From assembly GCA_902788035.1 (NCBI GenBank), contig CADAIL010000007.1, positions 128,908 to 192,907 on the forward strand: 64,000 bases of DNA, written 5' to 3'. The position numbers were made by a program, and so were the translations under genes. The stretch comes from an uncultured Lachnospiraceae bacterium. Lineage in GTDB: Bacteria > Bacillota > Clostridia > Lachnospirales > Lachnospiraceae. The notes under the pieces were generated by a model. It saw only the letters and a program-made list of their open reading frames with translations. It was not told where the DNA came from and searched no databases. The number at the start of each line of letters is the position of its first letter. Position 1 is the first letter of the stretch. Positions 1 to 64,000 of this stretch are shown one piece after another.

Positions 1-3000
1 TAGACCATGTGTGAAATGTGGCGGCCGATCGTATTGTAGGTCAGCGTCGGGGAATCCGCCTGCTGGCCGACGATCTCGCCGTAAGGCACAAGGCCGAGCT
101 TGATGAGGGCCTGGAAGCCGTTGCACACGCCGAGCGCAAGACCGTCGCGCTCACCAAGCAGTTTCATGACCGCTTCCTTGATGGCAGCATTCTGGAACGC
201 TGTCGCGAAGAATTTCGCGGAGCCGTCCGGCTCATCGCCCGCGGAGAATCCGCCTGGGAACATGATGATCTGAGCCTGCTCGATCTGCTTCTCGAATTCC
301 TTCACTGACTCACGGATATCCTCGGCAGTTAGGTTCTTAAATACAGTCGTGGTGACCGTTGCGCCCGCGCGCTCGAATGCCTTGGTGGAATCATACTCGC
401 AGTTGGTGCCCGGCATGACCGGAATGAATACGTGTGGTTTTGCCACTTTGTTCTTGCAAATGTATACACTTCCGCCGTCATAGACATTGGATTCGACTTC
501 TGACTTGTCGTCTGTCGTGCGTGTCTTGAAGACTCCTTCAAGCGTACTCATCCAGCTGCCGAGAGCTTCGTCGAGAGAGATGGCAGCGTTGCCGTAACGG
601 AATGTGTCGTCAGCTGTAACTTCACCGATCACCCTGTAGGAGGATACAAGATTTCCGACCTGACCGTCAGCCACCTCAACGAGGAGGTCACCGTATGCCG
701 GTGAGAAGAAATCTCTCGGGTCGAGATCGTGCTCGATCTTGACGCCAAACCTGTTGCCGAACGCCATCTTGCTGACCGCCTCCGCTATGCCGTGGCGTTC
801 CAGCGCATAGGCGGAGATAATGCGGCCGGCCTTCATGTCCTCGCGGACTTTTGCGTATACATCGAGAATTTCGTCATAGACCGGGAGCTGATATTCATCG
901 CGCGGCACACGGATCCAGACGATCTTATTTCCGGCTCTCTTGAATTCCGGTGTGACCATATCGCCGAGTTTAGCTACATCGACCGCGAAGGATACGAGTG
1001 TCGGCGGAACGTCAATGTGTTCAAATGTACCCGACATGGAATCCTTGCCGCCAATCGACGGAAGGCCGAAGCCGATCTGGGCAGCATAAGCGCCGAGAAG
1101 AGCTGCAAATGGCTGACTCCAACGGGAAGGATCCTCTGTCATCCTGCGGAAATACTCCTGGAATGTGAAGCGGATCTTCGATACGTCGCCGCCCGCTGCA
1201 GCGATCTTGGCAACAGATGTTGTGACAGCCCAAGCTGCACCGTGATACGGGCTCCACTTCATAAGGTACGGATCATAGCCGTAGCTCATGAGGGTGACAG
1301 TCTCTGTCTTTCCGTCAAGGACCGGAACCTTGGCCGCCATGGCCTGTGTCTCTGTCAGCTGATACTGACCGCCGTACGGCATGGTGACAGTCCCCGCTCC
1401 GATCGAAGCGTCAAATCTCTCGACGAGACCTCTCTGCGAGCAGACGTTGAGGTCAGCGAGGGTGTTTAGCCATGTATTCCTGATGCCCTCAGAGTCATTG
1501 ACATCGGACGGAACGAACGGATTCTGATTCAGCTCGCTGTCAGCAAAGTTCGGAACGTCAACTTTGACGGATGCCTCCTGATGAGCTCCGTTGGTATCAA
1601 GGAAATCGCGGGAGATATCGACAATTGTCTTTCCCCTCCAATGCATGACAAGTCTCGGGGACTTCGTGACTGTGGCCACGATGACCGATTCGAGATTTTC
1701 CTCATGGGCATATTCCATGAACTGCTTTGCGTCCTTCTTATCGACAACAACAGCCATTCTCTCCTGAGACTCGGAGATGGCAATTTCCGTGCCGTCGAGA
1801 CCGGCATATTTCTTCGGGACCTTGTCAAGATCAATATCAAGTCCTCTTGCGAGCTCGCCGATTGCAACCGATACACCGCCGGCGCCGAAGTCGTTGCACT
1901 TCTTGATCAGATGGGCGGCATCCGTCCTTCTGAAAAGCCTCTGCAGCTTGCGCTCTGTCGGCGCGTTGCCCTTCTGGACCTCAGCGCCGCATACCAGTGT
2001 GGATTCTTCTGTGTGTACCTTTGAGGATCCGGTCGCGCCGCCGATACCGTCGCGGCCTGTGCGTCCGCCGAGGAGGATGATAACATCGCCCGGGTCGGAA
2101 TTCTCGCGGATGACAGCAGATCTCGGAGCTGCCGCTATGACTGCGCCGATCTCCATACGCTTCGCGACATAATCCGGATGGTAGATTTCTTTTACAAGAC
2201 CTGTGGCAAGACCGATCTGGTTACCATAGGAGCTGTAACCGTGGGCTGCCTCCTGAACAATCTTCTTCTGCGGGAGCTTGCCCTTCAGTGTCTCGGACTG
2301 CGGACGAGTCGGGTCGGCTGCGCCGGTCACGCGCATTGCCTGGTAGACATAAGTTCTTCCTGAGAGCGGGTCGCGAATCGCGCCGCCGAGGCAGGTAGCC
2401 GCGCCGCCGAACGGCTCAATCTCTGTCGGATGATTGTGGGTCTCATTCTTGAAATTGATGAGCCACTCCTCTTCTTTCCCATCGACATCGACCGGAACAA
2501 CGATGGAGCATGCGTTGATCTCATCAGATTCTTCCTGATCGTCAAGTTTTCCTTCCGCCTTCAGCTTCTTGGCTCCGAGGAGTGCAAGATCCATCAGGCA
2601 GACGAACTTGTCGCTTCTTCCGGCATAGAGAGCATCGCGGTCAGCCAGATACTGTTTGAAAGTATCCTCAAGAGGCTTCTTCATGTCGCCCTCGCCGAAC
2701 TCAACATCTTTAAGTTCTGTCTGGAACGTTGTGTGGCGGCAGTGGTCGGACCAGTATGTGTCGAGGACACGGATCTCCGTGATTGTGGGGTTGCGCTTCT
2801 CCTCGTCCTTGAAATATTTGCGAATGAACTTGAAATCCGCGAATGTCATCGCAAGATTCAGGGAATTATACAGCTCCTCGAGCTCAGTGAGATTCATGGA
2901 GCGGAAATTTGTAAAAATCTGAACATCCTCAGGCTCCGGATAGACAGCAGCGAGTGTCTCCGGCACGGTCTCATCCGTCTGACGGGAGTCGACCGGATTG

Positions 3001-3416
3001 ATTCTGTCCTTCACGAACTTCTCAAAGTCCTCATCGGAGATCTCACCGATGAGCATATAGGTCGTCGCGGAATGGACACGGGCATTCTCCTTCTCATTCA
3101 GGAAGCGGATGCACTGCTCTGCGGAGTCCGCTCTCTGGTCGAACTGGCCCGGCAGGTACTCGACGGAAAAGACGCGGTGCGGTCTCTCCTCCTCCGGGAG
3201 CTGTCCTTCATAAATATCATCTACGGGCGGCTCCGCGAACACAGTGCGCGCAGCCTTCTCAAATGTCTCATCTGTTATATCTTCTACATCATAGCGGATA
3301 AAGACCCTCACATCCTCCACACCTTCCATGTGCAGATAATGCTTTGCTTCGTGCAGCAGATCGTGTGCCTGGACGGCGAATTCAGGCTTCTTCTCCACGT
3401 AAACTCTTCTGACCAT
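1..3416 (-). CDS. purL: Phosphoribosylformylglycinamidine synthase, single-chain PurL (3' end outside window)
   Basis: Catalyses the ATP- and glutamine-dependent conversion of FGAR to FGAM in purine biosynthesis, in the cytosol. About 1138 codons are visible, starting MVRRVYVEKKPEF, and the frame runs off the left edge without a stop. Recognisable parts in order are the synthase core (DTYWSDHCRHTTF, ETHNHPTEIEPFGGAATC, GGRTGRDGIGGATG, NDFGAGGVSVAIGELARG, LPSIGGKDSMSG) and the start of the C-terminal glutaminase domain, with PGTNCEYDS, MFPGGFSAGDEPDG and the nucleophile Cys in GVCNGFQ near residue 1107. This fused synthase-glutaminase order is the long form typical of Clostridia. The start is set by an AGGAGGAGA site at 3421-3429. 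No purine riboswitch was recognised upstream. Confidence 0.96.
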   Translation of the reverse strand, partial: MVRRVYVEKKPEFAVQAHDLLHEAKHYLHMEGVEDVRVFIRYDVEDITDETFEKAARTVFAEPPVDDIYEGQLPEEERPHRVFSVEYLPGQFDQRADSAEQCIRFLNEKENARVHSATTYMLIGEISDEDFEKFVKDRINPVDSRQTDETVPETLAAVYPEPEDVQIFTNFRSMNLTELEELYNSLNLAMTFADFKFIRKYFKDEEKRNPTITEIRVLDTYWSDHCRHTTFQTELKDVEFGEGDMKKPLEDTFKQYLADRDALYAGRSDKFVCLMDLALLGAKKLKAEGKLDDQEESDEINACSIVVPVDVDGKEEEWLINFKNETHNHPTEIEPFGGAATCLGGAIRDPLSGRTYVYQAMRVTGAADPTRPQSETLKGKLPQKKIVQEAAHGYSSYGNQIGLATGLVKEIYHPDYVAKRMEIGAVIAAAPRSAVIRENSDPGDVIILLGGRTGRDGIGGATGSSKVHTEESTLVCGAEVQKGNAPTERKLQRLFRRTDAAHLIKKCNDFGAGGVSVAIGELARGLDIDLDKVPKKYAGLDGTEIAISESQERMAVVVDKKDAKQFMEYAHEENLESVIVATVTKSPRLVMHWRGKTIVDISRDFLDTNGAHQEASVKVDVPNFADSELNQNPFVPSDVNDSEGIRNTWLNTLADLNVCSQRGLVERFDASIGAGTVTMPYGGQYQLTETQAMAAKVPVLDGKTETVTLMSYGYDPYLMKWSPYHGAAWAVTTSVAKIAAAGGDVSKIRFTFQEYFRRMTEDPSRWSQPFAALLGAYAAQIGFGLPSIGGKDSMSGTFEHIDVPPTLVSFAVDVAKLGDMVTPEFKRAGNKIVWIRVPRDEYQLPVYDEILDVYAKVREDMKAGRIISAYALERHGIAEAVSKMAFGNRFGVKIEHDLDPRDFFSPAYGDLLVEVADGQVGNLVSSYRVIGEVTADDTFRYGNAAISLDEALGSWMSTLEGVFKTRTTDDKSEVESNVYDGGSVYICKNKVAKPHVFIPVMPGTNCEYDSTKAFERAGATVTTTVFKNLTAEDIRESVKEFEKQIEQAQIIMFPGGFSAGDEPDGSAKFFATAFQNAAIKEAVMKLLGERDGLALGVCNGFQALIKLGLVPYGEIVGQQADSPTLTYNTIGRHISHMV

Positions 3417-3587
3417 TTTGTCTCCTCCTGATTTCAGTTGTGTGTGTATGTGTCTCGGGGATATGTTTGTGTCCCCTTGAGGCTCTGGTGATTCACTCGC
3501 TCCTTTGGAGCGGGAAAAAGTGTTATTGATTCGCTTGCTTCTTTGAAACGGAACTATCGTTTCATAACACATGAAATATTCCATTTA

Positions 3588-3617
3588 TATATAACACAAG
3601 CTTCTCTTATTTGGCAA
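3588..3617 (-). promoter_or_regulatory. Candidate purL promoter
   Basis: On the minus strand a TTGCCA (-35, 3612-3617) is followed after 18 bases by TATATA (-10, 3588-3593). It would give a leader of about 165 nt before purL. The match is moderate and the leader has only weak local hairpins. Confidence 0.4.
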
Positions 3618-3760
3618 ATAGATTATCCCGGCACCCACCGGTCCTTTTATGTTGCATTTACACAAGATACGTACTCTATTAGCAAACTCTTGATGAAGGC
3701 GAGATTGGCAAAAGGCAACTAATCTGTCTTTATCTTGCCAAATCTGCTGCCTTAGTCGTA

Positions 3761-4315
3761 GACCCGATGAAACCCCCTAGGACCAAAGGCAGCAAAAGTG
3801 CCTCAGAAGCAGGATTTTGCTGCCTCCGCCGAAGCCCCGATGAAACTCACTTTGGTCTAAGGCAGCAATCTCGCCTCAAAAGCAGGATTTTGCTGCTTCT
3901 GCCTGAGACCCGATGAAACTCACTTTGGTCTAAGGCAGCAATCTCCTTCTGACTGAGACCCGATGAAACTCACTTTGGTCAAAGGCAGCAAACATGCTCA
4001 AGAAGCAGGATTTTGCTGCTTCTGCCTGAGACCCGATGAAATTCACTTTGGTCAAAGGCAGCAAACATGCTCAAGAAGCAGGATTTTGCTGCTTCTGCCT
4101 GAGACCCGATGAAACTCACTTTGGTCTAAGGCAGCAATCTCGCCTCAGAAGCAGGATTTTGCTGCTTCTGCCTTGGACCCGATAAATTCACTTTGGTCTA
4201 AGGCAGCAATCTCGCCTCAAAAGCAGGATTTTGCTGCTTCTGCCTGAGACCCGATGAAACTCACTTTGGTCTAAGGCAGCAATCTCCAGAGACAGGATTT
4301 TGCTGCTTCTGGCAA
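3761..4315. repeat. Tandem array of eight 73-bp repeats
   Basis: The marker GACCCGATGA (or a close variant) starts at 3761, 3834, 3907, 3957, 4030, 4103, 4176 and 4248. Spacing is 73, 73, 50, 73, 73, 73 and 72 bp, so one unit is shortened by 23 bp. Each full unit holds a perfect 8-bp stem AGAAGCAG/CTGCTTCT around a 7-base loop, and a second weaker arm pair AGACC/GGTCT around the marker. The array lies between the end of the helicase gene and the promoter of purL, both on the minus strand. No protein-coding frame is supported. The remaining intergenic DNA (3430-3760, 4316-4464) shows only the purL promoter and a short 21-bp repeat. Confidence 0.92.
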
Positions 4316-4374
4316 AATCTCACAATGATTAAGTGTAACTCCAGCGCAAGTATGAAGGACAAATCCATCTATGG

Positions 4375-4437
4375 CAAGTCCACACATCGCCAGAACAAGT
4401 CCACACATCACCAGAATAAGTCCACACACCACTCCAG
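4375..4437. repeat. Three-copy 21-bp direct repeat
   Basis: Units starting CAAGTCCACACATC (third copy TAAGTCCACACACC) begin at 4375, 4396 and 4417, just beyond the stop codon of the helicase gene. The period is an exact 21 bp. No function is visible. Confidence 0.8.
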
Positions 4438-4464
4438 GACCAGATCACACCGCTCCAAAGCCAA

Positions 4465-7053
4465 TCAAACACCCTCCCAGAACCTATCCAGCACCGCCCT
4501 CACCTGGTCCACCTTGCACGGCACGTACTCCGTCCACTCACGCGGGAACATGCGAAGGCAGTCCGCAGTCAGGAACCTGTCATCGAGGAGCACAATGACG
4601 CCCCGGTCCTGATCGGTTCGAATTACCCTGCCGGCCGACTGCAGCACCTTGTTCATGCCTGGGTAAAGATAGGCGTAGTTAAATCCGTCCCCTGTCTTCT
4701 CCTCATAGTAGGTCCGAAGGAGCTCAGTCCGCGTGCCGACCTGGGGCAGCCCGCATCCGACCACGATCGCGCCGATGAGCCGTGACCCGACTAGGTCGAT
4801 TCCCTCCGCGAACACACCGCCCATCACGCAGAAACCGACCATGGTCATCTCCGGATCCTCATAAAAATTTTCCAGGAAGATTTCTCTGTCCATCTCATTC
4901 ATGTAACGGCTCTGTGCGACCCAGTTGATATCCGCTTCATCGAACTCGGTACGATAAATTGAAAGCACATCAGTCATGAACTTATATGACGGGAAAAAGG
5001 CCATATAATTTCCCCGTCTTGCCATGGCCGTGTCGTGAATATACCTCGCGATCTTCCGGTACATGGAAGCGCCGCGGCTCCTATACCTTGTGCTGACATC
5101 GCTGCCTACGATGACAACTTTCTGTTCGCTTGCAAATGGGCTCCTCGCGTAGACCGCATACGTCTCCTCCCGGGTCGTAAAAAGCTTCTTATAGTAGTCT
5201 ACCGGCAGCAGTGTTGCAGAGAAAAAGACCGCGCTCCTGCCCCGATCTATCATGCTCTGCAGGTTTCTTGCAGGGTTTACGCAGAAAAGATTCAGGGAGA
5301 GATGTTCTTCCTCATTGAAGTCCGCATAAACCACGTAATCATCATCCATCCCCTCGAAAATGGAAACGAAATCTGATATCTCAAAATAGAAATCCAGAAG
5401 CTCTTCCCTGAAAGAGGCGTCCCTATGCTCCCTGAACAGGATCTGCAGTTCACCGAACGCCCGCAGGGCTTCATTCTGGATCCGCCCCAGAACTGTGCTG
5501 TCCGTGAGGACAAGATATGGATTTCTGCCATCCACTAAGAGAAGTTCCTTTTTTATGGCCAGAAGCTCCTTGTTGAGCCTTTCGAGCGCGCTCGCTGCCG
5601 AACGGCTGACATTCTTCACAACCTTTTTGGCCGCAAGTACATCCTCCTTCACGATACCGGCAGAATACATCTCTCTGGCACGATCGACCAGATTGTGGGC
5701 TTCATCGACAAGAAATATGTAGTCACCCTTCTTTCCCTCTCCGAAAAATCTGCGAAGATGGGCTTTCGGATCAAATGCGTAATTATAATCGCACAGGACC
5801 GCGTCACACCAGCTGGCCACGTCGAGACCCATTTCAAACGGGCAGACATTCCACTCTTTAGCCTGAGTCAAAATCACATCGCGGTCAAAATAGTCCTTCT
5901 TTTCAAGCAGATCAAATACCGCGTCGTTTACACGGTCAAAATGCCCTCTGGCATACGGACAGTCATCCGGATTGCATGACGGCTCATTCATCGGACATAT
6001 CTTCTCCTTGGATGTGAGCACGATCGTCTTCATAAGAAGACCTCTGTCCGCAAGAATACGGAATGCCTCCGCCCCCACTGTCAGCGTCTGGTTTTTAGCC
6101 GTCAGATAGAAAATCATATCCGCGTATCCCTGACCTACAGCCCGGACTGAGGGATAAACGACCGACAGAGTCTTTCCGACACCGGTAGGTGCCATGAGGA
6201 AAAGTTCCTGCTTACCGAGAATTGTGCGATAGACCGACGAAACGAGGTTTTTCTGACCGGTTCTGTACTCAAAGGGAAAGGTGAGTGGTCCCATAGAGGC
6301 ATCTCTCTTTCTCTTATGCTCTATGTGATGACGGCACCATAAAGAGTAGCGCTCCACAATAGAATCAAACCAGGCAAGCAGTTCTTCCCTGCCGTAGTCG
6401 GAGTCAAACATGTTGATCCTGTCATCGTGTTCAAGGTCAACATAGGTCATGCGCACGCCGATGCGTTCGCGGTTGTGCTCCGGCTCTGTATCATCCGGCA
6501 GAGAATCATCCCATGCGGCAAAATCCGTGAGAAATAGAATAGCCGCATAGCACTTTGCCTGAGCCAGATGGACTTCCTGAGGTTCAGTCAGTTCCCGGAC
6601 GTCCATATAGATTCCTTTTATCTCATCAACACAGAGTCTCGGTCTGTCATCACAGAGCCTTGGTCTATCATCACAGAGCCCCGGTCTGTCATCATCCCCT
6701 TCCGCGTCTTTATCCATATAAATCGTATCTTCGGAAATCGTGTCATTGACATATGCTTCGGATTTTGACGGGTGTGCATCCGTAAAAATCCCGTCCGCCC
6801 TTCCCTCAACACGCAGCACAAAATCGCCGCGGTCCGTCTCCATAACGAGCGGTACCTCGGCACGGTAATCACCTGCTTTTCCTTTCTGGATCTTCCTGTG
6901 AACCCGTCCGCCCGCCAGCATAGCCTCCGGATCGACCCCGCTGCCGGTCCGGTTATCGATGTCACCGCTCCTCAGAATAAACTCCACCAGAGAGCGGACG
7001 GAGATCCGGATCAGTTCCGGCTCTGTACTCACAATATCTTTCTTTTCACTCAT
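4465..7053 (-). CDS. Rad3/DinG-family Fe-S DNA helicase with PD-(D/E)XK-like N-terminal domain
   Basis: 862 aa superfamily 2 helicase, expected to unwind DNA with ATP. The Walker A motif MAPTGVGKT is near residue 288, the DEAH box VDEAHNLVD near 449, the SATLLP segment and [10 protein letters not shown] follow, and motif [11 protein letters not shown] is near 806. Cysteines in [17 protein letters not shown] and NVCPFEM (about 350-402) match the Fe-S cluster region of XPD/DinG proteins. Residues 45-170 look like a RecB-type nuclease fold: VEGRADGI (82-89), VDEIKG (142-147) and QAKCYA. A triple DDRPxLC repeat (residues 121-141) sits between the RADG and DEIK elements. It may act in DNA repair. 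Its physiological role is not established here, and nuclease activity is inferred. Confidence 0.88.
6631..6693 (-). repeat. In-frame 21-bp x3 minisatellite in the helicase gene
   Basis: Three units starting ACAGAG (plus strand) at 6631, 6652 and 6673 encode consecutive [21 protein letters not shown] heptapeptides. They interrupt the nuclease-like domain just before its predicted DEIK motif. Confidence 0.85.
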
Positions 7054-7059
7054 GCGATT

Positions 7060-7065
7060 ATTATA
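7060..7065 (-). promoter_or_regulatory. Candidate -10 element placing transcription start at the helicase ATG
   Basis: A perfect TATAAT lies six bases before the ATG at 7053. No convincing Shine-Dalgarno site precedes that ATG. The geometry suggests a leaderless or nearly leaderless mRNA. The -35 is weak. Confidence 0.4.
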
Positions 7066-7076
7066 ACATCTTTTAG

Positions 7077-7105
7077 TTGTTTTTTACGGCACAAGGGGTT
7101 AATAT
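7077..7105 (+). promoter_or_regulatory. Candidate xpt promoter
   Basis: TTGTTT (7077-7082), a 17-base spacer and TAATAT (7100-7105) precede xpt. It is divergent from the helicase promoter. The leader would be about 40 nt, too short for a purine riboswitch, and none was seen. Confidence 0.5.
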
Positions 7106-7152
7106 TGGAATATCTTTCCTATACGAATCATTTTATGAAATGGAGGACTTAT

Positions 7153-7734
7153 ATGAAGGCACTCGAAGAGAGAATTCTGAAAGACGGTCAGGTACGTCCG
7201 GGCCACATCCTGAAAGTAGACAGTTTTCTGAATCACCAGATGGATATCCCGTTCATTAACGAGATCGGCAAAGAATTTAAGCGCGTGTTCGCTGACAGAC
7301 AGGTGGATAAGATTCTCACGATCGAGGCATCCGGCATCGGCATCGCCTGCATAACCGCCCAGTACTTCGGCGTTCCTGTGGTATTTGCCAAGAAAGCCCA
7401 GAGCATCAACCTGGACGGGGATCAGTACACCGCCAAGGTCCAGTCCTACACCCACAATAAGACGTATGACGTCATCCTCACAAAGAAATATCTCTCAGAG
7501 GGCGAGCATGTCCTCGTCATCGATGATTTTCTTGCAAATGGCTGCGCCGCCCGCGGTCTCATTGAAATCATCGAAGAATCCGGCGCAATTCTTGAAGGCG
7601 TCGGCATCGTCATTGAGAAGGGCTTCCAGGAGGGCGGCAAGGATCTCCGTGCCCGCGGAATCAATCTGAAGTCTCTCGCGATCATTAAATCCATGTCAGA
7701 TGATGGGCTTGAGTTCGAGGAGCTTGATTATTAA
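7153..7734 (+). CDS. xpt: Xanthine phosphoribosyltransferase
   Basis: Salvages xanthine to XMP using PRPP. The product is 193 aa, the usual length of Xpt, with the N-terminus [13 protein letters not shown] and the PRPP-binding loop [11 protein letters not shown] near residues 120-130, plus the EASGIG segment. The ATG at 7153 is preceded by GGAGG at 7142-7146. The frame stays open farther upstream, but that part overlaps the helicase gene antisense and has no family similarity. The gene stands alone, transcribed away from the helicase gene and ending at a strong hairpin. It adds a salvage route to the purL-encoded de novo pathway nearby. Confidence 0.95.
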
Positions 7735-7844
7735 GCGACGTCTCACTCCCCACCTGCCGACATCGGCAGGTAAAAATCCAAAATGAAAGAAATTGCGCTT
7801 TTTCAGCGCTTGAAACGTCTTTAGTATTAATTCAGACAGCAGAA

Positions 7845-7919
7845 AGAGGCTGTTGCAGCAGATGATATCTCCGCTTATTGAAGCGTTGATACACCTTACT
7901 GCGACAGCCTCTGTTTTTT
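7845..7919 (+). terminator. Terminator after xpt (family B palindrome)
   Basis: AGAGGCTGTTGCAG (7845-7858) pairs with CTGCGACAGCCTCT (7899-7912), followed by GTTTTTT. A small inner stem CGCTT/AAGCG lies in the loop. The arms match the GGCTGTCGCA motif seen at several other gene ends in the window. Confidence 0.8.
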
Positions 7920-7990
7920 ATCGAACAGGATTTTTCGCTCTCCTATACAATAAGACTTTTCAATTTTCTCTGTCGGCAGAACTATAAAAA

Positions 7991-8908
7991 TTACTTCCGA
8001 GACTTTCTGAGGCTCACCTTCCGGTCCGTCTTATCCCCCTTGACCTGCAGCTCCGGTATGCTGTCAATGAACTTGTACAGCTGGCTGTAGCCGTAGAGCT
8101 TGACATTGAAGCCCCGGTGCCTCCGCCTGATTTCCTGTCCAAGCGTTGCCAGAGCGATCGGCTTAGCTCTCTTTGACACGATCTCGACAATATCCGCGAT
8201 GACCATCTCCTCGTCAGTCTTCTCTTCCCGGAGGCTGACCGTCACCTGATTATTAGCCTTGGTGACCTCGATTGCCGGCATGTCCTCAAGGAACTTGGAA
8301 AGCTGGCTGTAGCCGAATGTACGGATATCGAAATCCGGGTACTTGTTCTGCAGCTTACTCCCGATCTCACCTGAGCCTGTGATCTTCCCCTTGTTATCAT
8401 TCATCGTAATGATATTGATGATATCTGCCTCGATGGCCTCCTTATCCGTCGCGCTGACATTCTGCTCGGTCTCGACCAGATTTTCAAGCTCAGTAAAAAT
8501 CGTGCAGGCCGCGCGGAACGAATCCGGCGTCTTCTTCTCTCCCATGCCGATGACGATCTTGCCGGACTCTCTCAGGCGGCTTGCCAGTCTGGTAAAATCA
8601 CTGTCGGAGGAGACGATGCAGAAGCCATCCACATTAGACGTATAGAGAAGATCCATCGCATCGATGATGAGGGCTGAATCCGTCGCGTTCTTACCGCTGG
8701 TGTTGGAGAACTGTTGGATCGGTATGATGGATTTTTCCAGGAGCTTCTCGCTCCAGCGCGCGTTGAGCTGGGACGTGAAGTCACCGTAGATACGTCTGTA
8801 GGTGATAATACCATACTGGGACAGCTCATCGAAAATGCCGTTCAGATATTTGGAGGACACATTGTCCGAATCAATCAGAAGGGCAAGTTTTCTGTCTTCT
8901 GTTTCCAT
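7991..8908 (-). CDS. NYN (PIN-like) nuclease-domain protein with two LOTUS/OST-HTH domains
   Basis: 305 aa. The N-terminal part (about 1-145) is an NYN domain of the PIN-like nuclease fold, with acidic motifs LLIDSDNVS, NATDSALIIDAMDLLY and IVSSDSDFTRLASRLRE that would bind metal. Two similar C-terminal modules (about 155-228 and 232-302) share GxxLxxKYPDFDIRTFGYSQLSKFLED and GQEIRRRHRGFNVKLYGYSQLYKFID patterns, typical of LOTUS/OST-HTH RNA-binding domains. A ribonuclease or RNA-binding role is inferred from the family. It lies 20 bp downstream of the UDP-sugar pyrophosphorylase gene and is probably cotranscribed. A site AGAAAGGA precedes the ATG. Confidence 0.88.
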   Translation of the reverse strand: METEDRKLALLIDSDNVSSKYLNGIFDELSQYGIITYRRIYGDFTSQLNARWSEKLLEKSIIPIQQFSNTSGKNATDSALIIDAMDLLYTSNVDGFCIVSSDSDFTRLASRLRESGKIVIGMGEKKTPDSFRAACTIFTELENLVETEQNVSATDKEAIEADIINIITMNDNKGKITGSGEIGSKLQNKYPDFDIRTFGYSQLSKFLEDMPAIEVTKANNQVTVSLREEKTDEEMVIADIVEIVSKRAKPIALATLGQEIRRRHRGFNVKLYGYSQLYKFIDSIPELQVKGDKTDRKVSLRKSRK

Positions 8909-8928
8909 ACTATTCCTTTCTAAAATAC

Positions 8929-10158
8929 TTATAATGCCACTCCGTTCATGAGAAGCAGCCGTCTGGCGCTCTCCACGGAGTCCACACCTGTCCTGTTTTT
9001 CACAGGTGCAAATTCAGTCTCCCGGACCACTTCAAACGGCAGGCATCCGGGAATATCGCGCAGAAGGTCGAAGATGAAGAGTTCGAACTTGCAGCCATTT
9101 GCATCTTCCGGCTCAACAATATTGCCATCTCCGTCGATGCAATTGATCTTTTTCCGCGCGATGTGGTAGGTCATTTTCTCATCCATCACTTTTTCAAGCG
9201 CGTCCACACGGAAGAGATAATTCAAAATGACGCCGTAGTAGAACTGATAATTCCCGTCATCATCCTTTGCATTCCTCATCTCGTCCGTCATCTCCGAGTA
9301 CTCAACGACAGCCGTTTTGCCGTCCTCGAGACACATAACGCCGACTTTCTCATCCGGTGACGTCTTCCTGACGACCTTTGAGCCGGAAGCACAGCCCGAC
9401 AGTATTGTCGCTCCGATAAAGACCGGATCACAGATGTGCTGCAGGACATTGTCGACGCCGAACACATTCAGCCACTCAACGCCGTCCTCCTTCAGATAGT
9501 CGATCAGCCCGCACCGCACCATTGAAGAGAACCAGCCGCCGTTCCCGTTCGGTGATGTGGATATCCTGTCTTTGCTTTCCAGCAAAACTTTCCCGTCAAA
9601 GCCGACTGTCGGAGCCATGTCCTGCACAAAGAACTGAATATAGGCAGGATTGTATCCGAAGAAATCGTTCTTCTTGAAAAATTCGCGGGTCTTTTCGTCA
9701 TTCTTGTCGCTCGTCATGATGAGAAGATGGATCCACTGTTTCGCTTTCCTTGTCACAGCGAGGAGATTTGTCACCAGACGCTCGAATATATAGACACGTC
9801 TTGAAATGCCTACGTCATACATGCCTTTCGGATCGGGGCTTCCGAGGCGTGTGCCCATGCCTCCGGCAAGAAGAACAGCGGCCATCTTTCCCGCGCGGAT
9901 AGCCTCCATCCCGCATTCGAAAAACTCTTCCCTGCGCTCATCGATTTCCGGGATCTGCATGGTTTTAAGGGGACGAAGCTCGCCACGGGAGGTGTTCTCC
10001 GCCTCGTGGGAAAGCGCGTCAACGACCGAAAAATCCGTTGCCATGATCTGGTCGCACAGAGCTGCTTTCTTTTCGCTGCTGAGTTCATCGTAAAATTTCA
10101 GAAGGTGGGTCTGACCGCACCCTGCGAGTTTTTTGTATGCATCTTCATATGTAGACAT
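8929..10158 (-). CDS. UDPGP/UAP1-family nucleotide-sugar pyrophosphorylase
   Basis: 409 aa enzyme of the UDP-GlcNAc/UDP-glucose pyrophosphorylase family that joins UTP and a sugar 1-phosphate. The signature LLAGGMGTRLGSPDPKGMYD is at about 97-116. FFVQDMAPTV, SPNGNGG, NVFGVDNVLQ and EKVGVMCLEDGKTAVVEYSE follow in the order found in UAP1-type proteins. This is the family better known from eukaryotes than the GalU or GlmU types, so the exact sugar is uncertain: UDP-GlcNAc, UDP-GalNAc or UDP-Glc are possible. It is the first gene of a likely two-gene unit with the NYN-LOTUS gene. A GAGGT site precedes the ATG. Confidence 0.88.
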   Translation of the reverse strand: MSTYEDAYKKLAGCGQTHLLKFYDELSSEKKAALCDQIMATDFSVVDALSHEAENTSRGELRPLKTMQIPEIDERREEFFECGMEAIRAGKMAAVLLAGGMGTRLGSPDPKGMYDVGISRRVYIFERLVTNLLAVTRKAKQWIHLLIMTSDKNDEKTREFFKKNDFFGYNPAYIQFFVQDMAPTVGFDGKVLLESKDRISTSPNGNGGWFSSMVRCGLIDYLKEDGVEWLNVFGVDNVLQHICDPVFIGATILSGCASGSKVVRKTSPDEKVGVMCLEDGKTAVVEYSEMTDEMRNAKDDDGNYQFYYGVILNYLFRVDALEKVMDEKMTYHIARKKINCIDGDGNIVEPEDANGCKFELFIFDLLRDIPGCLPFEVVRETEFAPVKNRTGVDSVESARRLLLMNGVAL

Positions 10159-10299
10159 TCTGTTTTACCTCACTATAGCGAACTGAGAAAAGGATGCTGC
10201 ATATGCCCGTTCGCACATATACAACATCCTCATTTTACCAAATAAAACCGTGTTTATCCACCTTTAGCGAAAAAGTATGTATAAAACAGACGATCGGAT

Positions 10300-10497
10300 A
10301 GCAGTTCAGACGGGCTGCCCCGGATCTCGAAAACCGGCGCAAACATCATCTTCATCGAAAAACGCAGGTCCTTCTCTGCGAGCTAAGCAATGCATATGCA
10401 TTGCTGATCTCTCGGTCGGACCTGCAATGTTTTTCTCACGAAGATGGATGCTTTGCTGCCGGGAACGAAATGCAGGGAACAACCCGTCCGAACTGCT
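10300..10497. repeat. Family A hairpin element, copy A
   Basis: Terminal arms GCAGTTCAGACGGG and CCCGTCCGAACTGC enclose about 200 bp that folds as one long hairpin. Inside, GCAGGTCC pairs with GGACCTGC, and the tip is a perfect 20-bp palindrome at 10386-10405. The conserved flanks ATCATCTTCATCGAAAAACG and TTTTTCTCACGAAGATGGATG-type sequence recur in all other full copies. It starts 13 bp after the stop of the methyltransferase gene and fills most of the 350-bp gap up to the pyrophosphorylase gene. Confidence 0.9.
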
Positions 10498-10509
10498 GCA
10501 CTGTGTTCG

Positions 10510-11913
10510 TTACTGTTCTTTCACCACTTGGAAGATGTAGAACTTAAGATACGAACTCTCCGCCGCCGACCACAAAATGGGATGGTCCGGCGCCTGCGTT
10601 CTCGCCTCGACCTGGCGCAGGCGCACATGGGCTTCCCTTGCCGCCTCGTGCACCATCTTCTCAAAAAGCTCACGCGTCATAAAGTGGGAGCAGGTGCAGG
10701 TCGCAAGGAAACCGCCGTCTTTTACCAACCGCATGCCTGCGCGGTTGATTTTCCGGTAGCCCTTCTCCGCATTCTTTATATTCTGCCTCGATTTTGCAAA
10801 TGCAGGCGGATCCAATATAACGACATCATACTGTATTCCTTCCTTCTCCATCTGCGGCAGTAGTTCAACGAGATCTGCGGTCATGAAACCGAGTTTTGTG
10901 CCGGATTCATTGGTCATGAAACGTCCTGTCAGCGCGTCCTCCGGAATTGCTCTTCCCATACCTGAATTTCCTGCCTGTACGTCCTGCGCCATCTTTCCGT
11001 CTATTGCGGATTTTCCGGCCTGTGCATCCTGCGCCATTCTTCCGTCAACATCGGGACATCCTACCTGCGCTTCCCCTGCTGTCGTCTCAGTCGTATAAGC
11101 AAATCCGTTCAGCTCCGCATTGCGGATCGCCTGGCGAAGGGCTGTCTCCGACGCATCGACCGCCAGAACACTTTCAGCTCCGGCCAACGCGGCGTTGAGC
11201 GCAAATGACCCTGTGTGAGTAAAGCAGTCCAGCACCTTAGCTCCGCGGCACATGGGACGGATGGCTGCGCGGTTATATTTCTGGTCAAGAAAAAATCCGG
11301 TCTTCTGGCCTTCCGCCACGTCGACAAGATAATGAACGCCGTTCTCTGTGATCGGGACCTGCGTGTCAAAGGGCTGACCTATGAAGCCTTTTTTCCTCTC
11401 CATTCCCTCCTTGAGCCGTTCCTTCGCGTCGCTACGCTCATAAATCCCGCGGATCTTTATGCCATCCTCAGCCAGGATCCCGATCAGAATTTCCAGAATC
11501 AGCTCTTTCATCCTGTCCATGCCCAAAGACAGAGACTCTATGACGAGTATATCCTCATACTTGTCAATCGTAATCCCCGGCAGAAAATCCGCATCGCCGA
11601 AGACGATGCGGCAGCTTCCTGTATCAACAGTCTTCCTGCGGTAGTCCCAGGCAGCCCTCAGTCTTTTCGTGAGAAACTCTCTGCCGATCTCAGTATCTTT
11701 ATCTCTGGTCAGCATGCGTACTCGGATTTTCGAGTTCATGTTGATAACACCCTTTCCCATGGGATAGCCGTCAAAGTCCCTGACACTCACGACGTCTCCA
11801 TTAAGAAAGCTTCCCTGTATATCGGCGATTTCATTGTCAAATATCCATGCTCCTCCGGATTTGAGAAGTCTTCCCTCTCCTTTTTTCAGTGTAATGAACG
11901 CAGACACTTTCAT
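10510..11913 (-). CDS. RlmI-type class I rRNA cytosine methyltransferase with a repetitive insertion
   Basis: 467 aa. It has an N-terminal PUA-like domain (about 1-75), then a linker and a Rossmann methyltransferase with VLDCFTHTGSFALNAALAGA as SAM site, VVILDPPAFAKSRQNI and ATCTCSHFM. These match the RlmI/YccW family of 23S rRNA (cytosine-C5) methyltransferases. Homologues are usually near 390-400 aa. Here about 60-70 extra residues (about 275-330) lie between NAELNGFAY and FMTADLVELLPQM and include three 15-residue repeats. The start follows a GAGGAG site. It is preceded by a divergent small-RNA candidate and followed closely by family A copy A. The exact target base is inferred. Confidence 0.88.
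   Translation of the reverse strand: MKVSAFITLKKGEGRLLKSGGAWIFDNEIADIQGSFLNGDVVSVRDFDGYPMGKGVINMNSKIRVRMLTRDKDTEIGREFLTKRLRAAWDYRRKTVDTGSCRIVFGDADFLPGITIDKYEDILVIESLSLGMDRMKELILEILIGILAEDGIKIRGIYERSDAKERLKEGMERKKGFIGQPFDTQVPITENGVHYLVDVAEGQKTGFFLDQKYNRAAIRPMCRGAKVLDCFTHTGSFALNAALAGAESVLAVDASETALRQAIRNAELNGFAYTTETTAGEAQVGCPDVDGRMAQDAQAGKSAIDGKMAQDVQAGNSGMGRAIPEDALTGRFMTNESGTKLGFMTADLVELLPQMEKEGIQYDVVILDPPAFAKSRQNIKNAEKGYRKINRAGMRLVKDGGFLATCTCSHFMTRELFEKMVHEAAREAHVRLRQVEARTQAPDHPILWSAAESSYLKFYIFQVVKEQ
10936..11070 (-). repeat. In-frame 45-bp x3 minisatellite in the RlmI-type gene
   Basis: Units marked by GTCCT/ATCCT at 10936, 10981 and 11026 encode QVGCPDVDGRMAQDA, QAGKSAIDGKMAQDV and QAGNSGMGRAIPEDA. 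The first two are most alike. The array accounts for most of the insertion in the methyltransferase domain. Confidence 0.8.
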
Positions 11914-11971
11914 ATCTCACTCCTCGAAAAAAAATTTACGATTTTTCAAATTTTTCTCTAATGTTCATAGT

Positions 11972-12000
11972 TTGTTCATTTTTATATGCTACTATACAAA
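11972..12000 (+). promoter_or_regulatory. Candidate promoter of the small RNA
   Basis: TTGTTC (11972-11977), a 17-base spacer and TACAAA(T) (11995-12000) lie 50 bp before the intrinsic terminator and diverge from the methyltransferase gene. Confidence 0.45.
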
Positions 12001-12001
12001 T

Positions 12002-12085
12002 GTGCTGAGAAGCACTCACTTTTTCAATGCCGGTTCGCCGGCATCCCCGGAAGGCCGCAACCCCTCATAGCGGCCTTCTTTTTTT
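12002..12085 (+). ncRNA. Candidate structured small RNA
   Basis: Three hairpins follow one another with no coding frame: GTGCT-GAGA-AGCAC (12002-12015), ATGCCGG-TTCG-CCGGCAT (12027-12044) with a stable UUCG loop, and a terminator at 12050-12085. A promoter-like sequence lies just upstream. Neither neighbouring gene is on this strand, so the terminator has no other evident owner. The first hairpin overlaps the predicted transcription start, so the 5' end is uncertain. No known RNA family was recognised. Confidence 0.5.
12050..12085 (+). terminator. Intrinsic terminator of the small RNA candidate
   Basis: GAAGGCCGC (12050-12058) pairs with GCGGCCTTC (12070-12078), followed by seven T. Only the plus strand has the T run. 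Confidence 0.85.
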
Positions 12086-12166
12086 ATCTTTCTCATTTCA
12101 ACGCGCAGTTTTCAGCGTGTTTTGCGCCAAAAAAAGCTATGTGACTCTTTCTTGAACAGCTCTGTA

Positions 12167-12943
12167 TTATTGACCTGCCATCTCGCGGAACGTAAGCGTC
12201 GAAATTTCCCCGGTCTGTACATTCTCAACCTCCACGCTGCCGTCACTTACGTCAATTCGAATATACGAAAAAATCTCAGCGGACTGTGCTTTTGACACGG
12301 TGTAAATAAGCACGCTTTCCTCTATGTCTGTATCTGAAATTTCGAACTCGGGACCAATATATGTTTCAACGATTTTTCGTATCTCCGGCTCACTGAGCCG
12401 CACAGTCATATCCGCCCGGTCACTTACAGCGTCCCCCGCAGCCTCTTCGTCAACTGTTCCGTCAGCCGCAGCTCCGTCAGTTCCGTTATTCGCAGCTTCA
12501 GTCTTCGCGCCGGCATTCCCGACGCCTGCCGCTGCATCAGCGATTCCTTCGTCCGCTGCCTCGCCGCCCGTCAGCTCCGGCTGATCTACCATGTCCTGAT
12601 TCCCGACCATTGTATCCTCTTCAGCCTCTTCAGCCGCATACTCCTTTGCCTCCTCATATTCCACACTACCGGTCATTGAAGGGCTCATGAGCGGCTGACT
12701 GATTCTTATGATTCCTGCTATCAGAATAAGCGCGCAGGCCACAGCCAGACCGGCGAGAATTTTTGACGCCGGGTATCTTTTTCTGCCTGAGAACGCTTTG
12801 GACAAATCCTCGTCAGCGTCCATTTTATATGCCGCCAGCCTTTCAGGATCAGCGCTGCTGATTTCCTTTAAGACGCGCCTCCGCATCTCATCGGTGACGA
12901 CGACTTTGTCCATGATCTCATTGTACTTTTTACTCAAAGTCAT
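12167..12943 (-). CDS. Membrane-anchored putative anti-sigma factor
   Basis: 258 aa with a short cytoplasmic N-terminus (MTLSKKYNEIMDKVVVTDEMRRRVL), one membrane segment at about 60-80 (ASKILAGLAVACALILIAGI) and a low-complexity acidic, Ala-rich outside region (about 95-170) followed by a small folded C-terminal domain. The ATG lies inside the end of the ECF sigma gene, a 14-bp overlap, implying translational coupling. Gene order and topology fit an anti-sigma factor. No zinc HxxxCxxC signature is seen, so this is inference from context. Confidence 0.7.
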   Translation of the reverse strand: MTLSKKYNEIMDKVVVTDEMRRRVLKEISSADPERLAAYKMDADEDLSKAFSGRKRYPASKILAGLAVACALILIAGIIRISQPLMSPSMTGSVEYEEAKEYAAEEAEEDTMVGNQDMVDQPELTGGEAADEGIADAAAGVGNAGAKTEAANNGTDGAAADGTVDEEAAGDAVSDRADMTVRLSEPEIRKIVETYIGPEFEISDTDIEESVLIYTVSKAQSAEIFSYIRIDVSDGSVEVENVQTGEISTLTFREMAGQ

Positions 12944-13511
12944 ACGCCTCCTTCAGAATTTCTTTCAGTTTCTTTCGCGCCCTTGAAAGATCCGACCTGA
13001 CCGTCACCTCTCTTCGGCCGAGAATGGCAGCAATCTCCGCCGTCGTAAATCCTTCATGGTAGAAAAGGTGAATGACCTCCCGGTAGTTATCAGGGAGCTG
13101 GCTGACAGCCTCCCATACGAACCCGAGATCCTCCTTCTCCTCTGCGACCAGCTCCTCCATGAGCTCATCATGATTTCGATACCCGTTATAGCGGATCCTG
13201 TTCTTGCTCAGGTTTCCGGCAACGCGGAAGAGCCAGGCTTTGGCGTGGGCTTCATTTGCAAATGCAGGCTTATTCACCAGATAAGTAAGCAGCGTATCCT
13301 GAAGAATTTCCTCCGCATCGGACATGTTGTGAAGATAGGAGTAGGCGAACCGCAGAATGCTGTCACCGTACCGGTCCATAATGAGAGCTGCTGTCTCATT
13401 TGCATCCTCCCCTGCTCCGGAATCGGTCTTCGGAACGGACGAGAAGGCAGCAAAGAGCAGCCGGTATATCCTCCCTATTCTGTTGTCATTCCACGGAATG
13501 GCCAGTGTCAT
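12930..13511 (-). CDS. ECF-type RNA polymerase sigma factor
   Basis: 193 aa. Region 2 is visible as YGDSILRFAYSYLHNMSDAEEILQDTLLTYL (about 48-78) and region 4 as LPDNYREVIHLFYHEGFTTAEIAAILGRREVTVRSDLSRARKKLKEIL (about 138-186). It would direct RNA polymerase to a small regulon controlled by the membrane protein encoded downstream. A GAGGAT site precedes the ATG. The N-terminal 35 residues (MTLAIPWNDNRIGRIYRLLF) extend beyond the usual ECF start. The inducing signal is unknown. Confidence 0.93.
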   Translation of the reverse strand: MTLAIPWNDNRIGRIYRLLFAAFSSVPKTDSGAGEDANETAALIMDRYGDSILRFAYSYLHNMSDAEEILQDTLLTYLVNKPAFANEAHAKAWLFRVAGNLSKNRIRYNGYRNHDELMEELVAEEKEDLGFVWEAVSQLPDNYREVIHLFYHEGFTTAEIAAILGRREVTVRSDLSRARKKLKEILKEAYDFE

Positions 13512-13574
13512 ATCTGATCCTCAACTTAATACAACTCATAACCCTTATATGTTGCATCCCTCATATCAAGAAAA

Positions 13575-13622
13575 GCGGTCCAGCAGTTATGTGTCTGTCA
13601 CACAATGCTGAACCGTCTTAAG
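13575..13622 (-). terminator. Terminator after the 152-aa unknown gene
   Basis: On the minus strand GACGGTTCAGCATTGTGTG (13617-13599) pairs imperfectly with CACATAACTGCTGGACCGC (13593-13575), then TTTTCTT. It follows the gene ending at 13643. Confidence 0.7.
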
Positions 13623-13642
13623 AATCGATTCAAAATCGAGAA

Positions 13643-14101
13643 TTAAATTCTCAGGAAATACGGACGAATGTCTGTGACCGAAGAGTGAATGAGCGCGATT
13701 CTGTTCGCGACGTCTCTCGCATAGCCGATACTGGAGGCATCATCCACGATATCAAAGTTAGCCCAGTCCTGATCATTGGTTTCAAAGTCGTCGATACATG
13801 TCAGAATGAGATCTGCCGCCCCGTCCTCACATACATAGAGTTCCTTCGTAGTCTCATCGATGATGTATGTCAGCTCTTTCTTGGATACGATAAGATAGTT
13901 CCGGTCTTCTGAAATGATCGGCAGAACTATCGTCCATGCCGGATTCTCGATCTCAGTGAACGCGCGGAACTGGGGAAGGAAAGTTCCCGTGATGTCCTGC
14001 GTATAAATCAGGGTGATGTCAAGCGGCTTTTCTGTTCCGACGTCGAATGTCAGATGGGCTTTCCCGCGTGCCGGTACAGAAAGATTGATTCTCTCGCTCA
14101 T
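13643..14101 (-). CDS. Protein of unknown function (152 aa)
   Basis: I do not recognise a family. The start MSERINLSVPARGK is set by AAGGAGGAG seven bases upstream, rather than a codon 33 bp earlier. The protein is acidic and soluble with no signal peptide or membrane segment. The middle (TWTIVLPIISEDRNYLIVSKKEL-like) looks beta-rich. It has its own terminator and lies between the sigma operon and another small unknown gene. Confidence 0.75.
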   Translation of the reverse strand: MSERINLSVPARGKAHLTFDVGTEKPLDITLIYTQDITGTFLPQFRAFTEIENPAWTIVLPIISEDRNYLIVSKKELTYIIDETTKELYVCEDGAADLILTCIDDFETNDQDWANFDIVDDASSIGYARDVANRIALIHSSVTDIRPYFLRI

Positions 14102-14324
14102 AGTGTGTCTCCTCCTTACAAAACATATAGTCATCTTGGTTTTGTATGCTGCTGCTCATTAGCTGTGCCGTGCGGTGCCCGAATAATGAAGCCTTCCGCA
14201 CCTTCGTACTTTTTATTATATATCATCAACCCGGCTTTTTAAACCCACAAGTTCCCGCTGAAATTATCAGAAATCCCTCGGCGTTTTTGCCGAGTTCCGC
14301 AGGCTGAAAAGTACTTCTCCTGTC

Positions 14325-14397
14325 GCGAGGCTGCGACTCTCAGAACTTCAGCTGCATGTTTACAGCTGCGAGGCTGCGATTCTCAGAACTTCAGCTG
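14325..14397. repeat. 30-bp direct duplication covering the 3' end of the unknown gene
   Basis: GCGAGGCTGCGAYTCTCAGA plus AACTTCAGCTG occurs at 14325-14354 and 14368-14397, 43 bp apart with one mismatch. The second copy contains the last codons and stop of the gene ending at 14383. The first is its downstream duplicate. Confidence 0.85.
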
Positions 14398-14865
14398 AAC
14401 TTCGTCGTTGACAATGTGCATGATTTCGGCTGTGAGATCCGCGATTCCGGTCTCGCTGTTCAGATCGGTCCTGCCGATCGTCCCTACCGGGTAAGCCTTG
14501 CCTGCCACTATATCACGCAGGTAATTGTACCATTTTCCGCCCAGGTCAAATACACGGCCGTCTTTATAGAGAATCAGCTCAGATCCGACCGAGTGCTCGT
14601 ACATATCATAATCCACGTAGGTGTCGTACCAGTAATAAATCCGGACATATTCATGTGAGGGATCCCATCCCTCGGCCGACGCGATGAGATACTTATCCAG
14701 CTGGCTCTCCTTTATTTCTTTTGCCGCCGCCCCGTCCGAGATCCATTTTTCGGGAAGAATGCCTGCTGCCGCATCCTCGAAGGCCTCGGCCAGTTTTACG
14801 AGTACAGCCTCATCCTCCGCGGGTACCGGGTATTCTTTTTCAAAATACAGTTCATAACAGTTCAT
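14383..14865 (-). CDS. Protein of unknown function (160 aa)
   Basis: Starts MNCYELYFEKEYPVPAEDE after a GGAGG site; an earlier in-frame ATG at 14895 lacks one. The protein is acidic, rich in Tyr and Trp (YVRIYYWYDTYVDYDMYE) and has no signal peptide. The family is not recognised. The 3' end has been duplicated locally. A partial family A element begins about 115 bp upstream of the start codon. Confidence 0.72.
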   Translation of the reverse strand: MNCYELYFEKEYPVPAEDEAVLVKLAEAFEDAAAGILPEKWISDGAAAKEIKESQLDKYLIASAEGWDPSHEYVRIYYWYDTYVDYDMYEHSVGSELILYKDGRVFDLGGKWYNYLRDIVAGKAYPVGTIGRTDLNSETGIADLTAEIMHIVNDEVQLKF

Positions 14866-14981
14866 TAATATTGACCTCCAATGCCGGCATGTCATACGCC
14901 GTCATGAGCATTATACAACCGGCTCACGAACTTTTCCACACCCACATAAGCTTCCTCGACAGTCGTCTGTCCGCAATTATA

Positions 14982-15036
14982 ACAGTTCAGACAGGCTGCT
15001 TCGGATCTGAGATACGTCGCAAACATCATCCGCAGT
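14982..15036. repeat. Family A hairpin element, half copy B
   Basis: ACAGTTCAGACAGGCTGC, then CGGATCTGAGA, then CGCAAACATCATC correspond to the left arm of other family A copies. The sequence breaks off within two bases of the stop of the ABC ATPase gene, and no right arm is present. It is a truncated or decayed copy. Confidence 0.75.
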
Positions 15037-15037
15037 G

Positions 15038-15796
15038 TTAGATAATCCTGTACCCCGGAAACTCATTTTCCCCGATACCGTACAGTTTTCTCAAGTACAC
15101 ATCATTAAGGACCTCCGTCCCCCCATCCGCGTCCATATGGCCGTCCTTCAGACAGATCACACGGTCCGATACCAGCCGTACAAGCTCCAGCTCATGCAGA
15201 GACATCAGAATCGTCACATGCTGCTTCTCCGCCAGCAGGCGAAGAAGATTCAGGAATTCCAGCTTATATCGGATATCAAGGAATGTTGTCGGCTCATCGA
15301 GGATCAGAATATCCGGTTCCTGGCAGATTGCCTTGGCCAGAAGGACCCGCTGCCTCTGACCGTCGCTGATTTCCGTTATATATAGAGAGGACAGATCACT
15401 TGTCCCGGTCAGTTCCATTGCCCCGTCAACAGCCTCGTCATCTGCTGCCCTAAGTTTTCCCAGAAGCCCTGTATAGGGATAACGGCCGGATGCCACCATT
15501 TCCCGGCAGGTCATCCACTCCGGCCTTATGTTCCCGGTCATCATGACCGCCATGGCTTTCGCTATCTCGCTTCTCGTCAGCTCCCCAAGGTCTCTGTCTC
15601 CCAGAAGCACGTTTCCTTTAAGAGGCGCAAGGTCACCCATCAGAGTCTTCAGCAGGGTCGACTTGCCGGACCCGTTCGGTCCGATCAGAGAGATGATCCG
15701 GCCCTCAGCGAGGTCGAAATTTATATCCGACAGCACGATCCTGCTGCCATAGCCCGCGCTGAGATCGCGCGCGGACAGGGTAATTTTATCATTCAT
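15038..15796 (-). CDS. FecE/BtuD-type ABC transporter ATP-binding protein
   Basis: 252 aa ATPase energising uptake of a metal complex or corrinoid across the membrane. Walker A is GPNGSGKST (about 38-46), the signature ISDGQRQRV (about 138-146) is a slight variant of LSGGQ, and Walker B is ILILDEPTTFLD. It is last in a five-gene unit after the permease, binding protein, NEAT-like lipoprotein and CbiK-like genes, all downstream of a cobalamin riboswitch, so corrinoid or cobalt-tetrapyrrole import is the best guess. Heme or ferric siderophore remains possible from the family alone. Confidence 0.92.
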   Translation of the reverse strand: MNDKITLSARDLSAGYGSRIVLSDINFDLAEGRIISLIGPNGSGKSTLLKTLMGDLAPLKGNVLLGDRDLGELTRSEIAKAMAVMMTGNIRPEWMTCREMVASGRYPYTGLLGKLRAADDEAVDGAMELTGTSDLSSLYITEISDGQRQRVLLAKAICQEPDILILDEPTTFLDIRYKLEFLNLLRLLAEKQHVTILMSLHELELVRLVSDRVICLKDGHMDADGGTEVLNDVYLRKLYGIGENEFPGYRII

Positions 15797-15862
15797 GAGT
15801 TATCTACCTTTTCTCTTCAGGTTACATTCCTGACCAATCCGGGCTTGCAGAATCTATATTCA

Positions 15863-16873
15863 TCAGATTGGCCGCTTGTTGCGTGTCATCATGATCCAGA
15901 TAACACACGGAGCTCCGAAAACGGCCGTCACCGTGCTGATGCTCAGCTCAGTCGGCGCGAAAAGAGTCCTCGCGATGAGATCCGAAAAGAGGCAGAATAC
16001 CGCTCCGCCGAGGAAACATGCGGGTATCATGACAATCGGTCTCTGAGTCTTCATGAGATTTCTGATAAGGTGGGGCACCGCGACTCCTACAAAAGAGACA
16101 GGTCCTGCAAATGCAGTCACCACCGCGGACAGCACACTCGACAGCAGAATCACTGCAATCCGAAGACGAAGCACGTTGACCCCGAGACTGCCGGCAGCAG
16201 ATTCACCGAGCTGGTATGCTCCGATCGGCTTTGACAGCAGGAATGCGGCCGTGACCGCAAGCGCGACAACAGATCCTGCCGATGCGACATCGCTCCATGT
16301 TGATCCGGAAAACGTTCCCAGGGACCAGTTGTGGAGATTGACGATATTGGAATCATCCGCGAATGTGACGACAATCTCCGTTATCGCTGAGCATATGTAG
16401 CCTACCATGACGCCGCATATGATCAGCACACTCATGCGATGGACCTGCTGTGATGCGGCAAGAATAAAACCGGTGACAGCCATCGCTCCTGCAAATGCCG
16501 CAAGGACCATGGCAAACGATCCCAGATGCAGTCCTGCCCCGAGCGAAAAAATCATGACAAGAGCGACCGCAAGCTTGGACCCCGATGAGATACCAAGAAT
16601 AAAAGGTCCCGCAATCGGATTGTTAAAGAAAGTCTGAAGCAGAAAACCTGACACAGCCAGAGCTCCACCGAGTATCATTGCCGTCACGATCCTCGGCAGG
16701 CGTATGCTCCAGATGATGCTGTGGGCTGTTCCGCCCCCACTGCCCATCAATATAGCCGGAATATCGGCGATTGCCACAGCCCTGCTGCCATTTGCGACAT
16801 TGAGGACAAAAAGAAGAACGAGCATAGCCGCGAGCAATATGAAACTTGTCAGTAGCCTTTTATTTTCTCTCAT
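15863..16873 (-). CDS. FecCD-family ABC transporter permease
   Basis: 336 aa with about nine hydrophobic segments, starting MRENKRLLTSFILLAAMLVLL. Family motifs are WSIRLPRIVTAMILGGALAVSG, NPIAGPFILGISSG, GPVSFVGVAVPHLIRN and PTELSISTVTAVFGAPCVIWIM, as in BtuC/FhuB/FecD. It forms the membrane channel with the ATPase encoded 66 bp downstream. The frame is open for 43 more codons upstream, but these overlap the binding-protein gene and lack a membrane segment, so the ATG at 16873 is preferred. Confidence 0.93.
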   Translation of the reverse strand: MRENKRLLTSFILLAAMLVLLFVLNVANGSRAVAIADIPAILMGSGGGTAHSIIWSIRLPRIVTAMILGGALAVSGFLLQTFFNNPIAGPFILGISSGSKLAVALVMIFSLGAGLHLGSFAMVLAAFAGAMAVTGFILAASQQVHRMSVLIICGVMVGYICSAITEIVVTFADDSNIVNLHNWSLGTFSGSTWSDVASAGSVVALAVTAAFLLSKPIGAYQLGESAAGSLGVNVLRLRIAVILLSSVLSAVVTAFAGPVSFVGVAVPHLIRNLMKTQRPIVMIPACFLGGAVFCLFSDLIARTLFAPTELSISTVTAVFGAPCVIWIMMTRNKRPI

Positions 16874-16931
16874 ATCTATACACCGATAACCGAACACAAT
16901 GCATGAATTAATCTCCTGAGCACAGTCTCCA

Positions 16932-18191
16932 TCATTTCCCGACTTTGTGCAGATAGGTAAGGTCATCCCCCGACTCGCCTTTGATAACGAGCCTGATCTC
17001 ACGGATCATTTCCGCGGAGGATGTCGTGTGCTGGAACATATCCTGCTCCGTGCACCAGACATTGCCGCTCTTTACGGCCTTAAAATCCGAAAAAAGGGGA
17101 CTCTTTTGGAGAAGATCATCCACTGTCCCGATCTCACCGTCAATAGTTGCATTATAAATCAATATGTCGGCATCCACACACCCGGCATAGAAATCTTCCA
17201 TCTGCATATTCATGGTAGAAAGAGCGTTCTCTGACTCCATTCCCGGAAGCTCGGGCACGTAGGAGCCTCCTGCAAGGCGGATCATACGAGCGACATAGTC
17301 TCCGGACTTTCGGACATTTGCAAGACCGGCTGAAGTGAGATAGAAGAAGGCGACGGTCTTTGTGTCCTGTGCGTCCGCGCTCTCCCTGATCACATCCTCC
17401 GCAGTTTCTTTCTGCTCATTAAAGAAGCTCTCAGCCTCGTCCTCACGGTCAAAAAGAAGACCGTACAGGCGAATCCACTCCGTACGTCCGATCGGATGAG
17501 ACTCGTAACTTGAGTGCTCGACCATAACGGGGATGCCCAGCGACTCAATCTTCTCCTTCACCTCCGGCGTGTGGTAGATCATGGTCGACTCAATTGCGAG
17601 AGAACACTCCTCCATAAGCAGCGCTTCGTAGTCTGGAGCGCTGTACTTGCCGACATAAACCATATCTCCACTGTCGAGGGCTTCCGCCGCCGAAGCAATG
17701 CTCCAGTCCTCTTCCTTCGTGCTGGTCATTGTCACACAGGGAACAGTTCCCAGCGCATCCATGAAATCCATGGCTGAGGAGGCAGCCAGATAAACATTTT
17801 GAAGTGGCTTTCGGATCACAGTCACGTCATCCGGGAGCCCGGAGGGCGCGTCATAGCCTTCCTCGACGACCAGGTATCGCCCGGTGCCCTCGATCGTAAC
17901 AAGCTCACAGGCGTCACCGTAGTAGTCCACTTGGAACTGATCCGCATAGACAAGCTCCATGCTGCGGTCCGGCTTCATATCAGCCCAGACCAATGCATTG
18001 TCTGAAGCACTGCGGTCGGAAATGCTCTGCGTGTCCTTCTCATCCGCGCTGTATCCGGAATCGAAGCCCGGGCTGTCGGCATCTTCCGTGTGCTGCCCGG
18101 TACCGGACACACCACTGCCACCGCCGCTGTCCTGCCCTCCGCAAGCCATAAGACAAACTGCCGCAAACACTGCGGCAGCTGTCCATCTCAT
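16932..18191 (-). CDS. FecB/BtuF-type substrate-binding lipoprotein
   Basis: About 419 aa. The signal peptide MRWTAAAVFAAVCLMACGG has a lipobox with Cys 17, so it is anchored outside the membrane. The mature protein shows a class III binding-protein pattern: LVTIEGTGRYLVVEEGYD, NVYLAASSAMDFMDALG, MVYVGKYSAPDYEALL, GIPVMVEHSSYESHPIGRTEWIRLYGLLF. The start is ambiguous: an ATG at 18239 gives 16 more residues and overlaps the upstream gene. The ATG at 18191 begins one base after the upstream stop, implying coupling, and gives a canonical signal peptide. It delivers ligand to the FecCD/FecE-type pair. Confidence 0.88.
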   Translation of the reverse strand: MRWTAAAVFAAVCLMACGGQDSGGGSGVSGTGQHTEDADSPGFDSGYSADEKDTQSISDRSASDNALVWADMKPDRSMELVYADQFQVDYYGDACELVTIEGTGRYLVVEEGYDAPSGLPDDVTVIRKPLQNVYLAASSAMDFMDALGTVPCVTMTSTKEEDWSIASAAEALDSGDMVYVGKYSAPDYEALLMEECSLAIESTMIYHTPEVKEKIESLGIPVMVEHSSYESHPIGRTEWIRLYGLLFDREDEAESFFNEQKETAEDVIRESADAQDTKTVAFFYLTSAGLANVRKSGDYVARMIRLAGGSYVPELPGMESENALSTMNMQMEDFYAGCVDADILIYNATIDGEIGTVDDLLQKSPLFSDFKAVKSGNVWCTEQDMFQHTTSSAEMIREIRLVIKGESGDDLTYLHKVGK

Positions 18192-18192
18192 T

Positions 18193-19200
18193 TTATTTAA
18201 TTGTCTTTGAATCAAATGTAAGAGTGTATTCAATTTCATAAGGTTTGCTCATCGCTGTTGTGTCGGCTGTGACCTGCATCGGCCTGTCGAAAACGGTGAC
18301 CGGTATCTCGAACGTCGATCCGCCCTCAAGAGTGATCGGATCATATCTTGTTCCGTCGACGATCATATAGTCGTAGTTAGAAGAGCCCCAGGTAATCGTT
18401 GCGGTCGCAGTGCCCCCCTCGATCTTAAGAGGTGCCGGTGACTGGACCGAAGCCCTGCCCGAACCGCCTGCCAGAGCTACCTCTACTTCGTATTCTCCGT
18501 CAGTCAGTCCCAGGTCTGCTGCTTTTGTCAGCGCTTCATCCTTCCAAGCGGATATCGGCAGCGAATCAGACCTTGCGACCAGAGTTCTCGCGTACCATTT
18601 TTCCTTGCGCTTGCTGAAAGCGGCGCAGTCGATGCCTTTATCCAGAGCTTCGACCGGAATCGTGAAGGTGTGGACTCCATCAGCATTTTCTGCAAATGGC
18701 AGATACTCCTTCTCACCTGCATTCACCGCCTCCTCGGGCGTTCCCATAAAGAGGTACAGGTAACCGGTGCCTTTCATTGTCAGTGTGGCATACATGTGAT
18801 CCGCTTCTACGGTAAGTTCTGCGGACTCAATGCTGAACATGGATGAGCTAGAAGCCACAGTTACGGGATACGTCCCTTCAACGAGGCTGTCGACCCCGAC
18901 CGGTACCATCCAATCTTCCACAACAGTCTCCACGTCGGTCATTTCAGAGGCGTCCGCGATCCTTGAGTCCGTTCCTTCTGAACTCTTCTCGCTATCAGTT
19001 TCTGCCGCACTGCTCTCTGACTCCGGGTCTTCTGCGGAAGATTCAGCTTTTTCCTCGGCGCTCACGTCCGCGGAAGCCACTGTGGCGCTCTCATTGGCAG
19101 CCACGCTCTGGGCAGTGTCGCTTACGCTGCTGCCGCAGCCTGCCAGTGTACCTGATGCTACAAGTGCCGCCAACAATATAGCGGCCAATTTGTTTTTCAT
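18193..19200 (-). CDS. NEAT-like surface lipoprotein in the cobalamin-regulated operon
   Basis: 335 aa. MKNKLAAILLAALVASGTLAGC is a lipoprotein signal peptide, followed by a Ser/Glu-rich linker (about 30-100). Two beta-rich modules follow: about 115-225 (YPVTVASSSSMFSIESAEL, YATLTMKGTGYLYLFMG, KWYARTLVARS) and about 232-335 (GEYEVEVALAGGSGRASV, YDYMIVDGTRYDPI, STFEIPVTVFDRPM). The first resembles NEAT heme-binding domains in its pattern. This is a cautious reading and no ligand residue is asserted. Placed between the exported chelatase and the binding protein, it may capture a tetrapyrrole at the surface. RBS AAGGAG precedes the ATG. Confidence 0.75.
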   Translation of the reverse strand: MKNKLAAILLAALVASGTLAGCGSSVSDTAQSVAANESATVASADVSAEEKAESSAEDPESESSAAETDSEKSSEGTDSRIADASEMTDVETVVEDWMVPVGVDSLVEGTYPVTVASSSSMFSIESAELTVEADHMYATLTMKGTGYLYLFMGTPEEAVNAGEKEYLPFAENADGVHTFTIPVEALDKGIDCAAFSKRKEKWYARTLVARSDSLPISAWKDEALTKAADLGLTDGEYEVEVALAGGSGRASVQSPAPLKIEGGTATATITWGSSNYDYMIVDGTRYDPITLEGGSTFEIPVTVFDRPMQVTADTTAMSKPYEIEYTLTFDSKTIK

Positions 19201-19293
19201 CGTATGTCTCCTTACGTTGCTCATTACCGCCTTTATGGCTGAATACTCGCTGTCAAACATCAACTGCACATGAATCAGCCTCCAGGTTGTCAT

Positions 19294-19590
19294 TGTGACA
19301 GTTCAGACAGGCTGCAGCAAAGTTTCAGGATCCGGCGCAAAGATCATCTTCATCGAAAAGCGCATATCCTTCCCTACGAGCTTGCGTAGGCGACAAGCCA
19401 AGGTGCCTGATTCGTGCTCGCACGAAAGGAAGGCACTTTGGCGCCCGCCCGACATCGAGCGTGAAACGCGAGATGAAGGCGGCTTGCCGCCTATGCGATC
19501 TCTCAGTCGGATATGCAATGCTTTTCTCACGAAGATGGATGCTTTGCTGCCGGAAACGTTGCATAAGAACAGCCTGTCTGAACTGTCACA
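19294..19590. repeat. Family A hairpin element, copy C (extended form)
   Basis: Perfect 21-bp terminal inverted repeats at 19294-19314 and 19570-19590 bound a 297-bp element. GCATATCC pairs with GGATATGC in the stem. In place of a short tip it has about 130 bp with nested hairpins (GATTCGTGCTCGCACGAA and AAGGTGCC/GGCACTTT) that is almost identical to copy D. It lies inside the operon, 53 bp after the CbiK-like gene and about 94 bp before the lipoprotein gene. Confidence 0.92.
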
Positions 19591-19642
19591 TGTCAACAAA
19601 CCCAGACCGAATCCCGTGCGAAGGTATATGCTAATGTGGAGA

Positions 19643-20695
19643 TTATTCAGCAAGAGCGGATTCCACGAACTTCTGCAAATGCTCCACATACATCTGCTGG
19701 ATCTCCGGCTGCTGGCCAAGGCCTTCAAGAACACACTCCACGCTGTAGCCTTCCGCTTCGAACTGGCTCTTCCAGGAGTCTTCCTCATCGCCCGCCATGT
19801 CATTATTTGCATGATCACCGGCAACGACCATGAGCGGCATAAGGACTACTCTCTTGTATTCTCCCTCGCCGACAGCAGCCATCACATCTTCAAGAGACGG
19901 AGTAGCTTCGACAGTTCCTACAAAGTAATTCTCGAAACCGTCAGCTGTGAGAACTTCCTGCATTTTCGCATATACGGCATTGGATTCTGCCTCTGTTCCG
20001 TGGCCCATGAAGCAAATGGCGGTCTCGCCGTCATCATATTCTGCTGTCCGCGCTGTGATGATTTTCGCAACTTCCTCGAAATCTCCATCCTCCGCGAGAA
20101 GGTTCTCGCCCATGGTGATGCTTTCAAATGCATCCGCGTACGACATGACCTCCTCCTCAAGATCATGGTACTCTAAGCCTGCCATGAGGTGTGTCGGCTG
20201 CACGACCAGGTTCTTTACCCCATTGTCCACAGCCCGGTCAAGAGCTTCTTTCACATTGTCGATCTTGATGCCGTCCCGCTTATTGACATGATCGATGATA
20301 ATCTGGCTCGTGAAGGCCCTGCGCACAGACCAGTCCGGGAAGGCTTCTCGGATCGCGTTCTCGATGCCGCCGATCGTAAGTCTTCTGCTGTCATTGAAGC
20401 TCGTGCCGAAGCTCACAACGAGAATCTCATTCTCTCCGATCTCATCCTGATTGCCCGGATCATCGAGGGATGCGTCGCCCGTCTCATAATTCTCTTCGTC
20501 TTCTTCATCTGCCGCTTCGCTCTCATCTGTCACAGGAACGGACTCTGCCGCGGATTCCTCGATCACGTCAGCTGCAGATTCTGCCGTATCCGCAGTCTCC
20601 CCCGACGGGGCAGCGTTTTCTGCTGTACCTCCGCATCCGATGAGTGTGCCGATCAGGGCTGCGCTGAGTAATAATGTTGCAATTCTTCTTTTCAT
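19643..20695 (-). CDS. cbiK: Exported CbiK-family cobaltochelatase-like lipoprotein
   Basis: 350 aa. MKRRIATLLLSAALIGTLIGC is a clear lipoprotein signal peptide, followed by an acidic linker (about 25-85) and a CbiK fold (ILVVSFGTSFNDSRRLTIGGIENAI onward). The metal-binding His residues of CbiK have likely counterparts in VVQPTHLMAG and LMPLMVVAGDHANNDM. CbiK inserts cobalt into sirohydrochlorin in anaerobic B12 synthesis, normally in the cytosol. Here the protein would sit outside the membrane. It is the first gene behind a cobalamin riboswitch and precedes an ABC importer, so a role in corrinoid, cobalt or tetrapyrrole acquisition is inferred. RBS AAAGGAGG at 20701-20708. Confidence 0.9.
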   Translation of the reverse strand: MKRRIATLLLSAALIGTLIGCGGTAENAAPSGETADTAESAADVIEESAAESVPVTDESEAADEEDEENYETGDASLDDPGNQDEIGENEILVVSFGTSFNDSRRLTIGGIENAIREAFPDWSVRRAFTSQIIIDHVNKRDGIKIDNVKEALDRAVDNGVKNLVVQPTHLMAGLEYHDLEEEVMSYADAFESITMGENLLAEDGDFEEVAKIITARTAEYDDGETAICFMGHGTEAESNAVYAKMQEVLTADGFENYFVGTVEATPSLEDVMAAVGEGEYKRVVLMPLMVVAGDHANNDMAGDEEDSWKSQFEAEGYSVECVLEGLGQQPEIQQMYVEHLQKFVESALAE

Positions 20696-20744
20696 GTTGT
20701 GCCTCCTTTGATTTTCCCGCCGCGGATCAAAAAAGGCATGCAGG

Positions 20745-20767
20745 AAAAAACCCTCCGCGTGGGAGGG
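20745..20767 (-). terminator. Expression-platform terminator of the cobalamin riboswitch
   Basis: On the minus strand CCCTCC-CACGC-GGAGGG followed by TTTTTT ends about 50 nt before the cbiK start. A second hairpin with CCCTGC/GCAGGG arms (20778-20798) lies between it and the aptamer. This fits transcription attenuation when cobalamin is bound. Confidence 0.88.
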
Positions 20768-20852
20768 CGCACTTATCCCTGCAGCTGCCCCGCAGGGATG
20801 ATGGTACGACCAATGCCTCGTGATCCGGAGCGGATGCTCCTGTACCGGCATA

Positions 20853-21014
20853 CGGCAGGTTTCCTGGCTTCGGATCATCATACGCCGCGCTGCCTTCCCG
20901 GCTTTCGCCAGTGACATTCTGCGCGCCGCACTCCCCTTTCACAGTGACGAGATCGTACAGGATTTGCACCTGTTTCCCTTTTACCCTCCGCGCTGACTCC
21001 GCGCGCAGGCACCG
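20853..21014 (-). promoter_or_regulatory. Cobalamin riboswitch aptamer
   Basis: The B12 box GCCAGGAAACCTGCC is at 20868-20854 and the conserved CAGGTGCAAATCCTG-type segment at 20971-20958. GGTGCC, GGGAAACAGGTGC and GGCGAAAGCCGGGAAGG-like segments lie in between and around, in the order of the AdoCbl/cobalamin class. It precedes the CbiK/ABC operon and is followed by an intrinsic terminator, so rising cobalamin should switch the operon off. Confidence 0.93.
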
Positions 21015-21056
21015 TATACCTATTTAGTTTTAGCGGGACTCCCCCGCGATACGAAA

Positions 21057-21085
21057 AGTATACCACGCAAAGCCCCGGCGGTAAA
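21057..21085 (-). promoter_or_regulatory. Promoter of the cobalamin-regulated operon
   Basis: TTTACC (21080-21085), 17 bases, TATACT (21057-21062) on the minus strand give a start near 21050, just before the riboswitch. Confidence 0.65.
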
Positions 21086-21095
21086 GTGCTCGGAA

Positions 21096-21391
21096 GTAAC
21101 AGTTCATGCGGGCTGCATCCGAATCTCTGAAGCCGGCAGTAAGCATCATCTTCATCGAAAAGCGCAGGTCCTACCCTCCGAGCCTGCGTAGGCGACAAGC
21201 CAAGGTGTCTGATTCGTGCTCGCACGAAAGAAAGGCACTTTGGCGCCCGCCCGACATCGAGCGTGAAACGCGAGATGAAGGCGGCTTGCCGACTACCTGG
21301 TATCTCAGTCGGACCTGCAATGCTTTTCTCACGAAGAAGGATGCCTCACTGCCGGCAACGAACTATGAAAGCAGCCCATCCGAACTGTTAC
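21096..21391. repeat. Family A hairpin element, copy D (extended form)
   Basis: Terminal arms 21096-21116 and 21371-21391 (GTAACAGTTC.../...GAACTGTTAC) bound 296 bp. The stem carries GCAGGTCC/GGACCTGC and the interior is nearly identical to that of copy C. It lies directly upstream of the B12 operon promoter and about 150 bp before the sulfatase gene, so the two extended copies flank the riboswitch-cbiK segment. Confidence 0.9.
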
Positions 21392-21538
21392 CGATGAATC
21401 CCACCGCAAGGCACTAATCTGAGATTTGCAATAGCACTGTTTCCCACGTATAATGTCAATATACACTGCGAGAGGGTAACGGTCGGAATCCGAACTTTCG
21501 CCCCGCATGCAGAACCTCAACGTACGGAAGGAGTCCCC

Positions 21539-23113
21539 ATGACGCCCGGACTTATACTGACGCTTGTAAAATACGCGTTTTCTGCACTGCTCACTTTCAT
21601 ATCGATCGCGTGCACTAAAAATATAAAATACACTATATCATCGCTGCTTGAGCTCGCCTGCATCTTCCTCATTGTCAACGCTCTCCTGCCCGCCGCGCAC
21701 CTGCCTGTGATCATCTTAAGTGACCTGCTCAGCCTACTTTTCAACGCCCAAATGTTGGTCCTGTCCTTCGGAGCTGTCTACATCACTCTGGTCATGCTCA
21801 CGAACCTGGACTCCCTGGAAGACCTCTTCGGCAAGCTCGTTCAGTACCTGATTGCGATCGCAGTCGTGCTGGCATTCACGTTCCTGCCGGTGAGTCACGT
21901 CGCCGGTATCCCGGCATTCATCCTGCCTGTGGTCATCGCCGCTGATATTGTTTTCCTGGTCGTATTTGGCGCGCAGTACTCTCCGACATATGGTCTCTAT
22001 GACCTGATCCGAACTGTAGTGCTGAACATACGCCGCACAAAGCTTGTGCAGAGGCTCCCCGACGCAAAAGAGAAATTTGCCAAAGACCTCATCGATGATT
22101 ACAGGGAAAAGCCGAAGAGTCTGCCCGAGAATCCGAGCATTATTCTGATCTTCACGGAAGGACTCTCCCAGCACATGATTTCCGACAAACGGAACATCAT
22201 GCCGAACTTTCAGGCTTACCAGAAAAAGTCGCTGAACTTCACTAACTATTACAACCACACCTACGCGACCTACTGCGCCCTGATCGGCCAGCTGACAAGC
22301 GGCTATCAACTTAACAATTACGACCAAAGCAGCCTGACGTCACTGCAGGGGATTCTGAAAGGCCGCGGCTATCACACGACCGTGATCAACACAGAGCCGC
22401 GAAACAAGCTCTTTACAGCTTATCTGGGCGGAATGGGATTTGATGAGGTGAGGGGATCCGAGATCACTGACCTTCAGGGCGAGGCCCACAGCCTCTCCGA
22501 CCGACAGGCCTACGAGCTCCTCTTCGACGCCGCTAAGGAGAATCACGCTAAAGGCACCCCGCATCTCACCGTGATCTACACATTCGGCTCGCATATCTCA
22601 TTTGACTCGCCGGATGAGAAATACGGAAACGGTAAGGACACGACGCTGAACAAAATGTATAATCTTGATATACAGTTCGGCCGTTTCATGGAGAAATTCG
22701 AAGCAAGTGACATGGCGGACGACACCATTATCGTGATGACGGGTGACCACTGCGCATACGGAGACTTTTTTTATCGCGGAGCTTATCCGTACTATAAGCG
22801 TGCAAATGTCGACTGTGACGAAATGCCCCTCTTCATCCACCACAAAAATGTCCGTCCGGAAAACGTCGATGCATGCGGACGAAATACCCTGTGCATGGTC
22901 CCCACCCTGCTCGACTATCTGGATGTCAGCGCTCCGAATTATTTCCTTGGGACGTCTCTTTTCGGGCCTTCCGGGAAATACGACACCATTTTCTTCGACG
23001 CGACCTACCAGCTGACAACAAAAAACGGACAGATCCGGGAGCTGACGAAAGAAGAACTACGCCTGCTCGAACCTGTCCTCATGGACTATTTCGCGGCGAA
23101 AGCCAAGCCGTAA
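21539..23113 (+). CDS. LTA-synthase-like membrane sulfatase/phosphoglycerol transferase
   Basis: 524 aa. About five membrane segments lie in residues 5-150. An extracellular alkaline phosphatase-superfamily domain follows, with IILIFTEGLS, the likely nucleophile Thr in NHTYATYCALIGQLTSGYQ, TVIYTFGSHISFDSP, and MTGDHCAYGDFF supplying metal ligands. LtaS/MdoB relatives move phosphoglycerol onto glycolipids or glycans at the cell surface. The membrane part is shorter and less regular than in LtaS, so substrate is uncertain. The ATG follows GGAAGGAG. The gene stands alone. Confidence 0.87.
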   Translation: MTPGLILTLVKYAFSALLTFISIACTKNIKYTISSLLELACIFLIVNALLPAAHLPVIILSDLLSLLFNAQMLVLSFGAVYITLVMLTNLDSLEDLFGKLVQYLIAIAVVLAFTFLPVSHVAGIPAFILPVVIAADIVFLVVFGAQYSPTYGLYDLIRTVVLNIRRTKLVQRLPDAKEKFAKDLIDDYREKPKSLPENPSIILIFTEGLSQHMISDKRNIMPNFQAYQKKSLNFTNYYNHTYATYCALIGQLTSGYQLNNYDQSSLTSLQGILKGRGYHTTVINTEPRNKLFTAYLGGMGFDEVRGSEITDLQGEAHSLSDRQAYELLFDAAKENHAKGTPHLTVIYTFGSHISFDSPDEKYGNGKDTTLNKMYNLDIQFGRFMEKFEASDMADDTIIVMTGDHCAYGDFFYRGAYPYYKRANVDCDEMPLFIHHKNVRPENVDACGRNTLCMVPTLLDYLDVSAPNYFLGTSLFGPSGKYDTIFFDATYQLTTKNGQIRELTKEELRLLEPVLMDYFAAKAKP

Positions 23114-23215
23114 GTTTGATGAAAGCAGTTGCTGCCTGAATTTAGACACACAAGCGCATCACTCAGCTCGCGCGAGATCAGAGATTGCGATTTACCGTTT
23201 CATGAATTGGCATGC

Positions 23216-23311
23216 TACAATATTATCGGAACCGCTTCGCGAACCCGATAATCATAATTCGGGCGATTTCATCGCCCTTTTATCGGGAGTTCCTTGCGTA
23301 ACTTCCGATAA
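23216..23311 (+). promoter_or_regulatory. Three successive hairpins in the leader of the sugar-binding protein gene
   Basis: An extended -10, TGCTACAAT (23213-23221), is followed by TTATCGG/CCGATAA (23223-23229, 23245-23251), GGGCGAT-TTC-ATCGCCC-TTTT (23261-23281) and TTATCGGGAGTT/AACTTCCGATAA (23280-23311). The first and third share TTATCGG arms and could pair with each other, while the second resembles a terminator. This suggests an attenuator, although no known riboswitch was recognised. The structures end 40 bp before the start codon. Confidence 0.5.
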
Positions 23312-23351
23312 GATATATTACCGGCTTTGAGCAATCAGATTGGAGACAGAT

Positions 23352-24491
23352 ATGAGAATAAAAAAACTTACCGCATATGTCCTGTGCCTAATAATGGCAG
23401 CCTGTCTGTCCGCCTGTACCGGCATAGTCGAACCCACCTCCGACCAGTCGACGACTGTGGAAACGGCAGAGCATTTCAATGTGGCTGTCTTCTACTTTGA
23501 CTACGCCGACGCGTATATATCCGCGGTGCGCACAGCCCTGAACAAGGATCTGACCGACAGCGGCATACCCTACACCGAGTATGACGCCGCTTCCAACCAG
23601 GCGACGCAGAACTCCCAGATCGACAACGCCCTCGCCCACGGCGCAAGCATGCTGCTGGTCAATATTGTCAGTTCCGGTTCAACAGATATCGCTGACTCCA
23701 TATGCCTCAAGGCATACGTTGCCCACGTTCCGGTCGTCTTCTTCAACCGCTCCGTCGAAGCAGAGGGAGACGAGGGTGTCATCCTCGACTTCTACAGCAA
23801 TGTGGCCTTTGTCGGGACAGACCCTGCGGAGGCAGGACACCTGCAGGGCCAGATGATCGGGCATTATCTTATCGAAAACTATGACAGATGCGATCTCAAC
23901 GGTGACGGTGTCATCAGCTACGCTTCCTTTAAGGGCGAAGCCAAGAACGCCGAGGCTATCTACCGCACACTGTACTCCGTTGAGGATACCAACCACATAC
24001 TCAGGGCTAACGGGAAGCCTGCCCTCAGCTATTTCAACCCTTCGAGCGTAGACGAATTCCAGCTGGATCTGACAGGCAAATGGTCCATGGACGCAGTCAG
24101 AGACTACATGATGACCAACCTCGGTCAGTACAACGAGACCAGTAAAAACATGATCGAGCTTGTGATCTGCAACAGCGACACCATGGCGGAGGGAGCAATT
24201 CGCGCCCTTCAGGCTTTCGGCTATAACACCGGGGATGAAACAGCAACGACAATTCCCGTCTTCGGCGTCGACGCCTCTCCGGCAGGCCGACAGCTGATTT
24301 CAGAAGGTAAGATGGCAGGCACAGTCGTCCAGGATGCCCAGGGCATGGCACACTGTATCAGCCTGCTGACATCGAATGTAAATGAGGGGAAAGATCTCCT
24401 TGACGGAACAGAAGATTATGCGAGAGATACCAAGAACAAAATCGAGCACAAGTTGTATATTCCCTATTCCGTCTATGAACCGGAAAAATGA
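23352..24491 (+). CDS. MglB-like galactose/glucose-binding lipoprotein
   Basis: 379 aa. MRIKKLTAYVLCLIMAACLSAC is a lipoprotein signal peptide. The mature part is a type I periplasmic-binding fold: FNVAVFYFDYADAYISAVRTAL, VPVVFFNRSVE, FVGTDPAEAGHLQGQMIG, a calcium-binding loop DLNGDGVISY as in the galactose-binding protein, and PVFGVDASPAGRQLI. It would bind a hexose outside the cell, for transport or chemosensing. No ATPase or permease gene is adjacent, so it is an orphan here. GGAG at 23342-23345 supports the ATG at 23352. Confidence 0.9.
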   Translation: MRIKKLTAYVLCLIMAACLSACTGIVEPTSDQSTTVETAEHFNVAVFYFDYADAYISAVRTALNKDLTDSGIPYTEYDAASNQATQNSQIDNALAHGASMLLVNIVSSGSTDIADSICLKAYVAHVPVVFFNRSVEAEGDEGVILDFYSNVAFVGTDPAEAGHLQGQMIGHYLIENYDRCDLNGDGVISYASFKGEAKNAEAIYRTLYSVEDTNHILRANGKPALSYFNPSSVDEFQLDLTGKWSMDAVRDYMMTNLGQYNETSKNMIELVICNSDTMAEGAIRALQAFGYNTGDETATTIPVFGVDASPAGRQLISEGKMAGTVVQDAQGMAHCISLLTSNVNEGKDLLDGTEDYARDTKNKIEHKLYIPYSVYEPEK

Positions 24492-24524
24492 TTCGGTGCT
24501 GAGAGTGAAACATCGATTTGGATT

Positions 24525-24917
24525 TCAGAGCGGGATGCAGGTGAATATCGCTCTGCCTAAAACAACATTTTCCTCAGACATAACGTTCACTTCCACAGTA
24601 GTAAGCCTGCGCCCTCTTTTAATGACGCAGGCTTCCGCATAAATACGGTCAATATTCAGTGCGGGACGAAGATAGTGGTAAGAAGCATCCGCTGTCGTAA
24701 TTTTGTCTCCATAGGAGGCTGCCGCTGCTCCTGCAGCGACGTCCGCCAGTGTGAACAGACATCCTCCATGAACAGATCCGATAGGGTTCGTATGATTCTC
24801 TGTAACTGCTAAGGCTGCCCTGGCATAACCCTCCGACATTTCAATCAGAGTTATTCCGTTGCTGACAGGAAATCTATTGACCGCGTTTCTTTCTTCTACC
24901 ACTCTTTGATAATCCAT
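24525..24917 (-). CDS. PaaI-family hotdog thioesterase
   Basis: 130 aa with the hotdog pattern NPIGSVHGGCLFTLADVAAGAAA and a second half ASYHYLRPALNIDRIYAEACVIKRGRRLTTVEVNV. Members hydrolyse acyl- or aryl-CoA thioesters. The substrate is not predictable. It lies nine bases after the YihY-family gene and is probably cotranscribed. AGGAGG precedes the ATG. Confidence 0.88.
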   Translation of the reverse strand: MDYQRVVEERNAVNRFPVSNGITLIEMSEGYARAALAVTENHTNPIGSVHGGCLFTLADVAAGAAAASYGDKITTADASYHYLRPALNIDRIYAEACVIKRGRRLTTVEVNVMSEENVVLGRAIFTCIPL

Positions 24918-24926
24918 TACTTCCTC

Positions 24927-25769
24927 CTACGAATCCTTATTTTCCCTATCCTGCCGCATCACCTCATTGACTTCCGCGCCAATCATAATGATATACATGC
25001 TGAAATACAACCAGAACATGACTATGGCCAGCGTCGTAAGCGAACCATACATAGAAAACGCATGGAACGCGCCGAGATAAACCGTTACGAACAGGGAAAA
25101 CGCCATCCAGCCGATCGTAGCCACAAAAGCCCCGGGCAGCTGCTCTGAAAACTTCAGCTTCTTGTGCGGGAACCACCTGTACATGAGCGAGATTCCCAAA
25201 GTCATGAGGAATATGACGTAGACCGTGCGCATGGCGGTGGAATACAGATAAAGAGGTACTCCCTTCGGCCTCATATGCAGGAGGAAGGTCCTCACATTCC
25301 TCCAGAAGACCGTCATCGCTGCGGCGAACATGAGCAGAATCGCAAGGCAGATCGTATATAGCAATGCCCAGAGTCTTATAATGAACCAGTTCTTGAGTTC
25401 CGTTATTCCCGCGATCCGGTCAAGCCCGGTCGACAGCGCGTGCATGGATTTCGAAGCAGCCCACAGCGTCGTGACAGATGAGATTCCGATATATCCAAAA
25501 GATGAGGAATACAGCTCCTGCAAGATGTCATGCAGGGCCGGCAGCAGATAGTCCGGGAAAATGGAATCGACCGCAAAGAGCAGGTCCTCCTGACTGACCG
25601 GCGCGTACTTCATGAGCTGCAGAAGCAGGATCAGGAACGGGAACAGCGACATCAGTATGAAGAAAGCTGATTGCGCTGCGTAAGCCCCGACCTGATCATC
25701 CGTCGACTTGCCTATGACACGGACGACAAAGCCTGCCGGTTCAAATATCTTCTTTATGAGTCTCTTCAT
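24927..25769 (-). CDS. YihY/BrkB-family membrane protein
   Basis: 280 aa, about six hydrophobic segments, with the family hallmarks AAQSAFFILMSLFPFLILLLQL near residue 32, LWAASKSMHALSTGLDRI, and LPGAFVATIGWMAFSLFVTVYL. The family was once labelled ribonuclease BN by error. Its role is still poorly defined, perhaps transport or envelope maintenance. It precedes the thioesterase gene and follows prsW with a 52-bp gap. Confidence 0.9.
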   Translation of the reverse strand: MKRLIKKIFEPAGFVVRVIGKSTDDQVGAYAAQSAFFILMSLFPFLILLLQLMKYAPVSQEDLLFAVDSIFPDYLLPALHDILQELYSSSFGYIGISSVTTLWAASKSMHALSTGLDRIAGITELKNWFIIRLWALLYTICLAILLMFAAAMTVFWRNVRTFLLHMRPKGVPLYLYSTAMRTVYVIFLMTLGISLMYRWFPHKKLKFSEQLPGAFVATIGWMAFSLFVTVYLGAFHAFSMYGSLTTLAIVMFWLYFSMYIIMIGAEVNEVMRQDRENKDS

Positions 25770-25821
25770 ATTTCTAAACCCTCAGCAGACAACAACTCCG
25801 ACACCTTACCGACCGAAATCA

Positions 25822-26508
25822 TCACATCAGTGTATCCTTTTCAGCCTCTCTGTGTATCATCCTGAACGCAATGATCGTGAGAACAATAATCATGACCAGA
25901 ACGAAATATATGGCGGCATCACTCTCCGTAGTCAGACAGAAATCCCACGTTCCGTGAATGAGGATGGGGATGAGCAGACCGATCATCTTTCTTCTCTTAC
26001 ATAACTTTGTCCACCCATCAAGCTCTGCTGTCTTCGCCCATCCCATGTAATAGCCCATGAAGATACCGCATACGACGTGGACCGGAATCAGTCTGGAGAT
26101 TGCTATCTCGGCTCCGAACTGTGTCATATACATAATGTTCTCAAGAGCCGCAAAGCCAAGAGCCGAAGTCGCGTAATAAATAATCGCGTCGAAGTGGTAA
26201 TTGAATTCCGGTGACTTCCACACTGAGATAGTGGCCATGAGCCTCTTGGAGAATTCTTCAGAGAAGCCTACGACCAGGAAGAAGTAGATCAGATTGTAGA
26301 CAGTTCCCTGCGTGTAACCGGGATAGACCATGTCCAGAACAAAGCCGAGGCCAAGCTCAAGGATAATTGCGGGTATAACAGAGATCATACCGAATATGAA
26401 CGTCTTGCAAATGAGACCTACCGGTTCTTTATCGACTTTATCAATCCTGTACATATACATCATAAGAAGTAACGGCGGGACAAGGCCCCACATTAGAATT
26501 GCTCTCAT
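25822..26508 (-). CDS. prsW: PrsW-family intramembrane metalloprotease
   Basis: 228 aa polytopic protein. The conserved glutamates appear in VVGFSEEFSKRL, with further motifs FDAIIYYATSALGFAALENIMY and HVVCGIFMGYYMG supplying His and Glu residues typical of PrsW. In Bacillus, PrsW starts cleavage of an anti-sigma factor. Whether it acts on the ECF anti-sigma protein encoded at 12.2 kb is speculation. GGAGAG precedes the ATG. The gene follows sbcC by 19 bp. Confidence 0.88.
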   Translation of the reverse strand: MRAILMWGLVPPLLLMMYMYRIDKVDKEPVGLICKTFIFGMISVIPAIILELGLGFVLDMVYPGYTQGTVYNLIYFFLVVGFSEEFSKRLMATISVWKSPEFNYHFDAIIYYATSALGFAALENIMYMTQFGAEIAISRLIPVHVVCGIFMGYYMGWAKTAELDGWTKLCKRRKMIGLLIPILIHGTWDFCLTTESDAAIYFVLVMIIVLTIIAFRMIHREAEKDTLM

Positions 26509-26527
26509 TGTTCTCTCCTTTCACGCG

Positions 26528-29500
26528 TTAACTGATTTGCCATCTGACATGGCTTCCCTCGTCATCCTTGGTGACGACCAGCTGGTTGTCTATCTCCTGC
26601 TTGAGCTCGGTGACATGGGAGATGATTCCTATGAGCTTGGAACCTCCCGCCATATTCATGAGCACGCGTACCGCCTGATTTCTGGAGTGATCATCCAGGG
26701 AACCGAAGCCCTCATCGATGAACATGACGTCAAGGTTGACCGCCGCGGATCTCTCCTGGATCTGATCCGCCATGCCGAGGGCCAGCGACAGCGCAGCCAT
26801 AAAGGACTCGCCTCCGGACAGTGTCCGAACTTCCCGCTCCTTCCCTGTGACGGATGAATATACCATGAGGTCAAGTCCCTTGTTCTTGCCCTCGCCTGCC
26901 TTATCGAGATCGTACATGCGAAGCTCGAACTGACCTGCCGACATCTCTGAGAAGCGAAGGTTGGCTGCGTAGAGGATCCGCTCCAGATAATAACGCTGGA
27001 CATAGGTCTCAAGGTCCATTCGGGATCCGGCAACTTTGCCCGTCACAAGTCTGTACAGGTTGTCAAGCTTTGTGTGGTCATCCACTGTCTTCCTGCGCTC
27101 GTCCATCTTCGGCAGCAATGCATTAAGCGCATCTCTGTCGGACTTGAGCTGCTCCCTGATGATTCCGTTCTCTTCAGCCTTGCTCTCATACACAGCCTGA
27201 GCCTTCAGCATGTTTTCTCTTGCGGTCCCGTCTGACGGGCGGACGAGGTCTCCGATGAGTTCCTTTGCGGACGCGAGCATGCTCTCCGCGCCAGCCCTCT
27301 TTTTATAGTGGCTGGCAACCTCCATTTGCATGTGTTCGCCTTCGGTCCTCGGATATTTCAGGACAAGTTCCTTCCACTCATGTTCCGCGAGGTCCTTCTC
27401 GTCAAGAATGGAATCGTAGGCTGTCCTTCTCTCCGCAATGACCTGCTCCTCCTCAGGGATATTGCCACCGTACTCGGCAATCAGATTCTCCGCCTTCTGC
27501 CTTACGGATGTCGCTTCCTTCAGATCCCTGTCTGCATTTTTGAAGGCATGACCTGCAAGGAGCTTCTTCCCCTCCGCCTGCTTCAAGTCGTTATCCGCCT
27601 CCTCGGTGGAAGCGTAGAACCTCTGGGCTTTAAGTGTATCCAGGGCGGAAAGCTTGGCGGCGTGTTCGCTCGTCGCCTGAGTAACCCTTTCACTGGCCGC
27701 GGCAACAAGGTTTTTCAGGCGCTCTTTTTCTTCATCGACACCTTTCAGCTTCTCCATGACCGCCTGGTAATGATCCACATCACCTTTGGCTGCCGACATC
27801 GCGCGGCGGAGTTCCTCTCCGCGGGCTTCAATAAGCGTTTTGGCTCTGGCAAGGACGATGTCATCCGGCACGTTCGTAATGCTCTTCTTCATTTTCGAAA
27901 CGAGGGCATCCCTTGCTCTTAAAACACTCTCGTATTTTTCGTCATATACATCCTTTGCCGATCTGGATCTGGCCGCCTGAGCTTCCTGTTTTTCACGAAG
28001 TTCCTCAACTTCTCTTCCGACACTCTCCACCATATCCCGTGTAACATCGGAAAACTCTGTATTGATTGGACACGGTGACGGATGTTCTGTCGATCCGCAT
28101 ACCGGACAGGGACGTCCCGGCACGAGAGTTCTGGCGAGCAGACCTGCCTGCGCATCAAAGAATGCCTGTCTCAGACCGTCATATTCAAATTTCTTTGCGC
28201 GGTAGTCAGCTGAGGCCTTTTCATAGGCTTTTTGGGCGGCATCGACAAGTCTCTTCTGTTTTTCAGCGTCACTGCGTAGGCCGATTGCTTTCACCGCATC
28301 GTCAAGAAGCGAATCCACCGCCACGATCTGCTCGTTCAGAAGACCCAGTCTTGCGCCGGCATCCTTTAATTCCTCGGATTCCCGCTGCCACACAGCCGTC
28401 TGTTCAATGAGCTCGTTCTGCTGCTTTGTGGCAGCCGCATACGCAGCCTCCTCCTTTCTAAGGACCTGCAGAGCAGCAGTCATCTCGTTGTCCGCTGCCT
28501 TGATCGCCTTTACATGCTGCCTGTCCTTCTCGACCCGAGTCTTGACTTTGATAGCGTTGTCCTGCTCTTCTTCAAGGACCTGCCTTGTCCTCTCAAGTTC
28601 GGCATTGGCCTTCTTAACTTTTTCCTCGAGACCGGGCATGAGCGCTTTCTGCTGCTCAAGTCTTCGCATGGTCTCCGCGAGTCTCTTTACCCCGTCTTCA
28701 TATCGCGTGTAGACAGCCTGCACTTCGTAGGCTGCCGCAAGCTGCACGCCGAGGCGCTCAAGCTCTTTGATATGGGCTTCATTTGCAGCACATTCAGCAA
28801 GCTGCTTCTCAGCCTCATCCTGCTGGCGGAAAGACTTCAGCAGGTTCTCTGTCCTTGTATAGATATCCCGCTTTTCATCGCGCTCTTTAACGGCAGCCGC
28901 AAGCTCCGCGTCAGATCTGACCTTTTCCTTGGTCAGGTAATCTGTGAGTTCCCTTAGGACTTCGATGAGCGAGTCCATATTTGCAACATTGAGACGGTCC
29001 GCCTCCATGATCCGCTTTATGAGCTCTCTCACTTCCTCAGCATTCTCATAGTTGTCCGGAATCACGATATGGGACGCCTCGGTCTGGCAGACTGTGCGTA
29101 TATGTCCGAGTTCCTTTTCCTTCTCCTTCTTCCTGCGATCCAGCTCATCGCCGATCTGCTGGTACAGCTCGGTGCCGAAAAGTCTGCGGTAAATTTCTTT
29201 TTTGTCGGCGGATTTAGCCCGAAGAAGCTCCATGAATTCGCCCTGGGCAATCATGCCGACCTGCATGAACTGCTCCTTGGAAAGCCCTACAATCTCGAGC
29301 AATTTTACATTGGTCTCCTTGCTCGGATATTCGGTGCCGTCCGGCATGATGAGCGAGACTTTCTCTGCCTCGGGGATCACTCCCGTTCCTTTTTTCTTTG
29401 CGCGCATGTATCTCGGATTTCGGCGCACTGTGTACACGTCCGCCCCCTCGAAGCTGCCGTCGGAAAATGTCAATTCGACATATGGTTCCGTGCCCAAAGC

Positions 29501-29716
29501 GGCGAACTGGCTCTGAAGCTCTGTGCCGTTTTTCACATTTCTTGATGAGCTGGCCTCGCCGTACAGTGCAAATACGATCGCGTCGAATATTGTCGTCTTC
29601 CCCGCACCCGTATCTCCGGTGATGAGAAAGAGGTTCTGATTAGGTTCGGTGAAATCTATAACAGTCCGCTGTCCGTAGGATCCAAATGCCTGCAGCGTGA
29701 GTGTCAGTGGTCTCAT
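26528..29716 (-). CDS. sbcC: SbcC, ATPase subunit of the SbcCD nuclease
   Basis: 1062 aa SMC-like protein. Walker A GDTGAGKTTIFDAI is near residue 33. Long coiled coils flank a zinc-hook PCPVCGSTEHPSPCP near 540. The C-terminal part has LSGGESFMAALSLALGMADQ and VMFIDEGFGSLD (Walker B). With SbcD it opens and trims hairpins and protein-blocked ends. This may matter in a genome so rich in long palindromes. The start MRPLTLTLQAFGSYG follows AGGAGG; an upstream in-frame ATG overlaps sbcD. The stop of sbcD is 28 bp before this start. Confidence 0.95.
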   Translation of the reverse strand: MRPLTLTLQAFGSYGQRTVIDFTEPNQNLFLITGDTGAGKTTIFDAIVFALYGEASSSRNVKNGTELQSQFAALGTEPYVELTFSDGSFEGADVYTVRRNPRYMRAKKKGTGVIPEAEKVSLIMPDGTEYPSKETNVKLLEIVGLSKEQFMQVGMIAQGEFMELLRAKSADKKEIYRRLFGTELYQQIGDELDRRKKEKEKELGHIRTVCQTEASHIVIPDNYENAEEVRELIKRIMEADRLNVANMDSLIEVLRELTDYLTKEKVRSDAELAAAVKERDEKRDIYTRTENLLKSFRQQDEAEKQLAECAANEAHIKELERLGVQLAAAYEVQAVYTRYEDGVKRLAETMRRLEQQKALMPGLEEKVKKANAELERTRQVLEEEQDNAIKVKTRVEKDRQHVKAIKAADNEMTAALQVLRKEEAAYAAATKQQNELIEQTAVWQRESEELKDAGARLGLLNEQIVAVDSLLDDAVKAIGLRSDAEKQKRLVDAAQKAYEKASADYRAKKFEYDGLRQAFFDAQAGLLARTLVPGRPCPVCGSTEHPSPCPINTEFSDVTRDMVESVGREVEELREKQEAQAARSRSAKDVYDEKYESVLRARDALVSKMKKSITNVPDDIVLARAKTLIEARGEELRRAMSAAKGDVDHYQAVMEKLKGVDEEKERLKNLVAAASERVTQATSEHAAKLSALDTLKAQRFYASTEEADNDLKQAEGKKLLAGHAFKNADRDLKEATSVRQKAENLIAEYGGNIPEEEQVIAERRTAYDSILDEKDLAEHEWKELVLKYPRTEGEHMQMEVASHYKKRAGAESMLASAKELIGDLVRPSDGTARENMLKAQAVYESKAEENGIIREQLKSDRDALNALLPKMDERRKTVDDHTKLDNLYRLVTGKVAGSRMDLETYVQRYYLERILYAANLRFSEMSAGQFELRMYDLDKAGEGKNKGLDLMVYSSVTGKEREVRTLSGGESFMAALSLALGMADQIQERSAAVNLDVMFIDEGFGSLDDHSRNQAVRVLMNMAGGSKLIGIISHVTELKQEIDNQLVVTKDDEGSHVRWQIS

Positions 29717-29744
29717 GGTATACCTCCTGTGAACTACTCGTTTA

Positions 29745-30905
29745 TTATGTATCCTCTTCTCCACTGCTTTCGATCGAATTGATGATATCCCGGATGATGG
29801 CCAATGAGTCCTCATCAATATCCTTCAGGAATGAACAACACAGTTCATAGGGATCAAGTTCCTCATCTGCCTGAATTTTTCTGGAGTAATCCGCGCGTTG
29901 CGTGTTGACCCTGCGGATCTCGAGCAGATTGGGAAATGCGGCTCTGAGTCTGGCCTGCATATCAAAAATATCGAATTCCACTTTGTCTGTGAGAACTGCT
30001 GTCACGTAGTCGTCGCAGCCCTGCTTCAGTATCTCTTCGAGTGTATCTTCTATGACTCTTACCTCGTGAAGCGGCTCAAGGGGCAGGACGGTGATAGACG
30101 GAGCACTTCCTTTTTCTCGCAGCGTAACCATAACAACCCCCTTCTTCTGGCCGGCCTCGCTCACGGAATAGGGCATCGGAGTCCCGGAGTAGCGGAACCG
30201 GTCATCACCGACGGTCATCGGTTTATGAATATGTCCGAGAGCGACATAGTCGAAGGGAGCAAGGACATCCGCCGAGATCTCATCAATGTTGCCGACGGTC
30301 CTGATTTCTGACTCCATGCGCTCGACATCGTCGGCGGTCTTTCCCACCGGCAGGTAGAACTGATGGCTCACAAAAACGTTGCGCTCATCAGGATCGATAT
30401 TTTCACGGGCGATCAGAGCATGCATCGCTTCGTTATAGCTGAGGTTCCTGCCATCCGCGTCAGTCCCGGTGATCAGCTTCACCATGGAAGGCTTGACGAA
30501 CGGGAGCAGATAAAAGTTCACCGGTCCGAACTCATCAGTCAATGTCACTTTTTCAATATATTCATCCGGCATGACCGGCGGCTTGCCGATCATGAAGAGC
30601 TTCTGTTTTGCCAGAACCCTCCTGTATGTATCCACGCGCGGCGCGCTGTCGTGATTTCCGCTGATGGTCATGACGGTGGATGAGGTTTCATTTGCAAGCA
30701 CAGCGATAAAGTCATCGAAGACCTCGACCGCCTCTGCGGAGGGGACTGCCTTGTCATAGATATCACCCGCGATGAGGATGACATCCGGGGCCTCCTCCTT
30801 CGCATATTTTATGATCTGGTCAAAAACATACTTCTGGTCTTCCAGAAGGTCACGGTTATACAGCTTTAAACCAATATGCAGGTCTGACAGATGAAATATT
30901 TTCAT
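29745..30905 (-). CDS. sbcD: SbcD, nuclease subunit of the SbcCD complex
   Basis: 386 aa metallophosphoesterase. Metal-binding motifs are FHLSDLHIG (5-13), LIAGDIYDKA, ISGNHDSAPRV, SHQFYLPVG and ALGHIHKPM in the normal Mre11/SbcD order. It degrades DNA ends and cleaves hairpins with SbcC. The ATG follows GAGAGGA. An extended -10 TGGTATACT ends at 31003 on the minus strand and probably serves sbcD, sbcC and prsW. Confidence 0.95.
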   Translation of the reverse strand: MKIFHLSDLHIGLKLYNRDLLEDQKYVFDQIIKYAKEEAPDVILIAGDIYDKAVPSAEAVEVFDDFIAVLANETSSTVMTISGNHDSAPRVDTYRRVLAKQKLFMIGKPPVMPDEYIEKVTLTDEFGPVNFYLLPFVKPSMVKLITGTDADGRNLSYNEAMHALIARENIDPDERNVFVSHQFYLPVGKTADDVERMESEIRTVGNIDEISADVLAPFDYVALGHIHKPMTVGDDRFRYSGTPMPYSVSEAGQKKGVVMVTLREKGSAPSITVLPLEPLHEVRVIEDTLEEILKQGCDDYVTAVLTDKVEFDIFDMQARLRAAFPNLLEIRRVNTQRADYSRKIQADEELDPYELCCSFLKDIDEDSLAIIRDIINSIESSGEEDT

Positions 30906-31149
30906 GCTAGTGTCCTCTCATTTTGAAGGTGACTGCTAAAGACTTCTCGCGTTTCGTTTCGATGTATAAAGGTGAATACCTTATATATGCTGCTATTCTA
31001 TGAGTATACCACAGAATGCTCTTCTATTGGCATAAAAAGCGAACTGTGAGGTGTGCCTGTCCAAACTGCAGCGTCATAAATTCGCACTGGCATAAATCTG
31101 CTTCCTGATGTATGATTAAGCCCGAAAATACATCAAAGGAAATACTTCT

Positions 31150-32088
31150 ATGGAATTCAGTCTGATTTTATTCAACAAGTTGGTCGCCATGATGATCATG
31201 GCAATTGTCGGCTTCGCGCTGGTCAGGTTCAAGCTTCTTCGGGAGAGCGACACCCGTGTCATCTCCGTTCTGCTTGTCTATGTACTGCAGCCCTGCCTCA
31301 TAGCCCGCGCGTTTCAGATCGACCTGACGCCGGAGCGCGTGCACGGTTTCGTATACGGCACAATCTTTGCAACCGTGACAATACTGCTATCAATGCTTCT
31401 TGCGAGACTTTTTATGAAGCCGATCGATTTGGACGCGGTCGACCGGTCAACGATCATTTACGCAAATGTAGGCAACCTTCTCCTGCCTCTCGTCAGCATG
31501 GCACTGGGCGATGAGATGGTCTTTTATTGCAGTTCCTTCCAGATCCCGTTCAACTTGCTGCTCTGGACACATGGTTACTCAATCATCAAGGGCGATAAGA
31601 CTGTCAACATAAAAAAGCTTCTGGCAAACCCGAATCTGATTGCCCTATATATCGGAATTATCCTTCTGGTCACCAGAACGACTGTCCCATCCGTTATCGA
31701 CGCGGCTGCCAAAGGCTTCAATGATATGGTCGCCGCCTCATCGATGCTGCTTGTAGGCATGGTCATCGCGGGAATAGATATAAGGACCGTATTCACATAC
31801 AAAAAAGCCTACCTTATATCGTTCGGCAGGCTCCTGGTTATCCCCATTCTTTCCATGCTCATACTCTTCGCGACTGGATTTCTCACACGCCACCCGGAGC
31901 TTCGGCCGGTCTTCATGGTCGTCATACTCGGAGCGGGCGCGCCGTCCGCAAGCTCGATTGTTCAGATTGCTGTCCTGCATAATAAAAACGCTGCCAAAGC
32001 CAGCATCTATAACGTAATGACGACACTACTGTGTGTTATAACCATGCCTCTGATCATCTTCATATATCAAATGATGTTCCCGGGGTGA
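31150..32088 (+). CDS. AEC-family (auxin efflux carrier type) transporter
   Basis: 312 aa with about ten hydrophobic segments: NKLVAMMIMAIVGFALVRF, VISVLLVYVLQPCLIARAF, STIIYANVGNLLLPLVSMALG, and the C-terminal half ending VILGAGAPSASSIVQIAVLHNKNAAKASIYNVMTTLLCV. Members export or exchange small carboxylates such as malate or malonate. The substrate here is unknown. A weak promoter with TATGAT lies about 30 bp upstream, and AAAGGA precedes the ATG. Confidence 0.88.
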   Translation: MEFSLILFNKLVAMMIMAIVGFALVRFKLLRESDTRVISVLLVYVLQPCLIARAFQIDLTPERVHGFVYGTIFATVTILLSMLLARLFMKPIDLDAVDRSTIIYANVGNLLLPLVSMALGDEMVFYCSSFQIPFNLLLWTHGYSIIKGDKTVNIKKLLANPNLIALYIGIILLVTRTTVPSVIDAAAKGFNDMVAASSMLLVGMVIAGIDIRTVFTYKKAYLISFGRLLVIPILSMLILFATGFLTRHPELRPVFMVVILGAGAPSASSIVQIAVLHNKNAAKASIYNVMTTLLCVITMPLIIFIYQMMFPG

Positions 32089-32145
32089 GGCATTAATGGT
32101 CTCGCGAGCGATACTTAAATTGTCACAGAAAGGAGAATAACCGCA

Positions 32146-32439
32146 ATGAAAGAAAATAAAATAAGACAGCTGCTCAAAGAAAACAAATGCACCACTTCAA
32201 CAAGAATATGAAGCACCTGGCCGTTCTACACAGAGGCGATCGGGGCAACCGGCAATTTCGTAAAGACTGCACTCAAATTCGGCGTCCGTCCGAGATGTGA
32301 AGTCCTGAAACCGGAAGAGCTCCAGTACTATATTGACCTTGGTGTCCGTGACTTCTCCCTCGGAGACGAGTTCAAGAAGCTCAGAGAACTCTGGGTGGAC
32401 GACGGAACTAAGATGGCTGAAATCGTAAGCAAGCTTTAA
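32146..32439 (+). pseudogene. Decayed HpcH/HpaI-family aldolase
   Basis: An intact RBS (AAAGGAG) and ATG begin a frame MKENKIRQLLKENKCTTSTRI, stop at a TGA (32209-32211), then continue in frame as STWPFYTEAIGATGNF and VKTALKFGVRPRCEVLKPEEL to a TAA at 32439. The N-terminal part matches the start of HpcH/HpaI aldolases, where the TGA position is normally Trp. The last 55-60 residues match their C-terminus. The central catalytic barrel, about 150 residues, has been deleted after GATGNF. The gene is therefore broken twice. Confidence 0.85.
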
Positions 32440-32487
32440 TTGGCAAAAGCTTGTCCGCGCTGCATTTGCCACATATATCACCATGGA

Positions 32488-32532
32488 AAAGAACCCCCGC
32501 AAGGCGTCTTTAGCGCCATGCGGGGGTTCTTT
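32488..32532. terminator. Bidirectional terminator between the aldolase remnant and the esterase gene
   Basis: AAAGAACCCCCGCA (32488-32501) pairs perfectly with TGCGGGGGTTCTTT (32519-32532). A and T runs on both sides serve both converging transcripts. Confidence 0.88.
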
Positions 32533-32576
32533 AATGATATCTCATATTTCGGAAAACCTGAACCAGCCGTTCTTTT

Positions 32577-33317
32577 TCAGAGGCTGATAAGAAAGTCTTT
32601 GATCGCCTCCGCCATCATATCCACATGATTGTTAAAGCAGTGGTCATCTCCGGGAATCGGCACCAGTTTTGCGTTTTTATAGAGTCTTTCAGCCTTCTCC
32701 GCATAGAAGAACGGAACAGATTCATCCTCATCGCCATGTACGATGAGGACCGGTCCTTCGTACCTTGCGATCTCATCCTCAACATGTATAGTCTGGGCTA
32801 CACGGATATAGTCTCCGGATAACTCCCAATTATCAAATGCAATGCTCTCCGGAATATGCTCCGGATCAAATGTCATTCCCAGTATAATCCCCTCTCTGGC
32901 GTTCTCCGGGATCATCCATGCCGGAGATAACGGAATAATTGCCTTAAAGTCATCAGGGAACATGCCTCCGACCAGCATGGTCAGAAGACCGCCCTGCGAA
33001 TGGCCGCTGAGGTACAGGTCCGTCACAAAGTCCAAAGACTTAGCGTAATTTACGACATCGATGGCGTTTGTCACCCATTTGTACAGAGTGTGCTTCCTGA
33101 ACTCGCCATCACTCCCGCCGTGACCGTACATTTCCGCGCGGAGAACAGCAACACCTGCTTCCATCATGGCGTTCCTGGCAGCAATGAGGTGCTCTTCCTC
33201 CATATCTCCCGTGAAACCGTGGATCAGAATGCAGAGCGGTCCTTTTGTCAGTCCTTTCGGGCGATCAAGCTTTGCGTGCAGACGGGTTCCGTCACTGTCA
33301 ATAAAGAACTCTTTCAT
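32577..33317 (-). CDS. Alpha/beta hydrolase, Est1E-like (cinnamoyl) esterase
   Basis: 246 aa serine hydrolase. ILIHGFTGDMEEE (about 31-43) provides the oxyanion hole, the nucleophile Ser is in SGHSQGGLL near 109, an acid lies in VHGDEDESVP and the His in GDDHCFNN near the C-terminus. The overall pattern resembles cinnamoyl/feruloyl esterases of rumen Butyrivibrio, so release of hydroxycinnamates from plant fibre is possible. There is no signal peptide. A GGAGG site precedes the ATG. Confidence 0.85.
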   Translation of the reverse strand: MKEFFIDSDGTRLHAKLDRPKGLTKGPLCILIHGFTGDMEEEHLIAARNAMMEAGVAVLRAEMYGHGGSDGEFRKHTLYKWVTNAIDVVNYAKSLDFVTDLYLSGHSQGGLLTMLVGGMFPDDFKAIIPLSPAWMIPENAREGIILGMTFDPEHIPESIAFDNWELSGDYIRVAQTIHVEDEIARYEGPVLIVHGDEDESVPFFYAEKAERLYKNAKLVPIPGDDHCFNNHVDMMAEAIKDFLISL

Positions 33318-33338
33318 TTTGACCTCCTGTGATTCTGA

Positions 33339-33641
33339 TTATTTCAGTCCGCTCATTTTTTTGTAGACATCACCTCGGGAACCGGCCAGAAGCGTACTGA
33401 CTACAACTATTGTTCCATTGATTATCGTATACACCACACGATAACCGCCAAGTCTAATCCGATAATAGTTGCTGTGCTTCCCTTTAATTCGCTTAACATC
33501 AACTTTCTCCGGGAACTCTCCAACCATAAGCTCCTTTATCGAGCTCTCGTACTCGGTTCTGATGTCCTCATGCTTCCTGAAAAATTTCTCTGCTGCCTTT
33601 GTATATTGGATATCATACGAAAATCCTGATACTTTAGTCAT
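33339..33641 (-). CDS. RelE/ParE-superfamily toxin
   Basis: 100 aa basic protein with the RelE/ParE fold pattern YDIQYTKAAEKFFRKHEDIR, VKRIKGKHSNYYRIRLGGYRVVYTI and VVVSTLLAGSRGDVYKKM. RelE types cut ribosome-bound mRNA, whereas ParE types poison gyrase. The sequence does not settle which. It lies 12 bp after the antitoxin gene and is surely cotranscribed. Confidence 0.92.
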   Translation of the reverse strand: MTKVSGFSYDIQYTKAAEKFFRKHEDIRTEYESSIKELMVGEFPEKVDVKRIKGKHSNYYRIRLGGYRVVYTIINGTIVVVSTLLAGSRGDVYKKMSGLK

Positions 33642-33653
33642 CCATACCTCCGG

Positions 33654-33923
33654 TCATACAGAAAAGTGCTTTACAGACGCAATTTTCAGATCATCGTCTG
33701 ATAAAGATTCCAGCTCTCCTAATATCTCTTGTGTTTCTTCTTCCGACGCTTCTTCCACGTTCGCTGTGAGGCGATAGAAAGGATCATTCTTCATCTTGGG
33801 GAGATACTCGTCCAACGCATCCATCACAACATCAGTAATTGACATATGAAATACAGCTGCAACACTTTTAATATCTGCCAGCCTTTCTTCGTCCATCTTA
33901 ATATTCATAGCCTTTGTTGCCAT
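33654..33923 (-). CDS. Ribbon-helix-helix-like antitoxin
   Basis: 89 aa. The N-terminal MATKAMNIKMDEERLADIKSVAAVFHMSITDVVMDALDEYL has the ribbon-helix-helix DNA-binding pattern. The acidic C-terminus (EEASEEETQEILGELESLSDDD) would wrap the basic toxin. It is first in the pair and probably represses its own promoter through the palindrome at 33938-33955. GGAGG precedes the ATG. Confidence 0.9.
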   Translation of the reverse strand: MATKAMNIKMDEERLADIKSVAAVFHMSITDVVMDALDEYLPKMKNDPFYRLTANVEEASEEETQEILGELESLSDDDLKIASVKHFSV

Positions 33924-33937
33924 ACAGCGCCCTCCTT

Positions 33938-33955
33938 TATCATATATATATGATA
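33938..33955. promoter_or_regulatory. Operator palindrome of the toxin-antitoxin pair
   Basis: TATCATATATATATGATA is a perfect 18-bp palindrome 15 bp before the antitoxin ATG. It overlaps the likely -10 and ribosome binding region, as expected for autoregulation. Confidence 0.65.
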
Positions 33956-33997
33956 TATGGTAAACCCGGTAAAGTCAAGGTTCACTCTTACGCAAAG

Positions 33998-34095
33998 GAG
34001 CTGTCGCATCAGGCGGTGTCACCACTGTATATGGCAGACATTTGCAAATAACGTCTGACATATATAATGATGGCGCGCCTTAATGCGACAGCCCC
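33998..34095 (-). repeat. Family B palindrome after the PspC gene
   Basis: GGAGCTGTCGCAT (33998-34010) pairs with ATGCGACAGCCCC (34083-34095). Inside, TATATGGCAGAC pairs with GTCTGACATATA around ATTTGCAAAT. Read on the minus strand, the whole 98-bp element aligns closely with the element at 46304-46400, including AAGGCGCGCC, the loop and CAGTGG. It may terminate the PspC transcript. Confidence 0.85.
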
Positions 34096-34133
34096 GTTTC
34101 TAATGGCTTATTCTACAGTCCCTTCTCCAATTA

Positions 34134-34331
34134 TTACATCTGGATCATATCTGAGCTCTGAGGCATGATAACTGCGGCAATCAGGTAAGCCAGAACACCG
34201 CTGCCGCACATCAGTGAAAATGCCGCAAACCCGAGTCTTACCAGTGTTGAGTCGATTCCGAAATACTCTGCGATTCCTCCGCATACACCAAAAATAACCT
34301 TGTCTGTTTCGCTTCTCATAAGTCTCTTCAT
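34134..34331 (-). CDS. PspC-domain membrane protein
   Basis: 65 aa consisting of one PspC domain: [45 protein letters not shown] followed by [12 protein letters not shown]. The domain carries one hydrophobic stretch and is linked to envelope-stress responses. The family is certain but its partner is not visible here. An A/G-rich GGAAGGGAA site precedes the ATG. Confidence 0.92.
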
Positions 34332-34513
34332 TTTTATTTCCCTTCCTTTTTTAGCAGGTTTTGTTTTCTTTTGATGAGTACACTTTACTCCGGGAAAATA
34401 AAAATATAAGGCAATTTACATTAAAAACAGATTAAAAGGGATATCCGCGTCCTGGAGCATCTCCTTCCCCGCTACACGAAAATCCCTTATATTGGCGCTA
34501 TTTCAATTTAACA

Positions 34514-35995
34514 TCAACTCTGCTTCGTCATCAAAACTATAGTCTCGACATTCTCCGTAAACGGGAACATATCATACGCAACAGCCTCTCTCGCCTTATA
34601 GCCGTGACTCGTGAGCCACTTAAGGTCTCTTGCCAGCGTCTCCGGCTCGCAGGATATATAAATGATGCGTCCCGGGGACATGGAGACCGCCGCGCTCATG
34701 AATGCCTCCGTGGAGCCCGTGCGGGGCGGATCCATAAAGACAACATCCGCTTTCTCGCGCTGCTCTGCCATACCGCGCATGAACTCTCCGGCATCATTGT
34801 TATAGAAGCGGATATTTTTTATGTCATTGGCCTTCGCGTTACGGATCGCGTCGCGCACCGCGTCGTTATTAAGCTCCACGCCGATGACCTCACCGGCCTT
34901 CGCGGCGGCGGTGATGCCGATTGTCCCGATCCCGCAGTAGGCGTCGATCACGCGCTCGCGGCCTGTCAGGTTGGCATACTTTATTGCCTGACGGTACAGC
35001 TTCTCCGTCTGCACGGAGTTCACCTGGTAGAAGGACTTCGAAGAGATCCTGAATGTGTTTCCGCAGAGCTTATCCTCGATATAACCCTTGCCGTAGATCA
35101 CCGTCTCCTTCTCCCCGAGGACCATCGATGTCCGCTCGGCATTCTCATTCACAATGATCGTCGTGATCTCGGGGTGGCGGCGCAGAAGCTCCTTGACAAA
35201 GTTATTCTTGCCGGGCAGGACCTTAGAGGACAGCACGAGGACAACCATGATCTGACCGGTCACACGGGCACATCTCACAAGCACATGCCGAAGGAGACCG
35301 TAGCCTGAATCCTCATCATATACCTTGATTTTAAAGCTCTTCAGCATATCAAGGATGTCCCTGATAATGGCATCGGCCTTCTCATTCTCGATAAGACAGC
35401 TGTCAATTGACACGACTTTGTGGGTCCCCTGCTCGTAGATGCCGCAGATGTTGCGCTCTTTTCTGCCGTCCTTTATGTGTGCAAATGTAGATGTCACCTT
35501 ATTTCTGTAATGATACGGGTCATCCATGCCGACGATTCCGGAAAGCTTCACGTAAGGCTTAAGAAGAGCAAATGTTTTCTTCTCCTTCTGGGCAAGCGTC
35601 CACTTATAATTCCGACCGATATATTCACACCCACCGCATCGGCGTCTGTGCGGACACTGCGGGGCATCCGGGTCAGCTACAAATTTCGGTCTGTACTGCT
35701 TCTCTTCATCGGCGGGGCGTGGGCTGCTCTTTATCCCGCCTGTCCCAATGCGATCTTCGGACGGTCTGTGGCTTCTGCCGGTTATTTCGTGACCTTTAGC
35801 TCTGCGGTCACCGTTCTTTGCCTCTTGCCCTTTACTTCTGCGGTCACCGTTCTTTACCTCTTGCCCTTTACTTCTATGGTCATTATTCTTTCCCGCATAC
35901 TTTCTGCTTTCTTTCTTCGAATCTGAGTCGACCGGTTGGCCTTGTTCCACCCATTTTTCGTAAGCTCGTTTAATATCAAAATCCTTATTGGCCAT
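34514..35995 (-). CDS. RlmD/TrmA-family RNA (uracil-C5) methyltransferase with repetitive N-terminus
   Basis: 493 aa. An Fe-S type motif CPHRRRCGGCEYIGRNYKWTLAQK lies near residues 113-136, SAM-binding VIDAYCGIGTIGITAAAKAGEVIGVE near 343, DVVFMDPPRTG near 430, and the catalytic Cys in YISCEPETLARDL near 452. These match the RlmD/RumA/TrmA class that makes m5U in rRNA or tRNA. The TRAM domain normally at the N-terminus is replaced by about 100 charged residues including a 12-residue repeat x3 (DHRSKGQEVKNG, DRRSKGQEAKNG, DRRAKGHEITGR). The ATG at 35995 follows GAGG; a GTG six bases earlier is less well spaced. Confidence 0.9.
   Translation of the reverse strand: MANKDFDIKRAYEKWVEQGQPVDSDSKKESRKYAGKNNDHRSKGQEVKNGDRRSKGQEAKNGDRRAKGHEITGRSHRPSEDRIGTGGIKSSPRPADEEKQYRPKFVADPDAPQCPHRRRCGGCEYIGRNYKWTLAQKEKKTFALLKPYVKLSGIVGMDDPYHYRNKVTSTFAHIKDGRKERNICGIYEQGTHKVVSIDSCLIENEKADAIIRDILDMLKSFKIKVYDEDSGYGLLRHVLVRCARVTGQIMVVLVLSSKVLPGKNNFVKELLRRHPEITTIIVNENAERTSMVLGEKETVIYGKGYIEDKLCGNTFRISSKSFYQVNSVQTEKLYRQAIKYANLTGRERVIDAYCGIGTIGITAAAKAGEVIGVELNNDAVRDAIRNAKANDIKNIRFYNNDAGEFMRGMAEQREKADVVFMDPPRTGSTEAFMSAAVSMSPGRIIYISCEPETLARDLKWLTSHGYKAREAVAYDMFPFTENVETIVLMTKQS
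35801..35890 (-). repeat. In-frame 36-bp minisatellite in the RlmD/TrmA-type gene
   Basis: Units marked TCTGCGGTCA, TCTGCGGTCA and TCTATGGTCA start at 35801, 35837 and 35873. They encode three basic 12-residue repeats upstream of the Fe-S motif, perhaps an RNA-binding tail. Confidence 0.85.
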
Positions 35996-36009
35996 TTTCA
36001 CCTCTATAA

Positions 36010-37500
36010 TTATTCAAAAGTAACCTTCTCAAAAGCACTTCTGATCAGCTGCTCGTAATCGATATCGTCATCCGATGAGCTGCCAGCATCGTCATAATAG
36101 TCATAGGAGATGATGAAGACAGTCCCGTCAAGCACAGTCCAGCCTGTGATCTCAGAATTATACGATACATTCTCCGTACCCGCATACAGGACGCAGGATT
36201 TCTGCGCGTAGCTGACAGTCATTCCGTTAACGTCTATGACATGTGTTTCACTGGTATAATCTTCGCTGACATCCTTTGGATCCACATCTCCGTACCATTC
36301 ATCACTCCTGGCTGTCTCCTCCACCTTCTCAGGTGTCATGTCATCAAGGAAGCTGTAGATGTACTGTGAATAGGGCAGGCCTTCATTCGTGCACAGGGTG
36401 AACAGGGCGTCTCCCACAGAGTAATTCACTATCTGATCTTCGGGAAGCGCAAATTTTGCTGTGCTGCCGGTCGCGGTTGATGTGATTGCATATCTTCCGT
36501 TCTCGTCCGGCTCCGGGACCTCGTACTCCGGGTCGGCATCTCCCGCAGCCTCATCCGGGAGCTCCTCATCGGCCGACTCATCAGAATCACTATCGGCGGC
36601 GGGAACTGCATTTGCAATGACATCCTCGGGAACAACAATTTCCGGAATCTCATTGAAATTCTTGTATTCCGACGAGACCTTGAACGCCGACACATTCACT
36701 GTGATAAATGACTGCACGTATGACATAATCTTATTGCCGAGTTCCGTTCCGTCGAATTCCATACGAACAGGAAGATTCGTGCCTTCGGCAATGTACATTG
36801 CGACCGGAATTGTCATGTCTGACAGGACTGAATCATAATCATCGCCAAATACGGATGACATCGTTTCCAGTGAACTGCCGAGATATTCCTCGATCGCATC
36901 ACCGGAAAGCGTGATGTCCATGCGATATACGGTCTGCTCACCTATCGTCTCTGTAGAATCGGCCAATGAAGCTTCGATCTGACCGTCTCTCACCCCTTCG
37001 AACATTGAGAGATTATACAGATCATCCATCTCCGGAACGTCAGAGTCAGACTTCGTCCACGTCTCGCTGCCGTCATTCATGTAGGTTACGAACTTATCAT
37101 CCTCGCGGACGACATATGATTCGACATCCTGAACATTGTTCTCATCAAATACAGTGACGGACACGGAACCGGTCGTGTAGGCTGCGACCGGTTCGCCGGT
37201 CGCTTTGCAGGTCATACTTGCCTCAACCTTCATCTCTGTGCTGAGATCTTCACCTGATTCATCCTCACTCATCATATCGCCCATGCTCATCACAGCGGTC
37301 ATATTAATCACGGAGTCATATTCCATGGACGTGACTTCGCCGAGGGCATCCGCCACGTATCCGGCGAGTTCCGCAGCGTTCGTCGGTGCCGGAGTCGGAG
37401 CAAGTCCGCCAACACCGGACACCCCGCTGCAGCCGGTCAACACCGAAAGAGTAAGTGTACCCATAATGATCCAGACAGAGATTTTTCTCAAATTAATCAT
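36010..37500 (-). CDS. Large lipoprotein with LolA-like N-terminal half
   Basis: 496 aa. MINLRKISVWIIMGTLTLSVLTGC is a lipoprotein signal peptide. Residues about 40-310 (SMEYDSVINMTAVMSMGD, VEASMTCKATGEPVAAYTTGSVSVTV, IGEQTVYRMDITLSGDAIEEYL) resemble the LolA/DUF6612 type of lipoprotein in Firmicutes. An acidic linker (SDSDESADEELPDEAAGDADPE) leads to a second domain with EDQIVNYSVGDALFTLC. The function is unknown. It lies nine bases before the methyltransferase gene. The ATG at 37500 is chosen because it gives the signal peptide and has GGAGAG upstream. Confidence 0.78.
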   Translation of the reverse strand: MINLRKISVWIIMGTLTLSVLTGCSGVSGVGGLAPTPAPTNAAELAGYVADALGEVTSMEYDSVINMTAVMSMGDMMSEDESGEDLSTEMKVEASMTCKATGEPVAAYTTGSVSVTVFDENNVQDVESYVVREDDKFVTYMNDGSETWTKSDSDVPEMDDLYNLSMFEGVRDGQIEASLADSTETIGEQTVYRMDITLSGDAIEEYLGSSLETMSSVFGDDYDSVLSDMTIPVAMYIAEGTNLPVRMEFDGTELGNKIMSYVQSFITVNVSAFKVSSEYKNFNEIPEIVVPEDVIANAVPAADSDSDESADEELPDEAAGDADPEYEVPEPDENGRYAITSTATGSTAKFALPEDQIVNYSVGDALFTLCTNEGLPYSQYIYSFLDDMTPEKVEETARSDEWYGDVDPKDVSEDYTSETHVIDVNGMTVSYAQKSCVLYAGTENVSYNSEITGWTVLDGTVFIISYDYYDDAGSSSDDDIDYEQLIRSAFEKVTFE

Positions 37501-37624
37501 ATATTCATCTCTCCATACCGTTTTATTGAAATTTGGCAAATAATACACCATGCAATCAATTCGCATCTGCCGGGACATGGTGCCTTCTCTCCCGAAAGCA
37601 ACTGGCAGCGTGCCGCTGATCAAT

Positions 37625-38770
37625 TCATCTTCGTACTATCTCATATTTATACGTGTCTGAACTGAAACAATCTTCAATTCCCTCCGACACATACATCTTA
37701 TCATCATCTGTCATTAGAACAAAGTCAAATTCATCGCTGTGAGCACGCCAGTATTCAATTGCCTTCTCGGGTCCCATGACATACAGCGAAGTTGACAGGC
37801 CGTCCGCCATCGTCCCATCACTGCATATAATCGAGACCGAAGCATCCACAGAAAAACCGTTGTCTGCCGGATATCCGGTCGCAGGGTCAATGATATGGTG
37901 ATACACTTTTCCGTCCGACGCGGTAAAATTTCGCTCGTAGCCTCCTGAGGATATCACCGCCATGTCTTTCACCTGGACGACCCCGAGGAACGTCCCTCTG
38001 TTCCTGTCATTCAGCGCGACCTTCCATGGGCTGCCGTCAGGCTTACCGCCGACAGTCTGAATATTACCGCCGAGATCGATCAGCGCACTGGTCACCCCGT
38101 TCGAGCGGAAAATATCCGCAATGCACTGAGATGTATAGCCTTTCGCAATCCCTCCGAAATCAATTCTCATCTGATCCGGAAGAACTACAGAACCTTTATC
38201 CGCATCATATTCTATCTTCGACGCGTCGACCCTGGTCAAAATATCCGCGATATCTTTTTCCGCAGGGGCTTCCCTTCTGACAGTTCCTGTATTGCCGGCC
38301 TCATCCTCGAACTGTGATGTGAATCCCCACAGTTCCATGAGCGGATAAACAGAAATGTCGAACGCCCCGCCGGTGCTGTCATGCAGGTCCAGTGAGACCT
38401 CGGTCAGGTATGCGGTATCCGGGGTGAGAACTCCACCTCCGTTAGCATTGATCTTCGCGGTATCACTGCCCGATTTTCCTGTCGAGAGAAGATCATCTAA
38501 TCTTCGGATTTCAACTTCGCCGGCAATGAGCGCATCCTCTGCATGCTGCCCGTAAGCCCGCAGTGACATATATGGGACTGTCATGGCATCATAAATGACT
38601 CTGTCAAAAGCCTGGTCAGCCATCGGATCGGCATCTTTTGCTGCCATATCCGAAGACTTAGAGGAGTCACCGGCGCTCCCGCCGGCTGTCCCGTTCACTG
38701 AATACTCAGCGCTGCAGCCCGTAAAGATCAGCATTCCCGCAAGAGCCGCCGCAATTATTTTCCTTTTCAT
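37625..38770 (-). CDS. apbE: FAD:protein FMN transferase (ApbE), lipoprotein
   Basis: 381 aa. MKRKIIAAALAGMLIFTGC is a lipoprotein signal peptide. ApbE motifs follow: IYDAMTVPYMSLRAYG, the Mg/FAD segment GGAFDISVYPLMELWGF, MRIDFGGIAKGYTSQCIADIF, ALIDLGGNIQTVGGKPDGSPWKVALND and HHIIDPATGYPADNGFSVDASVSIICSDGTMADGLSTSLYVMG. The enzyme attaches FMN covalently to Thr of exported flavoproteins such as Rnf or Nqr subunits. None of these targets is encoded in the window. It is upstream of the large lipoprotein gene with a 124-bp gap. Confidence 0.94.
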   Translation of the reverse strand: MKRKIIAAALAGMLIFTGCSAEYSVNGTAGGSAGDSSKSSDMAAKDADPMADQAFDRVIYDAMTVPYMSLRAYGQHAEDALIAGEVEIRRLDDLLSTGKSGSDTAKINANGGGVLTPDTAYLTEVSLDLHDSTGGAFDISVYPLMELWGFTSQFEDEAGNTGTVRREAPAEKDIADILTRVDASKIEYDADKGSVVLPDQMRIDFGGIAKGYTSQCIADIFRSNGVTSALIDLGGNIQTVGGKPDGSPWKVALNDRNRGTFLGVVQVKDMAVISSGGYERNFTASDGKVYHHIIDPATGYPADNGFSVDASVSIICSDGTMADGLSTSLYVMGPEKAIEYWRAHSDEFDFVLMTDDDKMYVSEGIEDCFSSDTYKYEIVRR

Positions 38771-39414
38771 ATATATAACCTGTCCAGTAAAAAGTATTAT
38801 GCAATAATCGTATCTTACGTGAAATCACTCGTACTTGTCAAGGCAGGAGGCGGCAGGCACATATCGGAGATCTAAATCAGGAAAGCCTCCGGATCACTCC
38901 GGAGGCTTTCCCTTTGCTGAAAGATGACTATGCAGATATAAGAAAGGCATTTCTGCCTGTTTGTCGTTTTATCAGGGTCTTCTGTGTTTTTGTTCTTGTT
39001 CCCTGCTGAACTGTATAATAAAGCATTATACGCCTCGATGCACGACAAATCTATTAGAACATTTAGCCAAATATTGCAATATTTGAAATAGGCATGAAAT
39101 ATTTCCCTTGTAAATATCGCAAAAATGACATTTGTCACATTCTTTTGATATCTAATAATAGTCATATAATGCCCTTTTAGTCAATTTTTGAGCGATTTAT
39201 AGCCTTTTAAGCCAAAAAATGCTTGCAAATCTCTCTATCTCACGTTTATTATTATCGTAACTTATGCATGTATGCATTACTTGTATACAGACATTTCATG
39301 CTGACGCTGCCCGATTCCTGCATCAGGTTCTGCTCGATAAGCTGAAATCAGATTCCGCACTCAGAAACCGGCTATGTAAGCAGATGATGGAAATCCATTA
39401 CACAGGAGACGATT
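38771..39414. other. AT-rich intergenic region with one hairpin
   Basis: The 644-bp gap separates apbE and the divergent AraC gene. It holds the hairpin AAAGCCTCCGGA-TCAC-TCCGGAGGCTTT (38882-38909) with only a short T tract, and a long AT-rich stretch with a possible TTGCAA...TTATTA promoter near 39220-39255 towards the AraC gene. The minus-strand frame of 97 codons inside has no RBS or family. Confidence 0.6.
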
Positions 39415-40245
39415 ATGTATTCACTGTTCTATAAAGAAAAAAACGATTTTGAGCTTTATGATATTGACAGTACACATATTCCGCCGCATCTCCACAAGAA
39501 CATCGAATTCACCTATGTGCTTGAAGGGACGCTTGTCTGCGGTATCGGCACAAAGCTGTACAACATGGAAAAAGGTGACATTGCTGTCATCTTCCCTGAA
39601 CAGATCCACCACTATCAGCATTACGGCACCGAGCCCGGCAGGGTTCAGTACCTGCTCGGACTCCCCTCCATGACCGGACCATATATGCAGACAATCACCA
39701 CTCTGGTCCCGGAAAACCCGATCATCAAGGCCAAAGATGTGCATCCCGACATCTACTATGCCCTGGAGACACTTGAACTGCACGATGGCAGTGATCAGGA
39801 CGATATCCTGCATCAGGCCTACCTGATGATTATCCTTGCCCGCGTGCTGCCTCTGCTCACCCTCGAGGAGCTCCATACGAATGACAGTGATGATCTTGTC
39901 AGCCGGACGGTCTCCTACATTGCCGAGCACTATGCGGAGGAAAATCTGACATTAACAAAAATGGCCCACGATCTGTTCGTGAGCCCATTTGCGCTGTCAC
40001 GTGTATTCTCAGGTACTTTTCATACGAACTTTAACAAATACCTGAACAACACCCGACTTGAATATGTGCGCTATCTTCTCGAGTATACTGACCAGTCGAT
40101 CACCGAGGCATATGAGAATGCTGGTTTCGGAAGCCAGAGAACATTTAACCGCGCTTTCCGCGAGCACTTCCGCATGACGCCCAAGCAGTTCCGCGAACAC
40201 AACCGCATGATAGCGGTCAACAGGAAAAGACCTTCTTCTGACTGA
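39415..40245 (+). CDS. AraC-family transcriptional regulator with cupin sensor
   Basis: 276 aa. The N-terminal cupin (about 1-110) includes HIPPHLHKNIEFTYVLEGTLVCGIGTKLYNMEKGDIAVIFPEQIHHYQ. The C-terminal AraC domain has two helix-turn-helix motifs, LTLTKMAHDLFVSPFALSRVFSGTFHTNFNKYLNNTRLEYVRYLL and SITEAYENAGFGSQRTFNRAFREHFRMTPKQFR. Such proteins usually sense a sugar or metabolite. It converges with the RpiB/LacAB-type isomerase gene with no bases between the stop codons, which may hint at linked sugar metabolism. AGGAGAC precedes the ATG. Confidence 0.93.
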   Translation: MYSLFYKEKNDFELYDIDSTHIPPHLHKNIEFTYVLEGTLVCGIGTKLYNMEKGDIAVIFPEQIHHYQHYGTEPGRVQYLLGLPSMTGPYMQTITTLVPENPIIKAKDVHPDIYYALETLELHDGSDQDDILHQAYLMIILARVLPLLTLEELHTNDSDDLVSRTVSYIAEHYAEENLTLTKMAHDLFVSPFALSRVFSGTFHTNFNKYLNNTRLEYVRYLLEYTDQSITEAYENAGFGSQRTFNRAFREHFRMTPKQFREHNRMIAVNRKRPSSD

Positions 40246-40707
40246 TTACTTTACCGGCACACAGTGTCTGTCGTTGATGTCCTTGACCTTCTGTACACGG
40301 TTAACATACTTTTCTGCTGTGAATGCATCTGTTGTCATCCATGTCTTTACGATCTCGGTGGAGATAAGCGTGCCGATGATTTTTGCGCCGAGGCAGAGCA
40401 CGTTCGTGTCATTGTGCTGACGTGAAAGGGCTGCACAGAGCGGGTCCTGGCAGACAGCTGCGTAAATACCGTTGATCTTGTTAGCGATCATGGCTGAGCC
40501 ATAGCCTACGCCGTCGACAAAGATGCCGCGGTCGCACTCGCCCTTAGCCACAGCCAGAGCTGCCGGATACACATAATCCGGGAGGTCTGCCGGATTATTG
40601 TCATATGTGCCGAAATCGACGACTTCGTGACCCATACTCTCAAGGAGAGCTTTGATCTCGTTCTTCATGTTCGTGCCGGCATGATCGTTCGCCATAGCAA
40701 TCTTCAT
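40246..40707 (-). CDS. RpiB/LacA/LacB-family sugar-phosphate isomerase
   Basis: 153 aa. MKIAMANDHAGTNMKNEIKALLESMGHEVVDFGTYDNNPADLPDYVYPAALAVAKGECDRGIFVDGVGYGSAMIANKINGIYAAVCQDPLCAALSRQHNDTNVLCLGAKIIG follows the family closely. The usual catalytic Cys in the GICGTG loop of RpiB is replaced by Val/Gly (DGVGYG), so this may belong to a subgroup using other substrates. It likely interconverts a phosphorylated aldose and ketose in the cytosol. AGGAGG precedes the ATG. Confidence 0.9.
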   Translation of the reverse strand: MKIAMANDHAGTNMKNEIKALLESMGHEVVDFGTYDNNPADLPDYVYPAALAVAKGECDRGIFVDGVGYGSAMIANKINGIYAAVCQDPLCAALSRQHNDTNVLCLGAKIIGTLISTEIVKTWMTTDAFTAEKYVNRVQKVKDINDRHCVPVK

Positions 40708-40783
40708 ATCTTACTTCCTCCTTTTCATCTGCAGAATCCCATTGATCCGCGTTGGGGATTATTGATTATATTAAGTATACCAT

Positions 40784-40829
40784 AAAACCCTGAAAAATCG
40801 CGTAATTACGCGATTTTTCAGGGTTTTTT
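40784..40829. terminator. Perfect 44-bp palindrome acting as terminator
   Basis: The sequence 40784-40827 is its own reverse complement, centred on CGTAATTACG and ending in GGGTTTT. It starts 15 bp past the stop of the membrane-protein gene on the minus strand. T runs on both strands allow bidirectional termination. It could extrude as a cruciform. Confidence 0.88.
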
Positions 40830-40841
40830 CTAAAGATTTTC

Positions 40842-42350
40842 TTACGCGAACCAGGTATTCGTCTCACCCGAGATGTATACGCTGGCCAGATATTTTCCCT
40901 CACTGTCAGTTTGTAACTGAATGTAGGTGTCATCTCCGTTGACATAAAGGCTCCACTCATTTTCACTTTCAAAGAGCGCGATGAACAGCCCATTCACTGA
41001 TAAACTGCTCTCTTCAATATCCCCGTAATTATCCTTTTCACCGCAGTCCCTGAGTGCCTGAAGCATCTCATCCGTGATACGTAATTCTGAGAGCTGCATG
41101 CCCGGATATATCCCGGAATCTTCCGGGAGCAGATTTCCCCATGCCGCTTGAATTTCATCTTCTGCCTGCCCGTCCGAGTATTCAGGTGTATTCCAGTAGA
41201 ATGAAGTTCCTATGGATTCGCTGTCTACATGGATATATGCCTCAGAATGCCCCTGAACCAATTCGGCCTCGACTCCCGTTATTTCGTCATTCTCAGTGAC
41301 TTCAGCATTTGCCCAGCCAGCCTCTTTCATGAGCGCCGCTGTCTCTTCGGCTGAAAGACCCATCCAGGGCAGATACGGGTTATCTGACCGCCATATCTCA
41401 ATATCGTTGAAAAGCTCGCTGAACTCTTCCGCGATTTCTTCGGGCATCTCATCCTTTTTATCGTCATCTCCCCCGCCTATAAGAATAGTTCCTCCCGGCT
41501 TCGGATCCGGTTCAGTATGAGTTATATTAATGTGATGCGTCGAAGCCTGGAACAGGAAAGCCACAAGCCTCACGATCAGCAGCATGATGAATATGACCGC
41601 GATCGGACTGACTCGCCGGCCAATGCCTGTATTCCTCCCGGTACCGGCCGATCTCCCGGGCTTCCTCGCCGGACGCGGTTTTACTGCAGACGCAGCTTCC
41701 CTCGCCAGAGCTGCCTGAGTCTCCGTGACAGTCACACTTTCCGGAGAAACCTGATGATTCCGGACGCTCTGCTTCCTGTCTATAGCAGAGGATCTTCTCT
41801 GCTCCTCGAACAGCTTCCATTTTGTCGGAGCCTTATCCATAAAGTTCTTTGCGCTTTCGAGAAACTTCGAATCCGCGCTCAGATCACCCGCAACTTCTTC
41901 TAAGCCTTCAAACACACGCTCCTGGATTGTCCTGCCGACAGTCGGCATTTGCCTTATTATGGATTCGTGAGTCTTCTTTGGCGTATCCGCATAGGAAGGC
42001 ACCCGCCTTTCCGCTGCCTTTACGGACCCATGAGGCGGATGATAATAGCCGCCCGAAGAATCCCGCTTCGGATAACTGTCTCTCGTCTCGGTCTTAGCAA
42101 TACTGCTCTCTGAAAATGCTACTGAACCGGGAGACGGCGATTTAAGGAGATACTCATCGTCAAAATCGATCCGACCTTTTGTGAGGTCATCGCCGAAGTC
42201 AAGATCGTCCAGAGAAAATCGTCCGAAAACGCTTGCATTGACGAAGCCCGGTATCTCGTCGTAGTCCATATTGTTTTGAATCGAACCGGAGAGACCGATG
42301 TTATTCAGCCACCCACTGTATTCATCTGAAATAGTACTCTTTCCCGACAT
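40842..42350 (-). CDS. Single-pass membrane protein of unknown function, partner of the clostripain-like gene
   Basis: 502 aa. Residues 1-235 are charged and probably disordered in the cytosol (MSGKSTISDEYSGWLNNIGLSG). One membrane helix RRVSPIAVIFIMLLIVRLVAFLF is near 250-275, then an acidic outside part with a folded C-terminal region (LPWMGLSAEETAALMKEAGWANAEV). There is no known domain. The topology (basic or polar N-tail, one helix, outside domain) mirrors that of the protease encoded upstream, 103 bp away on the same strand, so the two may be partners. AAGGAGG precedes the ATG. Confidence 0.78.
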   Translation of the reverse strand: MSGKSTISDEYSGWLNNIGLSGSIQNNMDYDEIPGFVNASVFGRFSLDDLDFGDDLTKGRIDFDDEYLLKSPSPGSVAFSESSIAKTETRDSYPKRDSSGGYYHPPHGSVKAAERRVPSYADTPKKTHESIIRQMPTVGRTIQERVFEGLEEVAGDLSADSKFLESAKNFMDKAPTKWKLFEEQRRSSAIDRKQSVRNHQVSPESVTVTETQAALAREAASAVKPRPARKPGRSAGTGRNTGIGRRVSPIAVIFIMLLIVRLVAFLFQASTHHINITHTEPDPKPGGTILIGGGDDDKKDEMPEEIAEEFSELFNDIEIWRSDNPYLPWMGLSAEETAALMKEAGWANAEVTENDEITGVEAELVQGHSEAYIHVDSESIGTSFYWNTPEYSDGQAEDEIQAAWGNLLPEDSGIYPGMQLSELRITDEMLQALRDCGEKDNYGDIEESSLSVNGLFIALFESENEWSLYVNGDDTYIQLQTDSEGKYLASVYISGETNTWFA

Positions 42351-42367
42351 AGTGTTCCTCCTTGTTT

Positions 42368-42439
42368 CAAGTCTCGCTCGCGAGACTTGGCGCGGGCTCT
42401 GAATAGTCAGGCTGCCACGCGCCTTATGACACGTGGCAG
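42368..42439 (-). other. Two intercistronic hairpins
   Basis: CAAGTCTCGC-TC-GCGAGACTTG (42368-42389) and CTGCCACG/CGTGGCAG (42412-42439) fill the gap between the clostripain-like gene and the membrane-protein gene. Neither has a T tract, so they may set mRNA stability or attenuate the second gene. Confidence 0.6.
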
Positions 42440-42452
42440 TCACCGGGGAAAA

Positions 42453-44876
42453 TTATTTTGCTATTCTGATAGAATCAGACCAGTATTCCTGGTTGTAGAT
42501 ATCAGTAAATCTGTAAGTGATGACTGCGTCACCCTCACCGATATCGACGTTAGAGATCTCAAGGTCTCCGTCAACCGTCATTTGCTCACCGAGATAATAG
42601 CTGTCCTGGAACTCTCCGCTGTAAGAATAGAAATCGCACAGGAAATCGATCTTGTCACCGTTACTTATTTCCACCAGGTTCTTCGCTATGGTCATGGTCT
42701 CGGTCTCTTCATTGTACTGCTTCGAGGCGCCTGCCACAAATCCGTATGGATTATCGTTGTCAAACACCAGAATCAGCTCAACTCGCTCGCCGTTCAGCAT
42801 TGCCGGAACGCGTCCGGTGATCGTGTAGTTTTCGCCGTCATCGATCGTATCAATGTGATAGTATGCCACAGGCTGTCCGTTGATCGCGAGCCAGTCGCGC
42901 GCTGTGTCAGCCACAAGGCTGCCGTTCTCGTCGAAGCTGTAAATATTGTCAAGTCCGAGATCCACATAGCCCTGACCGTCGTCATAGAACATGTTGAGAT
43001 CGAGCTCATGGACCAGACTCCACTGGTCTTCGCTGAGGCTCATTGTATAGCCGCCTTCGGAATTCTGATTCCACACGAGAGACGCAGATCCGAAGAAGTT
43101 GTCCGAAATATACTCAACTGTATCCTCAGTGCTCATGGATCTTCCGGACAGATAACCGGTGTTCGAGCCCGTAAGGCCGCTGATAGATCCGTATCCTCCG
43201 CCGAGGAACGCGTTCAGCAGGGCGGAAATCTCATCCTGGCTTCCGGAGTAGCTGCTGGAGGACCCCGTCGTGTAGCCGCTCGAATAACCGCCAAGGCTGT
43301 CAAAGAGGGAACTGAAGGATCCGTTCGAGCCTCCTGTCGCCACCTGTCCGCTCGATGAGAGGGCTGCAAAATCCTGAATGCACTTCGCATAGCTCGAGTT
43401 CATGCCGATCTGCGAATATGTATTGCAAACCTTATCGACATATGTCGCTCTGCGGTACGGGAAGTAAATGGAAACACCGTACGCGTTAGTCATATTCGTC
43501 GAGGTCCTGTTATACTTGACCGCGGAGCGGATGGCTTCCGTCAGCTCCTTGCCCTCGGATGTCCCCATATTGAGAGCAAGATGCGCGAGGTCGACCTGAT
43601 CGATCTTTGTGCTCGCCGCAAATTCTCTTGTGGAATAGCGGGCATTCGAAACCGTCTTATAATTATTATTTGTGATCAGCGAACTTACCGACTCTGAGAA
43701 GGAGCTCAGCTTGTCCGGGACCGTATCTGCAAATTCAGCGAGGTCGATGACAGAAAGTGTTGTCTGCTGGCCGCGGCACTTGCTTGCGCAGGTGGTAACA
43801 AAGTCATCGACGATCTCCTTGCCGAGAGATGTCGTTGCCATCGAGGTATTTCTTCCCAGATCCGTCAGCCAGTTGGTGTAATACCAGCCGATACCGGGTT
43901 CTGTCTCCTCTGAGGCAATCAGATAATCCGCATAGGGATCGAGCATAAGGGCTGTCTCGGCAGTCGCCATGAGGCAGGCGTCAAAGCCGACAAAGTCGAA
44001 CTGTGTTCCGCCGTCCTTCAGAGCTTTATTGATGCCGGCAAGATCCATAGATGCGCTGGAAGTGATTTTCTCGTCGTAACCATAGCCGCTGATCGATCCG
44101 CCGCCGTGATCCCAGAGAATAAGACCGTAGCGGGTAGCCGGATAATTGGCTTTGCACCATTTGATGTAGGCGCTGAGTGTGGACGGATCCGTCATGGCTT
44201 TCTTGCCGTCATTGCTGACCAGACGCCGCATGCCGTTCGATGTGATCTGATAGATCTGATTCACATTGTTGTCAATGATATTATTGTTCCAGCGCTTGCA
44301 GCCGCCGGTATACACAAGCAGATTGATCTTGTCGCCGAGGGTCGCCGCAGCCATCTCCTGAAGGTCGTTCGTCGCCATTCCGCTCCGGGACTCAAGGTCG
44401 GTTCCGCACATATAGACCATCAAAGTGACTGTGTCTTTTCCGCTGCCGAGAAGCTTCGTATACTTTTCGCGGGCGCCGGAAGAGACCGACGTATTAAGAG
44501 TCTCAGAAGTACCTGTATTGTCGACCCATGTGTTCACTGTCTGACCGGACGTTGAAGAATATCCGCCGGACGCGGCGCCCTGGGAAGTGTAGGATGACTG
44601 TCCGTAATTATTGCTCTGGCCGGTACTGGATACGGTACTCGTACCTCCCCCACCGCCGCCGAAGAGAAAATAGGCGATGACCGCTAGTATAATGACCGGA
44701 AGGCTCAGTCCTCCCGCGCGGGTGATGCCTCCGCCGGATTTTCCGCCGGAGCCCTTTCCGCTGTAACCGTTCGGGGATCCTACCGGACCCTGACCGGTAC
44801 CGCTGCCTCTGCGATGGACACCGGTGCTGCTCTGCGTTACTTTTTTCTCTCTGCCGCGAGGCCTGTTCTCTGGCAT
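42453..44876 (-). CDS. Clostripain-family (C11) cysteine peptidase with N-terminal membrane anchor
   Basis: 807 aa. A basic, Gly-rich cytosolic tail (1-55) is followed by one helix GLSLPVIILAVIAYFLF and a Gly/Ser linker. The C11 domain begins at DTVTLMVYMCGTDLESRSG (about 145). The catalytic His is in LILWDHGGGSISGYG near 255 and the Cys in FDACLMATAETAL near 298, both intact. Clostripain enzymes cut after Arg or Lys. A C-terminal region (about 570-807) with SLVWNQNSEGGYTMSLSED and FNGERVELILVFDNDN-like beta strands has unknown function. The protease domain faces outward. AAGGAGG precedes the ATG. Confidence 0.9.
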   Translation of the reverse strand: MPENRPRGREKKVTQSSTGVHRRGSGTGQGPVGSPNGYSGKGSGGKSGGGITRAGGLSLPVIILAVIAYFLFGGGGGGTSTVSSTGQSNNYGQSSYTSQGAASGGYSSTSGQTVNTWVDNTGTSETLNTSVSSGAREKYTKLLGSGKDTVTLMVYMCGTDLESRSGMATNDLQEMAAATLGDKINLLVYTGGCKRWNNNIIDNNVNQIYQITSNGMRRLVSNDGKKAMTDPSTLSAYIKWCKANYPATRYGLILWDHGGGSISGYGYDEKITSSASMDLAGINKALKDGGTQFDFVGFDACLMATAETALMLDPYADYLIASEETEPGIGWYYTNWLTDLGRNTSMATTSLGKEIVDDFVTTCASKCRGQQTTLSVIDLAEFADTVPDKLSSFSESVSSLITNNNYKTVSNARYSTREFAASTKIDQVDLAHLALNMGTSEGKELTEAIRSAVKYNRTSTNMTNAYGVSIYFPYRRATYVDKVCNTYSQIGMNSSYAKCIQDFAALSSSGQVATGGSNGSFSSLFDSLGGYSSGYTTGSSSSYSGSQDEISALLNAFLGGGYGSISGLTGSNTGYLSGRSMSTEDTVEYISDNFFGSASLVWNQNSEGGYTMSLSEDQWSLVHELDLNMFYDDGQGYVDLGLDNIYSFDENGSLVADTARDWLAINGQPVAYYHIDTIDDGENYTITGRVPAMLNGERVELILVFDNDNPYGFVAGASKQYNEETETMTIAKNLVEISNGDKIDFLCDFYSYSGEFQDSYYLGEQMTVDGDLEISNVDIGEGDAVITYRFTDIYNQEYWSDSIRIAK

Positions 44877-45092
44877 GTGTGCACCTCCTTATTTTTACGA
44901 AACATTGACCCGGCTGACACAGATCCCGCGTTTTATCCCGCCGGAAAAACTTAAGACCGAGACTGCGCCAGTTCCTCTGATCGTGCCGTCTGTTTTCATC
45001 TCTCGTTCATAAGTGTATCAAATTATGCGACAATTTACAAATACAAGCTTGCACATATTAGGCCTTCGGGATAAACTTTTATAATCCGGACG

Positions 45093-45263
45093 GGCTGCTC
45101 ACGCAATCCGCTTCCGGCGCACGCATCATCTTCATCGAAAAACGTCGCTCCTTCCATCGAACTAGTAAAAGGCTTCGCCTTTTCCGATTTCTCCGGTCGG
45201 ACCGACAATGTTTTTCTCACGAAGATGAATGCTTTTCGCCTGCAGTGGATTGCGTGAATAGCC
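45093..45263. repeat. Family A hairpin element, copy E
   Basis: GGCTGCTCACGCAATCC (45093-45109) pairs with GGATTGCGTGAATAGCC (45247-45263). The core ATCATCTTCATCGAAAAACG and TTTTTCTCACGAAGATGAATG is conserved. The inner stem is GTCGCTCC/GGACCGAC with one mismatch, and the tip is an AAAAGGC/GCCTTTT hairpin. It lies between the divergent clostripain and dus genes. The rest of that 505-bp gap shows no further structure. Confidence 0.88.
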
Positions 45264-45382
45264 TGACCTAGCCAATCAAGAACGTCGGGCTGTTCTTACC
45301 GCGCCGTTCAAAATGCGAAACATCTTTTTAAGCAATCCCACTGATAACAAGATGGACAGATAACAGACAGAAAGGGCACCAG

Positions 45383-46318
45383 ATGGAATACTATTTCGCT
45401 CCCCTCGAGGGCATCACAGGCTGGATCTACCGCAGCGCCCACGCTAAGTATTTCCCCGGTTTAGACAGATACTACACTCCGTTCATTGCGGCCAATCAGA
45501 CCCATAAAATGAAGACCCGGGAGAAAAAAGATGTGGCCCCTGCCAACAACGCTCTATATAACTGTATTCCGCAGGTCCTCACAAAAGTACCCGAAGATTT
45601 TGTTTACTCGGTCCGGGTCCTCAGTGAAATGGGGTACACCGAAGTCAATCTCAATCTCGGCTGCCCTGTCCCGACGGTGACGACTAAAGGAAAAGGCTCC
45701 GCCATGCTCGGAAATACAGACGCTCTTGACAGATTTTTTGACAGAACATTCGAGCTTATGGAATCAGAGCATCTAAGTACCGGCATATCCGTAAAAAGCC
45801 GCATAGGAGTTTCAAGTACAGACGAAGCCATACCCATTTATGAGGTATTCAACCGCTATCCCATCCGGGAGGTCATCGTCCATCCAAGGACCACGAAAGA
45901 GATGTATCAGGGAGAAACCCATAGAGACGTATATGAGGAAATAAGGCGCATGTCAAAGCATCCCCTCTGCTATAACGGCAACATAGTAAAGCCATCAGAT
46001 ATGGATGCTTTCCCGCATGAACGGGCAGTCATGATCGGCCGCGGACTGCTCAGAAATCCGGCTCTCGTGCGTGAAATCCAGGGCGGACCCGCTCTCACTC
46101 CTGATGAGCTGTTCGCATTCTTCCGAGAGGTCCAAAAAGGCTATGAGGAGGAAATGTACGGGGAGGCGCCTGTTCTGGCAAAGATGAAGGAGCTCTGGTG
46201 GTACGCGGGTGATCTTTTCCCGGGAGCCGACAGAGCATTAAAAAAGATAAAGAAAGCCAAATCAATCTCGGAATACGAGATGGCAGTAAACAGGTTAAAA
46301 GAAGGGCTGCCGCTCTAA
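45383..46318 (+). CDS. dus: tRNA-dihydrouridine synthase family protein
   Basis: 311 aa flavoenzyme reducing uridines in tRNA. MEYYFAPLEGITGWIYRSAHAKYFPG is the FMN-barrel start. NLNLGCPVPTVTTKGKGSAML holds the catalytic Cys in GCP. VKSRIG, VIVHPRTTKEMYQG, YNGNI and MIGRGLLRNPALV complete the Dus pattern. The subtype is not DusB-like in all details, so the target position is unknown. The stop codon lies inside a family B palindrome. AGAAAGG precedes the ATG. Confidence 0.93.
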   Translation: MEYYFAPLEGITGWIYRSAHAKYFPGLDRYYTPFIAANQTHKMKTREKKDVAPANNALYNCIPQVLTKVPEDFVYSVRVLSEMGYTEVNLNLGCPVPTVTTKGKGSAMLGNTDALDRFFDRTFELMESEHLSTGISVKSRIGVSSTDEAIPIYEVFNRYPIREVIVHPRTTKEMYQGETHRDVYEEIRRMSKHPLCYNGNIVKPSDMDAFPHERAVMIGRGLLRNPALVREIQGGPALTPDELFAFFREVQKGYEEEMYGEAPVLAKMKELWWYAGDLFPGADRALKKIKKAKSISEYEMAVNRLKEGLPL

Positions 46319-46410
46319 GGCGCGCCGCCACTGTACTTGGCAGACGATATTTGCAAATGTCTGCCAAGTACAGTGGCGGCACCGCTTAGTGCAGCAGCCC
46401 CTCTGTTTTT
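46304..46410. terminator. Family B palindrome/terminator overlapping the dus stop codon
   Basis: GGGCTGC (46304-46310) and GCAGCCC (46394-46400) frame a perfect 22-bp stem (46324-46345 with 46359-46380) around GATATTTGCAAAT, followed by CTCTGTTTTT. It overlaps the last codons of dus and ends at the stop of the convergent ClC gene. It is closely similar to 33998-34095 read on the opposite strand. Confidence 0.9.
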
Positions 46411-47684
46411 CACCGCGTATGCTGATCTATACGCCTTACTCCGACCTTGGAGTATCGGATCATCTGGCCGTGATACAGACCGTAATTTCCTGAAAAGAGA
46501 TACGCCATCGCAACGGCAAGCAGGAAGAACGGCATTGCTTCAAAACCAAAGAGCTCAAAGCTTATTAGCAGCGAAGCGATCGGGCAGTTCGTGACCCCGC
46601 AGAACACGGAAGCCATGCCCACTGCGGCGCAGAGCCCCGGATCGAACCCGGTCAGAGATGCGAAGAAATTGCCGAATGTCGCGCCGATAAAAAGCGACGG
46701 TACGATTTCACCGCCCTTATACTCGCCTGACAGCGTGATGACTGTAAAAATGATCTTGAGCAGGAAAGCGTACCACGGGACCCTGAAGCCGGGCTCTACG
46801 ACGCAGGCCTCAATGATATTGCTGCCGGCACCGTTGTAAGTCTGGTCTCCGACGAGAAGCGTAAGTACAATAATAATTGCGCCGGCACCAACGACCTTAA
46901 CATAGTCATTGGGGACCTTTTGGCCAAGAATATGTTCTGTCCTGTGCATGGTCGCGCAGAAAAGAATTGCGACGAGTGCACACAGTATCGCAAATACAGC
47001 GACCTGCCCCATATCGATCACATCGAATGAAGGTACATTGGTCAACAGCATCTGCTCCGATCCAAGGCCAAGCCAACCAGCGACAAAATGCGCGGTCAGG
47101 GAAGAGATGACACACGGCACAAAGGCTGAATGGTACATAATACCGACAGTGCTGATTTCCATCGGAAGAACAGCTGCCGCCAGAGGCGTGCCGAAAAGGG
47201 CGGAAAACGCGGCGCTCATGCCGCACATGATGACCTGCCTCCTATCCTCCTCCGGAAAATGCAGCAGTCTTGCGATGGCTGAACTCATGCTGCCGCCCAT
47301 CTGCAGAGCAGCACCCTCACGACCGGCAGAGCCGCCGGTCAGGTGGGTCAGCGATGTAGCCGCAAAAATCAGCGGGGCAAGGGCAGCGGGAACTTCCTCA
47401 CCCTTGCGGATCGAAGCCAGAATGAGGTTCGTGCCGCCAACTCCGGCAGAGCCTGCCAGATGATAAAGATATACGATTATTATTCCGGCTGCAGGCATCA
47501 GGAAGATAATCCAGGTATGGGAGAGCCGAAAAGATGTAGCGAGCAGTATCGTTTTGGCAAATACTGATGCGCAGAAGCCGACCACCAGTCCGACAAGTAT
47601 GCCGAACAGGACCCACTTAAAGCTCGCCAGCAGATGCTGCGTGACACGGCCTGCTCTCTCTCTCAAGTCAAAATCCAGTTTCAT
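46410..47684 (-). CDS. ClC-family chloride channel or antiporter
   Basis: 424 aa, about ten helices. The selectivity motif GGSAGREGAALQMGGSMSSAIARLL (about 112-136) matches GREGP, FSALFGTPLAAAVLPME and GGEIVPSLFIGATFGNFFA match later filter segments. The outer gating Glu is present in GREGAA. It is short, lacking CBS domains. It may carry chloride or fluoride. The family is certain but ion and coupling are not. RBS is weak (GGAGAA). Confidence 0.92.
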   Translation of the reverse strand: MKLDFDLRERAGRVTQHLLASFKWVLFGILVGLVVGFCASVFAKTILLATSFRLSHTWIIFLMPAAGIIIVYLYHLAGSAGVGGTNLILASIRKGEEVPAALAPLIFAATSLTHLTGGSAGREGAALQMGGSMSSAIARLLHFPEEDRRQVIMCGMSAAFSALFGTPLAAAVLPMEISTVGIMYHSAFVPCVISSLTAHFVAGWLGLGSEQMLLTNVPSFDVIDMGQVAVFAILCALVAILFCATMHRTEHILGQKVPNDYVKVVGAGAIIIVLTLLVGDQTYNGAGSNIIEACVVEPGFRVPWYAFLLKIIFTVITLSGEYKGGEIVPSLFIGATFGNFFASLTGFDPGLCAAVGMASVFCGVTNCPIASLLISFELFGFEAMPFFLLAVAMAYLFSGNYGLYHGQMIRYSKVGVRRIDQHTR

Positions 47685-47754
47685 GTTATGTTCTCCGGGA
47701 AGCAGTCACGGCACAAGTAATCATTGATGTCGTGTTTAGTAATTCATAAGGCTA

Positions 47755-48984
47755 TTATTTAAGGATCATGTAGTCCGGAACACCGTCCTTGAATTTACAG
47801 GTCATCTCACCTGCCACCAGCGGCCTCAGGTAATTGATGCACTCCTGGGTGACATTGTTGCCGGCTTTGTTGATCCAGTTCTGAGGAATCTTCTTTTCGG
47901 CATTGGCGACCTTCTGAATGTCAACGCCCTCGTAGACGACTCTGTATGGTGAATCAGAGACTCTTCGAAGCGAGGACATAAGGCCGCTCTGTCTGCTCAC
48001 AGCCAGTTTTACAGCATTTTCTCCGAGCAGCATGGACTCCTCAATATCAGTAGCTGAGAGAATATGCGACGCGCAGCGCTGGAGCAGGTTCAGTTCGATT
48101 GAACGGACCTTGCAGCCAATCCTGTCCCTGATCGCGTTCTCGAGGATCTTGCCCGTACCGGACAGCTGAACGTGGCCGAACACGTCAACTCCCTTACTCG
48201 CGGCGACGGACTCGCAGATAAAGACGCCGTTCTCATCGTGAACACCTTCACTCACTGCAATCATCACAGCATCATAGTCCTTCAGTTTTGCGTTCAGGTC
48301 ATCTATAAAGCGGTCAATGGAAAAAGGTCTTTCCTCGAGATAGATGAGATAGGGGACATCGACATTTGCAACATCCGCAAGCGCCGCTGCCGCCGTCAGC
48401 CAGCCCGCGTGGCGTCCCATCATCTCAACGACAATGACACTCTTTGTGTCATACACACACATCTCCTGTTCGAGTTCCGCAAATACCGCGGCGATATATT
48501 TTGCCGCGCTGCCGAATCCCGGACAGTGGTCAATGCCTACCAGGTCATTGTCGATCGTCTTCGGTCCGCCAATCACCTGAATGTCATCGATACAGTTATC
48601 GCTGCAGTATTTTGCCAGCTTGGCAACTGTATCCATTGAATCGTTGCCGCCGATATAAACAAAGTAGCCAATATTATTTTTGTGAAAGATATCGACGATC
48701 TGCCTGTACTGACTGTCATCCTTCTCGATGGGAGTCAGCTTGAAGCGGCATGAACCAAGCGCTGCGGCGGGGGTGACGCGGAGCTTATCGAGTTTTTCCT
48801 CTGTGTCGACGATCTGATTAAGATTAATAAACTTCTCCTGAAGGACGCCCTGAATTCCGTACAGAGCACCGTAGACAGTGTCGATTTCCTCACTCTCATT
48901 GGCAGCCCTGATCACGCCGGCAAGTGTCGCGTTTATCGCAGCAGTGGGTCCTCCTGACTGAGCAACCAGCAGATTCTTTTTCAT
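47755..48984 (-). CDS. pfkA: 6-phosphofructokinase, probably PPi-dependent
   Basis: 409 aa enzyme phosphorylating fructose 6-phosphate in glycolysis. The start MKKNLLVAQSGGPTAAINATLAG follows AAAGGAT. The loop IGGNDSMDTVAKL (near 111) carries Asn-Asp in place of the ATP-type GGDGS, and GGPKTIDNDL (near 139) carries the Lys typical of PPi-using enzymes. GRHAGWLTAAAAL and EGVHDENG follow. The length exceeds the 320-aa bacterial ATP form. PPi dependence is inferred from these residues. Confidence 0.93.
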   Translation of the reverse strand: MKKNLLVAQSGGPTAAINATLAGVIRAANESEEIDTVYGALYGIQGVLQEKFINLNQIVDTEEKLDKLRVTPAAALGSCRFKLTPIEKDDSQYRQIVDIFHKNNIGYFVYIGGNDSMDTVAKLAKYCSDNCIDDIQVIGGPKTIDNDLVGIDHCPGFGSAAKYIAAVFAELEQEMCVYDTKSVIVVEMMGRHAGWLTAAAALADVANVDVPYLIYLEERPFSIDRFIDDLNAKLKDYDAVMIAVSEGVHDENGVFICESVAASKGVDVFGHVQLSGTGKILENAIRDRIGCKVRSIELNLLQRCASHILSATDIEESMLLGENAVKLAVSRQSGLMSSLRRVSDSPYRVVYEGVDIQKVANAEKKIPQNWINKAGNNVTQECINYLRPLVAGEMTCKFKDGVPDYMILK

Positions 48985-49135
48985 GTCATATCCTTTCCGG
49001 ACACCGCGCCTTATCATAGCGGTCCGATGTCTCATCTTATATGCAGCAGATTCCTCATGTCATTGTACCATTTTTCCGGCGGCAAATCACCCATCATCGT
49101 GAGAAAAGCACTGTGAATTCGCCAAGGAAGCATAG

Positions 49136-49329
49136 CAGTTCAGACAGGCTGTTATCATAGTCCGTTAACGGTGCGAACATCCATCTTCGTGAGAAAAGCA
49201 TTGTAAGTCCGACCGAGAGATCAGGAAACGCGCAGGCGTTTCCTAAGCTCGCAGAGAAGGACTTACGCTTTTCGATGAAGATGATGTTTGCGCCGGATTC
49301 CAAACCTAAGGGGCAGCCTGTCTGAACTG
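49136..49329. repeat. Family A hairpin element, copy F (inverted)
   Basis: Perfect 16-bp terminal repeats CAGTTCAGACAGGCTG (49136-49151) and its complement (49314-49329). Compared with the other copies the core is in reverse orientation. The stem has GTAAGTCC/GGACTTAC and the tip AGGAAACGCC/GGCGTTTCCT-like pairing. A further core fragment ATCATCGTGAGAAAAGCA lies at 49093-49110. It occupies the gap between the divergent pfkA and TPR-DUF4037 genes. Confidence 0.9.
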
Positions 49330-49366
49330 TTATTGAGAAACATCTCCCTATCTGTGGATTGTCTGT

Positions 49367-49372
49367 TATAAT
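49367..49372 (+). promoter_or_regulatory. Extended -10 element immediately before the TPR-DUF4037 gene
   Basis: TGTTATAAT ends six bases before an ATG at 49379, so transcription would start at or next to that ATG. This gives either a leaderless start at 49379 or a 15-nt leader with GGGGGT for the ATG at 49394. Confidence 0.5.
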
Positions 49373-49393
49373 AACTCCATGGGGGTAGATCCG

Positions 49394-51181
49394 ATGATAA
49401 ATATGAATGACTTTTACGCTGGACTCGATCAGCTGTACGAAAAATCAAACTATGATGGAGCCGAAAGATACATGACAGACAGCCTTAGGGCAGCTAAGGA
49501 CCAGAATGACATTAACTCACAGCTTCCCATACTCAATGAGTACATGGCCCTTCTGCGCAGCCAGGGGAGACATGAGGAACTGTTATCACTGATTCCCGAT
49601 GCGGACGCTGTCATAGAGGCTCTGTCCATACATAAGACCGCTGCCGCTGCCGCGACGTATATCAATATAGCTGAGGGAGCCCGCCAGGCACTGCATTACG
49701 ACATTGCGGAACGATATTACAGAAAGACAGCATCTGTCTACGCTGATCTTCTCTCTCCGAAGGACCCCCGCATAGCCGCTCTGCACAACAATATATCACA
49801 GCTCTATCTGGAGACCCGCAGAGCTCAGAAAGCGCGCGCGGAGGCATTTGCCGCACTGAATATTCTGAAACAGGCCGAGGACCGGGAAGCGGTCATCCGG
49901 GAACTCGCGTCAACGTATATCAACCTGGGAGATGCCTGCTTTGCGCTTCAGGAGACTCATGAGGGAACCCGCTGGCTCGAGATGGGAATAGGCAGCGCAA
50001 GGCGCAGCGGAATAATGTCTGATCCCCGCTGCCTCTCCGCCCTGATCAGTCTTTCCGAGACCTTCCTCACCGAGAAGAACTACGACAGGGCTGAACGGTA
50101 TATGGGTGAAGCGCTGACTATCGTTAATAATCAGTCCCCGGGCAGCGAGAGTTCTAAGACAATACAGCGGAATCTGAATTATATCCGGGATCTAAAAAAG
50201 CGGCAGGATGATTACAGAAATGAGAACTTGAAAGGGCTGGATCTGTGCAGAGCATATTACGAAGAATGCGGCAAGCCGCTCATTGAAGAAAAATATCCCC
50301 TGTACAAGGACCGCATTGCAGCCGGTCTCATCGGTGAGGGATCAGAGTGCTTTGGCTTCGATGACCGCTATTCGACTGACCATGATTTCGGTCCGGCATT
50401 CTGCCTGTGGCTGACGGATGAAGACTACAGGGAGATCGGGGCTGCGCTGGCTGAAGACTATACGAATCTGCCAAAAACCTTCAGAGGCTTTCCTGCCCGC
50501 AATTCCAAAATGGAGACCGGGCAGCGCGTCGGTGTCTTCCGTATCAGCGACTTTATCCGAAGGATATCCGGCTGTGATAAGGCTCCCAAAACATTTGACG
50601 ATTGGTGGAAAGTCGACGAGACGAAGCTGGCAACGCTGATGGCCGGACAGATATTCGAGGATCCGCTCGGACTGTTCACGATGCTTAGGAGAGCCTTCGA
50701 ATACTATCCGGAGGAGATCCGCCTTATCAAGCTTGCCAATTCCCTGCACGTTGCGGCCCAGGCAGGCCAGTACAATCTGCCCCGCGCGAGACGCAGAGGC
50801 GATGTCGGCATGATGTACTTCACTCTCTCCGAATTCTGTGAGGCAGCCTGTCAGGTCGGCTACCTGATCAACAGACAGTATATGCCCTACTACAAGTGGC
50901 GTATGAGGGGCATCGACAGATTCACGCTTCTGCCGGAGCTCCGGGTCAATCTGGAGTCCATCATGAAGACGAATCCCGCCGACCCCGCCATTGATGAAAA
51001 GATAGAGAAGCTCTGCGCGAGGATCACTGCGACCCTGCGCCATAAAAAGCTCACGACTGCGAGCGATATCTATCTGGAGACCCAGAGCCGGGAGGTCATG
51101 AGGATCGCCTACATGCCTGCTGCGCAGGCTGCCGCGAAAAAGGCGGAGTCCGCAGGGCCGACTGTGTACCGATTTGACTGA
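49394..51181 (+). CDS. TPR-repeat protein with DUF4037 nucleotidyltransferase-like domain
   Basis: 595 aa. Residues about 1-270 form tetratricopeptide-type helical repeats (YDIAERYYRKTASVYADLLSPKDPRIAALHNNISQLYLETRRAQKARAEAFAAL and similar). The DUF4037 part begins GLIGEGSECFGFDDRYSTDHDFGPAFCLWL near 312, where GEGSE and DHDFG recall nucleotidyltransferase active sites. The substrate is unknown. The ATG at 49394 has GGGGGT upstream; an ATG at 49379 would add MGVDP and be leaderless. It is a single gene ended by a terminator. Confidence 0.82.
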   Translation: MINMNDFYAGLDQLYEKSNYDGAERYMTDSLRAAKDQNDINSQLPILNEYMALLRSQGRHEELLSLIPDADAVIEALSIHKTAAAAATYINIAEGARQALHYDIAERYYRKTASVYADLLSPKDPRIAALHNNISQLYLETRRAQKARAEAFAALNILKQAEDREAVIRELASTYINLGDACFALQETHEGTRWLEMGIGSARRSGIMSDPRCLSALISLSETFLTEKNYDRAERYMGEALTIVNNQSPGSESSKTIQRNLNYIRDLKKRQDDYRNENLKGLDLCRAYYEECGKPLIEEKYPLYKDRIAAGLIGEGSECFGFDDRYSTDHDFGPAFCLWLTDEDYREIGAALAEDYTNLPKTFRGFPARNSKMETGQRVGVFRISDFIRRISGCDKAPKTFDDWWKVDETKLATLMAGQIFEDPLGLFTMLRRAFEYYPEEIRLIKLANSLHVAAQAGQYNLPRARRRGDVGMMYFTLSEFCEAACQVGYLINRQYMPYYKWRMRGIDRFTLLPELRVNLESIMKTNPADPAIDEKIEKLCARITATLRHKKLTTASDIYLETQSREVMRIAYMPAAQAAAKKAESAGPTVYRFD

Positions 51182-51216
51182 TAAAGATTCCCCATACCGG
51201 AAGAATGATGCACAGA

Positions 51217-51250
51217 GACCCTTCGGTGTAATTTCCGAAGGGTCCTTTTT
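51217..51250 (+). terminator. Terminator after the TPR-DUF4037 gene
   Basis: GACCCTTCGG (51217-51226) pairs with CCGAAGGGTC (51235-51244), then CTTTTT. Confidence 0.88.
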
Positions 51251-51280
51251 AGGTTATTTTATCGCCTTGCCGCAATTATT

Positions 51281-51311
51281 AAAAAAGGCCGTCACAACAG
51301 TGACAGCCTTT
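51281..51311 (-). terminator. Terminator of the ferric ABC operon
   Basis: On the minus strand AAGGCTGTCAC-TGTT-GTGACGGCCTT is followed by a T run. It lies about 95 bp past the stop of the ATPase gene and carries a GGCTGTC arm like family B. Confidence 0.8.
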
Positions 51312-51405
51312 CTTCGTATTGCTTCAAAATTTCCCCGGCCAATTAGACTTTCGCAGTCGCATTTCAATTTATAGGCATGTCCGGGAAGAGATGAAAATGC
51401 AGAAA

Positions 51406-52482
51406 TTACAGAACATGAACATTTGCCGGATCGAACTTCACATATGCCTTGTCGCCGACATTGTAAATCTTCTTGTTCTTCGGATTAAAATCTGTGATCT
51501 TGACAAGATTGTCGCCGACCATAACATGATAGTTCTGATAGCTTCCCATGAAGCAGCTCAGAATGACTCTGCATGGCAGCTGACCGGAATCAGCGAGAAC
51601 AGCGGACTCAGGTCTCAGGACCAGTGTGCAGGTATCGCCGACGCCGAAATTCGAAATTTCTTTGACATCGACCTTCGTGCCGGAGATATCGACCACGCCG
51701 TCGCTTCCGTTCTTTGATTTCAGAGGTCCTTTGAGGAAGTTGGCCTCGCCGATGAAGTCTGCGACAAATTCACTCTTCGGATGATAGTAGATCTCCTGCG
51801 GTGACCCCATCTGCGCGACGATGCCCTTCTCCATGATGATAATCTTATCTGAGATCGCCATGGCTTCACTCTGATCGTGGGTAACATATATGGCAGTAAT
51901 TCCGGCTTCCTGCTGGATACGGCGGATCTCGGTTCTCATGGAGACGCGGAGCTTGGCATCCAGGTTGGACAGCGGCTCGTCGAAAAGCAGCACGCCCGGC
52001 TCAAGAACCAGCGCGCGGGCAAGCGCGACACGCTGCTGCTGACCGCCGGACAGCTGATTGGTCATGCGGGCTTCCATTCCTTCAAGGCCGACGAGCTTCA
52101 GGATATTCGTGACTTTGGTCTTTATGGTCGCCTTATCCATCTTGCGGAGCTTGAGGCCGTAAGCGACGTTATCGAAAATGTTATAGTGCGGAAGCAGCGC
52201 GTAGCTCTGGAAAACCATGGCCGTGTCGCGCTTATTCGGGGTGAGGGCGTTGATCGGCTCTCCGCCCAGATAAATCTCACCCTCATCCGGGCTCTCAAAG
52301 CCGGCGATCATGCGGAGCGTGGTTGTCTTGCCGCAGCCGGACGGTCCGAGCAGTGTGACGAAGCTGCCAGGCTCAATATCCAGTGATGTATCTTTGACCG
52401 CATAAAAATTCTTTTTTGTTTTCGGATCCTGATATATCTTCGAAATATGTTCAAGGCGCACGCCTTTTTTCTCTTTTGCCAT
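51406..52482 (-). CDS. FbpC/PotA-type ABC transporter ATP-binding protein
   Basis: 358 aa. Walker A LLGPSGCGKTTTLRM (about 43-57), Q-loop VFQSYALLPHYNIFDNVAYGL, signature LSGGQQQRVALARAL and Walker B VLLFDEPLSNLDAKLR. The C-terminal 120 residues form a TOBE-like domain (TCTLVLRPESAVLADSG). It powers the permease encoded three bases upstream and the binding protein, in a ferric-iron or 2-aminoethylphosphonate type system. GGAGG near the ATG lies within the end of the permease gene. Confidence 0.92.
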   Translation of the reverse strand: MAKEKKGVRLEHISKIYQDPKTKKNFYAVKDTSLDIEPGSFVTLLGPSGCGKTTTLRMIAGFESPDEGEIYLGGEPINALTPNKRDTAMVFQSYALLPHYNIFDNVAYGLKLRKMDKATIKTKVTNILKLVGLEGMEARMTNQLSGGQQQRVALARALVLEPGVLLFDEPLSNLDAKLRVSMRTEIRRIQQEAGITAIYVTHDQSEAMAISDKIIIMEKGIVAQMGSPQEIYYHPKSEFVADFIGEANFLKGPLKSKNGSDGVVDISGTKVDVKEISNFGVGDTCTLVLRPESAVLADSGQLPCRVILSCFMGSYQNYHVMVGDNLVKITDFNPKNKKIYNVGDKAYVKFDPANVHVL

Positions 52483-52485
52483 TGC

Positions 52486-54195
52486 TTATTCCTCCCTGTA
52501 ATTGCGGCTCGTTCCGAAGTATTTAATGACGAGATTCATCAGAAGGACCGCGCTGTACGTGATGATGATAAGAATCGATGCAAATGCGCATGCGATACCG
52601 TAGGCACCCTTCTCCGCGAACTCATTGATCTGGACTGTGATGAGCAGATACTGCGGCGTAACGAGAAGGATGATCGCGCTGATAGCGGTGATACTTCGCA
52701 CAAATGCTGTGACAAGACCGCTGAGGAAGCTGTCCTTGATGAGAGGCAGCGTGACTGTCATAAAGACTGTCAGGCTGTCCGCGCCCATATCGTACGCGGA
52801 CTCCTCAATGCTCTTGTCAATCTGGCGCAGAGCCGAGATACCGCTTCTTGTACCTGTAGGAAGACTTCGTACAATGAAGACGATGACCAGGATCGCTCCT
52901 GTTCCGTAAAGCCCCTGAAGGAATCCGGTTCTGAATACACCGGCGGAGAAACCGCGGATATATCCGATACCGAGAACAGTACCCGGAACAGCCATGGCCA
53001 GCATGGAGACCGCCTCGATGAAGCCTTTGGCCTTGAACTTCCTCTTGACGACCAGATACGAGATGATCATGGACAGGAGGGCTGTAATCGGGGAGGCGAT
53101 GAGCGACAGGACGAAGGAGTCCTTGAAGGCTTTGAAGCCTTTATACTTGGTGAATACCTGCCGGAACCATTTTGTAGTCAGGTGGAAGTCATAGCCCCAC
53201 GTCTTGAACATGGCGCCGAACGGTACGCAGATATACATCATAACTACGAAGAGGGCAAGCAGCGAGCAGAGAATCGTCAGAGGAATCGTGACGCTGCGGT
53301 CCTCGATCAGCATTCTCTGGCGGGACGCCTTGCCGGACAGAGTTGCTGTGCTCTTGGCTTCGAGGTAATACTTCTGCACGATGAACATAAGGAGCGTGAT
53401 GCCGAGGAGGACGACAGCCATTGCGGACGCGCCTTCCTTATCGTAGGCACCGGTGATCTGCAGGTAGATCGTCGTCGCCAGTGTATCGTAGGAACCGCCG
53501 ATGATCATCGGGTTCGCGAAGTCGGCGATCGACTCGATGAAAGTGACCAGGAACGCATTGCCAAGTCCCGGGAGGATCAGCGGAAGCGTGACTGTCATAA
53601 AAACCTTCCAGCGGGTCGCTCCCATATCGCGGGCAGCTTCCTCAAGGGAAGGATCGATATTCTTGAGAAGGCCTCGCATCATCATGTAGCAGACCGGGAA
53701 GAAAGTCAGTGTCTGGACAATGGCGATGCCCCAGAAGCCGTAAACGTTATTGTCATAGATATGCAGCAGGAAGCGGGTAATGATACCGGCTTTGCCGAAC
53801 AGCATGATCATGGACAGTGACAGCACGAACGGCGGGGAGACGACCGGCAGCATGGAGACGACCTTAAAGAGTCCTTCCATAAAGCGTGTCTTAAGTTTTA
53901 CATACACTTCAACGTAGGCGAACAGAAGTCCGATGAGCGCGGACGCGATGCCTACAAGGAAGCCTACTTTCAGCGTGTTGGTGATAGCCCTTCGGAAATT
54001 GGACATTTTCAGTATCCGTTGGAAAACAGAAAAACCGATTCCCTCGTCGGTCACAAAACTGTCGACCAGAAGAATCGCCAGCGGATAGAGAATGAATAAT
54101 GTCAGGAAGGCGATCAGGGCAACAATCGTAGTGACCATGATCGGATCGGCAAAGAATTTCTTGCGGTCCAGGCTGGCACTCTGATTTTTAGCCAT
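52486..54195 (-). CDS. FbpB-type fused ABC transporter permease
   Basis: 569 aa with twelve hydrophobic segments in two similar halves, each with a binding-protein-dependent permease loop: EEAARDMGATRWKVFMTVTLPLILPGLGNAFL and EESAYDMGADSLTVFMTVTLPLIKDSFLSGLV. Fused permeases of this type serve ferric iron (FbpB/SfuB) or related ions. It is between the binding protein and the ATPase genes in one operon. GGAGG precedes the ATG. Confidence 0.93.
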   Translation of the reverse strand: MAKNQSASLDRKKFFADPIMVTTIVALIAFLTLFILYPLAILLVDSFVTDEGIGFSVFQRILKMSNFRRAITNTLKVGFLVGIASALIGLLFAYVEVYVKLKTRFMEGLFKVVSMLPVVSPPFVLSLSMIMLFGKAGIITRFLLHIYDNNVYGFWGIAIVQTLTFFPVCYMMMRGLLKNIDPSLEEAARDMGATRWKVFMTVTLPLILPGLGNAFLVTFIESIADFANPMIIGGSYDTLATTIYLQITGAYDKEGASAMAVVLLGITLLMFIVQKYYLEAKSTATLSGKASRQRMLIEDRSVTIPLTILCSLLALFVVMMYICVPFGAMFKTWGYDFHLTTKWFRQVFTKYKGFKAFKDSFVLSLIASPITALLSMIISYLVVKRKFKAKGFIEAVSMLAMAVPGTVLGIGYIRGFSAGVFRTGFLQGLYGTGAILVIVFIVRSLPTGTRSGISALRQIDKSIEESAYDMGADSLTVFMTVTLPLIKDSFLSGLVTAFVRSITAISAIILLVTPQYLLITVQINEFAEKGAYGIACAFASILIIITYSAVLLMNLVIKYFGTSRNYREE

Positions 54196-54316
54196 TTCTT
54201 TTCCTCCTTGTCAAATGAAAGAAATACTGCAAGTGCTTTCATCTTAAAAGGTGCCGCTGACCAGTCAGACAGCGGCACCCCTCATATCATTCATGTACAG
54301 AGCAGAAGCCGTGCGG

Positions 54317-55447
54317 TTATTCAGTCTGGAAACGATCGTCAGCAGCGCTGCCGAGAGCGTTCATGACGTCCTCTACATACTGTGTAGTATTCTCTTTTGC
54401 GTCCTCAAAGTCATACTCCATGACGTTGTCCGGATCAAGCCCGAACTCCGCGGCGACTGCCGGCTGCTCGGCATTGTCGATGACCAGGAACTGATAGGAG
54501 CCGTTCTGTGCGGCAAGTTCAACGCAGTCCGGGCTGAGAGCGTACTCGATCCAGAGCTTGGCTGCGTTCGGATGCTTGCAGCCCTTGAAGATTGCCGTAG
54601 CACCGATCTCGAAGGATGTGCCGGAGCTCGGGATGATCAGGGAGATATTGCCGTAGCCGTTGTCCTCGATCTGAGTGATGCCGTCATGCAGGAAGCCGAT
54701 GCCGATGACGCACTCGCCTGTACCTACGTTCTTGGACGGGCCGGAGCCGGACTTTGTATAGACCTGGATGTTCTTGTCAAGATCTACGAGATACTGGATA
54801 CCTTCGTCATGTCCGTATTTCTGGATCATTGTATTGACGACCAGTTTGGCCGTACCTGCTGTATTATAGTTGGACAGCCAGATGAGATCCTTATACTTCG
54901 GATCAAGAAGATCTGCCCAGTCCTTCGGAGCTTCAATGCCCATTCGGTCGAGCTCGTCCTGGTTGACCATGAATCCGAGGATACCCTTGTAGATGCCGTA
55001 CCACTGACCGTCAGCATCACGGTATGTGTCGCTGATCAGATGGCTTGCGTTCTCTGCCTCATAGGGCTCAAGAAGACCTTCACTTGCAGCAACATTATAC
55101 GGGTCTGTCGTGCCGCCGAACCATACATCGCCGGACGGATTTCCCGCTTCTTCCTCGATCTTGGACTGAACTTCACCTGTGGAAAGTCTCTGATACTGAA
55201 CTTTGATGCCGTAGAGCTTTTCGAAGTTCTCGCATGCAGCCGCAAGATAATCTTCCTCGCATGAGCCGTAAACGACAAGTGTTCCCTCTTCTTTAGCGGC
55301 AGTAACAAGATCACTGTCAGCCGACGCCGAGCTCTCAGTTCCTTCCTGAGGAGCCGCGGGGGCCGCAGCGTCCTGTCCGGATCCGCCGCAGGCAGCAAGA
55401 CTCATTGCCATGAAGCCGGTGAGTAATAATGCCAATGCTTTTTTCAT
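54317..55447 (-). CDS. FbpA-type extracellular solute-binding lipoprotein
   Basis: 376 aa. MKKALALLLTGFMAMSLAAC is a lipoprotein signal peptide. The mature fold is type II: LVVYGSCEEDYLAAACENFEKLYGIKVQYQRLSTGEVQSKIEEEAGNPSGDVWFGG, LGFMVNQDELDR, WIEYALSPDCVELAAQNGSYQFLV. It resembles ferric-iron binding proteins. The usual paired Tyr ligands cannot be assigned with confidence, so phosphonate or thiamine-type ligands remain possible. It leads the operon behind a promoter overlapped by an inverted repeat. Confidence 0.9.
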   Translation of the reverse strand: MKKALALLLTGFMAMSLAACGGSGQDAAAPAAPQEGTESSASADSDLVTAAKEEGTLVVYGSCEEDYLAAACENFEKLYGIKVQYQRLSTGEVQSKIEEEAGNPSGDVWFGGTTDPYNVAASEGLLEPYEAENASHLISDTYRDADGQWYGIYKGILGFMVNQDELDRMGIEAPKDWADLLDPKYKDLIWLSNYNTAGTAKLVVNTMIQKYGHDEGIQYLVDLDKNIQVYTKSGSGPSKNVGTGECVIGIGFLHDGITQIEDNGYGNISLIIPSSGTSFEIGATAIFKGCKHPNAAKLWIEYALSPDCVELAAQNGSYQFLVIDNAEQPAVAAEFGLDPDNVMEYDFEDAKENTTQYVEDVMNALGSAADDRFQTE

Positions 55448-55465
55448 ACTTTCCTCCTATTCCCT

Positions 55466-55530
55466 TTGTGCAATTTTTACAACAGTTTACTGCTATTTGC
55501 ACAATACATTATGAAATAATCATAACGCAA
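55466..55530 (-). promoter_or_regulatory. Promoter and candidate operator of the ferric ABC operon
   Basis: On the minus strand TTGCGT (55525-55530), an 18-base spacer and TATTGT (55501-55506) form a promoter. Two perfect arms TTGTGCAA and TTGCACAA (55466-55473 and 55497-55504) lie 31 bp apart centre to centre, about three helix turns, one of them overlapping the -10. This suits a repressor binding paired sites. The regulator is unknown. Confidence 0.55.
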
Positions 55531-55576
55531 TCGGACATAAATGTAAAGAATTAGTTAGTGGCAAATCTAAGGGCTG

Positions 55577-55601
55577 AAAAAGAGGCTGTCGCGACAGCCC
55601 C
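55577..55601 (-). terminator. Minimal family B terminator after the feo gene cluster
   Basis: GGGGCTGTCGCGACAGCCTC on the minus strand is palindromic around CGCG and is followed by TTTTT. It ends the transcript of the feo cluster and shows the family B arms without an insert. Confidence 0.85.
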
Positions 55602-55610
55602 TTGATCAGT

Positions 55611-55850
55611 TTAGAGGAGCAGAAGGACACCGTTCACGATAAGCCCCTGTTTATTCCACTTCTTAAGTATCATGTTCGAGACACAGAAAATGGCGGCAAG
55701 TTCCGCATACGCAGCAACCAGACCGCCTGATTCTCCGCTTCCGCCCACTGCAAGCAGGGCAAGTAATGCGGAGCATATATATTTTATTGCCATTGTGGCT
55801 CTTAGAAGCCGCGTCTTATCCGTTATAAACTCTGCGAGAGATTTCTTCAT
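55611..55850 (-). CDS. Small membrane protein, possibly a truncated fragment
   Basis: 79 aa: KYICSALLALLAVGG and AELAAIFCVSNMILKKW plus GLIVNGVLLLL suggest two or three membrane segments, with a stop directly after the last hydrophobic run. No family is certain. The final segment resembles the beginning of a longer membrane domain (similar in type to the sulfatase at 21.5 kb), so truncation is possible. It follows the NifX-like gene by 36 bp and precedes the terminator. Confidence 0.5.
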   Translation of the reverse strand: MKKSLAEFITDKTRLLRATMAIKYICSALLALLAVGGSGESGGLVAAYAELAAIFCVSNMILKKWNKQGLIVNGVLLLL

Positions 55851-55886
55851 GACTGCCCATCCTCTTTATCAAAGATCAGGCCTTGT

Positions 55887-56225
55887 TCAAAGCTCCCTGA
55901 GTTTTCCCGCCGCGTATGACGTCACAGCTGCCTTCGCGCCGCCGTCAAATGTATACAGCTTTATTCCGGCTTTCCTAAGCAGGCTCATGGCTTTCGGCCC
56001 GAAGTTTCCGGAGATGACTGCATCCACTCTGCAGAGTTTAAGTTCCCGCAGCATGTCCTCCACTTTGCCCGAGTACACAGAAAGTATCTGCATACGGACA
56101 ACTTTCGTCTCATCGACAGCATAGATCCAGAACGCCTCGCTGCGCTCAAATACCGGGATCTCGCTCCCGGTATAAGACACTGCCACAATATCCGTGGCAT
56201 ATACAATCTTTGAATGTCCCGGCAT
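55887..56225 (-). CDS. NifB/NifX-type dinitrogenase iron-molybdenum cofactor domain protein
   Basis: 112 aa, MPGHSKIVYATDIVAVSYTGSEIPVFERSEAFWIYAVDETKV followed by LRELKLCRVDAVISGNFGPKAMSLLRKAGIKLYTFDGGAKAAV, matching the DiNase_FeMo-co domain. Stand-alone members bind metal clusters or metal ions and are common in anaerobes without nitrogenase. Here it sits in the feo cluster, so iron handling is inferred. GGAGG six bases before the ATG sets the start. Confidence 0.88.
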   Translation of the reverse strand: MPGHSKIVYATDIVAVSYTGSEIPVFERSEAFWIYAVDETKVVRMQILSVYSGKVEDMLRELKLCRVDAVISGNFGPKAMSLLRKAGIKLYTFDGGAKAAVTSYAAGKLREL

Positions 56226-56241
56226 ATCAACCTCCATTCTT

Positions 56242-56490
56242 TCAGAACAGGCCGAAAAATGATTTTTTTGCCGGCTCGATCCTGACACTCAGGCAGCGAT
56301 ACCCCATGGTCTCAAGCACTTTATCCAGCTGTTCCTTAGTGAGCGGTTCTTCGCTTACAATGTATGCCTCGTTCTTTCGGTGGGAAGACGTCACTTTTCG
56401 GACTTTGAAGTTTTTCCTGATCATGTCGTTTACATGTGATTCACACATTGAACACATCATACCATCTATTTTTGCCGTTGTCATTATCAT
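56242..56490 (-). CDS. HMA-like small metal-binding protein
   Basis: 82 aa. MTTAKIDGMMCSMCESHVNDMIRKNF carries an MCSMC pair near residue 13, like the MxCxxC of heavy-metal-associated domains but with spacing CxxC preserved. The rest (VTSSHRKNEAYIVSEEPLTKEQLDKVLETMGYRCLSVRIEP) fits the ferredoxin-like fold. It may carry copper or iron. GAGGGG lies 10 bp before the first ATG. Confidence 0.85.
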   Translation of the reverse strand: MIMTTAKIDGMMCSMCESHVNDMIRKNFKVRKVTSSHRKNEAYIVSEEPLTKEQLDKVLETMGYRCLSVRIEPAKKSFFGLF

Positions 56491-56528
56491 GTTATTATTA
56501 CCGCCCCTCTAGTTCTATTCTCCTATCG

Positions 56529-56722
56529 CAGGTCGGGCAGGCTGCCGCGAAGCTCCATAGCCGGCGCAGGTATCATCTTCATCGAAAAACGCATATCCTT
56601 CCCTCGAGCTTAAAAATGCAATAGCATTTTTGATCTCTCAGTCGGATATGCAATGTTTTTCTCACGAAGATGGATATCCTGCGACGAGGACGAAGTGCAA
56701 GAGCAGCCTGACGGAACTGTCA
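56529..56722. repeat. Family A hairpin element, copy G
   Basis: GGCAGGCTGC and GCAGCCTGACGG arms bound the copy. The stem carries GCATATCC/GGATATGC and the tip AAAAATGCAATAGCATTTTT. The right arm runs into CTGTCACA, where TCA (56720-56722) is the stop codon of the Cys-rich protein gene, so the element overlaps that gene's end. It splits the feo cluster between the Cys-rich and HMA-like genes. Confidence 0.88.
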
Positions 56723-56923
56723 CACCTTCTTTCGCTTAACTGTAATGATAATATCTCCGTCATTTCCACAGCCGCTGCAGCCCGCACAGGATGATCCGCA
56801 TGAACCGCTGCATCCGGAGCATGATGAGCCGCTCTCCCGGCGATGGTCTCTGACTATGCTGCGCACGCAGAGAAAGAGCACCAACGCCACAGCAAAGATG
56901 CATATCACATAACCTATGTTCAT
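56720..56923 (-). CDS. FeoB-associated Cys-rich membrane protein
   Basis: 67 aa. One N-terminal helix MNIGYVICIFAVALVLFLCVRSI is followed by basic residues and a Cys cluster SCSGCSGSCGSSCAGCSGCG. This is the small protein family found after feoB in Firmicutes, thought to work with the ferrous iron transporter. Its stop codon is contributed by the edge of a family A element. GGAGGTG precedes the ATG. Confidence 0.92.
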   Translation of the reverse strand: MNIGYVICIFAVALVLFLCVRSIVRDHRRESGSSCSGCSGSCGSSCAGCSGCGNDGDIIITVKRKKV

Positions 56924-56988
56924 CGAAACACCTCCACAAGGTCCTTGCTCTGCTGCATTTCGCAGGGCAACAGCTCAGTAGTCTCAGC

Positions 56989-59283
56989 TTACTTGGCAGC
57001 CGCAACGCTCGTAAGTGTCACCATCTTCTCACCGGGCTGATAACCCCTGCGGAAGAGCAGGTAGATAATACCGGCAAGAAGCGCTATCGCAACGATCGTA
57101 CCGAGACCGAAGGTGCCGCCGGTGAGCAGTGAGCCGAGCTGATAAACGATCAGGGCAAGCACATATGCCCACAGGCACATGTAGCCGATTGCCGCCCACG
57201 TCCACTTCGCGTTGTTCATCTCGCGCTTGATCGCGCCCATCGCCGCAAAGCACGGAGCGCACAACAGGTTAAAGATCATGAATGCGAAAGCTGCCAGCGG
57301 TGTAAAGTCAGCCGCCACACGGCTCCAGATTCCCTCGCCGTTATCGCCTAGCTCCTCGCCTGCAGCCTCCTCATCGTAGTTGTAGAGAACGCCGAACGTG
57401 CCGACAACTTCCTCCTTGGCGACAAGGCCTGTGACCGTCGCTACTGTCGGCTTCCATGTGCCGAAGCCGAGCGGTCTGAAGATAACAGACGCCGTGTTGC
57501 CCACGCCGGCAAGAAGTGATGCGTCCATCGGGGTGACTTCCTCTTCCGGGACATTCATGCGATACGCGATGTCAGAGACAACATTCTCTGTGACAATCGT
57601 CTCATCCTCAAACATGTTGTCGACCATGCCAAACTTTCCATTCACTGTACCGAAGCTGGAGAGGAACCAGATAACGACAGACGAAAGCACGATGACTGTG
57701 CCGGCCTTCTTGATAAAGGACCAGCCGCGTTCCCATGTAGCCCGAAGGACGTTCGATACGGACGGTACATGATAAGGCGGAAGCTCCATGACGAACGGAG
57801 CGGGTTCGCCTGCAAATGCCTTAAATTTCTTCAGTATGATACCGGAAACGATAATGGATCCGATTCCGATAAAGTAGGCAGATACGCCGATTGCTGCAGA
57901 TCCTCCGAACAGAGCGCCGGCAATGAGTCCGATGATCGGAAGCTTGGCTCCGCACGGAATGAAAGTCGTTGTCATGATGGTCATCTTGCGGTCGCGGTCA
58001 TTCTCAATCGTACGGGATGCCATGATACCCGGAACACCGCAGCCGGTCGCTACCAGGACCGGGATAAAGCTCTTTCCGGAGAGACCGAACTGGCGGAAGA
58101 TCCTGTCCATAACGAAAGCGACGCGGGACATATAACCGATATCCTCAACGATAGCCAGCAGCAGGAAGAGGACCAGCATCTGCGGGACAAAGCCGAGGAC
58201 CGCGCCGACACCGGCGACAATACCATCCTGAATGAGGCCGTAGAGCCATGTACCTTCAGCTACGCCGATGGCTCCGAGGATCGTGTCGAAGAGGCCGGGG
58301 ACCCATTCACCGAAGATGACGTCATTTGCAAAGTCCGTTGCCCTGGTGCCGATCGATATCGTCCAGCCTCCCATAGCAATCGCGTATATAAGGAACATGA
58401 CAGCTGCAAATATCGGAAGACCGAGAACTCGGTTCGTGACGATTTTGTCGACTCTGTCGGAAGTTGTCATATTGTCACTTGAAACTGCCTTTGTCACAGC
58501 TTTGGTGACAATTCCGGCTATGTAGTTGTAGCGCTCGTTGGTGATGATGCTCTCGGAATCGTCGTCGCACTCCTTCTCGCACGCTTCGATGACAGATTCC
58601 ATTTTTGACTTCTGCGCATCGGTAAGGGTCAGAGATTCGAGAGCTTTCTCATCCCTCTCAAAGACCTTGACCGAATACCAGCGAAGAAGCTTCTCATCGA
58701 CGGAGCTGCGCAGCTCGTTTGCGATCGTTCCGATTGCTTTCTCAACATTTGCAGCAAAAGTCGCTGCCTTTACGGAGACATTTCCCGACTGGCTGTTTCT
58801 GCCCTCCTCGATCACGCGGGCAGTAACCTCTTTCACGCCCTCGTTCTTCAGAGCGCTGATCTCATATACGGGGCAGCCGAGCATTTTGCCAAGTTCCGCT
58901 GTGTTGATCTGATCGCCGTTCTTTCTGACCAGATCCATCATATTGACTGCCACGACTACCGGAATGCCGAGCTCCATGAGCTGAGTCGTGAGGTACAGGT
59001 TGCGTTCGATATTTGTACCGTCAATAATGTCCAGAATCGCGTCCGGCCTCTCGGTCACAAGATACGTTCTCGATACAACTTCCTCAAGCGTGTACGGAGA
59101 CAGAGAATAAATACCCGGAAGGTCCTGGATTATGACATCTTTATTGTCCTTCAGCTTTCCTTCCTTCTTCTCGACAGTGACGCCCGGCCAGTTGCCGACG
59201 TACTGATTGGAACCCGTAAGAGAATTAAATAATGTTGTCTTGCCGCAGTTCGGGTTTCCTGCGAGCGCAATTTTAATGGCCAT
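56989..59283 (-). CDS. feoB: Ferrous iron transport protein B
   Basis: 764 aa. The N-terminal G domain has GNPNCGKTTLFNSLTGS (G1), DLPGIYSLSPYTLEE (G3) and VNMMDLVRKNG (G4). The membrane part shows two Gate motifs, MSRVAFVMDRIFRQFGLSGKSFIPVLVATGCGVPGIMASRTIEND and a later LLAGVGNTASVIFRPLG with APCFAAMGAIKREM. It imports Fe(II) under anaerobic conditions. It follows two feoA genes and precedes the Cys-rich gene. GGAGGG precedes the ATG. Confidence 0.96.
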   Translation of the reverse strand: MAIKIALAGNPNCGKTTLFNSLTGSNQYVGNWPGVTVEKKEGKLKDNKDVIIQDLPGIYSLSPYTLEEVVSRTYLVTERPDAILDIIDGTNIERNLYLTTQLMELGIPVVVAVNMMDLVRKNGDQINTAELGKMLGCPVYEISALKNEGVKEVTARVIEEGRNSQSGNVSVKAATFAANVEKAIGTIANELRSSVDEKLLRWYSVKVFERDEKALESLTLTDAQKSKMESVIEACEKECDDDSESIITNERYNYIAGIVTKAVTKAVSSDNMTTSDRVDKIVTNRVLGLPIFAAVMFLIYAIAMGGWTISIGTRATDFANDVIFGEWVPGLFDTILGAIGVAEGTWLYGLIQDGIVAGVGAVLGFVPQMLVLFLLLAIVEDIGYMSRVAFVMDRIFRQFGLSGKSFIPVLVATGCGVPGIMASRTIENDRDRKMTIMTTTFIPCGAKLPIIGLIAGALFGGSAAIGVSAYFIGIGSIIVSGIILKKFKAFAGEPAPFVMELPPYHVPSVSNVLRATWERGWSFIKKAGTVIVLSSVVIWFLSSFGTVNGKFGMVDNMFEDETIVTENVVSDIAYRMNVPEEEVTPMDASLLAGVGNTASVIFRPLGFGTWKPTVATVTGLVAKEEVVGTFGVLYNYDEEAAGEELGDNGEGIWSRVAADFTPLAAFAFMIFNLLCAPCFAAMGAIKREMNNAKWTWAAIGYMCLWAYVLALIVYQLGSLLTGGTFGLGTIVAIALLAGIIYLLFRRGYQPGEKMVTLTSVAAAK

Positions 59284-59337
59284 AAAAAGCCCTCCTTTTC
59301 GTTGTCTTATGTCACCCTCAATACATCATCTGATACG

Positions 59338-59556
59338 TCATTCGACCTCGATCATCTCCGCATCCGCTTTCCTGACAGAAAGCTCGTATCCGCGGACTTT
59401 AAGTTCCATCGGATCACCGAGCGGAGCGACCTTGCGCACAAAAATCTCCACGCCTTTCGTGATTCCCATATCCATGATCCGGCGTTTGACCGGTCCCATA
59501 CCTATGATTTTCGTCACTTTTACTGTCTGTCCTACACGCACATCTTTAAGTGTCAT
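59338..59556 (-). CDS. feoA: FeoA protein (second copy)
   Basis: 72 aa SH3-like protein, MTLKDVRVGQTVKVTKIIGMGPVKRRIMDMGITKGVEIFVRKVAPLGDPMELKVRGYELSVRKADAEMIEVE, matching FeoA, a cytosolic partner of FeoB. GGAAGGAG before the ATG at 59556 supports this start over one 27 bp earlier. It lies 54 bp before feoB. Confidence 0.95.
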   Translation of the reverse strand: MTLKDVRVGQTVKVTKIIGMGPVKRRIMDMGITKGVEIFVRKVAPLGDPMELKVRGYELSVRKADAEMIEVE

Positions 59557-59575
59557 ACTGTTCTCCTTCCTCTTA

Positions 59576-59785
59576 TCAGACAAAAATCTTATTGGCCAGC
59601 TCTTTCCCGACCGCTACACGTACGCCCTTAATACTTACGATCACGCTCGAGCCGGAGCGGGATACGACCATCACTTTTGCTCCGACATGAAACCCCATAT
59701 CTGCAAGATGCTGTTTCACGTCAGGGCTCCCGCCTAACCTGATGATCTCATATTCTTTTTCCAGATCTGCCAACTGAAGTGGCAT
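59576..59785 (-). CDS. feoA: FeoA protein (first copy)
   Basis: 69 aa, LADLEKEYEIIRLGGSPDVKQHLADMGFHVGAKVMVVSRSGSSVIVSIKGVRVAVGKELANKIFV, the same SH3-like family as the next gene but only distantly similar to it. Paired feoA genes before feoB are common in Clostridia. It is first in the operon behind a strong promoter. AGGAGG precedes the ATG. Confidence 0.94.
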   Translation of the reverse strand: MPLQLADLEKEYEIIRLGGSPDVKQHLADMGFHVGAKVMVVSRSGSSVIVSIKGVRVAVGKELANKIFV

Positions 59786-59904
59786 ATAGATACACCTCCT
59801 CTTATGTCTTTCACATGCAGCCTGTCAATATTTAAGCCATTAACATAATACCGGCGGACGAACATGGTTCACTGATCACAGACCTCGTCTGATTTCTTTA
59901 AGGT

Positions 59905-59948
59905 AGTATACTCTAACTTATTTCCTTTTTCAATAGTTATTTCTAACT
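59905..59948 (-). promoter_or_regulatory. feo promoter with two near-identical operator-like sites
   Basis: TTGAAA (59928-59933), 17 bases, TATACT (59905-59910) form a near-consensus promoter. Two 14-mers on the minus strand, AGTTAGAAATAACT (59948-59935) and AGTTAGAGTATACT (59918-59905), lie 30 bp apart centre to centre. One covers the -10 and the other adjoins the -35. They suit a metal-dependent repressor. The rest of the gap to 60164 holds only terminators. Confidence 0.65.
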
Positions 59949-60069
59949 CTTAAATCAAAATTAATTCTTCTTAATTTCTTCATATTTTTAACTCTTTTCA
60001 ACTATTATTTTGTAAAATGATTTGCCTATTCTATCCAGTGCTATTACGGTAGTGCTAATTAGAGGCAAC

Positions 60070-60114
60070 AAAAAAAGCCGCATCAGGCGGTTGTACTGCG
60101 CTGATGCGACTGCT
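60070..60114 (-). terminator. Terminator of the P-loop/CYTH gene
   Basis: On the minus strand GTCGCATCAG pairs with CTGATGCGGC around a 14-base loop, followed by seven T. It shares the TCGCATCAGGCGG string with family B at 34.0 kb. Confidence 0.85.
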
Positions 60115-60164
60115 TTTCAACATTTGCTGCTGTTCTTTTACCCGTATGCGGGAAGGCAGCTTTT

Positions 60165-61253
60165 TTATTTTCTTGCGAGAACTGCATTTCTGTAACTCTC
60201 GACTCCTGTGAGTTCCCTTATGACTTTCACAAATTCCGGGAAGTGTATCGGCTTTTCAATTTCGCTGGTCTCCACCTCTACGATAGCCTGATCGTTCCAC
60301 AGAGAGTATAAGTCAAGCTCGAAATACTGCTTCTCAAACGTGAAGCAGTATCGCTTTTTACTGATCTTTCTCATCTCCGGATCCGCCTGCAGCTCAAGCA
60401 CCTGATATTCATCCGAAGTTAGCTGCTTCTCTGTCTCGATTATTTCTCCGGTCGAAGCCGTGATTCTTGTGTTGAGGAAGTATGTGAAATAGTTGCCCGT
60501 TCCTCTCTTGCGGATGCGGATTTCTTCTCCCGGGTTCGACAGAAGATACGTCCGGACAACTTCAACTTTATGGCACTCATTATCCGCTTCAAGAATATTG
60601 ATATCCGGATACTCGATGAGGAACTTGCGCTTTGTGCGATAAGGCAGGTGCACTCCGAGAAATTCTGATATCTCGGAAATCAGCCTGACCATCTTGCCCT
60701 CAAAATCCGTTGAATTGTCAATAACTCTGAAATGCGGATGGTCCTTCCAGCAGTGAATGATCGTGTCATCCAACGCAATAGCCTGCTCGACTGTTTCTGT
60801 CCTCGCGCTGTTGTTGGCTGTCGTATAGTACTCTTCCGCACCCTTGGCAGCCGTCATCAGATGAAAAACCGCACCATACTGGTTAGTCACTTCGTCAAGG
60901 GTAAGTCCCATGCGGCTTATGATCTCATTAAATTCTTTGTCGGTCATATAAGCCTTATTGTCAAACATGCCCCTGTCGCAGACAATCAGGATTTTCTCCT
61001 GCGGCATAGTCCTCGCGGCCTTCTTAAAAATCCTCTCCTTCTCCATCTGCAGGGCGCACTGACAGACCTGGTAGTCAAAATTGGTTCCGCAGGTCCACGG
61101 CGCTACTCCGCCGCTGATGAGTTCTGTCGCCGTTTCCGGCACGAAAAGCACTACATAGCCCCTCCTTGTAAAGGAGTTCTGGATCCAGCTCATGGCAGTT
61201 GTCTTGCCTGCGCAGGGACCGCCAGTTATAACGATTTTGGTAATCTGCTGCAT
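60165..61253 (-). CDS. P-loop NTPase fused to a CYTH domain (TTD14-like)
   Basis: 362 aa. MQQITKIVITGGPCAGKTTAMSWIQ holds a Walker A near residue 14, and ILIVCDRGMFDNKAYM a likely Walker B. The C-terminal part from about 215 (KRKFLIEYPDINILEADNECHKVEVVRTYLL, IRIRKRGTGNYFTYFLNTR, YCFTFEKQYFELDLYSLWNDQAIVEVE) has the alternating charged strands of CYTH triphosphate-binding tunnels. This domain order is that of the fly protein TTD14, which binds GTP and phospholipids. The bacterial role is unknown. GGGAGGG sets the ATG at 61253. Confidence 0.82.
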   Translation of the reverse strand: MQQITKIVITGGPCAGKTTAMSWIQNSFTRRGYVVLFVPETATELISGGVAPWTCGTNFDYQVCQCALQMEKERIFKKAARTMPQEKILIVCDRGMFDNKAYMTDKEFNEIISRMGLTLDEVTNQYGAVFHLMTAAKGAEEYYTTANNSARTETVEQAIALDDTIIHCWKDHPHFRVIDNSTDFEGKMVRLISEISEFLGVHLPYRTKRKFLIEYPDINILEADNECHKVEVVRTYLLSNPGEEIRIRKRGTGNYFTYFLNTRITASTGEIIETEKQLTSDEYQVLELQADPEMRKISKKRYCFTFEKQYFELDLYSLWNDQAIVEVETSEIEKPIHFPEFVKVIRELTGVESYRNAVLARK

Positions 61254-61574
61254 GATATCCCTCCCGGGTTCATTAATCTGGAACGGGATCATACCTACAA
61301 TCCCGCGTGGACAGGACATCGTCTCCCCGCTTCCTGTACCTTAATACTAAGATAACATTGAACATTATGCTTAACAAGACGCGCTTTCTTATGTCCTAAT
61401 TTATTTTTTATGAATACAAATTATTTTGTGTTATAATAGTATAGTCCTGCAGAAGAATGCTGCCTGCCGTTCAAAGTGATATTTCATTCTTTTGGACGCC
61501 AAGGCGTTCCTAAGTACAGTTCACATATGTGTTGTCATCCGTGCAGGAACTAAAATGTAACATGGAGGAAGACT

Positions 61575-62351
61575 ATGGTAATCAAAAGAGACTTTATATA
61601 TACGCCGAAGGGAAAGAACAGAATGCTCCACATCTGGCTCCCTGAAAACTACAATGAATCAGAAGACCGCTACCCCGTCATGTACTTCTTCGACGGCCAC
61701 AACCTCTTCTTCAATGAGGATGCCACCTTCGGGAAGAGCTGGGGACTTTTCGAGTTTCTCAGTGACTGGCCCAAAGACATCATCATTGTCGGCATCGAAT
61801 GCGGCCATGACGGTGACGAGCGCCTGGGAGAATACAGCCCCTACCGGACAAAGACCGGGTTTCTCAGCCGCTATGAGGCACTCGGTGACGTCACGATGCG
61901 GTGGATCATAGATGAAATCAAGCCGATGATCGACTCTGAATACCGCACACTGCCCGGCCGCGAATGTACAGCGATCGCAGGGTCCAGCATGGGAGGCCTC
62001 ATGTCCGCATACGCCGTGATCCGCTACAACGAGGTATTCTCAAAGGCTGCCTGCGTTTCAAGCTCCATCGTGTTCTGTCTGCGGCAGATGTTATCGGAAT
62101 TCGACCACAAGTCTTTGGATCCCGACACCAGGGTCTACCTCTCATGGGGAACCTGTGAAGCACGCGGAGTCACGAACCCCGATATAGAAGATGTCTCCAG
62201 TTACGCTTACAAGTGCAACAAAGCCATCGCCGACCGCATAGAAAAAGCAGGAGCGTCAGCCATGATGTACTGTCAGATCGGCGGTCATCACTGTGAGGCG
62301 GACTGGGAGAAGCAGATCCCGATTTTCATGGATTATCTGTGGATGCACTGA
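61575..62351 (+). CDS. Esterase-family alpha/beta hydrolase (EstD/Fes type)
   Basis: 258 aa. YTPKGKNRMLHIWLPENYNESEDRYPVMYFFDGHNLF, the nucleophile Ser in AIAGSSMGGLMSAYAVIRY near 138 and a His in GGHHCEADWEKQIPIFMDYL match the putative esterase (esterase D/ferric-enterobactin esterase) fold. There is no signal peptide, so it acts in the cytosol. The substrate, perhaps an ester of a sugar or siderophore, is unknown. GGAGGAA precedes the ATG. Confidence 0.88.
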   Translation: MVIKRDFIYTPKGKNRMLHIWLPENYNESEDRYPVMYFFDGHNLFFNEDATFGKSWGLFEFLSDWPKDIIIVGIECGHDGDERLGEYSPYRTKTGFLSRYEALGDVTMRWIIDEIKPMIDSEYRTLPGRECTAIAGSSMGGLMSAYAVIRYNEVFSKAACVSSSIVFCLRQMLSEFDHKSLDPDTRVYLSWGTCEARGVTNPDIEDVSSYAYKCNKAIADRIEKAGASAMMYCQIGGHHCEADWEKQIPIFMDYLWMH

Positions 62352-62451
62352 TATAAGCCGCGGCTCATCATTTTCTTAAGATGCGCCGTATGTACCAGTG
62401 TATGGCACTCTCACACCCGGTCCATCCGCAGATGCATACGGTGCAAACAAA

Positions 62452-63807
62452 TCACTTCTGCAGATAAGAGCGCCAAATCTGATCTGCTTCGTGTGCGATG
62501 CGCTCCTCATCGACGTTCAGCAGTTTTCCGTCTCGAACCACCACTTTTCCGTTTACGACGGTTATATCTACGCTCTCTCTGAAGCCGACGGTTGCCAGCA
62601 TGGAGCCAACGTCCATCTGAGTTCCGACGAGTGCAAGACGGTTCTGCCTGATCATAAAGAAATCCGCCGCCATACCGCAGGCAATTTGCCCGAGCTTATC
62701 GCGGCCAAGGATCTTTGCGCTGCCCCTGGTTGCCATCTTTAGTATGTCGTAACCGCTCGGAGCCTCGTTGCTGCTGCTCAGACGATGGAGCAGATAGGCG
62801 ACTCTCATCTCCTCGATAAGGCTCGATCCGTCGTTACTTGCAGAACCGTCGACCGCAAGTCCGACCGGCACTCCAAGTTTCAGCATCTCCGGTATCCTCG
62901 CAATACCGGAAGACAGCTTCATATTGGAGACCGGGCAGTGCGCGACACCGGTACCGGTCTCAGCGAGGAAGCGGAGCTCCTCATCGTTAAAATGAATGCC
63001 GTGCGCGTACCACACGTCCGGCCCGGTCCAACCGAGGCTTTCCATGTATTCAAGCGGTCTCATGTGGAAATGCTCTGTAGTGTACGCCTCCTCATCTTTA
63101 GTCTCAGCCAGATGCGTGTGAAGGCGAACGCCGAGGCTGCGGGCAAGTTTTGCGGATTCCCGGAGCAGGTCCGCGCTCACGCTGAACGGAGAGCAGGGGG
63201 CAAGGGCGACCTGATGCATCGAGTACTCATCCGGGTCATGGAATCTGCTGACAGTCCTCTCCGATGAACGGAGAATCTCATCGACAGTCTGTACTACACT
63301 GTCTGGCGGGAGTCCCCCGTCCTTCACGCTGAGGTCCATGCTGCCCCGGGTGGCGTGAAAGCGCATACCAAGCGTATCTGCTGCCGAAAACTGGGCGTCC
63401 ATGAGCCGGTCACCGGTTCCCTCCGGGAACACATAGTGATGGTCAAGGCATGTTGTGCAGCCCGTCTTAAGGAGCTCTCCCATACCAGTGAGCGAGCTGT
63501 AATAAACAACCTTCTCATCCAAATTCTTCCATATTTCATAAAGGTACTTGAGCCACGGAAACAATTCCATGTTCTGGACCTCAGGCAGATTTCGGCTGAA
63601 TGTCTGATACAGATGATGATGTGTATTGATGAGACCCGGGTACATGACCATGCCGGTACCGTCTATCACTTCATCGGCTGCTATTGCCTCATTTCCGATA
63701 TACTCAATAACTCCGTCACGGACGAACACATTTGCATTTTTGAGTATTCGGTCATCATCATCGCATGTGACCAGATATCCAACATTTTTGACCAGCAGGG
63801 TTGCCAT
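62452..63807 (-). CDS. Amidohydrolase, 8-oxoguanine deaminase-like
   Basis: 451 aa zinc enzyme. Metal ligands appear in PGLINTHHHLYQTF (about 63-76), HTHLAETKDEEAY, YAHGIHFNDEEL and AVDGSASNDGSSL, in the ATZ/TRZ and 8-oxoguanine deaminase subgroup of amidohydrolases. It deaminates a purine-like ring in the cytosol. Substrate choice between 8-oxoguanine and guanine analogues is not settled by sequence. The ATG at 63807 has GGAGGTGG at ideal spacing; an ATG six bases earlier is too close. Confidence 0.9.
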   Translation of the reverse strand: MATLLVKNVGYLVTCDDDDRILKNANVFVRDGVIEYIGNEAIAADEVIDGTGMVMYPGLINTHHHLYQTFSRNLPEVQNMELFPWLKYLYEIWKNLDEKVVYYSSLTGMGELLKTGCTTCLDHHYVFPEGTGDRLMDAQFSAADTLGMRFHATRGSMDLSVKDGGLPPDSVVQTVDEILRSSERTVSRFHDPDEYSMHQVALAPCSPFSVSADLLRESAKLARSLGVRLHTHLAETKDEEAYTTEHFHMRPLEYMESLGWTGPDVWYAHGIHFNDEELRFLAETGTGVAHCPVSNMKLSSGIARIPEMLKLGVPVGLAVDGSASNDGSSLIEEMRVAYLLHRLSSSNEAPSGYDILKMATRGSAKILGRDKLGQIACGMAADFFMIRQNRLALVGTQMDVGSMLATVGFRESVDITVVNGKVVVRDGKLLNVDEERIAHEADQIWRSYLQK

Positions 63808-63855
63808 ACACATCCACCTCCACCTAAAAGCGAATACTCCTTGTTAGAGTTTAAG

Positions 63856-63880
63856 GAGCTGTCACAGCATGTGACACCCC
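63856..63880. repeat. Short family B-like palindrome
   Basis: GGAGCTGTCACA-GCA-TGTGACACCCCC repeats the arm layout of family B in a shortened, altered form, in the leader of the amidohydrolase gene. Confidence 0.55.
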
Positions 63881-63909
63881 CATTTCTGTATCGTTTAATC
63901 CGTCAACTA

Positions 63910-64000
63910 CCACGCACCTAAAGGTACGTGGCTTGCGACTCCCCTGTAGTTCGTTGCAATAACTCCTACATTTTGTCGGTGTAACTTCCGTGGGGTCGCA
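63910..64000 (-). mobile_element. Possible end of an IS200/IS605-type element
   Basis: CCACGCACC-TAAA-GGTACGTGG (63910-63931) is a hairpin of the type found at the ends of IS200/IS605 elements. As RNA from the minus strand its single mismatch becomes a G-U pair. The preceding minus-strand sequence GGGGAGTCGCAAGCCACGTA and the AGTTGACG just past it fit such a terminus. No transposase or tnpB frame is visible, since the element would continue beyond the right edge. Confidence 0.4.

Follow-up and report, generated by a model that had tools for sequence, protein, structure and literature searches.

Dispersed miniature transposons with a conserved hairpin core in a Lachnospiraceae genome

Why does the same long hairpin recur in a stretch of 64,000 nt (the window), with stems that vary in sequence and remain complementary? 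An imperfect hairpin of about 200 bp occurred in the window as six full copies and a single half copy (Table 1). The positions and this tally had been given in a preliminary description and held on re-examination, as did the inner stems named there, including the single mismatch of copy E (45078). With up to 3 mismatches allowed, the two flank motifs had 6 and 7 matches in the window, compared with means of 0.03 and 0.00 in shuffled sequence. One reading frame was open through copy A. It matched 21 short proteins (64-112 aa), of which 20 were nameless and one was "hypothetical"; these were taken as translated repeats and a real protein was rejected.

Table 1. Hairpin copies and fragments in the window
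Feature	Position	Strand	Details
Copy A, full	10298..10499	+	20-nt ends 10298-10317 / 10480-10499; core arms 10347-10361 / 10432-10446
Copy B, half	14982..15035	+	limited to the left end and the first part of the core
Copy C, full	19295..19589	+	tip replaced by about 94 nt; flanking octamers TTGTCATT / ATGTCAAC
Copy D, full	21096..21391	+	tip insert similar to that of copy C
Copy E, full	45078..45278	+	ends decayed; inner stem GTCGCTCC/GGACCGAC, one mismatch
Partial right arm, extra	49088..49108	-	adjoins copy F; 3 mismatches; remnant
Copy F, full	49132..49333	-	both flank motifs
Copy G, full	56525..56723	+	both flank motifs

The left arm was matched 182 times with up to 3 mismatches in the 2.96 Mb of the genome carrying the window (G000). 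The matches were spread over both strands (97/85), and a reversed-pattern control gave none. The elements measured about 200-300 bp, too short for a transposase, and ended in 20-bp terminal inverted repeats (GTAACAGTTCAGACAGGCTG). Outer pairing was 0.43 at position 20 and dropped to 0.22 at the next position, 21. The end analysis comprised 90 anchored copies of 98, the 8 without anchors being left out. Identity between the flanks was 0.364 for a target duplication of 8 bp, against 0.252 in shuffled flanks (sd 0.017; highest value in 1000 shuffles 0.310); no other length in the range 3-12 exceeded 0.287. When the boundary was allowed to shift by 1, flank octamers matched at 6 or more of 8 positions in 18/90 copies (200 shuffles: mean 2.8, maximum 8); most duplications were eroded. 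Core-less minis of 63-78 bp were also present in the genome, and their duplications, judged by eye, were exact at L115 and 7/8 at L098.

A comparison of insertion sites between relatives, as proposed in the preliminary description, revealed differences in presence and absence. The site of copy C was empty in the related genome G003, where the octamer ATGTCAAC occurred once. The place of copy L040:2052 was empty in the relative G018; two further G018 places held element sequence on re-examination. The orthologous place of copy A was occupied in G018 as well as in G003. In G018, the half copy B had the identical truncation and the orthologue of copy D had a short tip. Terminal inverted repeats, a target duplication, short length, multiple copies and the lack of an internal transposase are features of MITEs, and the elements are miniature transposons of this kind. 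Three options had been offered initially. The first, a hairpin-type mobile element moved in trans, was borne out by the inverted repeats, the 8-bp duplications, the empty site and similar IS66-family ends elsewhere in the genus; a structured RNA or an mRNA-stability signal is only possible.

These similar ends belong to an IS66-family element of the genus-mate G027. Its ends read GTAACTGTTCAGAACCCC, and three of four intact copies were flanked by exact duplications of 8 bp; the ends of the window family agreed with this element at 12/13 terminal bases. Its transposase belongs to the IS66 family by its NCBIfam name, and the ends place the element, by inference, in the ISBst12 group. ISDge4, a published element of this group, is described with the ends GTGACTACTCAGCA and GTAACTGCTCAGCA and an 8-bp repeat (PMC12898284). 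The hairpin copies have the GTAAC...TCAG ends and the 8-bp duplication of the ISBst12 group and lack an encoded DDE_Tnp_IS66 transposase, being too short for it; a profile search with PF03050 gave 0 matches in G000. The copies were therefore classed as possibly moved by an IS66-type transposase and not as IS66 elements. An IS66-family transposase in trans is the likely mover. Movement in trans is only inferred here because an IS66-type gene was not detected in G000, nor in G018 (82% complete) or G003 (64% complete). One gene of G003 was weakly matched by PF03050; it was Transposase_mut with no matching terminal repeats found nearby and was rejected as IS66. G027 itself had no core match by the covariance model R1. 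Across the genus, no clear association of IS66 genes with the core was observed: nine genomes had IS66, nine had the core and three had both, in a tally that leaves out the IS256-type match of G003.

An autonomous copy with the same ends was not found in 20 stretches read around unpaired or oddly spaced ends, among 100 listed of 161 matches. These stretches held full copies, truncated copies, tandem ends and the 63-78-bp minis. Of the longer ORFs next to single ends, ten were scanned, from five of the 20 stretches and two further ones. One transposase was detected, of the IS1634 family (L108:518-2119, minus strand; NF033559, E 1e-92), and the remaining ORFs were not transposases or had no family. 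The gene has an element copy on one side and the right end of an element on the other, with TGACAGTTCAGA, as in the element ends, near its left border. This position raises the alternative that the same kind of element is moved by the genome's own IS1634-family transposase. We consider it very unlikely, since IS1634 elements are described with ends C-----YT and duplications of 5-6 bp, or long and variable ones (PMC2266710), and the elements here have GTAAC ends and 8-bp duplications. The gene is flanked by 112-bp identical direct repeats, which are compatible with insertion of an IS1634 element or with an artefact of scaffolding next to runs of N. The genome also holds matches to PF01797, one of them complete, and four partial ones that lie at contig ends or close to them. 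That such an IS200-type Y1 transposase moves a REPIN-like element here is highly improbable, as target duplications of 8 bp and terminal inverted repeats of 20 bp do not agree with REPIN/RAYT systems. To our knowledge, IS200-type movement makes no target duplication. The compensatory hairpin changes would suit this reading, being described in REPINs too (PMC3116915).

The covariation of the stems was analysed in an alignment of 89/106 own-genome copies of the short family (A1); the 17 left out mostly had longer tips. Stem cells were paired in 92.2%, compared with 86.9 after shuffling, and none of 500 shuffles reached this value. A lack of significant covariation had been named beforehand as speaking against the folded element. 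The covariation score was 0.169, against 0.085 in shuffled alignments (sd 0.003; 0/500 reach) and at most 0.072 in slid registers. Further pair types showed no excess (35 vs 34.9 shuffled). The variable inner stem occurred in 32 haplotypes and was perfect in 53/89 copies, with one mismatch in 34/89; distinct haplotypes had a mean of 7.34 of 8 pairs, compared with 5.66 (sd 0.16) when re-dealt. Stem pairing, inner-stem haplotypes and the longer family described below all went beyond shuffles, so that compensatory change, as originally noticed, is confirmed. Its use as a pointer to selection stands in part: the change itself is real, but does not prove selection by itself, since pairs in hairpin stems can also be made and repaired by template switching within palindromes, as described in PMC8794818.

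The same process allows an ordinary MITE without function, in which paired changes come only from template switching and copies are alike because they are young. The outer arms paired at 0.687, against 0.607 re-dealt (sd 0.009), there was no clear excess of between-species double changes and the ends held two Watson-Crick to Watson-Crick doubles, as would suit such an element. This explanation is nevertheless unlikely. The duplications are mostly eroded, and copies are common to species with a flank divergence of 5-27%, whereas the right core arm had 9 changes at 494 sites (1.8%) in 33 orthologous pairs. In the loop beside the ends, 232/1066 sites of orthologous pairs were changed. Rates of the left core arm were unusable in most pairs because the stretches had been chosen by exact left-arm matches. 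Three related genomes held 162, 129 and 81 exact core matches. The hairpin core thus changed far less than the surrounding DNA and therefore likely has its own job.

The search of relatives by covariance model, suggested at the outset, recognised the core in 9/42 genomes of the genus (R1). Six of these nine carry mainly a longer form, distinguished by an apical module of 36 nt. In the alignment of this longer family (A2; 1/25 rows left out), 19/53 pairs showed two-sided change and 98.3% of cells were paired, which 0/500 shuffles reached. Outside two fixed-wobble columns, 1192 of 1219 cells were Watson-Crick, 6 G-T and 11 A-C. Asymmetric bulges and unpaired bases were conserved across the genus, which also argues against a functionless element. 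Apart from covariation, constraint on the core is supported by orthologous copies and the genus-wide model.

Among 108 classified copies, none was internal to an ORF; two of 110 lay at stretch edges and were left unclassified. In tandem contexts, the upstream stop was the nearer gene end for 68/84 copies; a stop was no more than 40 bp away for 51/84 copies and a start for 5/84. A possible terminator role was looked at with a simple scan for a hairpin followed by T, whose counts were not informative: 5/49 (sense) and 9/53 (antisense) hits between stop and element, and 7 (sense) and 11 (antisense) downstream of it; 31/115 control genes had one within 200 nt. Before counting, 10/103 rows were left out in one copy set and 4/29 plus a duplicate in another. 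Carriage by viruses was rejected: viral contigs contained seven pattern matches, none with a right arm.

Clustering at gene 3' ends is expected if transcription matters, and the core could be a structured RNA, with transcribed copies folding in 3' untranslated regions into a long hairpin that controls how the mRNA decays or is processed. Such roles are reported for ERIC and Correia elements (PMC10969869). In the short family of G000, mismatches in H3-H6 comprised 40 A-C and 3 G-T cells (17 vs 3 distinct haplotypes); the A-C skew corresponds to G-U pairs on the minus strand and therefore speaks for RNA. However, orientation relative to the genes was balanced in tandem contexts (39 same, 45 opposite), and G-U was almost absent in the longer family. 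Neither form matched an Rfam covariance model at gathering score; three microRNA models overlapped long copies with E 0.034 to 0.82, far below gathering scores. The 3' bias is expected anyway, because insertions near promoters are presumably counter-selected. A role as RNA is thus doubtful, though a real possibility.

The in-place inversion of copy C in G018, with both flanks, stem and tip insert kept, also argues against RNA. Six pairs were scored as inverted, clearly so only for C. The L073 pair had both flanks and the same stem with another tip, for which replacement by a different copy is an alternative to inversion; the L070 pair had one flank, the same stem and a nearly identical tip, and the L053, L042 and L093 pairs were not interpretable as inversions. 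Constraint would act more on DNA, folded as a hairpin or cruciform, than on RNA, because the longer family swaps Watson-Crick pairs with almost no wobble and copies sit inverted in place. On balance, we favour a MITE family of about 200 bp with 20-bp inverted ends and 8-bp duplications, likely moved by IS66 (ISBst12-type), whose core is likely kept for a use as folded DNA. In this explanation, an IS66-family transposase, its ISBst12 type suggested by the G027 ends and the duplication length, would act in trans. Template switching between the arms probably supplies many paired changes and may also cause the inversions, and selection would keep the bulges and the core sequence. The putative use is a DNA structure near gene ends recognised by a protein. 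More tentatively, the family may represent a new DNA-level module: a single-strand or cruciform hairpin of about 160 nt with a fixed 36-nt apical domain and bulges, borne by an IS66-type MITE in one genus, selected at individual places, reaching at most about 180 copies in a genome and able to flip in place, as a dispersed, orientation-independent signal near gene ends.

In bacterial MITEs, the sequence between the ends is generally regarded as filler; in this family it is conserved best of all parts, and the ends decay. As this holds in orthologous copies and across the genus, the family is a testable case of a mobile element spreading a folded nucleic-acid signal. The exact core matches in the three related genomes are a natural data set for telling selection on structure apart from the repair of palindromes by template switching, a general question for compensatory change.

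Like attC sites of integrons, which are formed by folded single-stranded DNA and combine conserved bulges with variable tips, the elements are hairpins, but they are inserted dispersed and with 8-bp duplications. They resemble IS66-family elements of the ISBst12 group, such as ISDge4, in their GTAACTG(C/T)TCAG-type ends and 8-bp target duplication (PMC12898284); they differ in carrying no transposase, and the searches of G000 yielded no IS66-type gene. REPINs, with their RAYT transposases, are likewise described as trans-mobilised hairpins with compensatory changes (PMC3116915), whereas the elements here are larger and have target duplications and terminal inverted repeats. ERIC, Correia/NEMIS, bcr1 and their kin share a size of 100-200 bp, a long imperfect hairpin, a mostly intergenic position and up to hundreds of copies, and QMITE2 shares the location mainly at gene 3' ends, as far as described in PMC10969869 and PMC2267715; the comparison with ERIC is one of architecture, from papers. 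In contrast to ERIC, Correia/NEMIS and bcr1, the family was found in one genus only in the searches made, has IS66-type ends with 8-bp duplications and combines a core far better conserved than its ends with an apical module kept across several species.

The hairpin family is a transposable element. All seven copies listed in the preliminary description (six full, one half) were present in the window as described, and the mobile-element option raised there was borne out by terminal pairing, 8-bp duplications, empty sites and core-less forms. Full copies in the window were imperfect hairpins of ~200 bp. Their outer arms of 20 nt were followed inwards by an internal-loop region, then by a core with arms containing CATCTTCATCGAAAA and TTTCTCACGAAGATG, an inner stem of 8 bp with variable sequence and a tip that was variable too. 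Copies C and D measured ~295 bp, with ~94 nt in place of the tip. This insert travels with the element, as at least six more places in the related species G018 matched copy C over almost the full length. Copy D held the insert in its own genome (G000) and a short tip in G018, indicating that tips are exchanged in place. Short proteins from frames like the one open across copy A are present in databases.

Locations of element copies and neighbouring features
Feature	Location	Strand	Remarks
Copy C	window 19295-19589		with tip insert
Copy D	window 21096-21391		with tip insert
Long-form copy	G000:C4:13971-14132 (L248)		sole one found in own genome; between secY and adk; ends differ: GGTTACTGCTCACAGCCAAT...
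Open reading frame	window 10302-10496	+	single frame open across almost all of copy A
Cobalamin riboswitch	window 20837-21031	-	directly adjoins copy D
Tandem array	window 3687-4311		at least 7 units of about 73 bp, containing AAGCAGGATTTTGCTGCTTCTG
Second dispersed pair	window 33993-34103 and 46295-46405		111 nt, 77% complementary

Outer-arm pairing, profiled in 90/98 copies with usable anchors, was still 0.43 at position 20 and dropped to 0.22 at the next position. Octamers just outside the left and right ends agreed at 0.364 vs 0.252 in shuffled pairs, and among the duplication lengths compared, 8 alone stood out. With the boundary free by one, flanking octamers shared at least 6 of their 8 bases in 18/90 copies. 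The element was absent from the place orthologous to copy C in a second related species, G003, where the octamer ATGTCAAC was single, and the copy at L040:2052 (position in a stretch around element copies) was absent in G018. Core-less forms of 63-78 bp were present in the stretches L098, L099, L103 and L115; their octamer duplication was exact in L115 and 7/8 in L098. Minisatellite-like tandem arrays of outer arm and flank occurred at one or both copy ends in L048, L010, L020, L007, L005, L025, L094 and L116, a pattern suggestive of replication slippage at the foot of the hairpin.

When 3 mismatches were allowed, the pattern CATCATCTTCATCGAAAARCG occurred at 182 places in the assembly (2.96 Mb, 53 contigs, 97.6% complete, window on contig 7), of which 97 were forward and 85 reverse; the control gave 0. 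Of the copies, 110 were read, none having more than 1 mismatch in the left core arm or more than 2 in the right. None of the 108 classified copies lay inside a called ORF; with genes called by a simple purpose-made caller, 84 contexts were tandem, 14 divergent and 10 convergent. The upstream stop codon was nearer than the downstream start in 68/84 tandem contexts. Genes reading into the left end (49 copies) had their stop codon a median of 16 bp before the element, and the median distance for those reading into the right end (56) was about 80 bp. The short form was found in one named record, Lachnospiraceae bacterium RGIG2359 from goat ileum. Copies in L014, L017, L043, L077 and L036 adjoined or lay within a different inverted repeat, GGGACGGTTCTTTT...AAGAACCGTCCC, which is a second palindromic repeat family. 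The dispersed pair in the window is possibly another hairpin family; its copy near 46297-46407 was self-folding as well.

The covariation of the stems claimed in the preliminary description was confirmed against shuffles, slid registers and a haplotype test. None of 500 shuffles and none of the slid registers came up to the observed covariation score and pairing (89/106 copies), and the haplotype test of the variable inner stem gave 7.34 vs 5.66 pairs. The slid registers and the haplotype test carry more weight because sequence kinship can inflate the shuffle test. Between species, in small numbers, the variable stem showed three double Watson-Crick changes in 2/27 same-orientation pairs (arms unusable in one pair), three changes from paired to unpaired and five from unpaired to paired. 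Flank divergence of these 27 pairs was 5-27%. The orthologous set comprised 33 pairs of G000 with G018 or G003, six of them scored inverted, some uncertain. Changed sites amounted to 21/462 in the inner stem, 138/1227 in the ends, 232/1066 in the loop beside the ends and 9/494 in the right core arm, where the choice of copies allowed up to 3 mismatches. The left core arm (4/495) is unfit as a rate, since exact matches to this arm served to fetch the stretches of G018 and most of those from G000. In a small set free of this choice by the left arm, the synteny-fetched orthologues L117, L118 and L121, the left 15-mer was exact in 5/5 and the right in 4/5. Constraint on the core appears to go beyond pairing.

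Orientation seems of little importance for the element, because inverted copies were found in G018. Both flanks could be anchored at 23 places in G018: the element had the same orientation at 18, was inverted at two and was first scored absent at three, of which one was empty on recheck. Copy C was inverted with stem and tip insert unchanged. L073 was inverted with the same stem and a different tip, possibly a replacement instead of an inversion. L070 showed an inversion with one flank and a matching stem. A minus-strand RNA from the core is a live rival for the functional form, because A-C mismatches read as G-U pairs on the opposite strand. In stem segments H3-H6 of the short family, 40 cells held A-C vs 3 G-T (17 vs 3 over distinct haplotypes), a skew for which DNA-level function gives no account. 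An Rfam search with the short and long forms gave no relevant match.

The exact 15-mer was present in only 3/37 genus genomes. The covariance-model search proposed in the preliminary description, using model R1, matched the core in 9/42, and in six of these nine (G005, G011, G021, G023, G033 and G035) it was mostly longer. The longer form has a conserved tip module, about GTTCCCG..AGTCGC..CGCATACTT.TGGTCAC, and outer arms unlike the short form in sequence. Over 53 pairs in 24 long copies, two-sided changes occurred in 19 and 98.3% of cells were paired (0/500 shuffles). Leaving aside two fixed-wobble columns, 1192/1219 cells were Watson-Crick, 6 G-T and 11 A-C. Such swaps without wobble intermediates are unusual in RNA and fit DNA-level structure or arm-to-arm copying. 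One of the long copies in G033 lay ~140 nt upstream of the tmRNA gene (L219 1013-1360, minus strand). Under strict filters and with few candidates scored per genome, model R2 matched 1/295 genomes sampled across 130 genera of the order, namely G000.

The element ends start GTAACAGTTCAGAC. The genus genome G027 carried a 1,967-bp element encoding a 483-residue IS66-family protein (DDE_Tnp_IS66 and DUF6444; NCBIfam IS66 family), with ends GTAACTGTTCAGAACCCC and exact 8-bp duplications at 3/4 intact copies. PF03050 matches were obtained in 10/42 genus genomes, that of G003 being an IS256-type protein, and none in G000 or G018. Relatives of the G027 protein were present in 4/42 and absent from G000, G003 (64% complete) and G018 (82% complete). 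IS66 genes and the core occurred together in three genomes, approximately the chance expectation. A much less likely mover of the elements is the IS1634-family transposase of the own genome. Its gene, in L108, has an element copy on one side and a further right end of the element on the other, with TGACAGTTCAGA near its left border and the other border hidden by runs of N; however, IS1634 ends and duplications, as given in PMC2266710, are unlike those of the hairpin elements. Identical 112-bp direct repeats surround this gene beside runs of N (L108 176-2557), reflecting either an insertion with long duplication or a scaffolding artefact. The putative IS66-type assignment is therefore based on the ends and the duplication length, and we infer either that the elements moved in trans or that the transposase partner was lost.

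According to PMC12898284, ISDge4 of the ISBst12 group, with the ends GTGACTACTCAGCA and GTAACTGCTCAGCA, has a repeat of 8 bp, the same length as the duplications of the hairpin elements. MITEs and hairpin repeats, the latter also with compensatory changes, have been described before (PMC3116915, PMC2267715 and PMC10969869). The open-access literature searched yielded no description of an IS66-type MITE that carries a conserved structural core, and this conserved module is what would be new about the element family.
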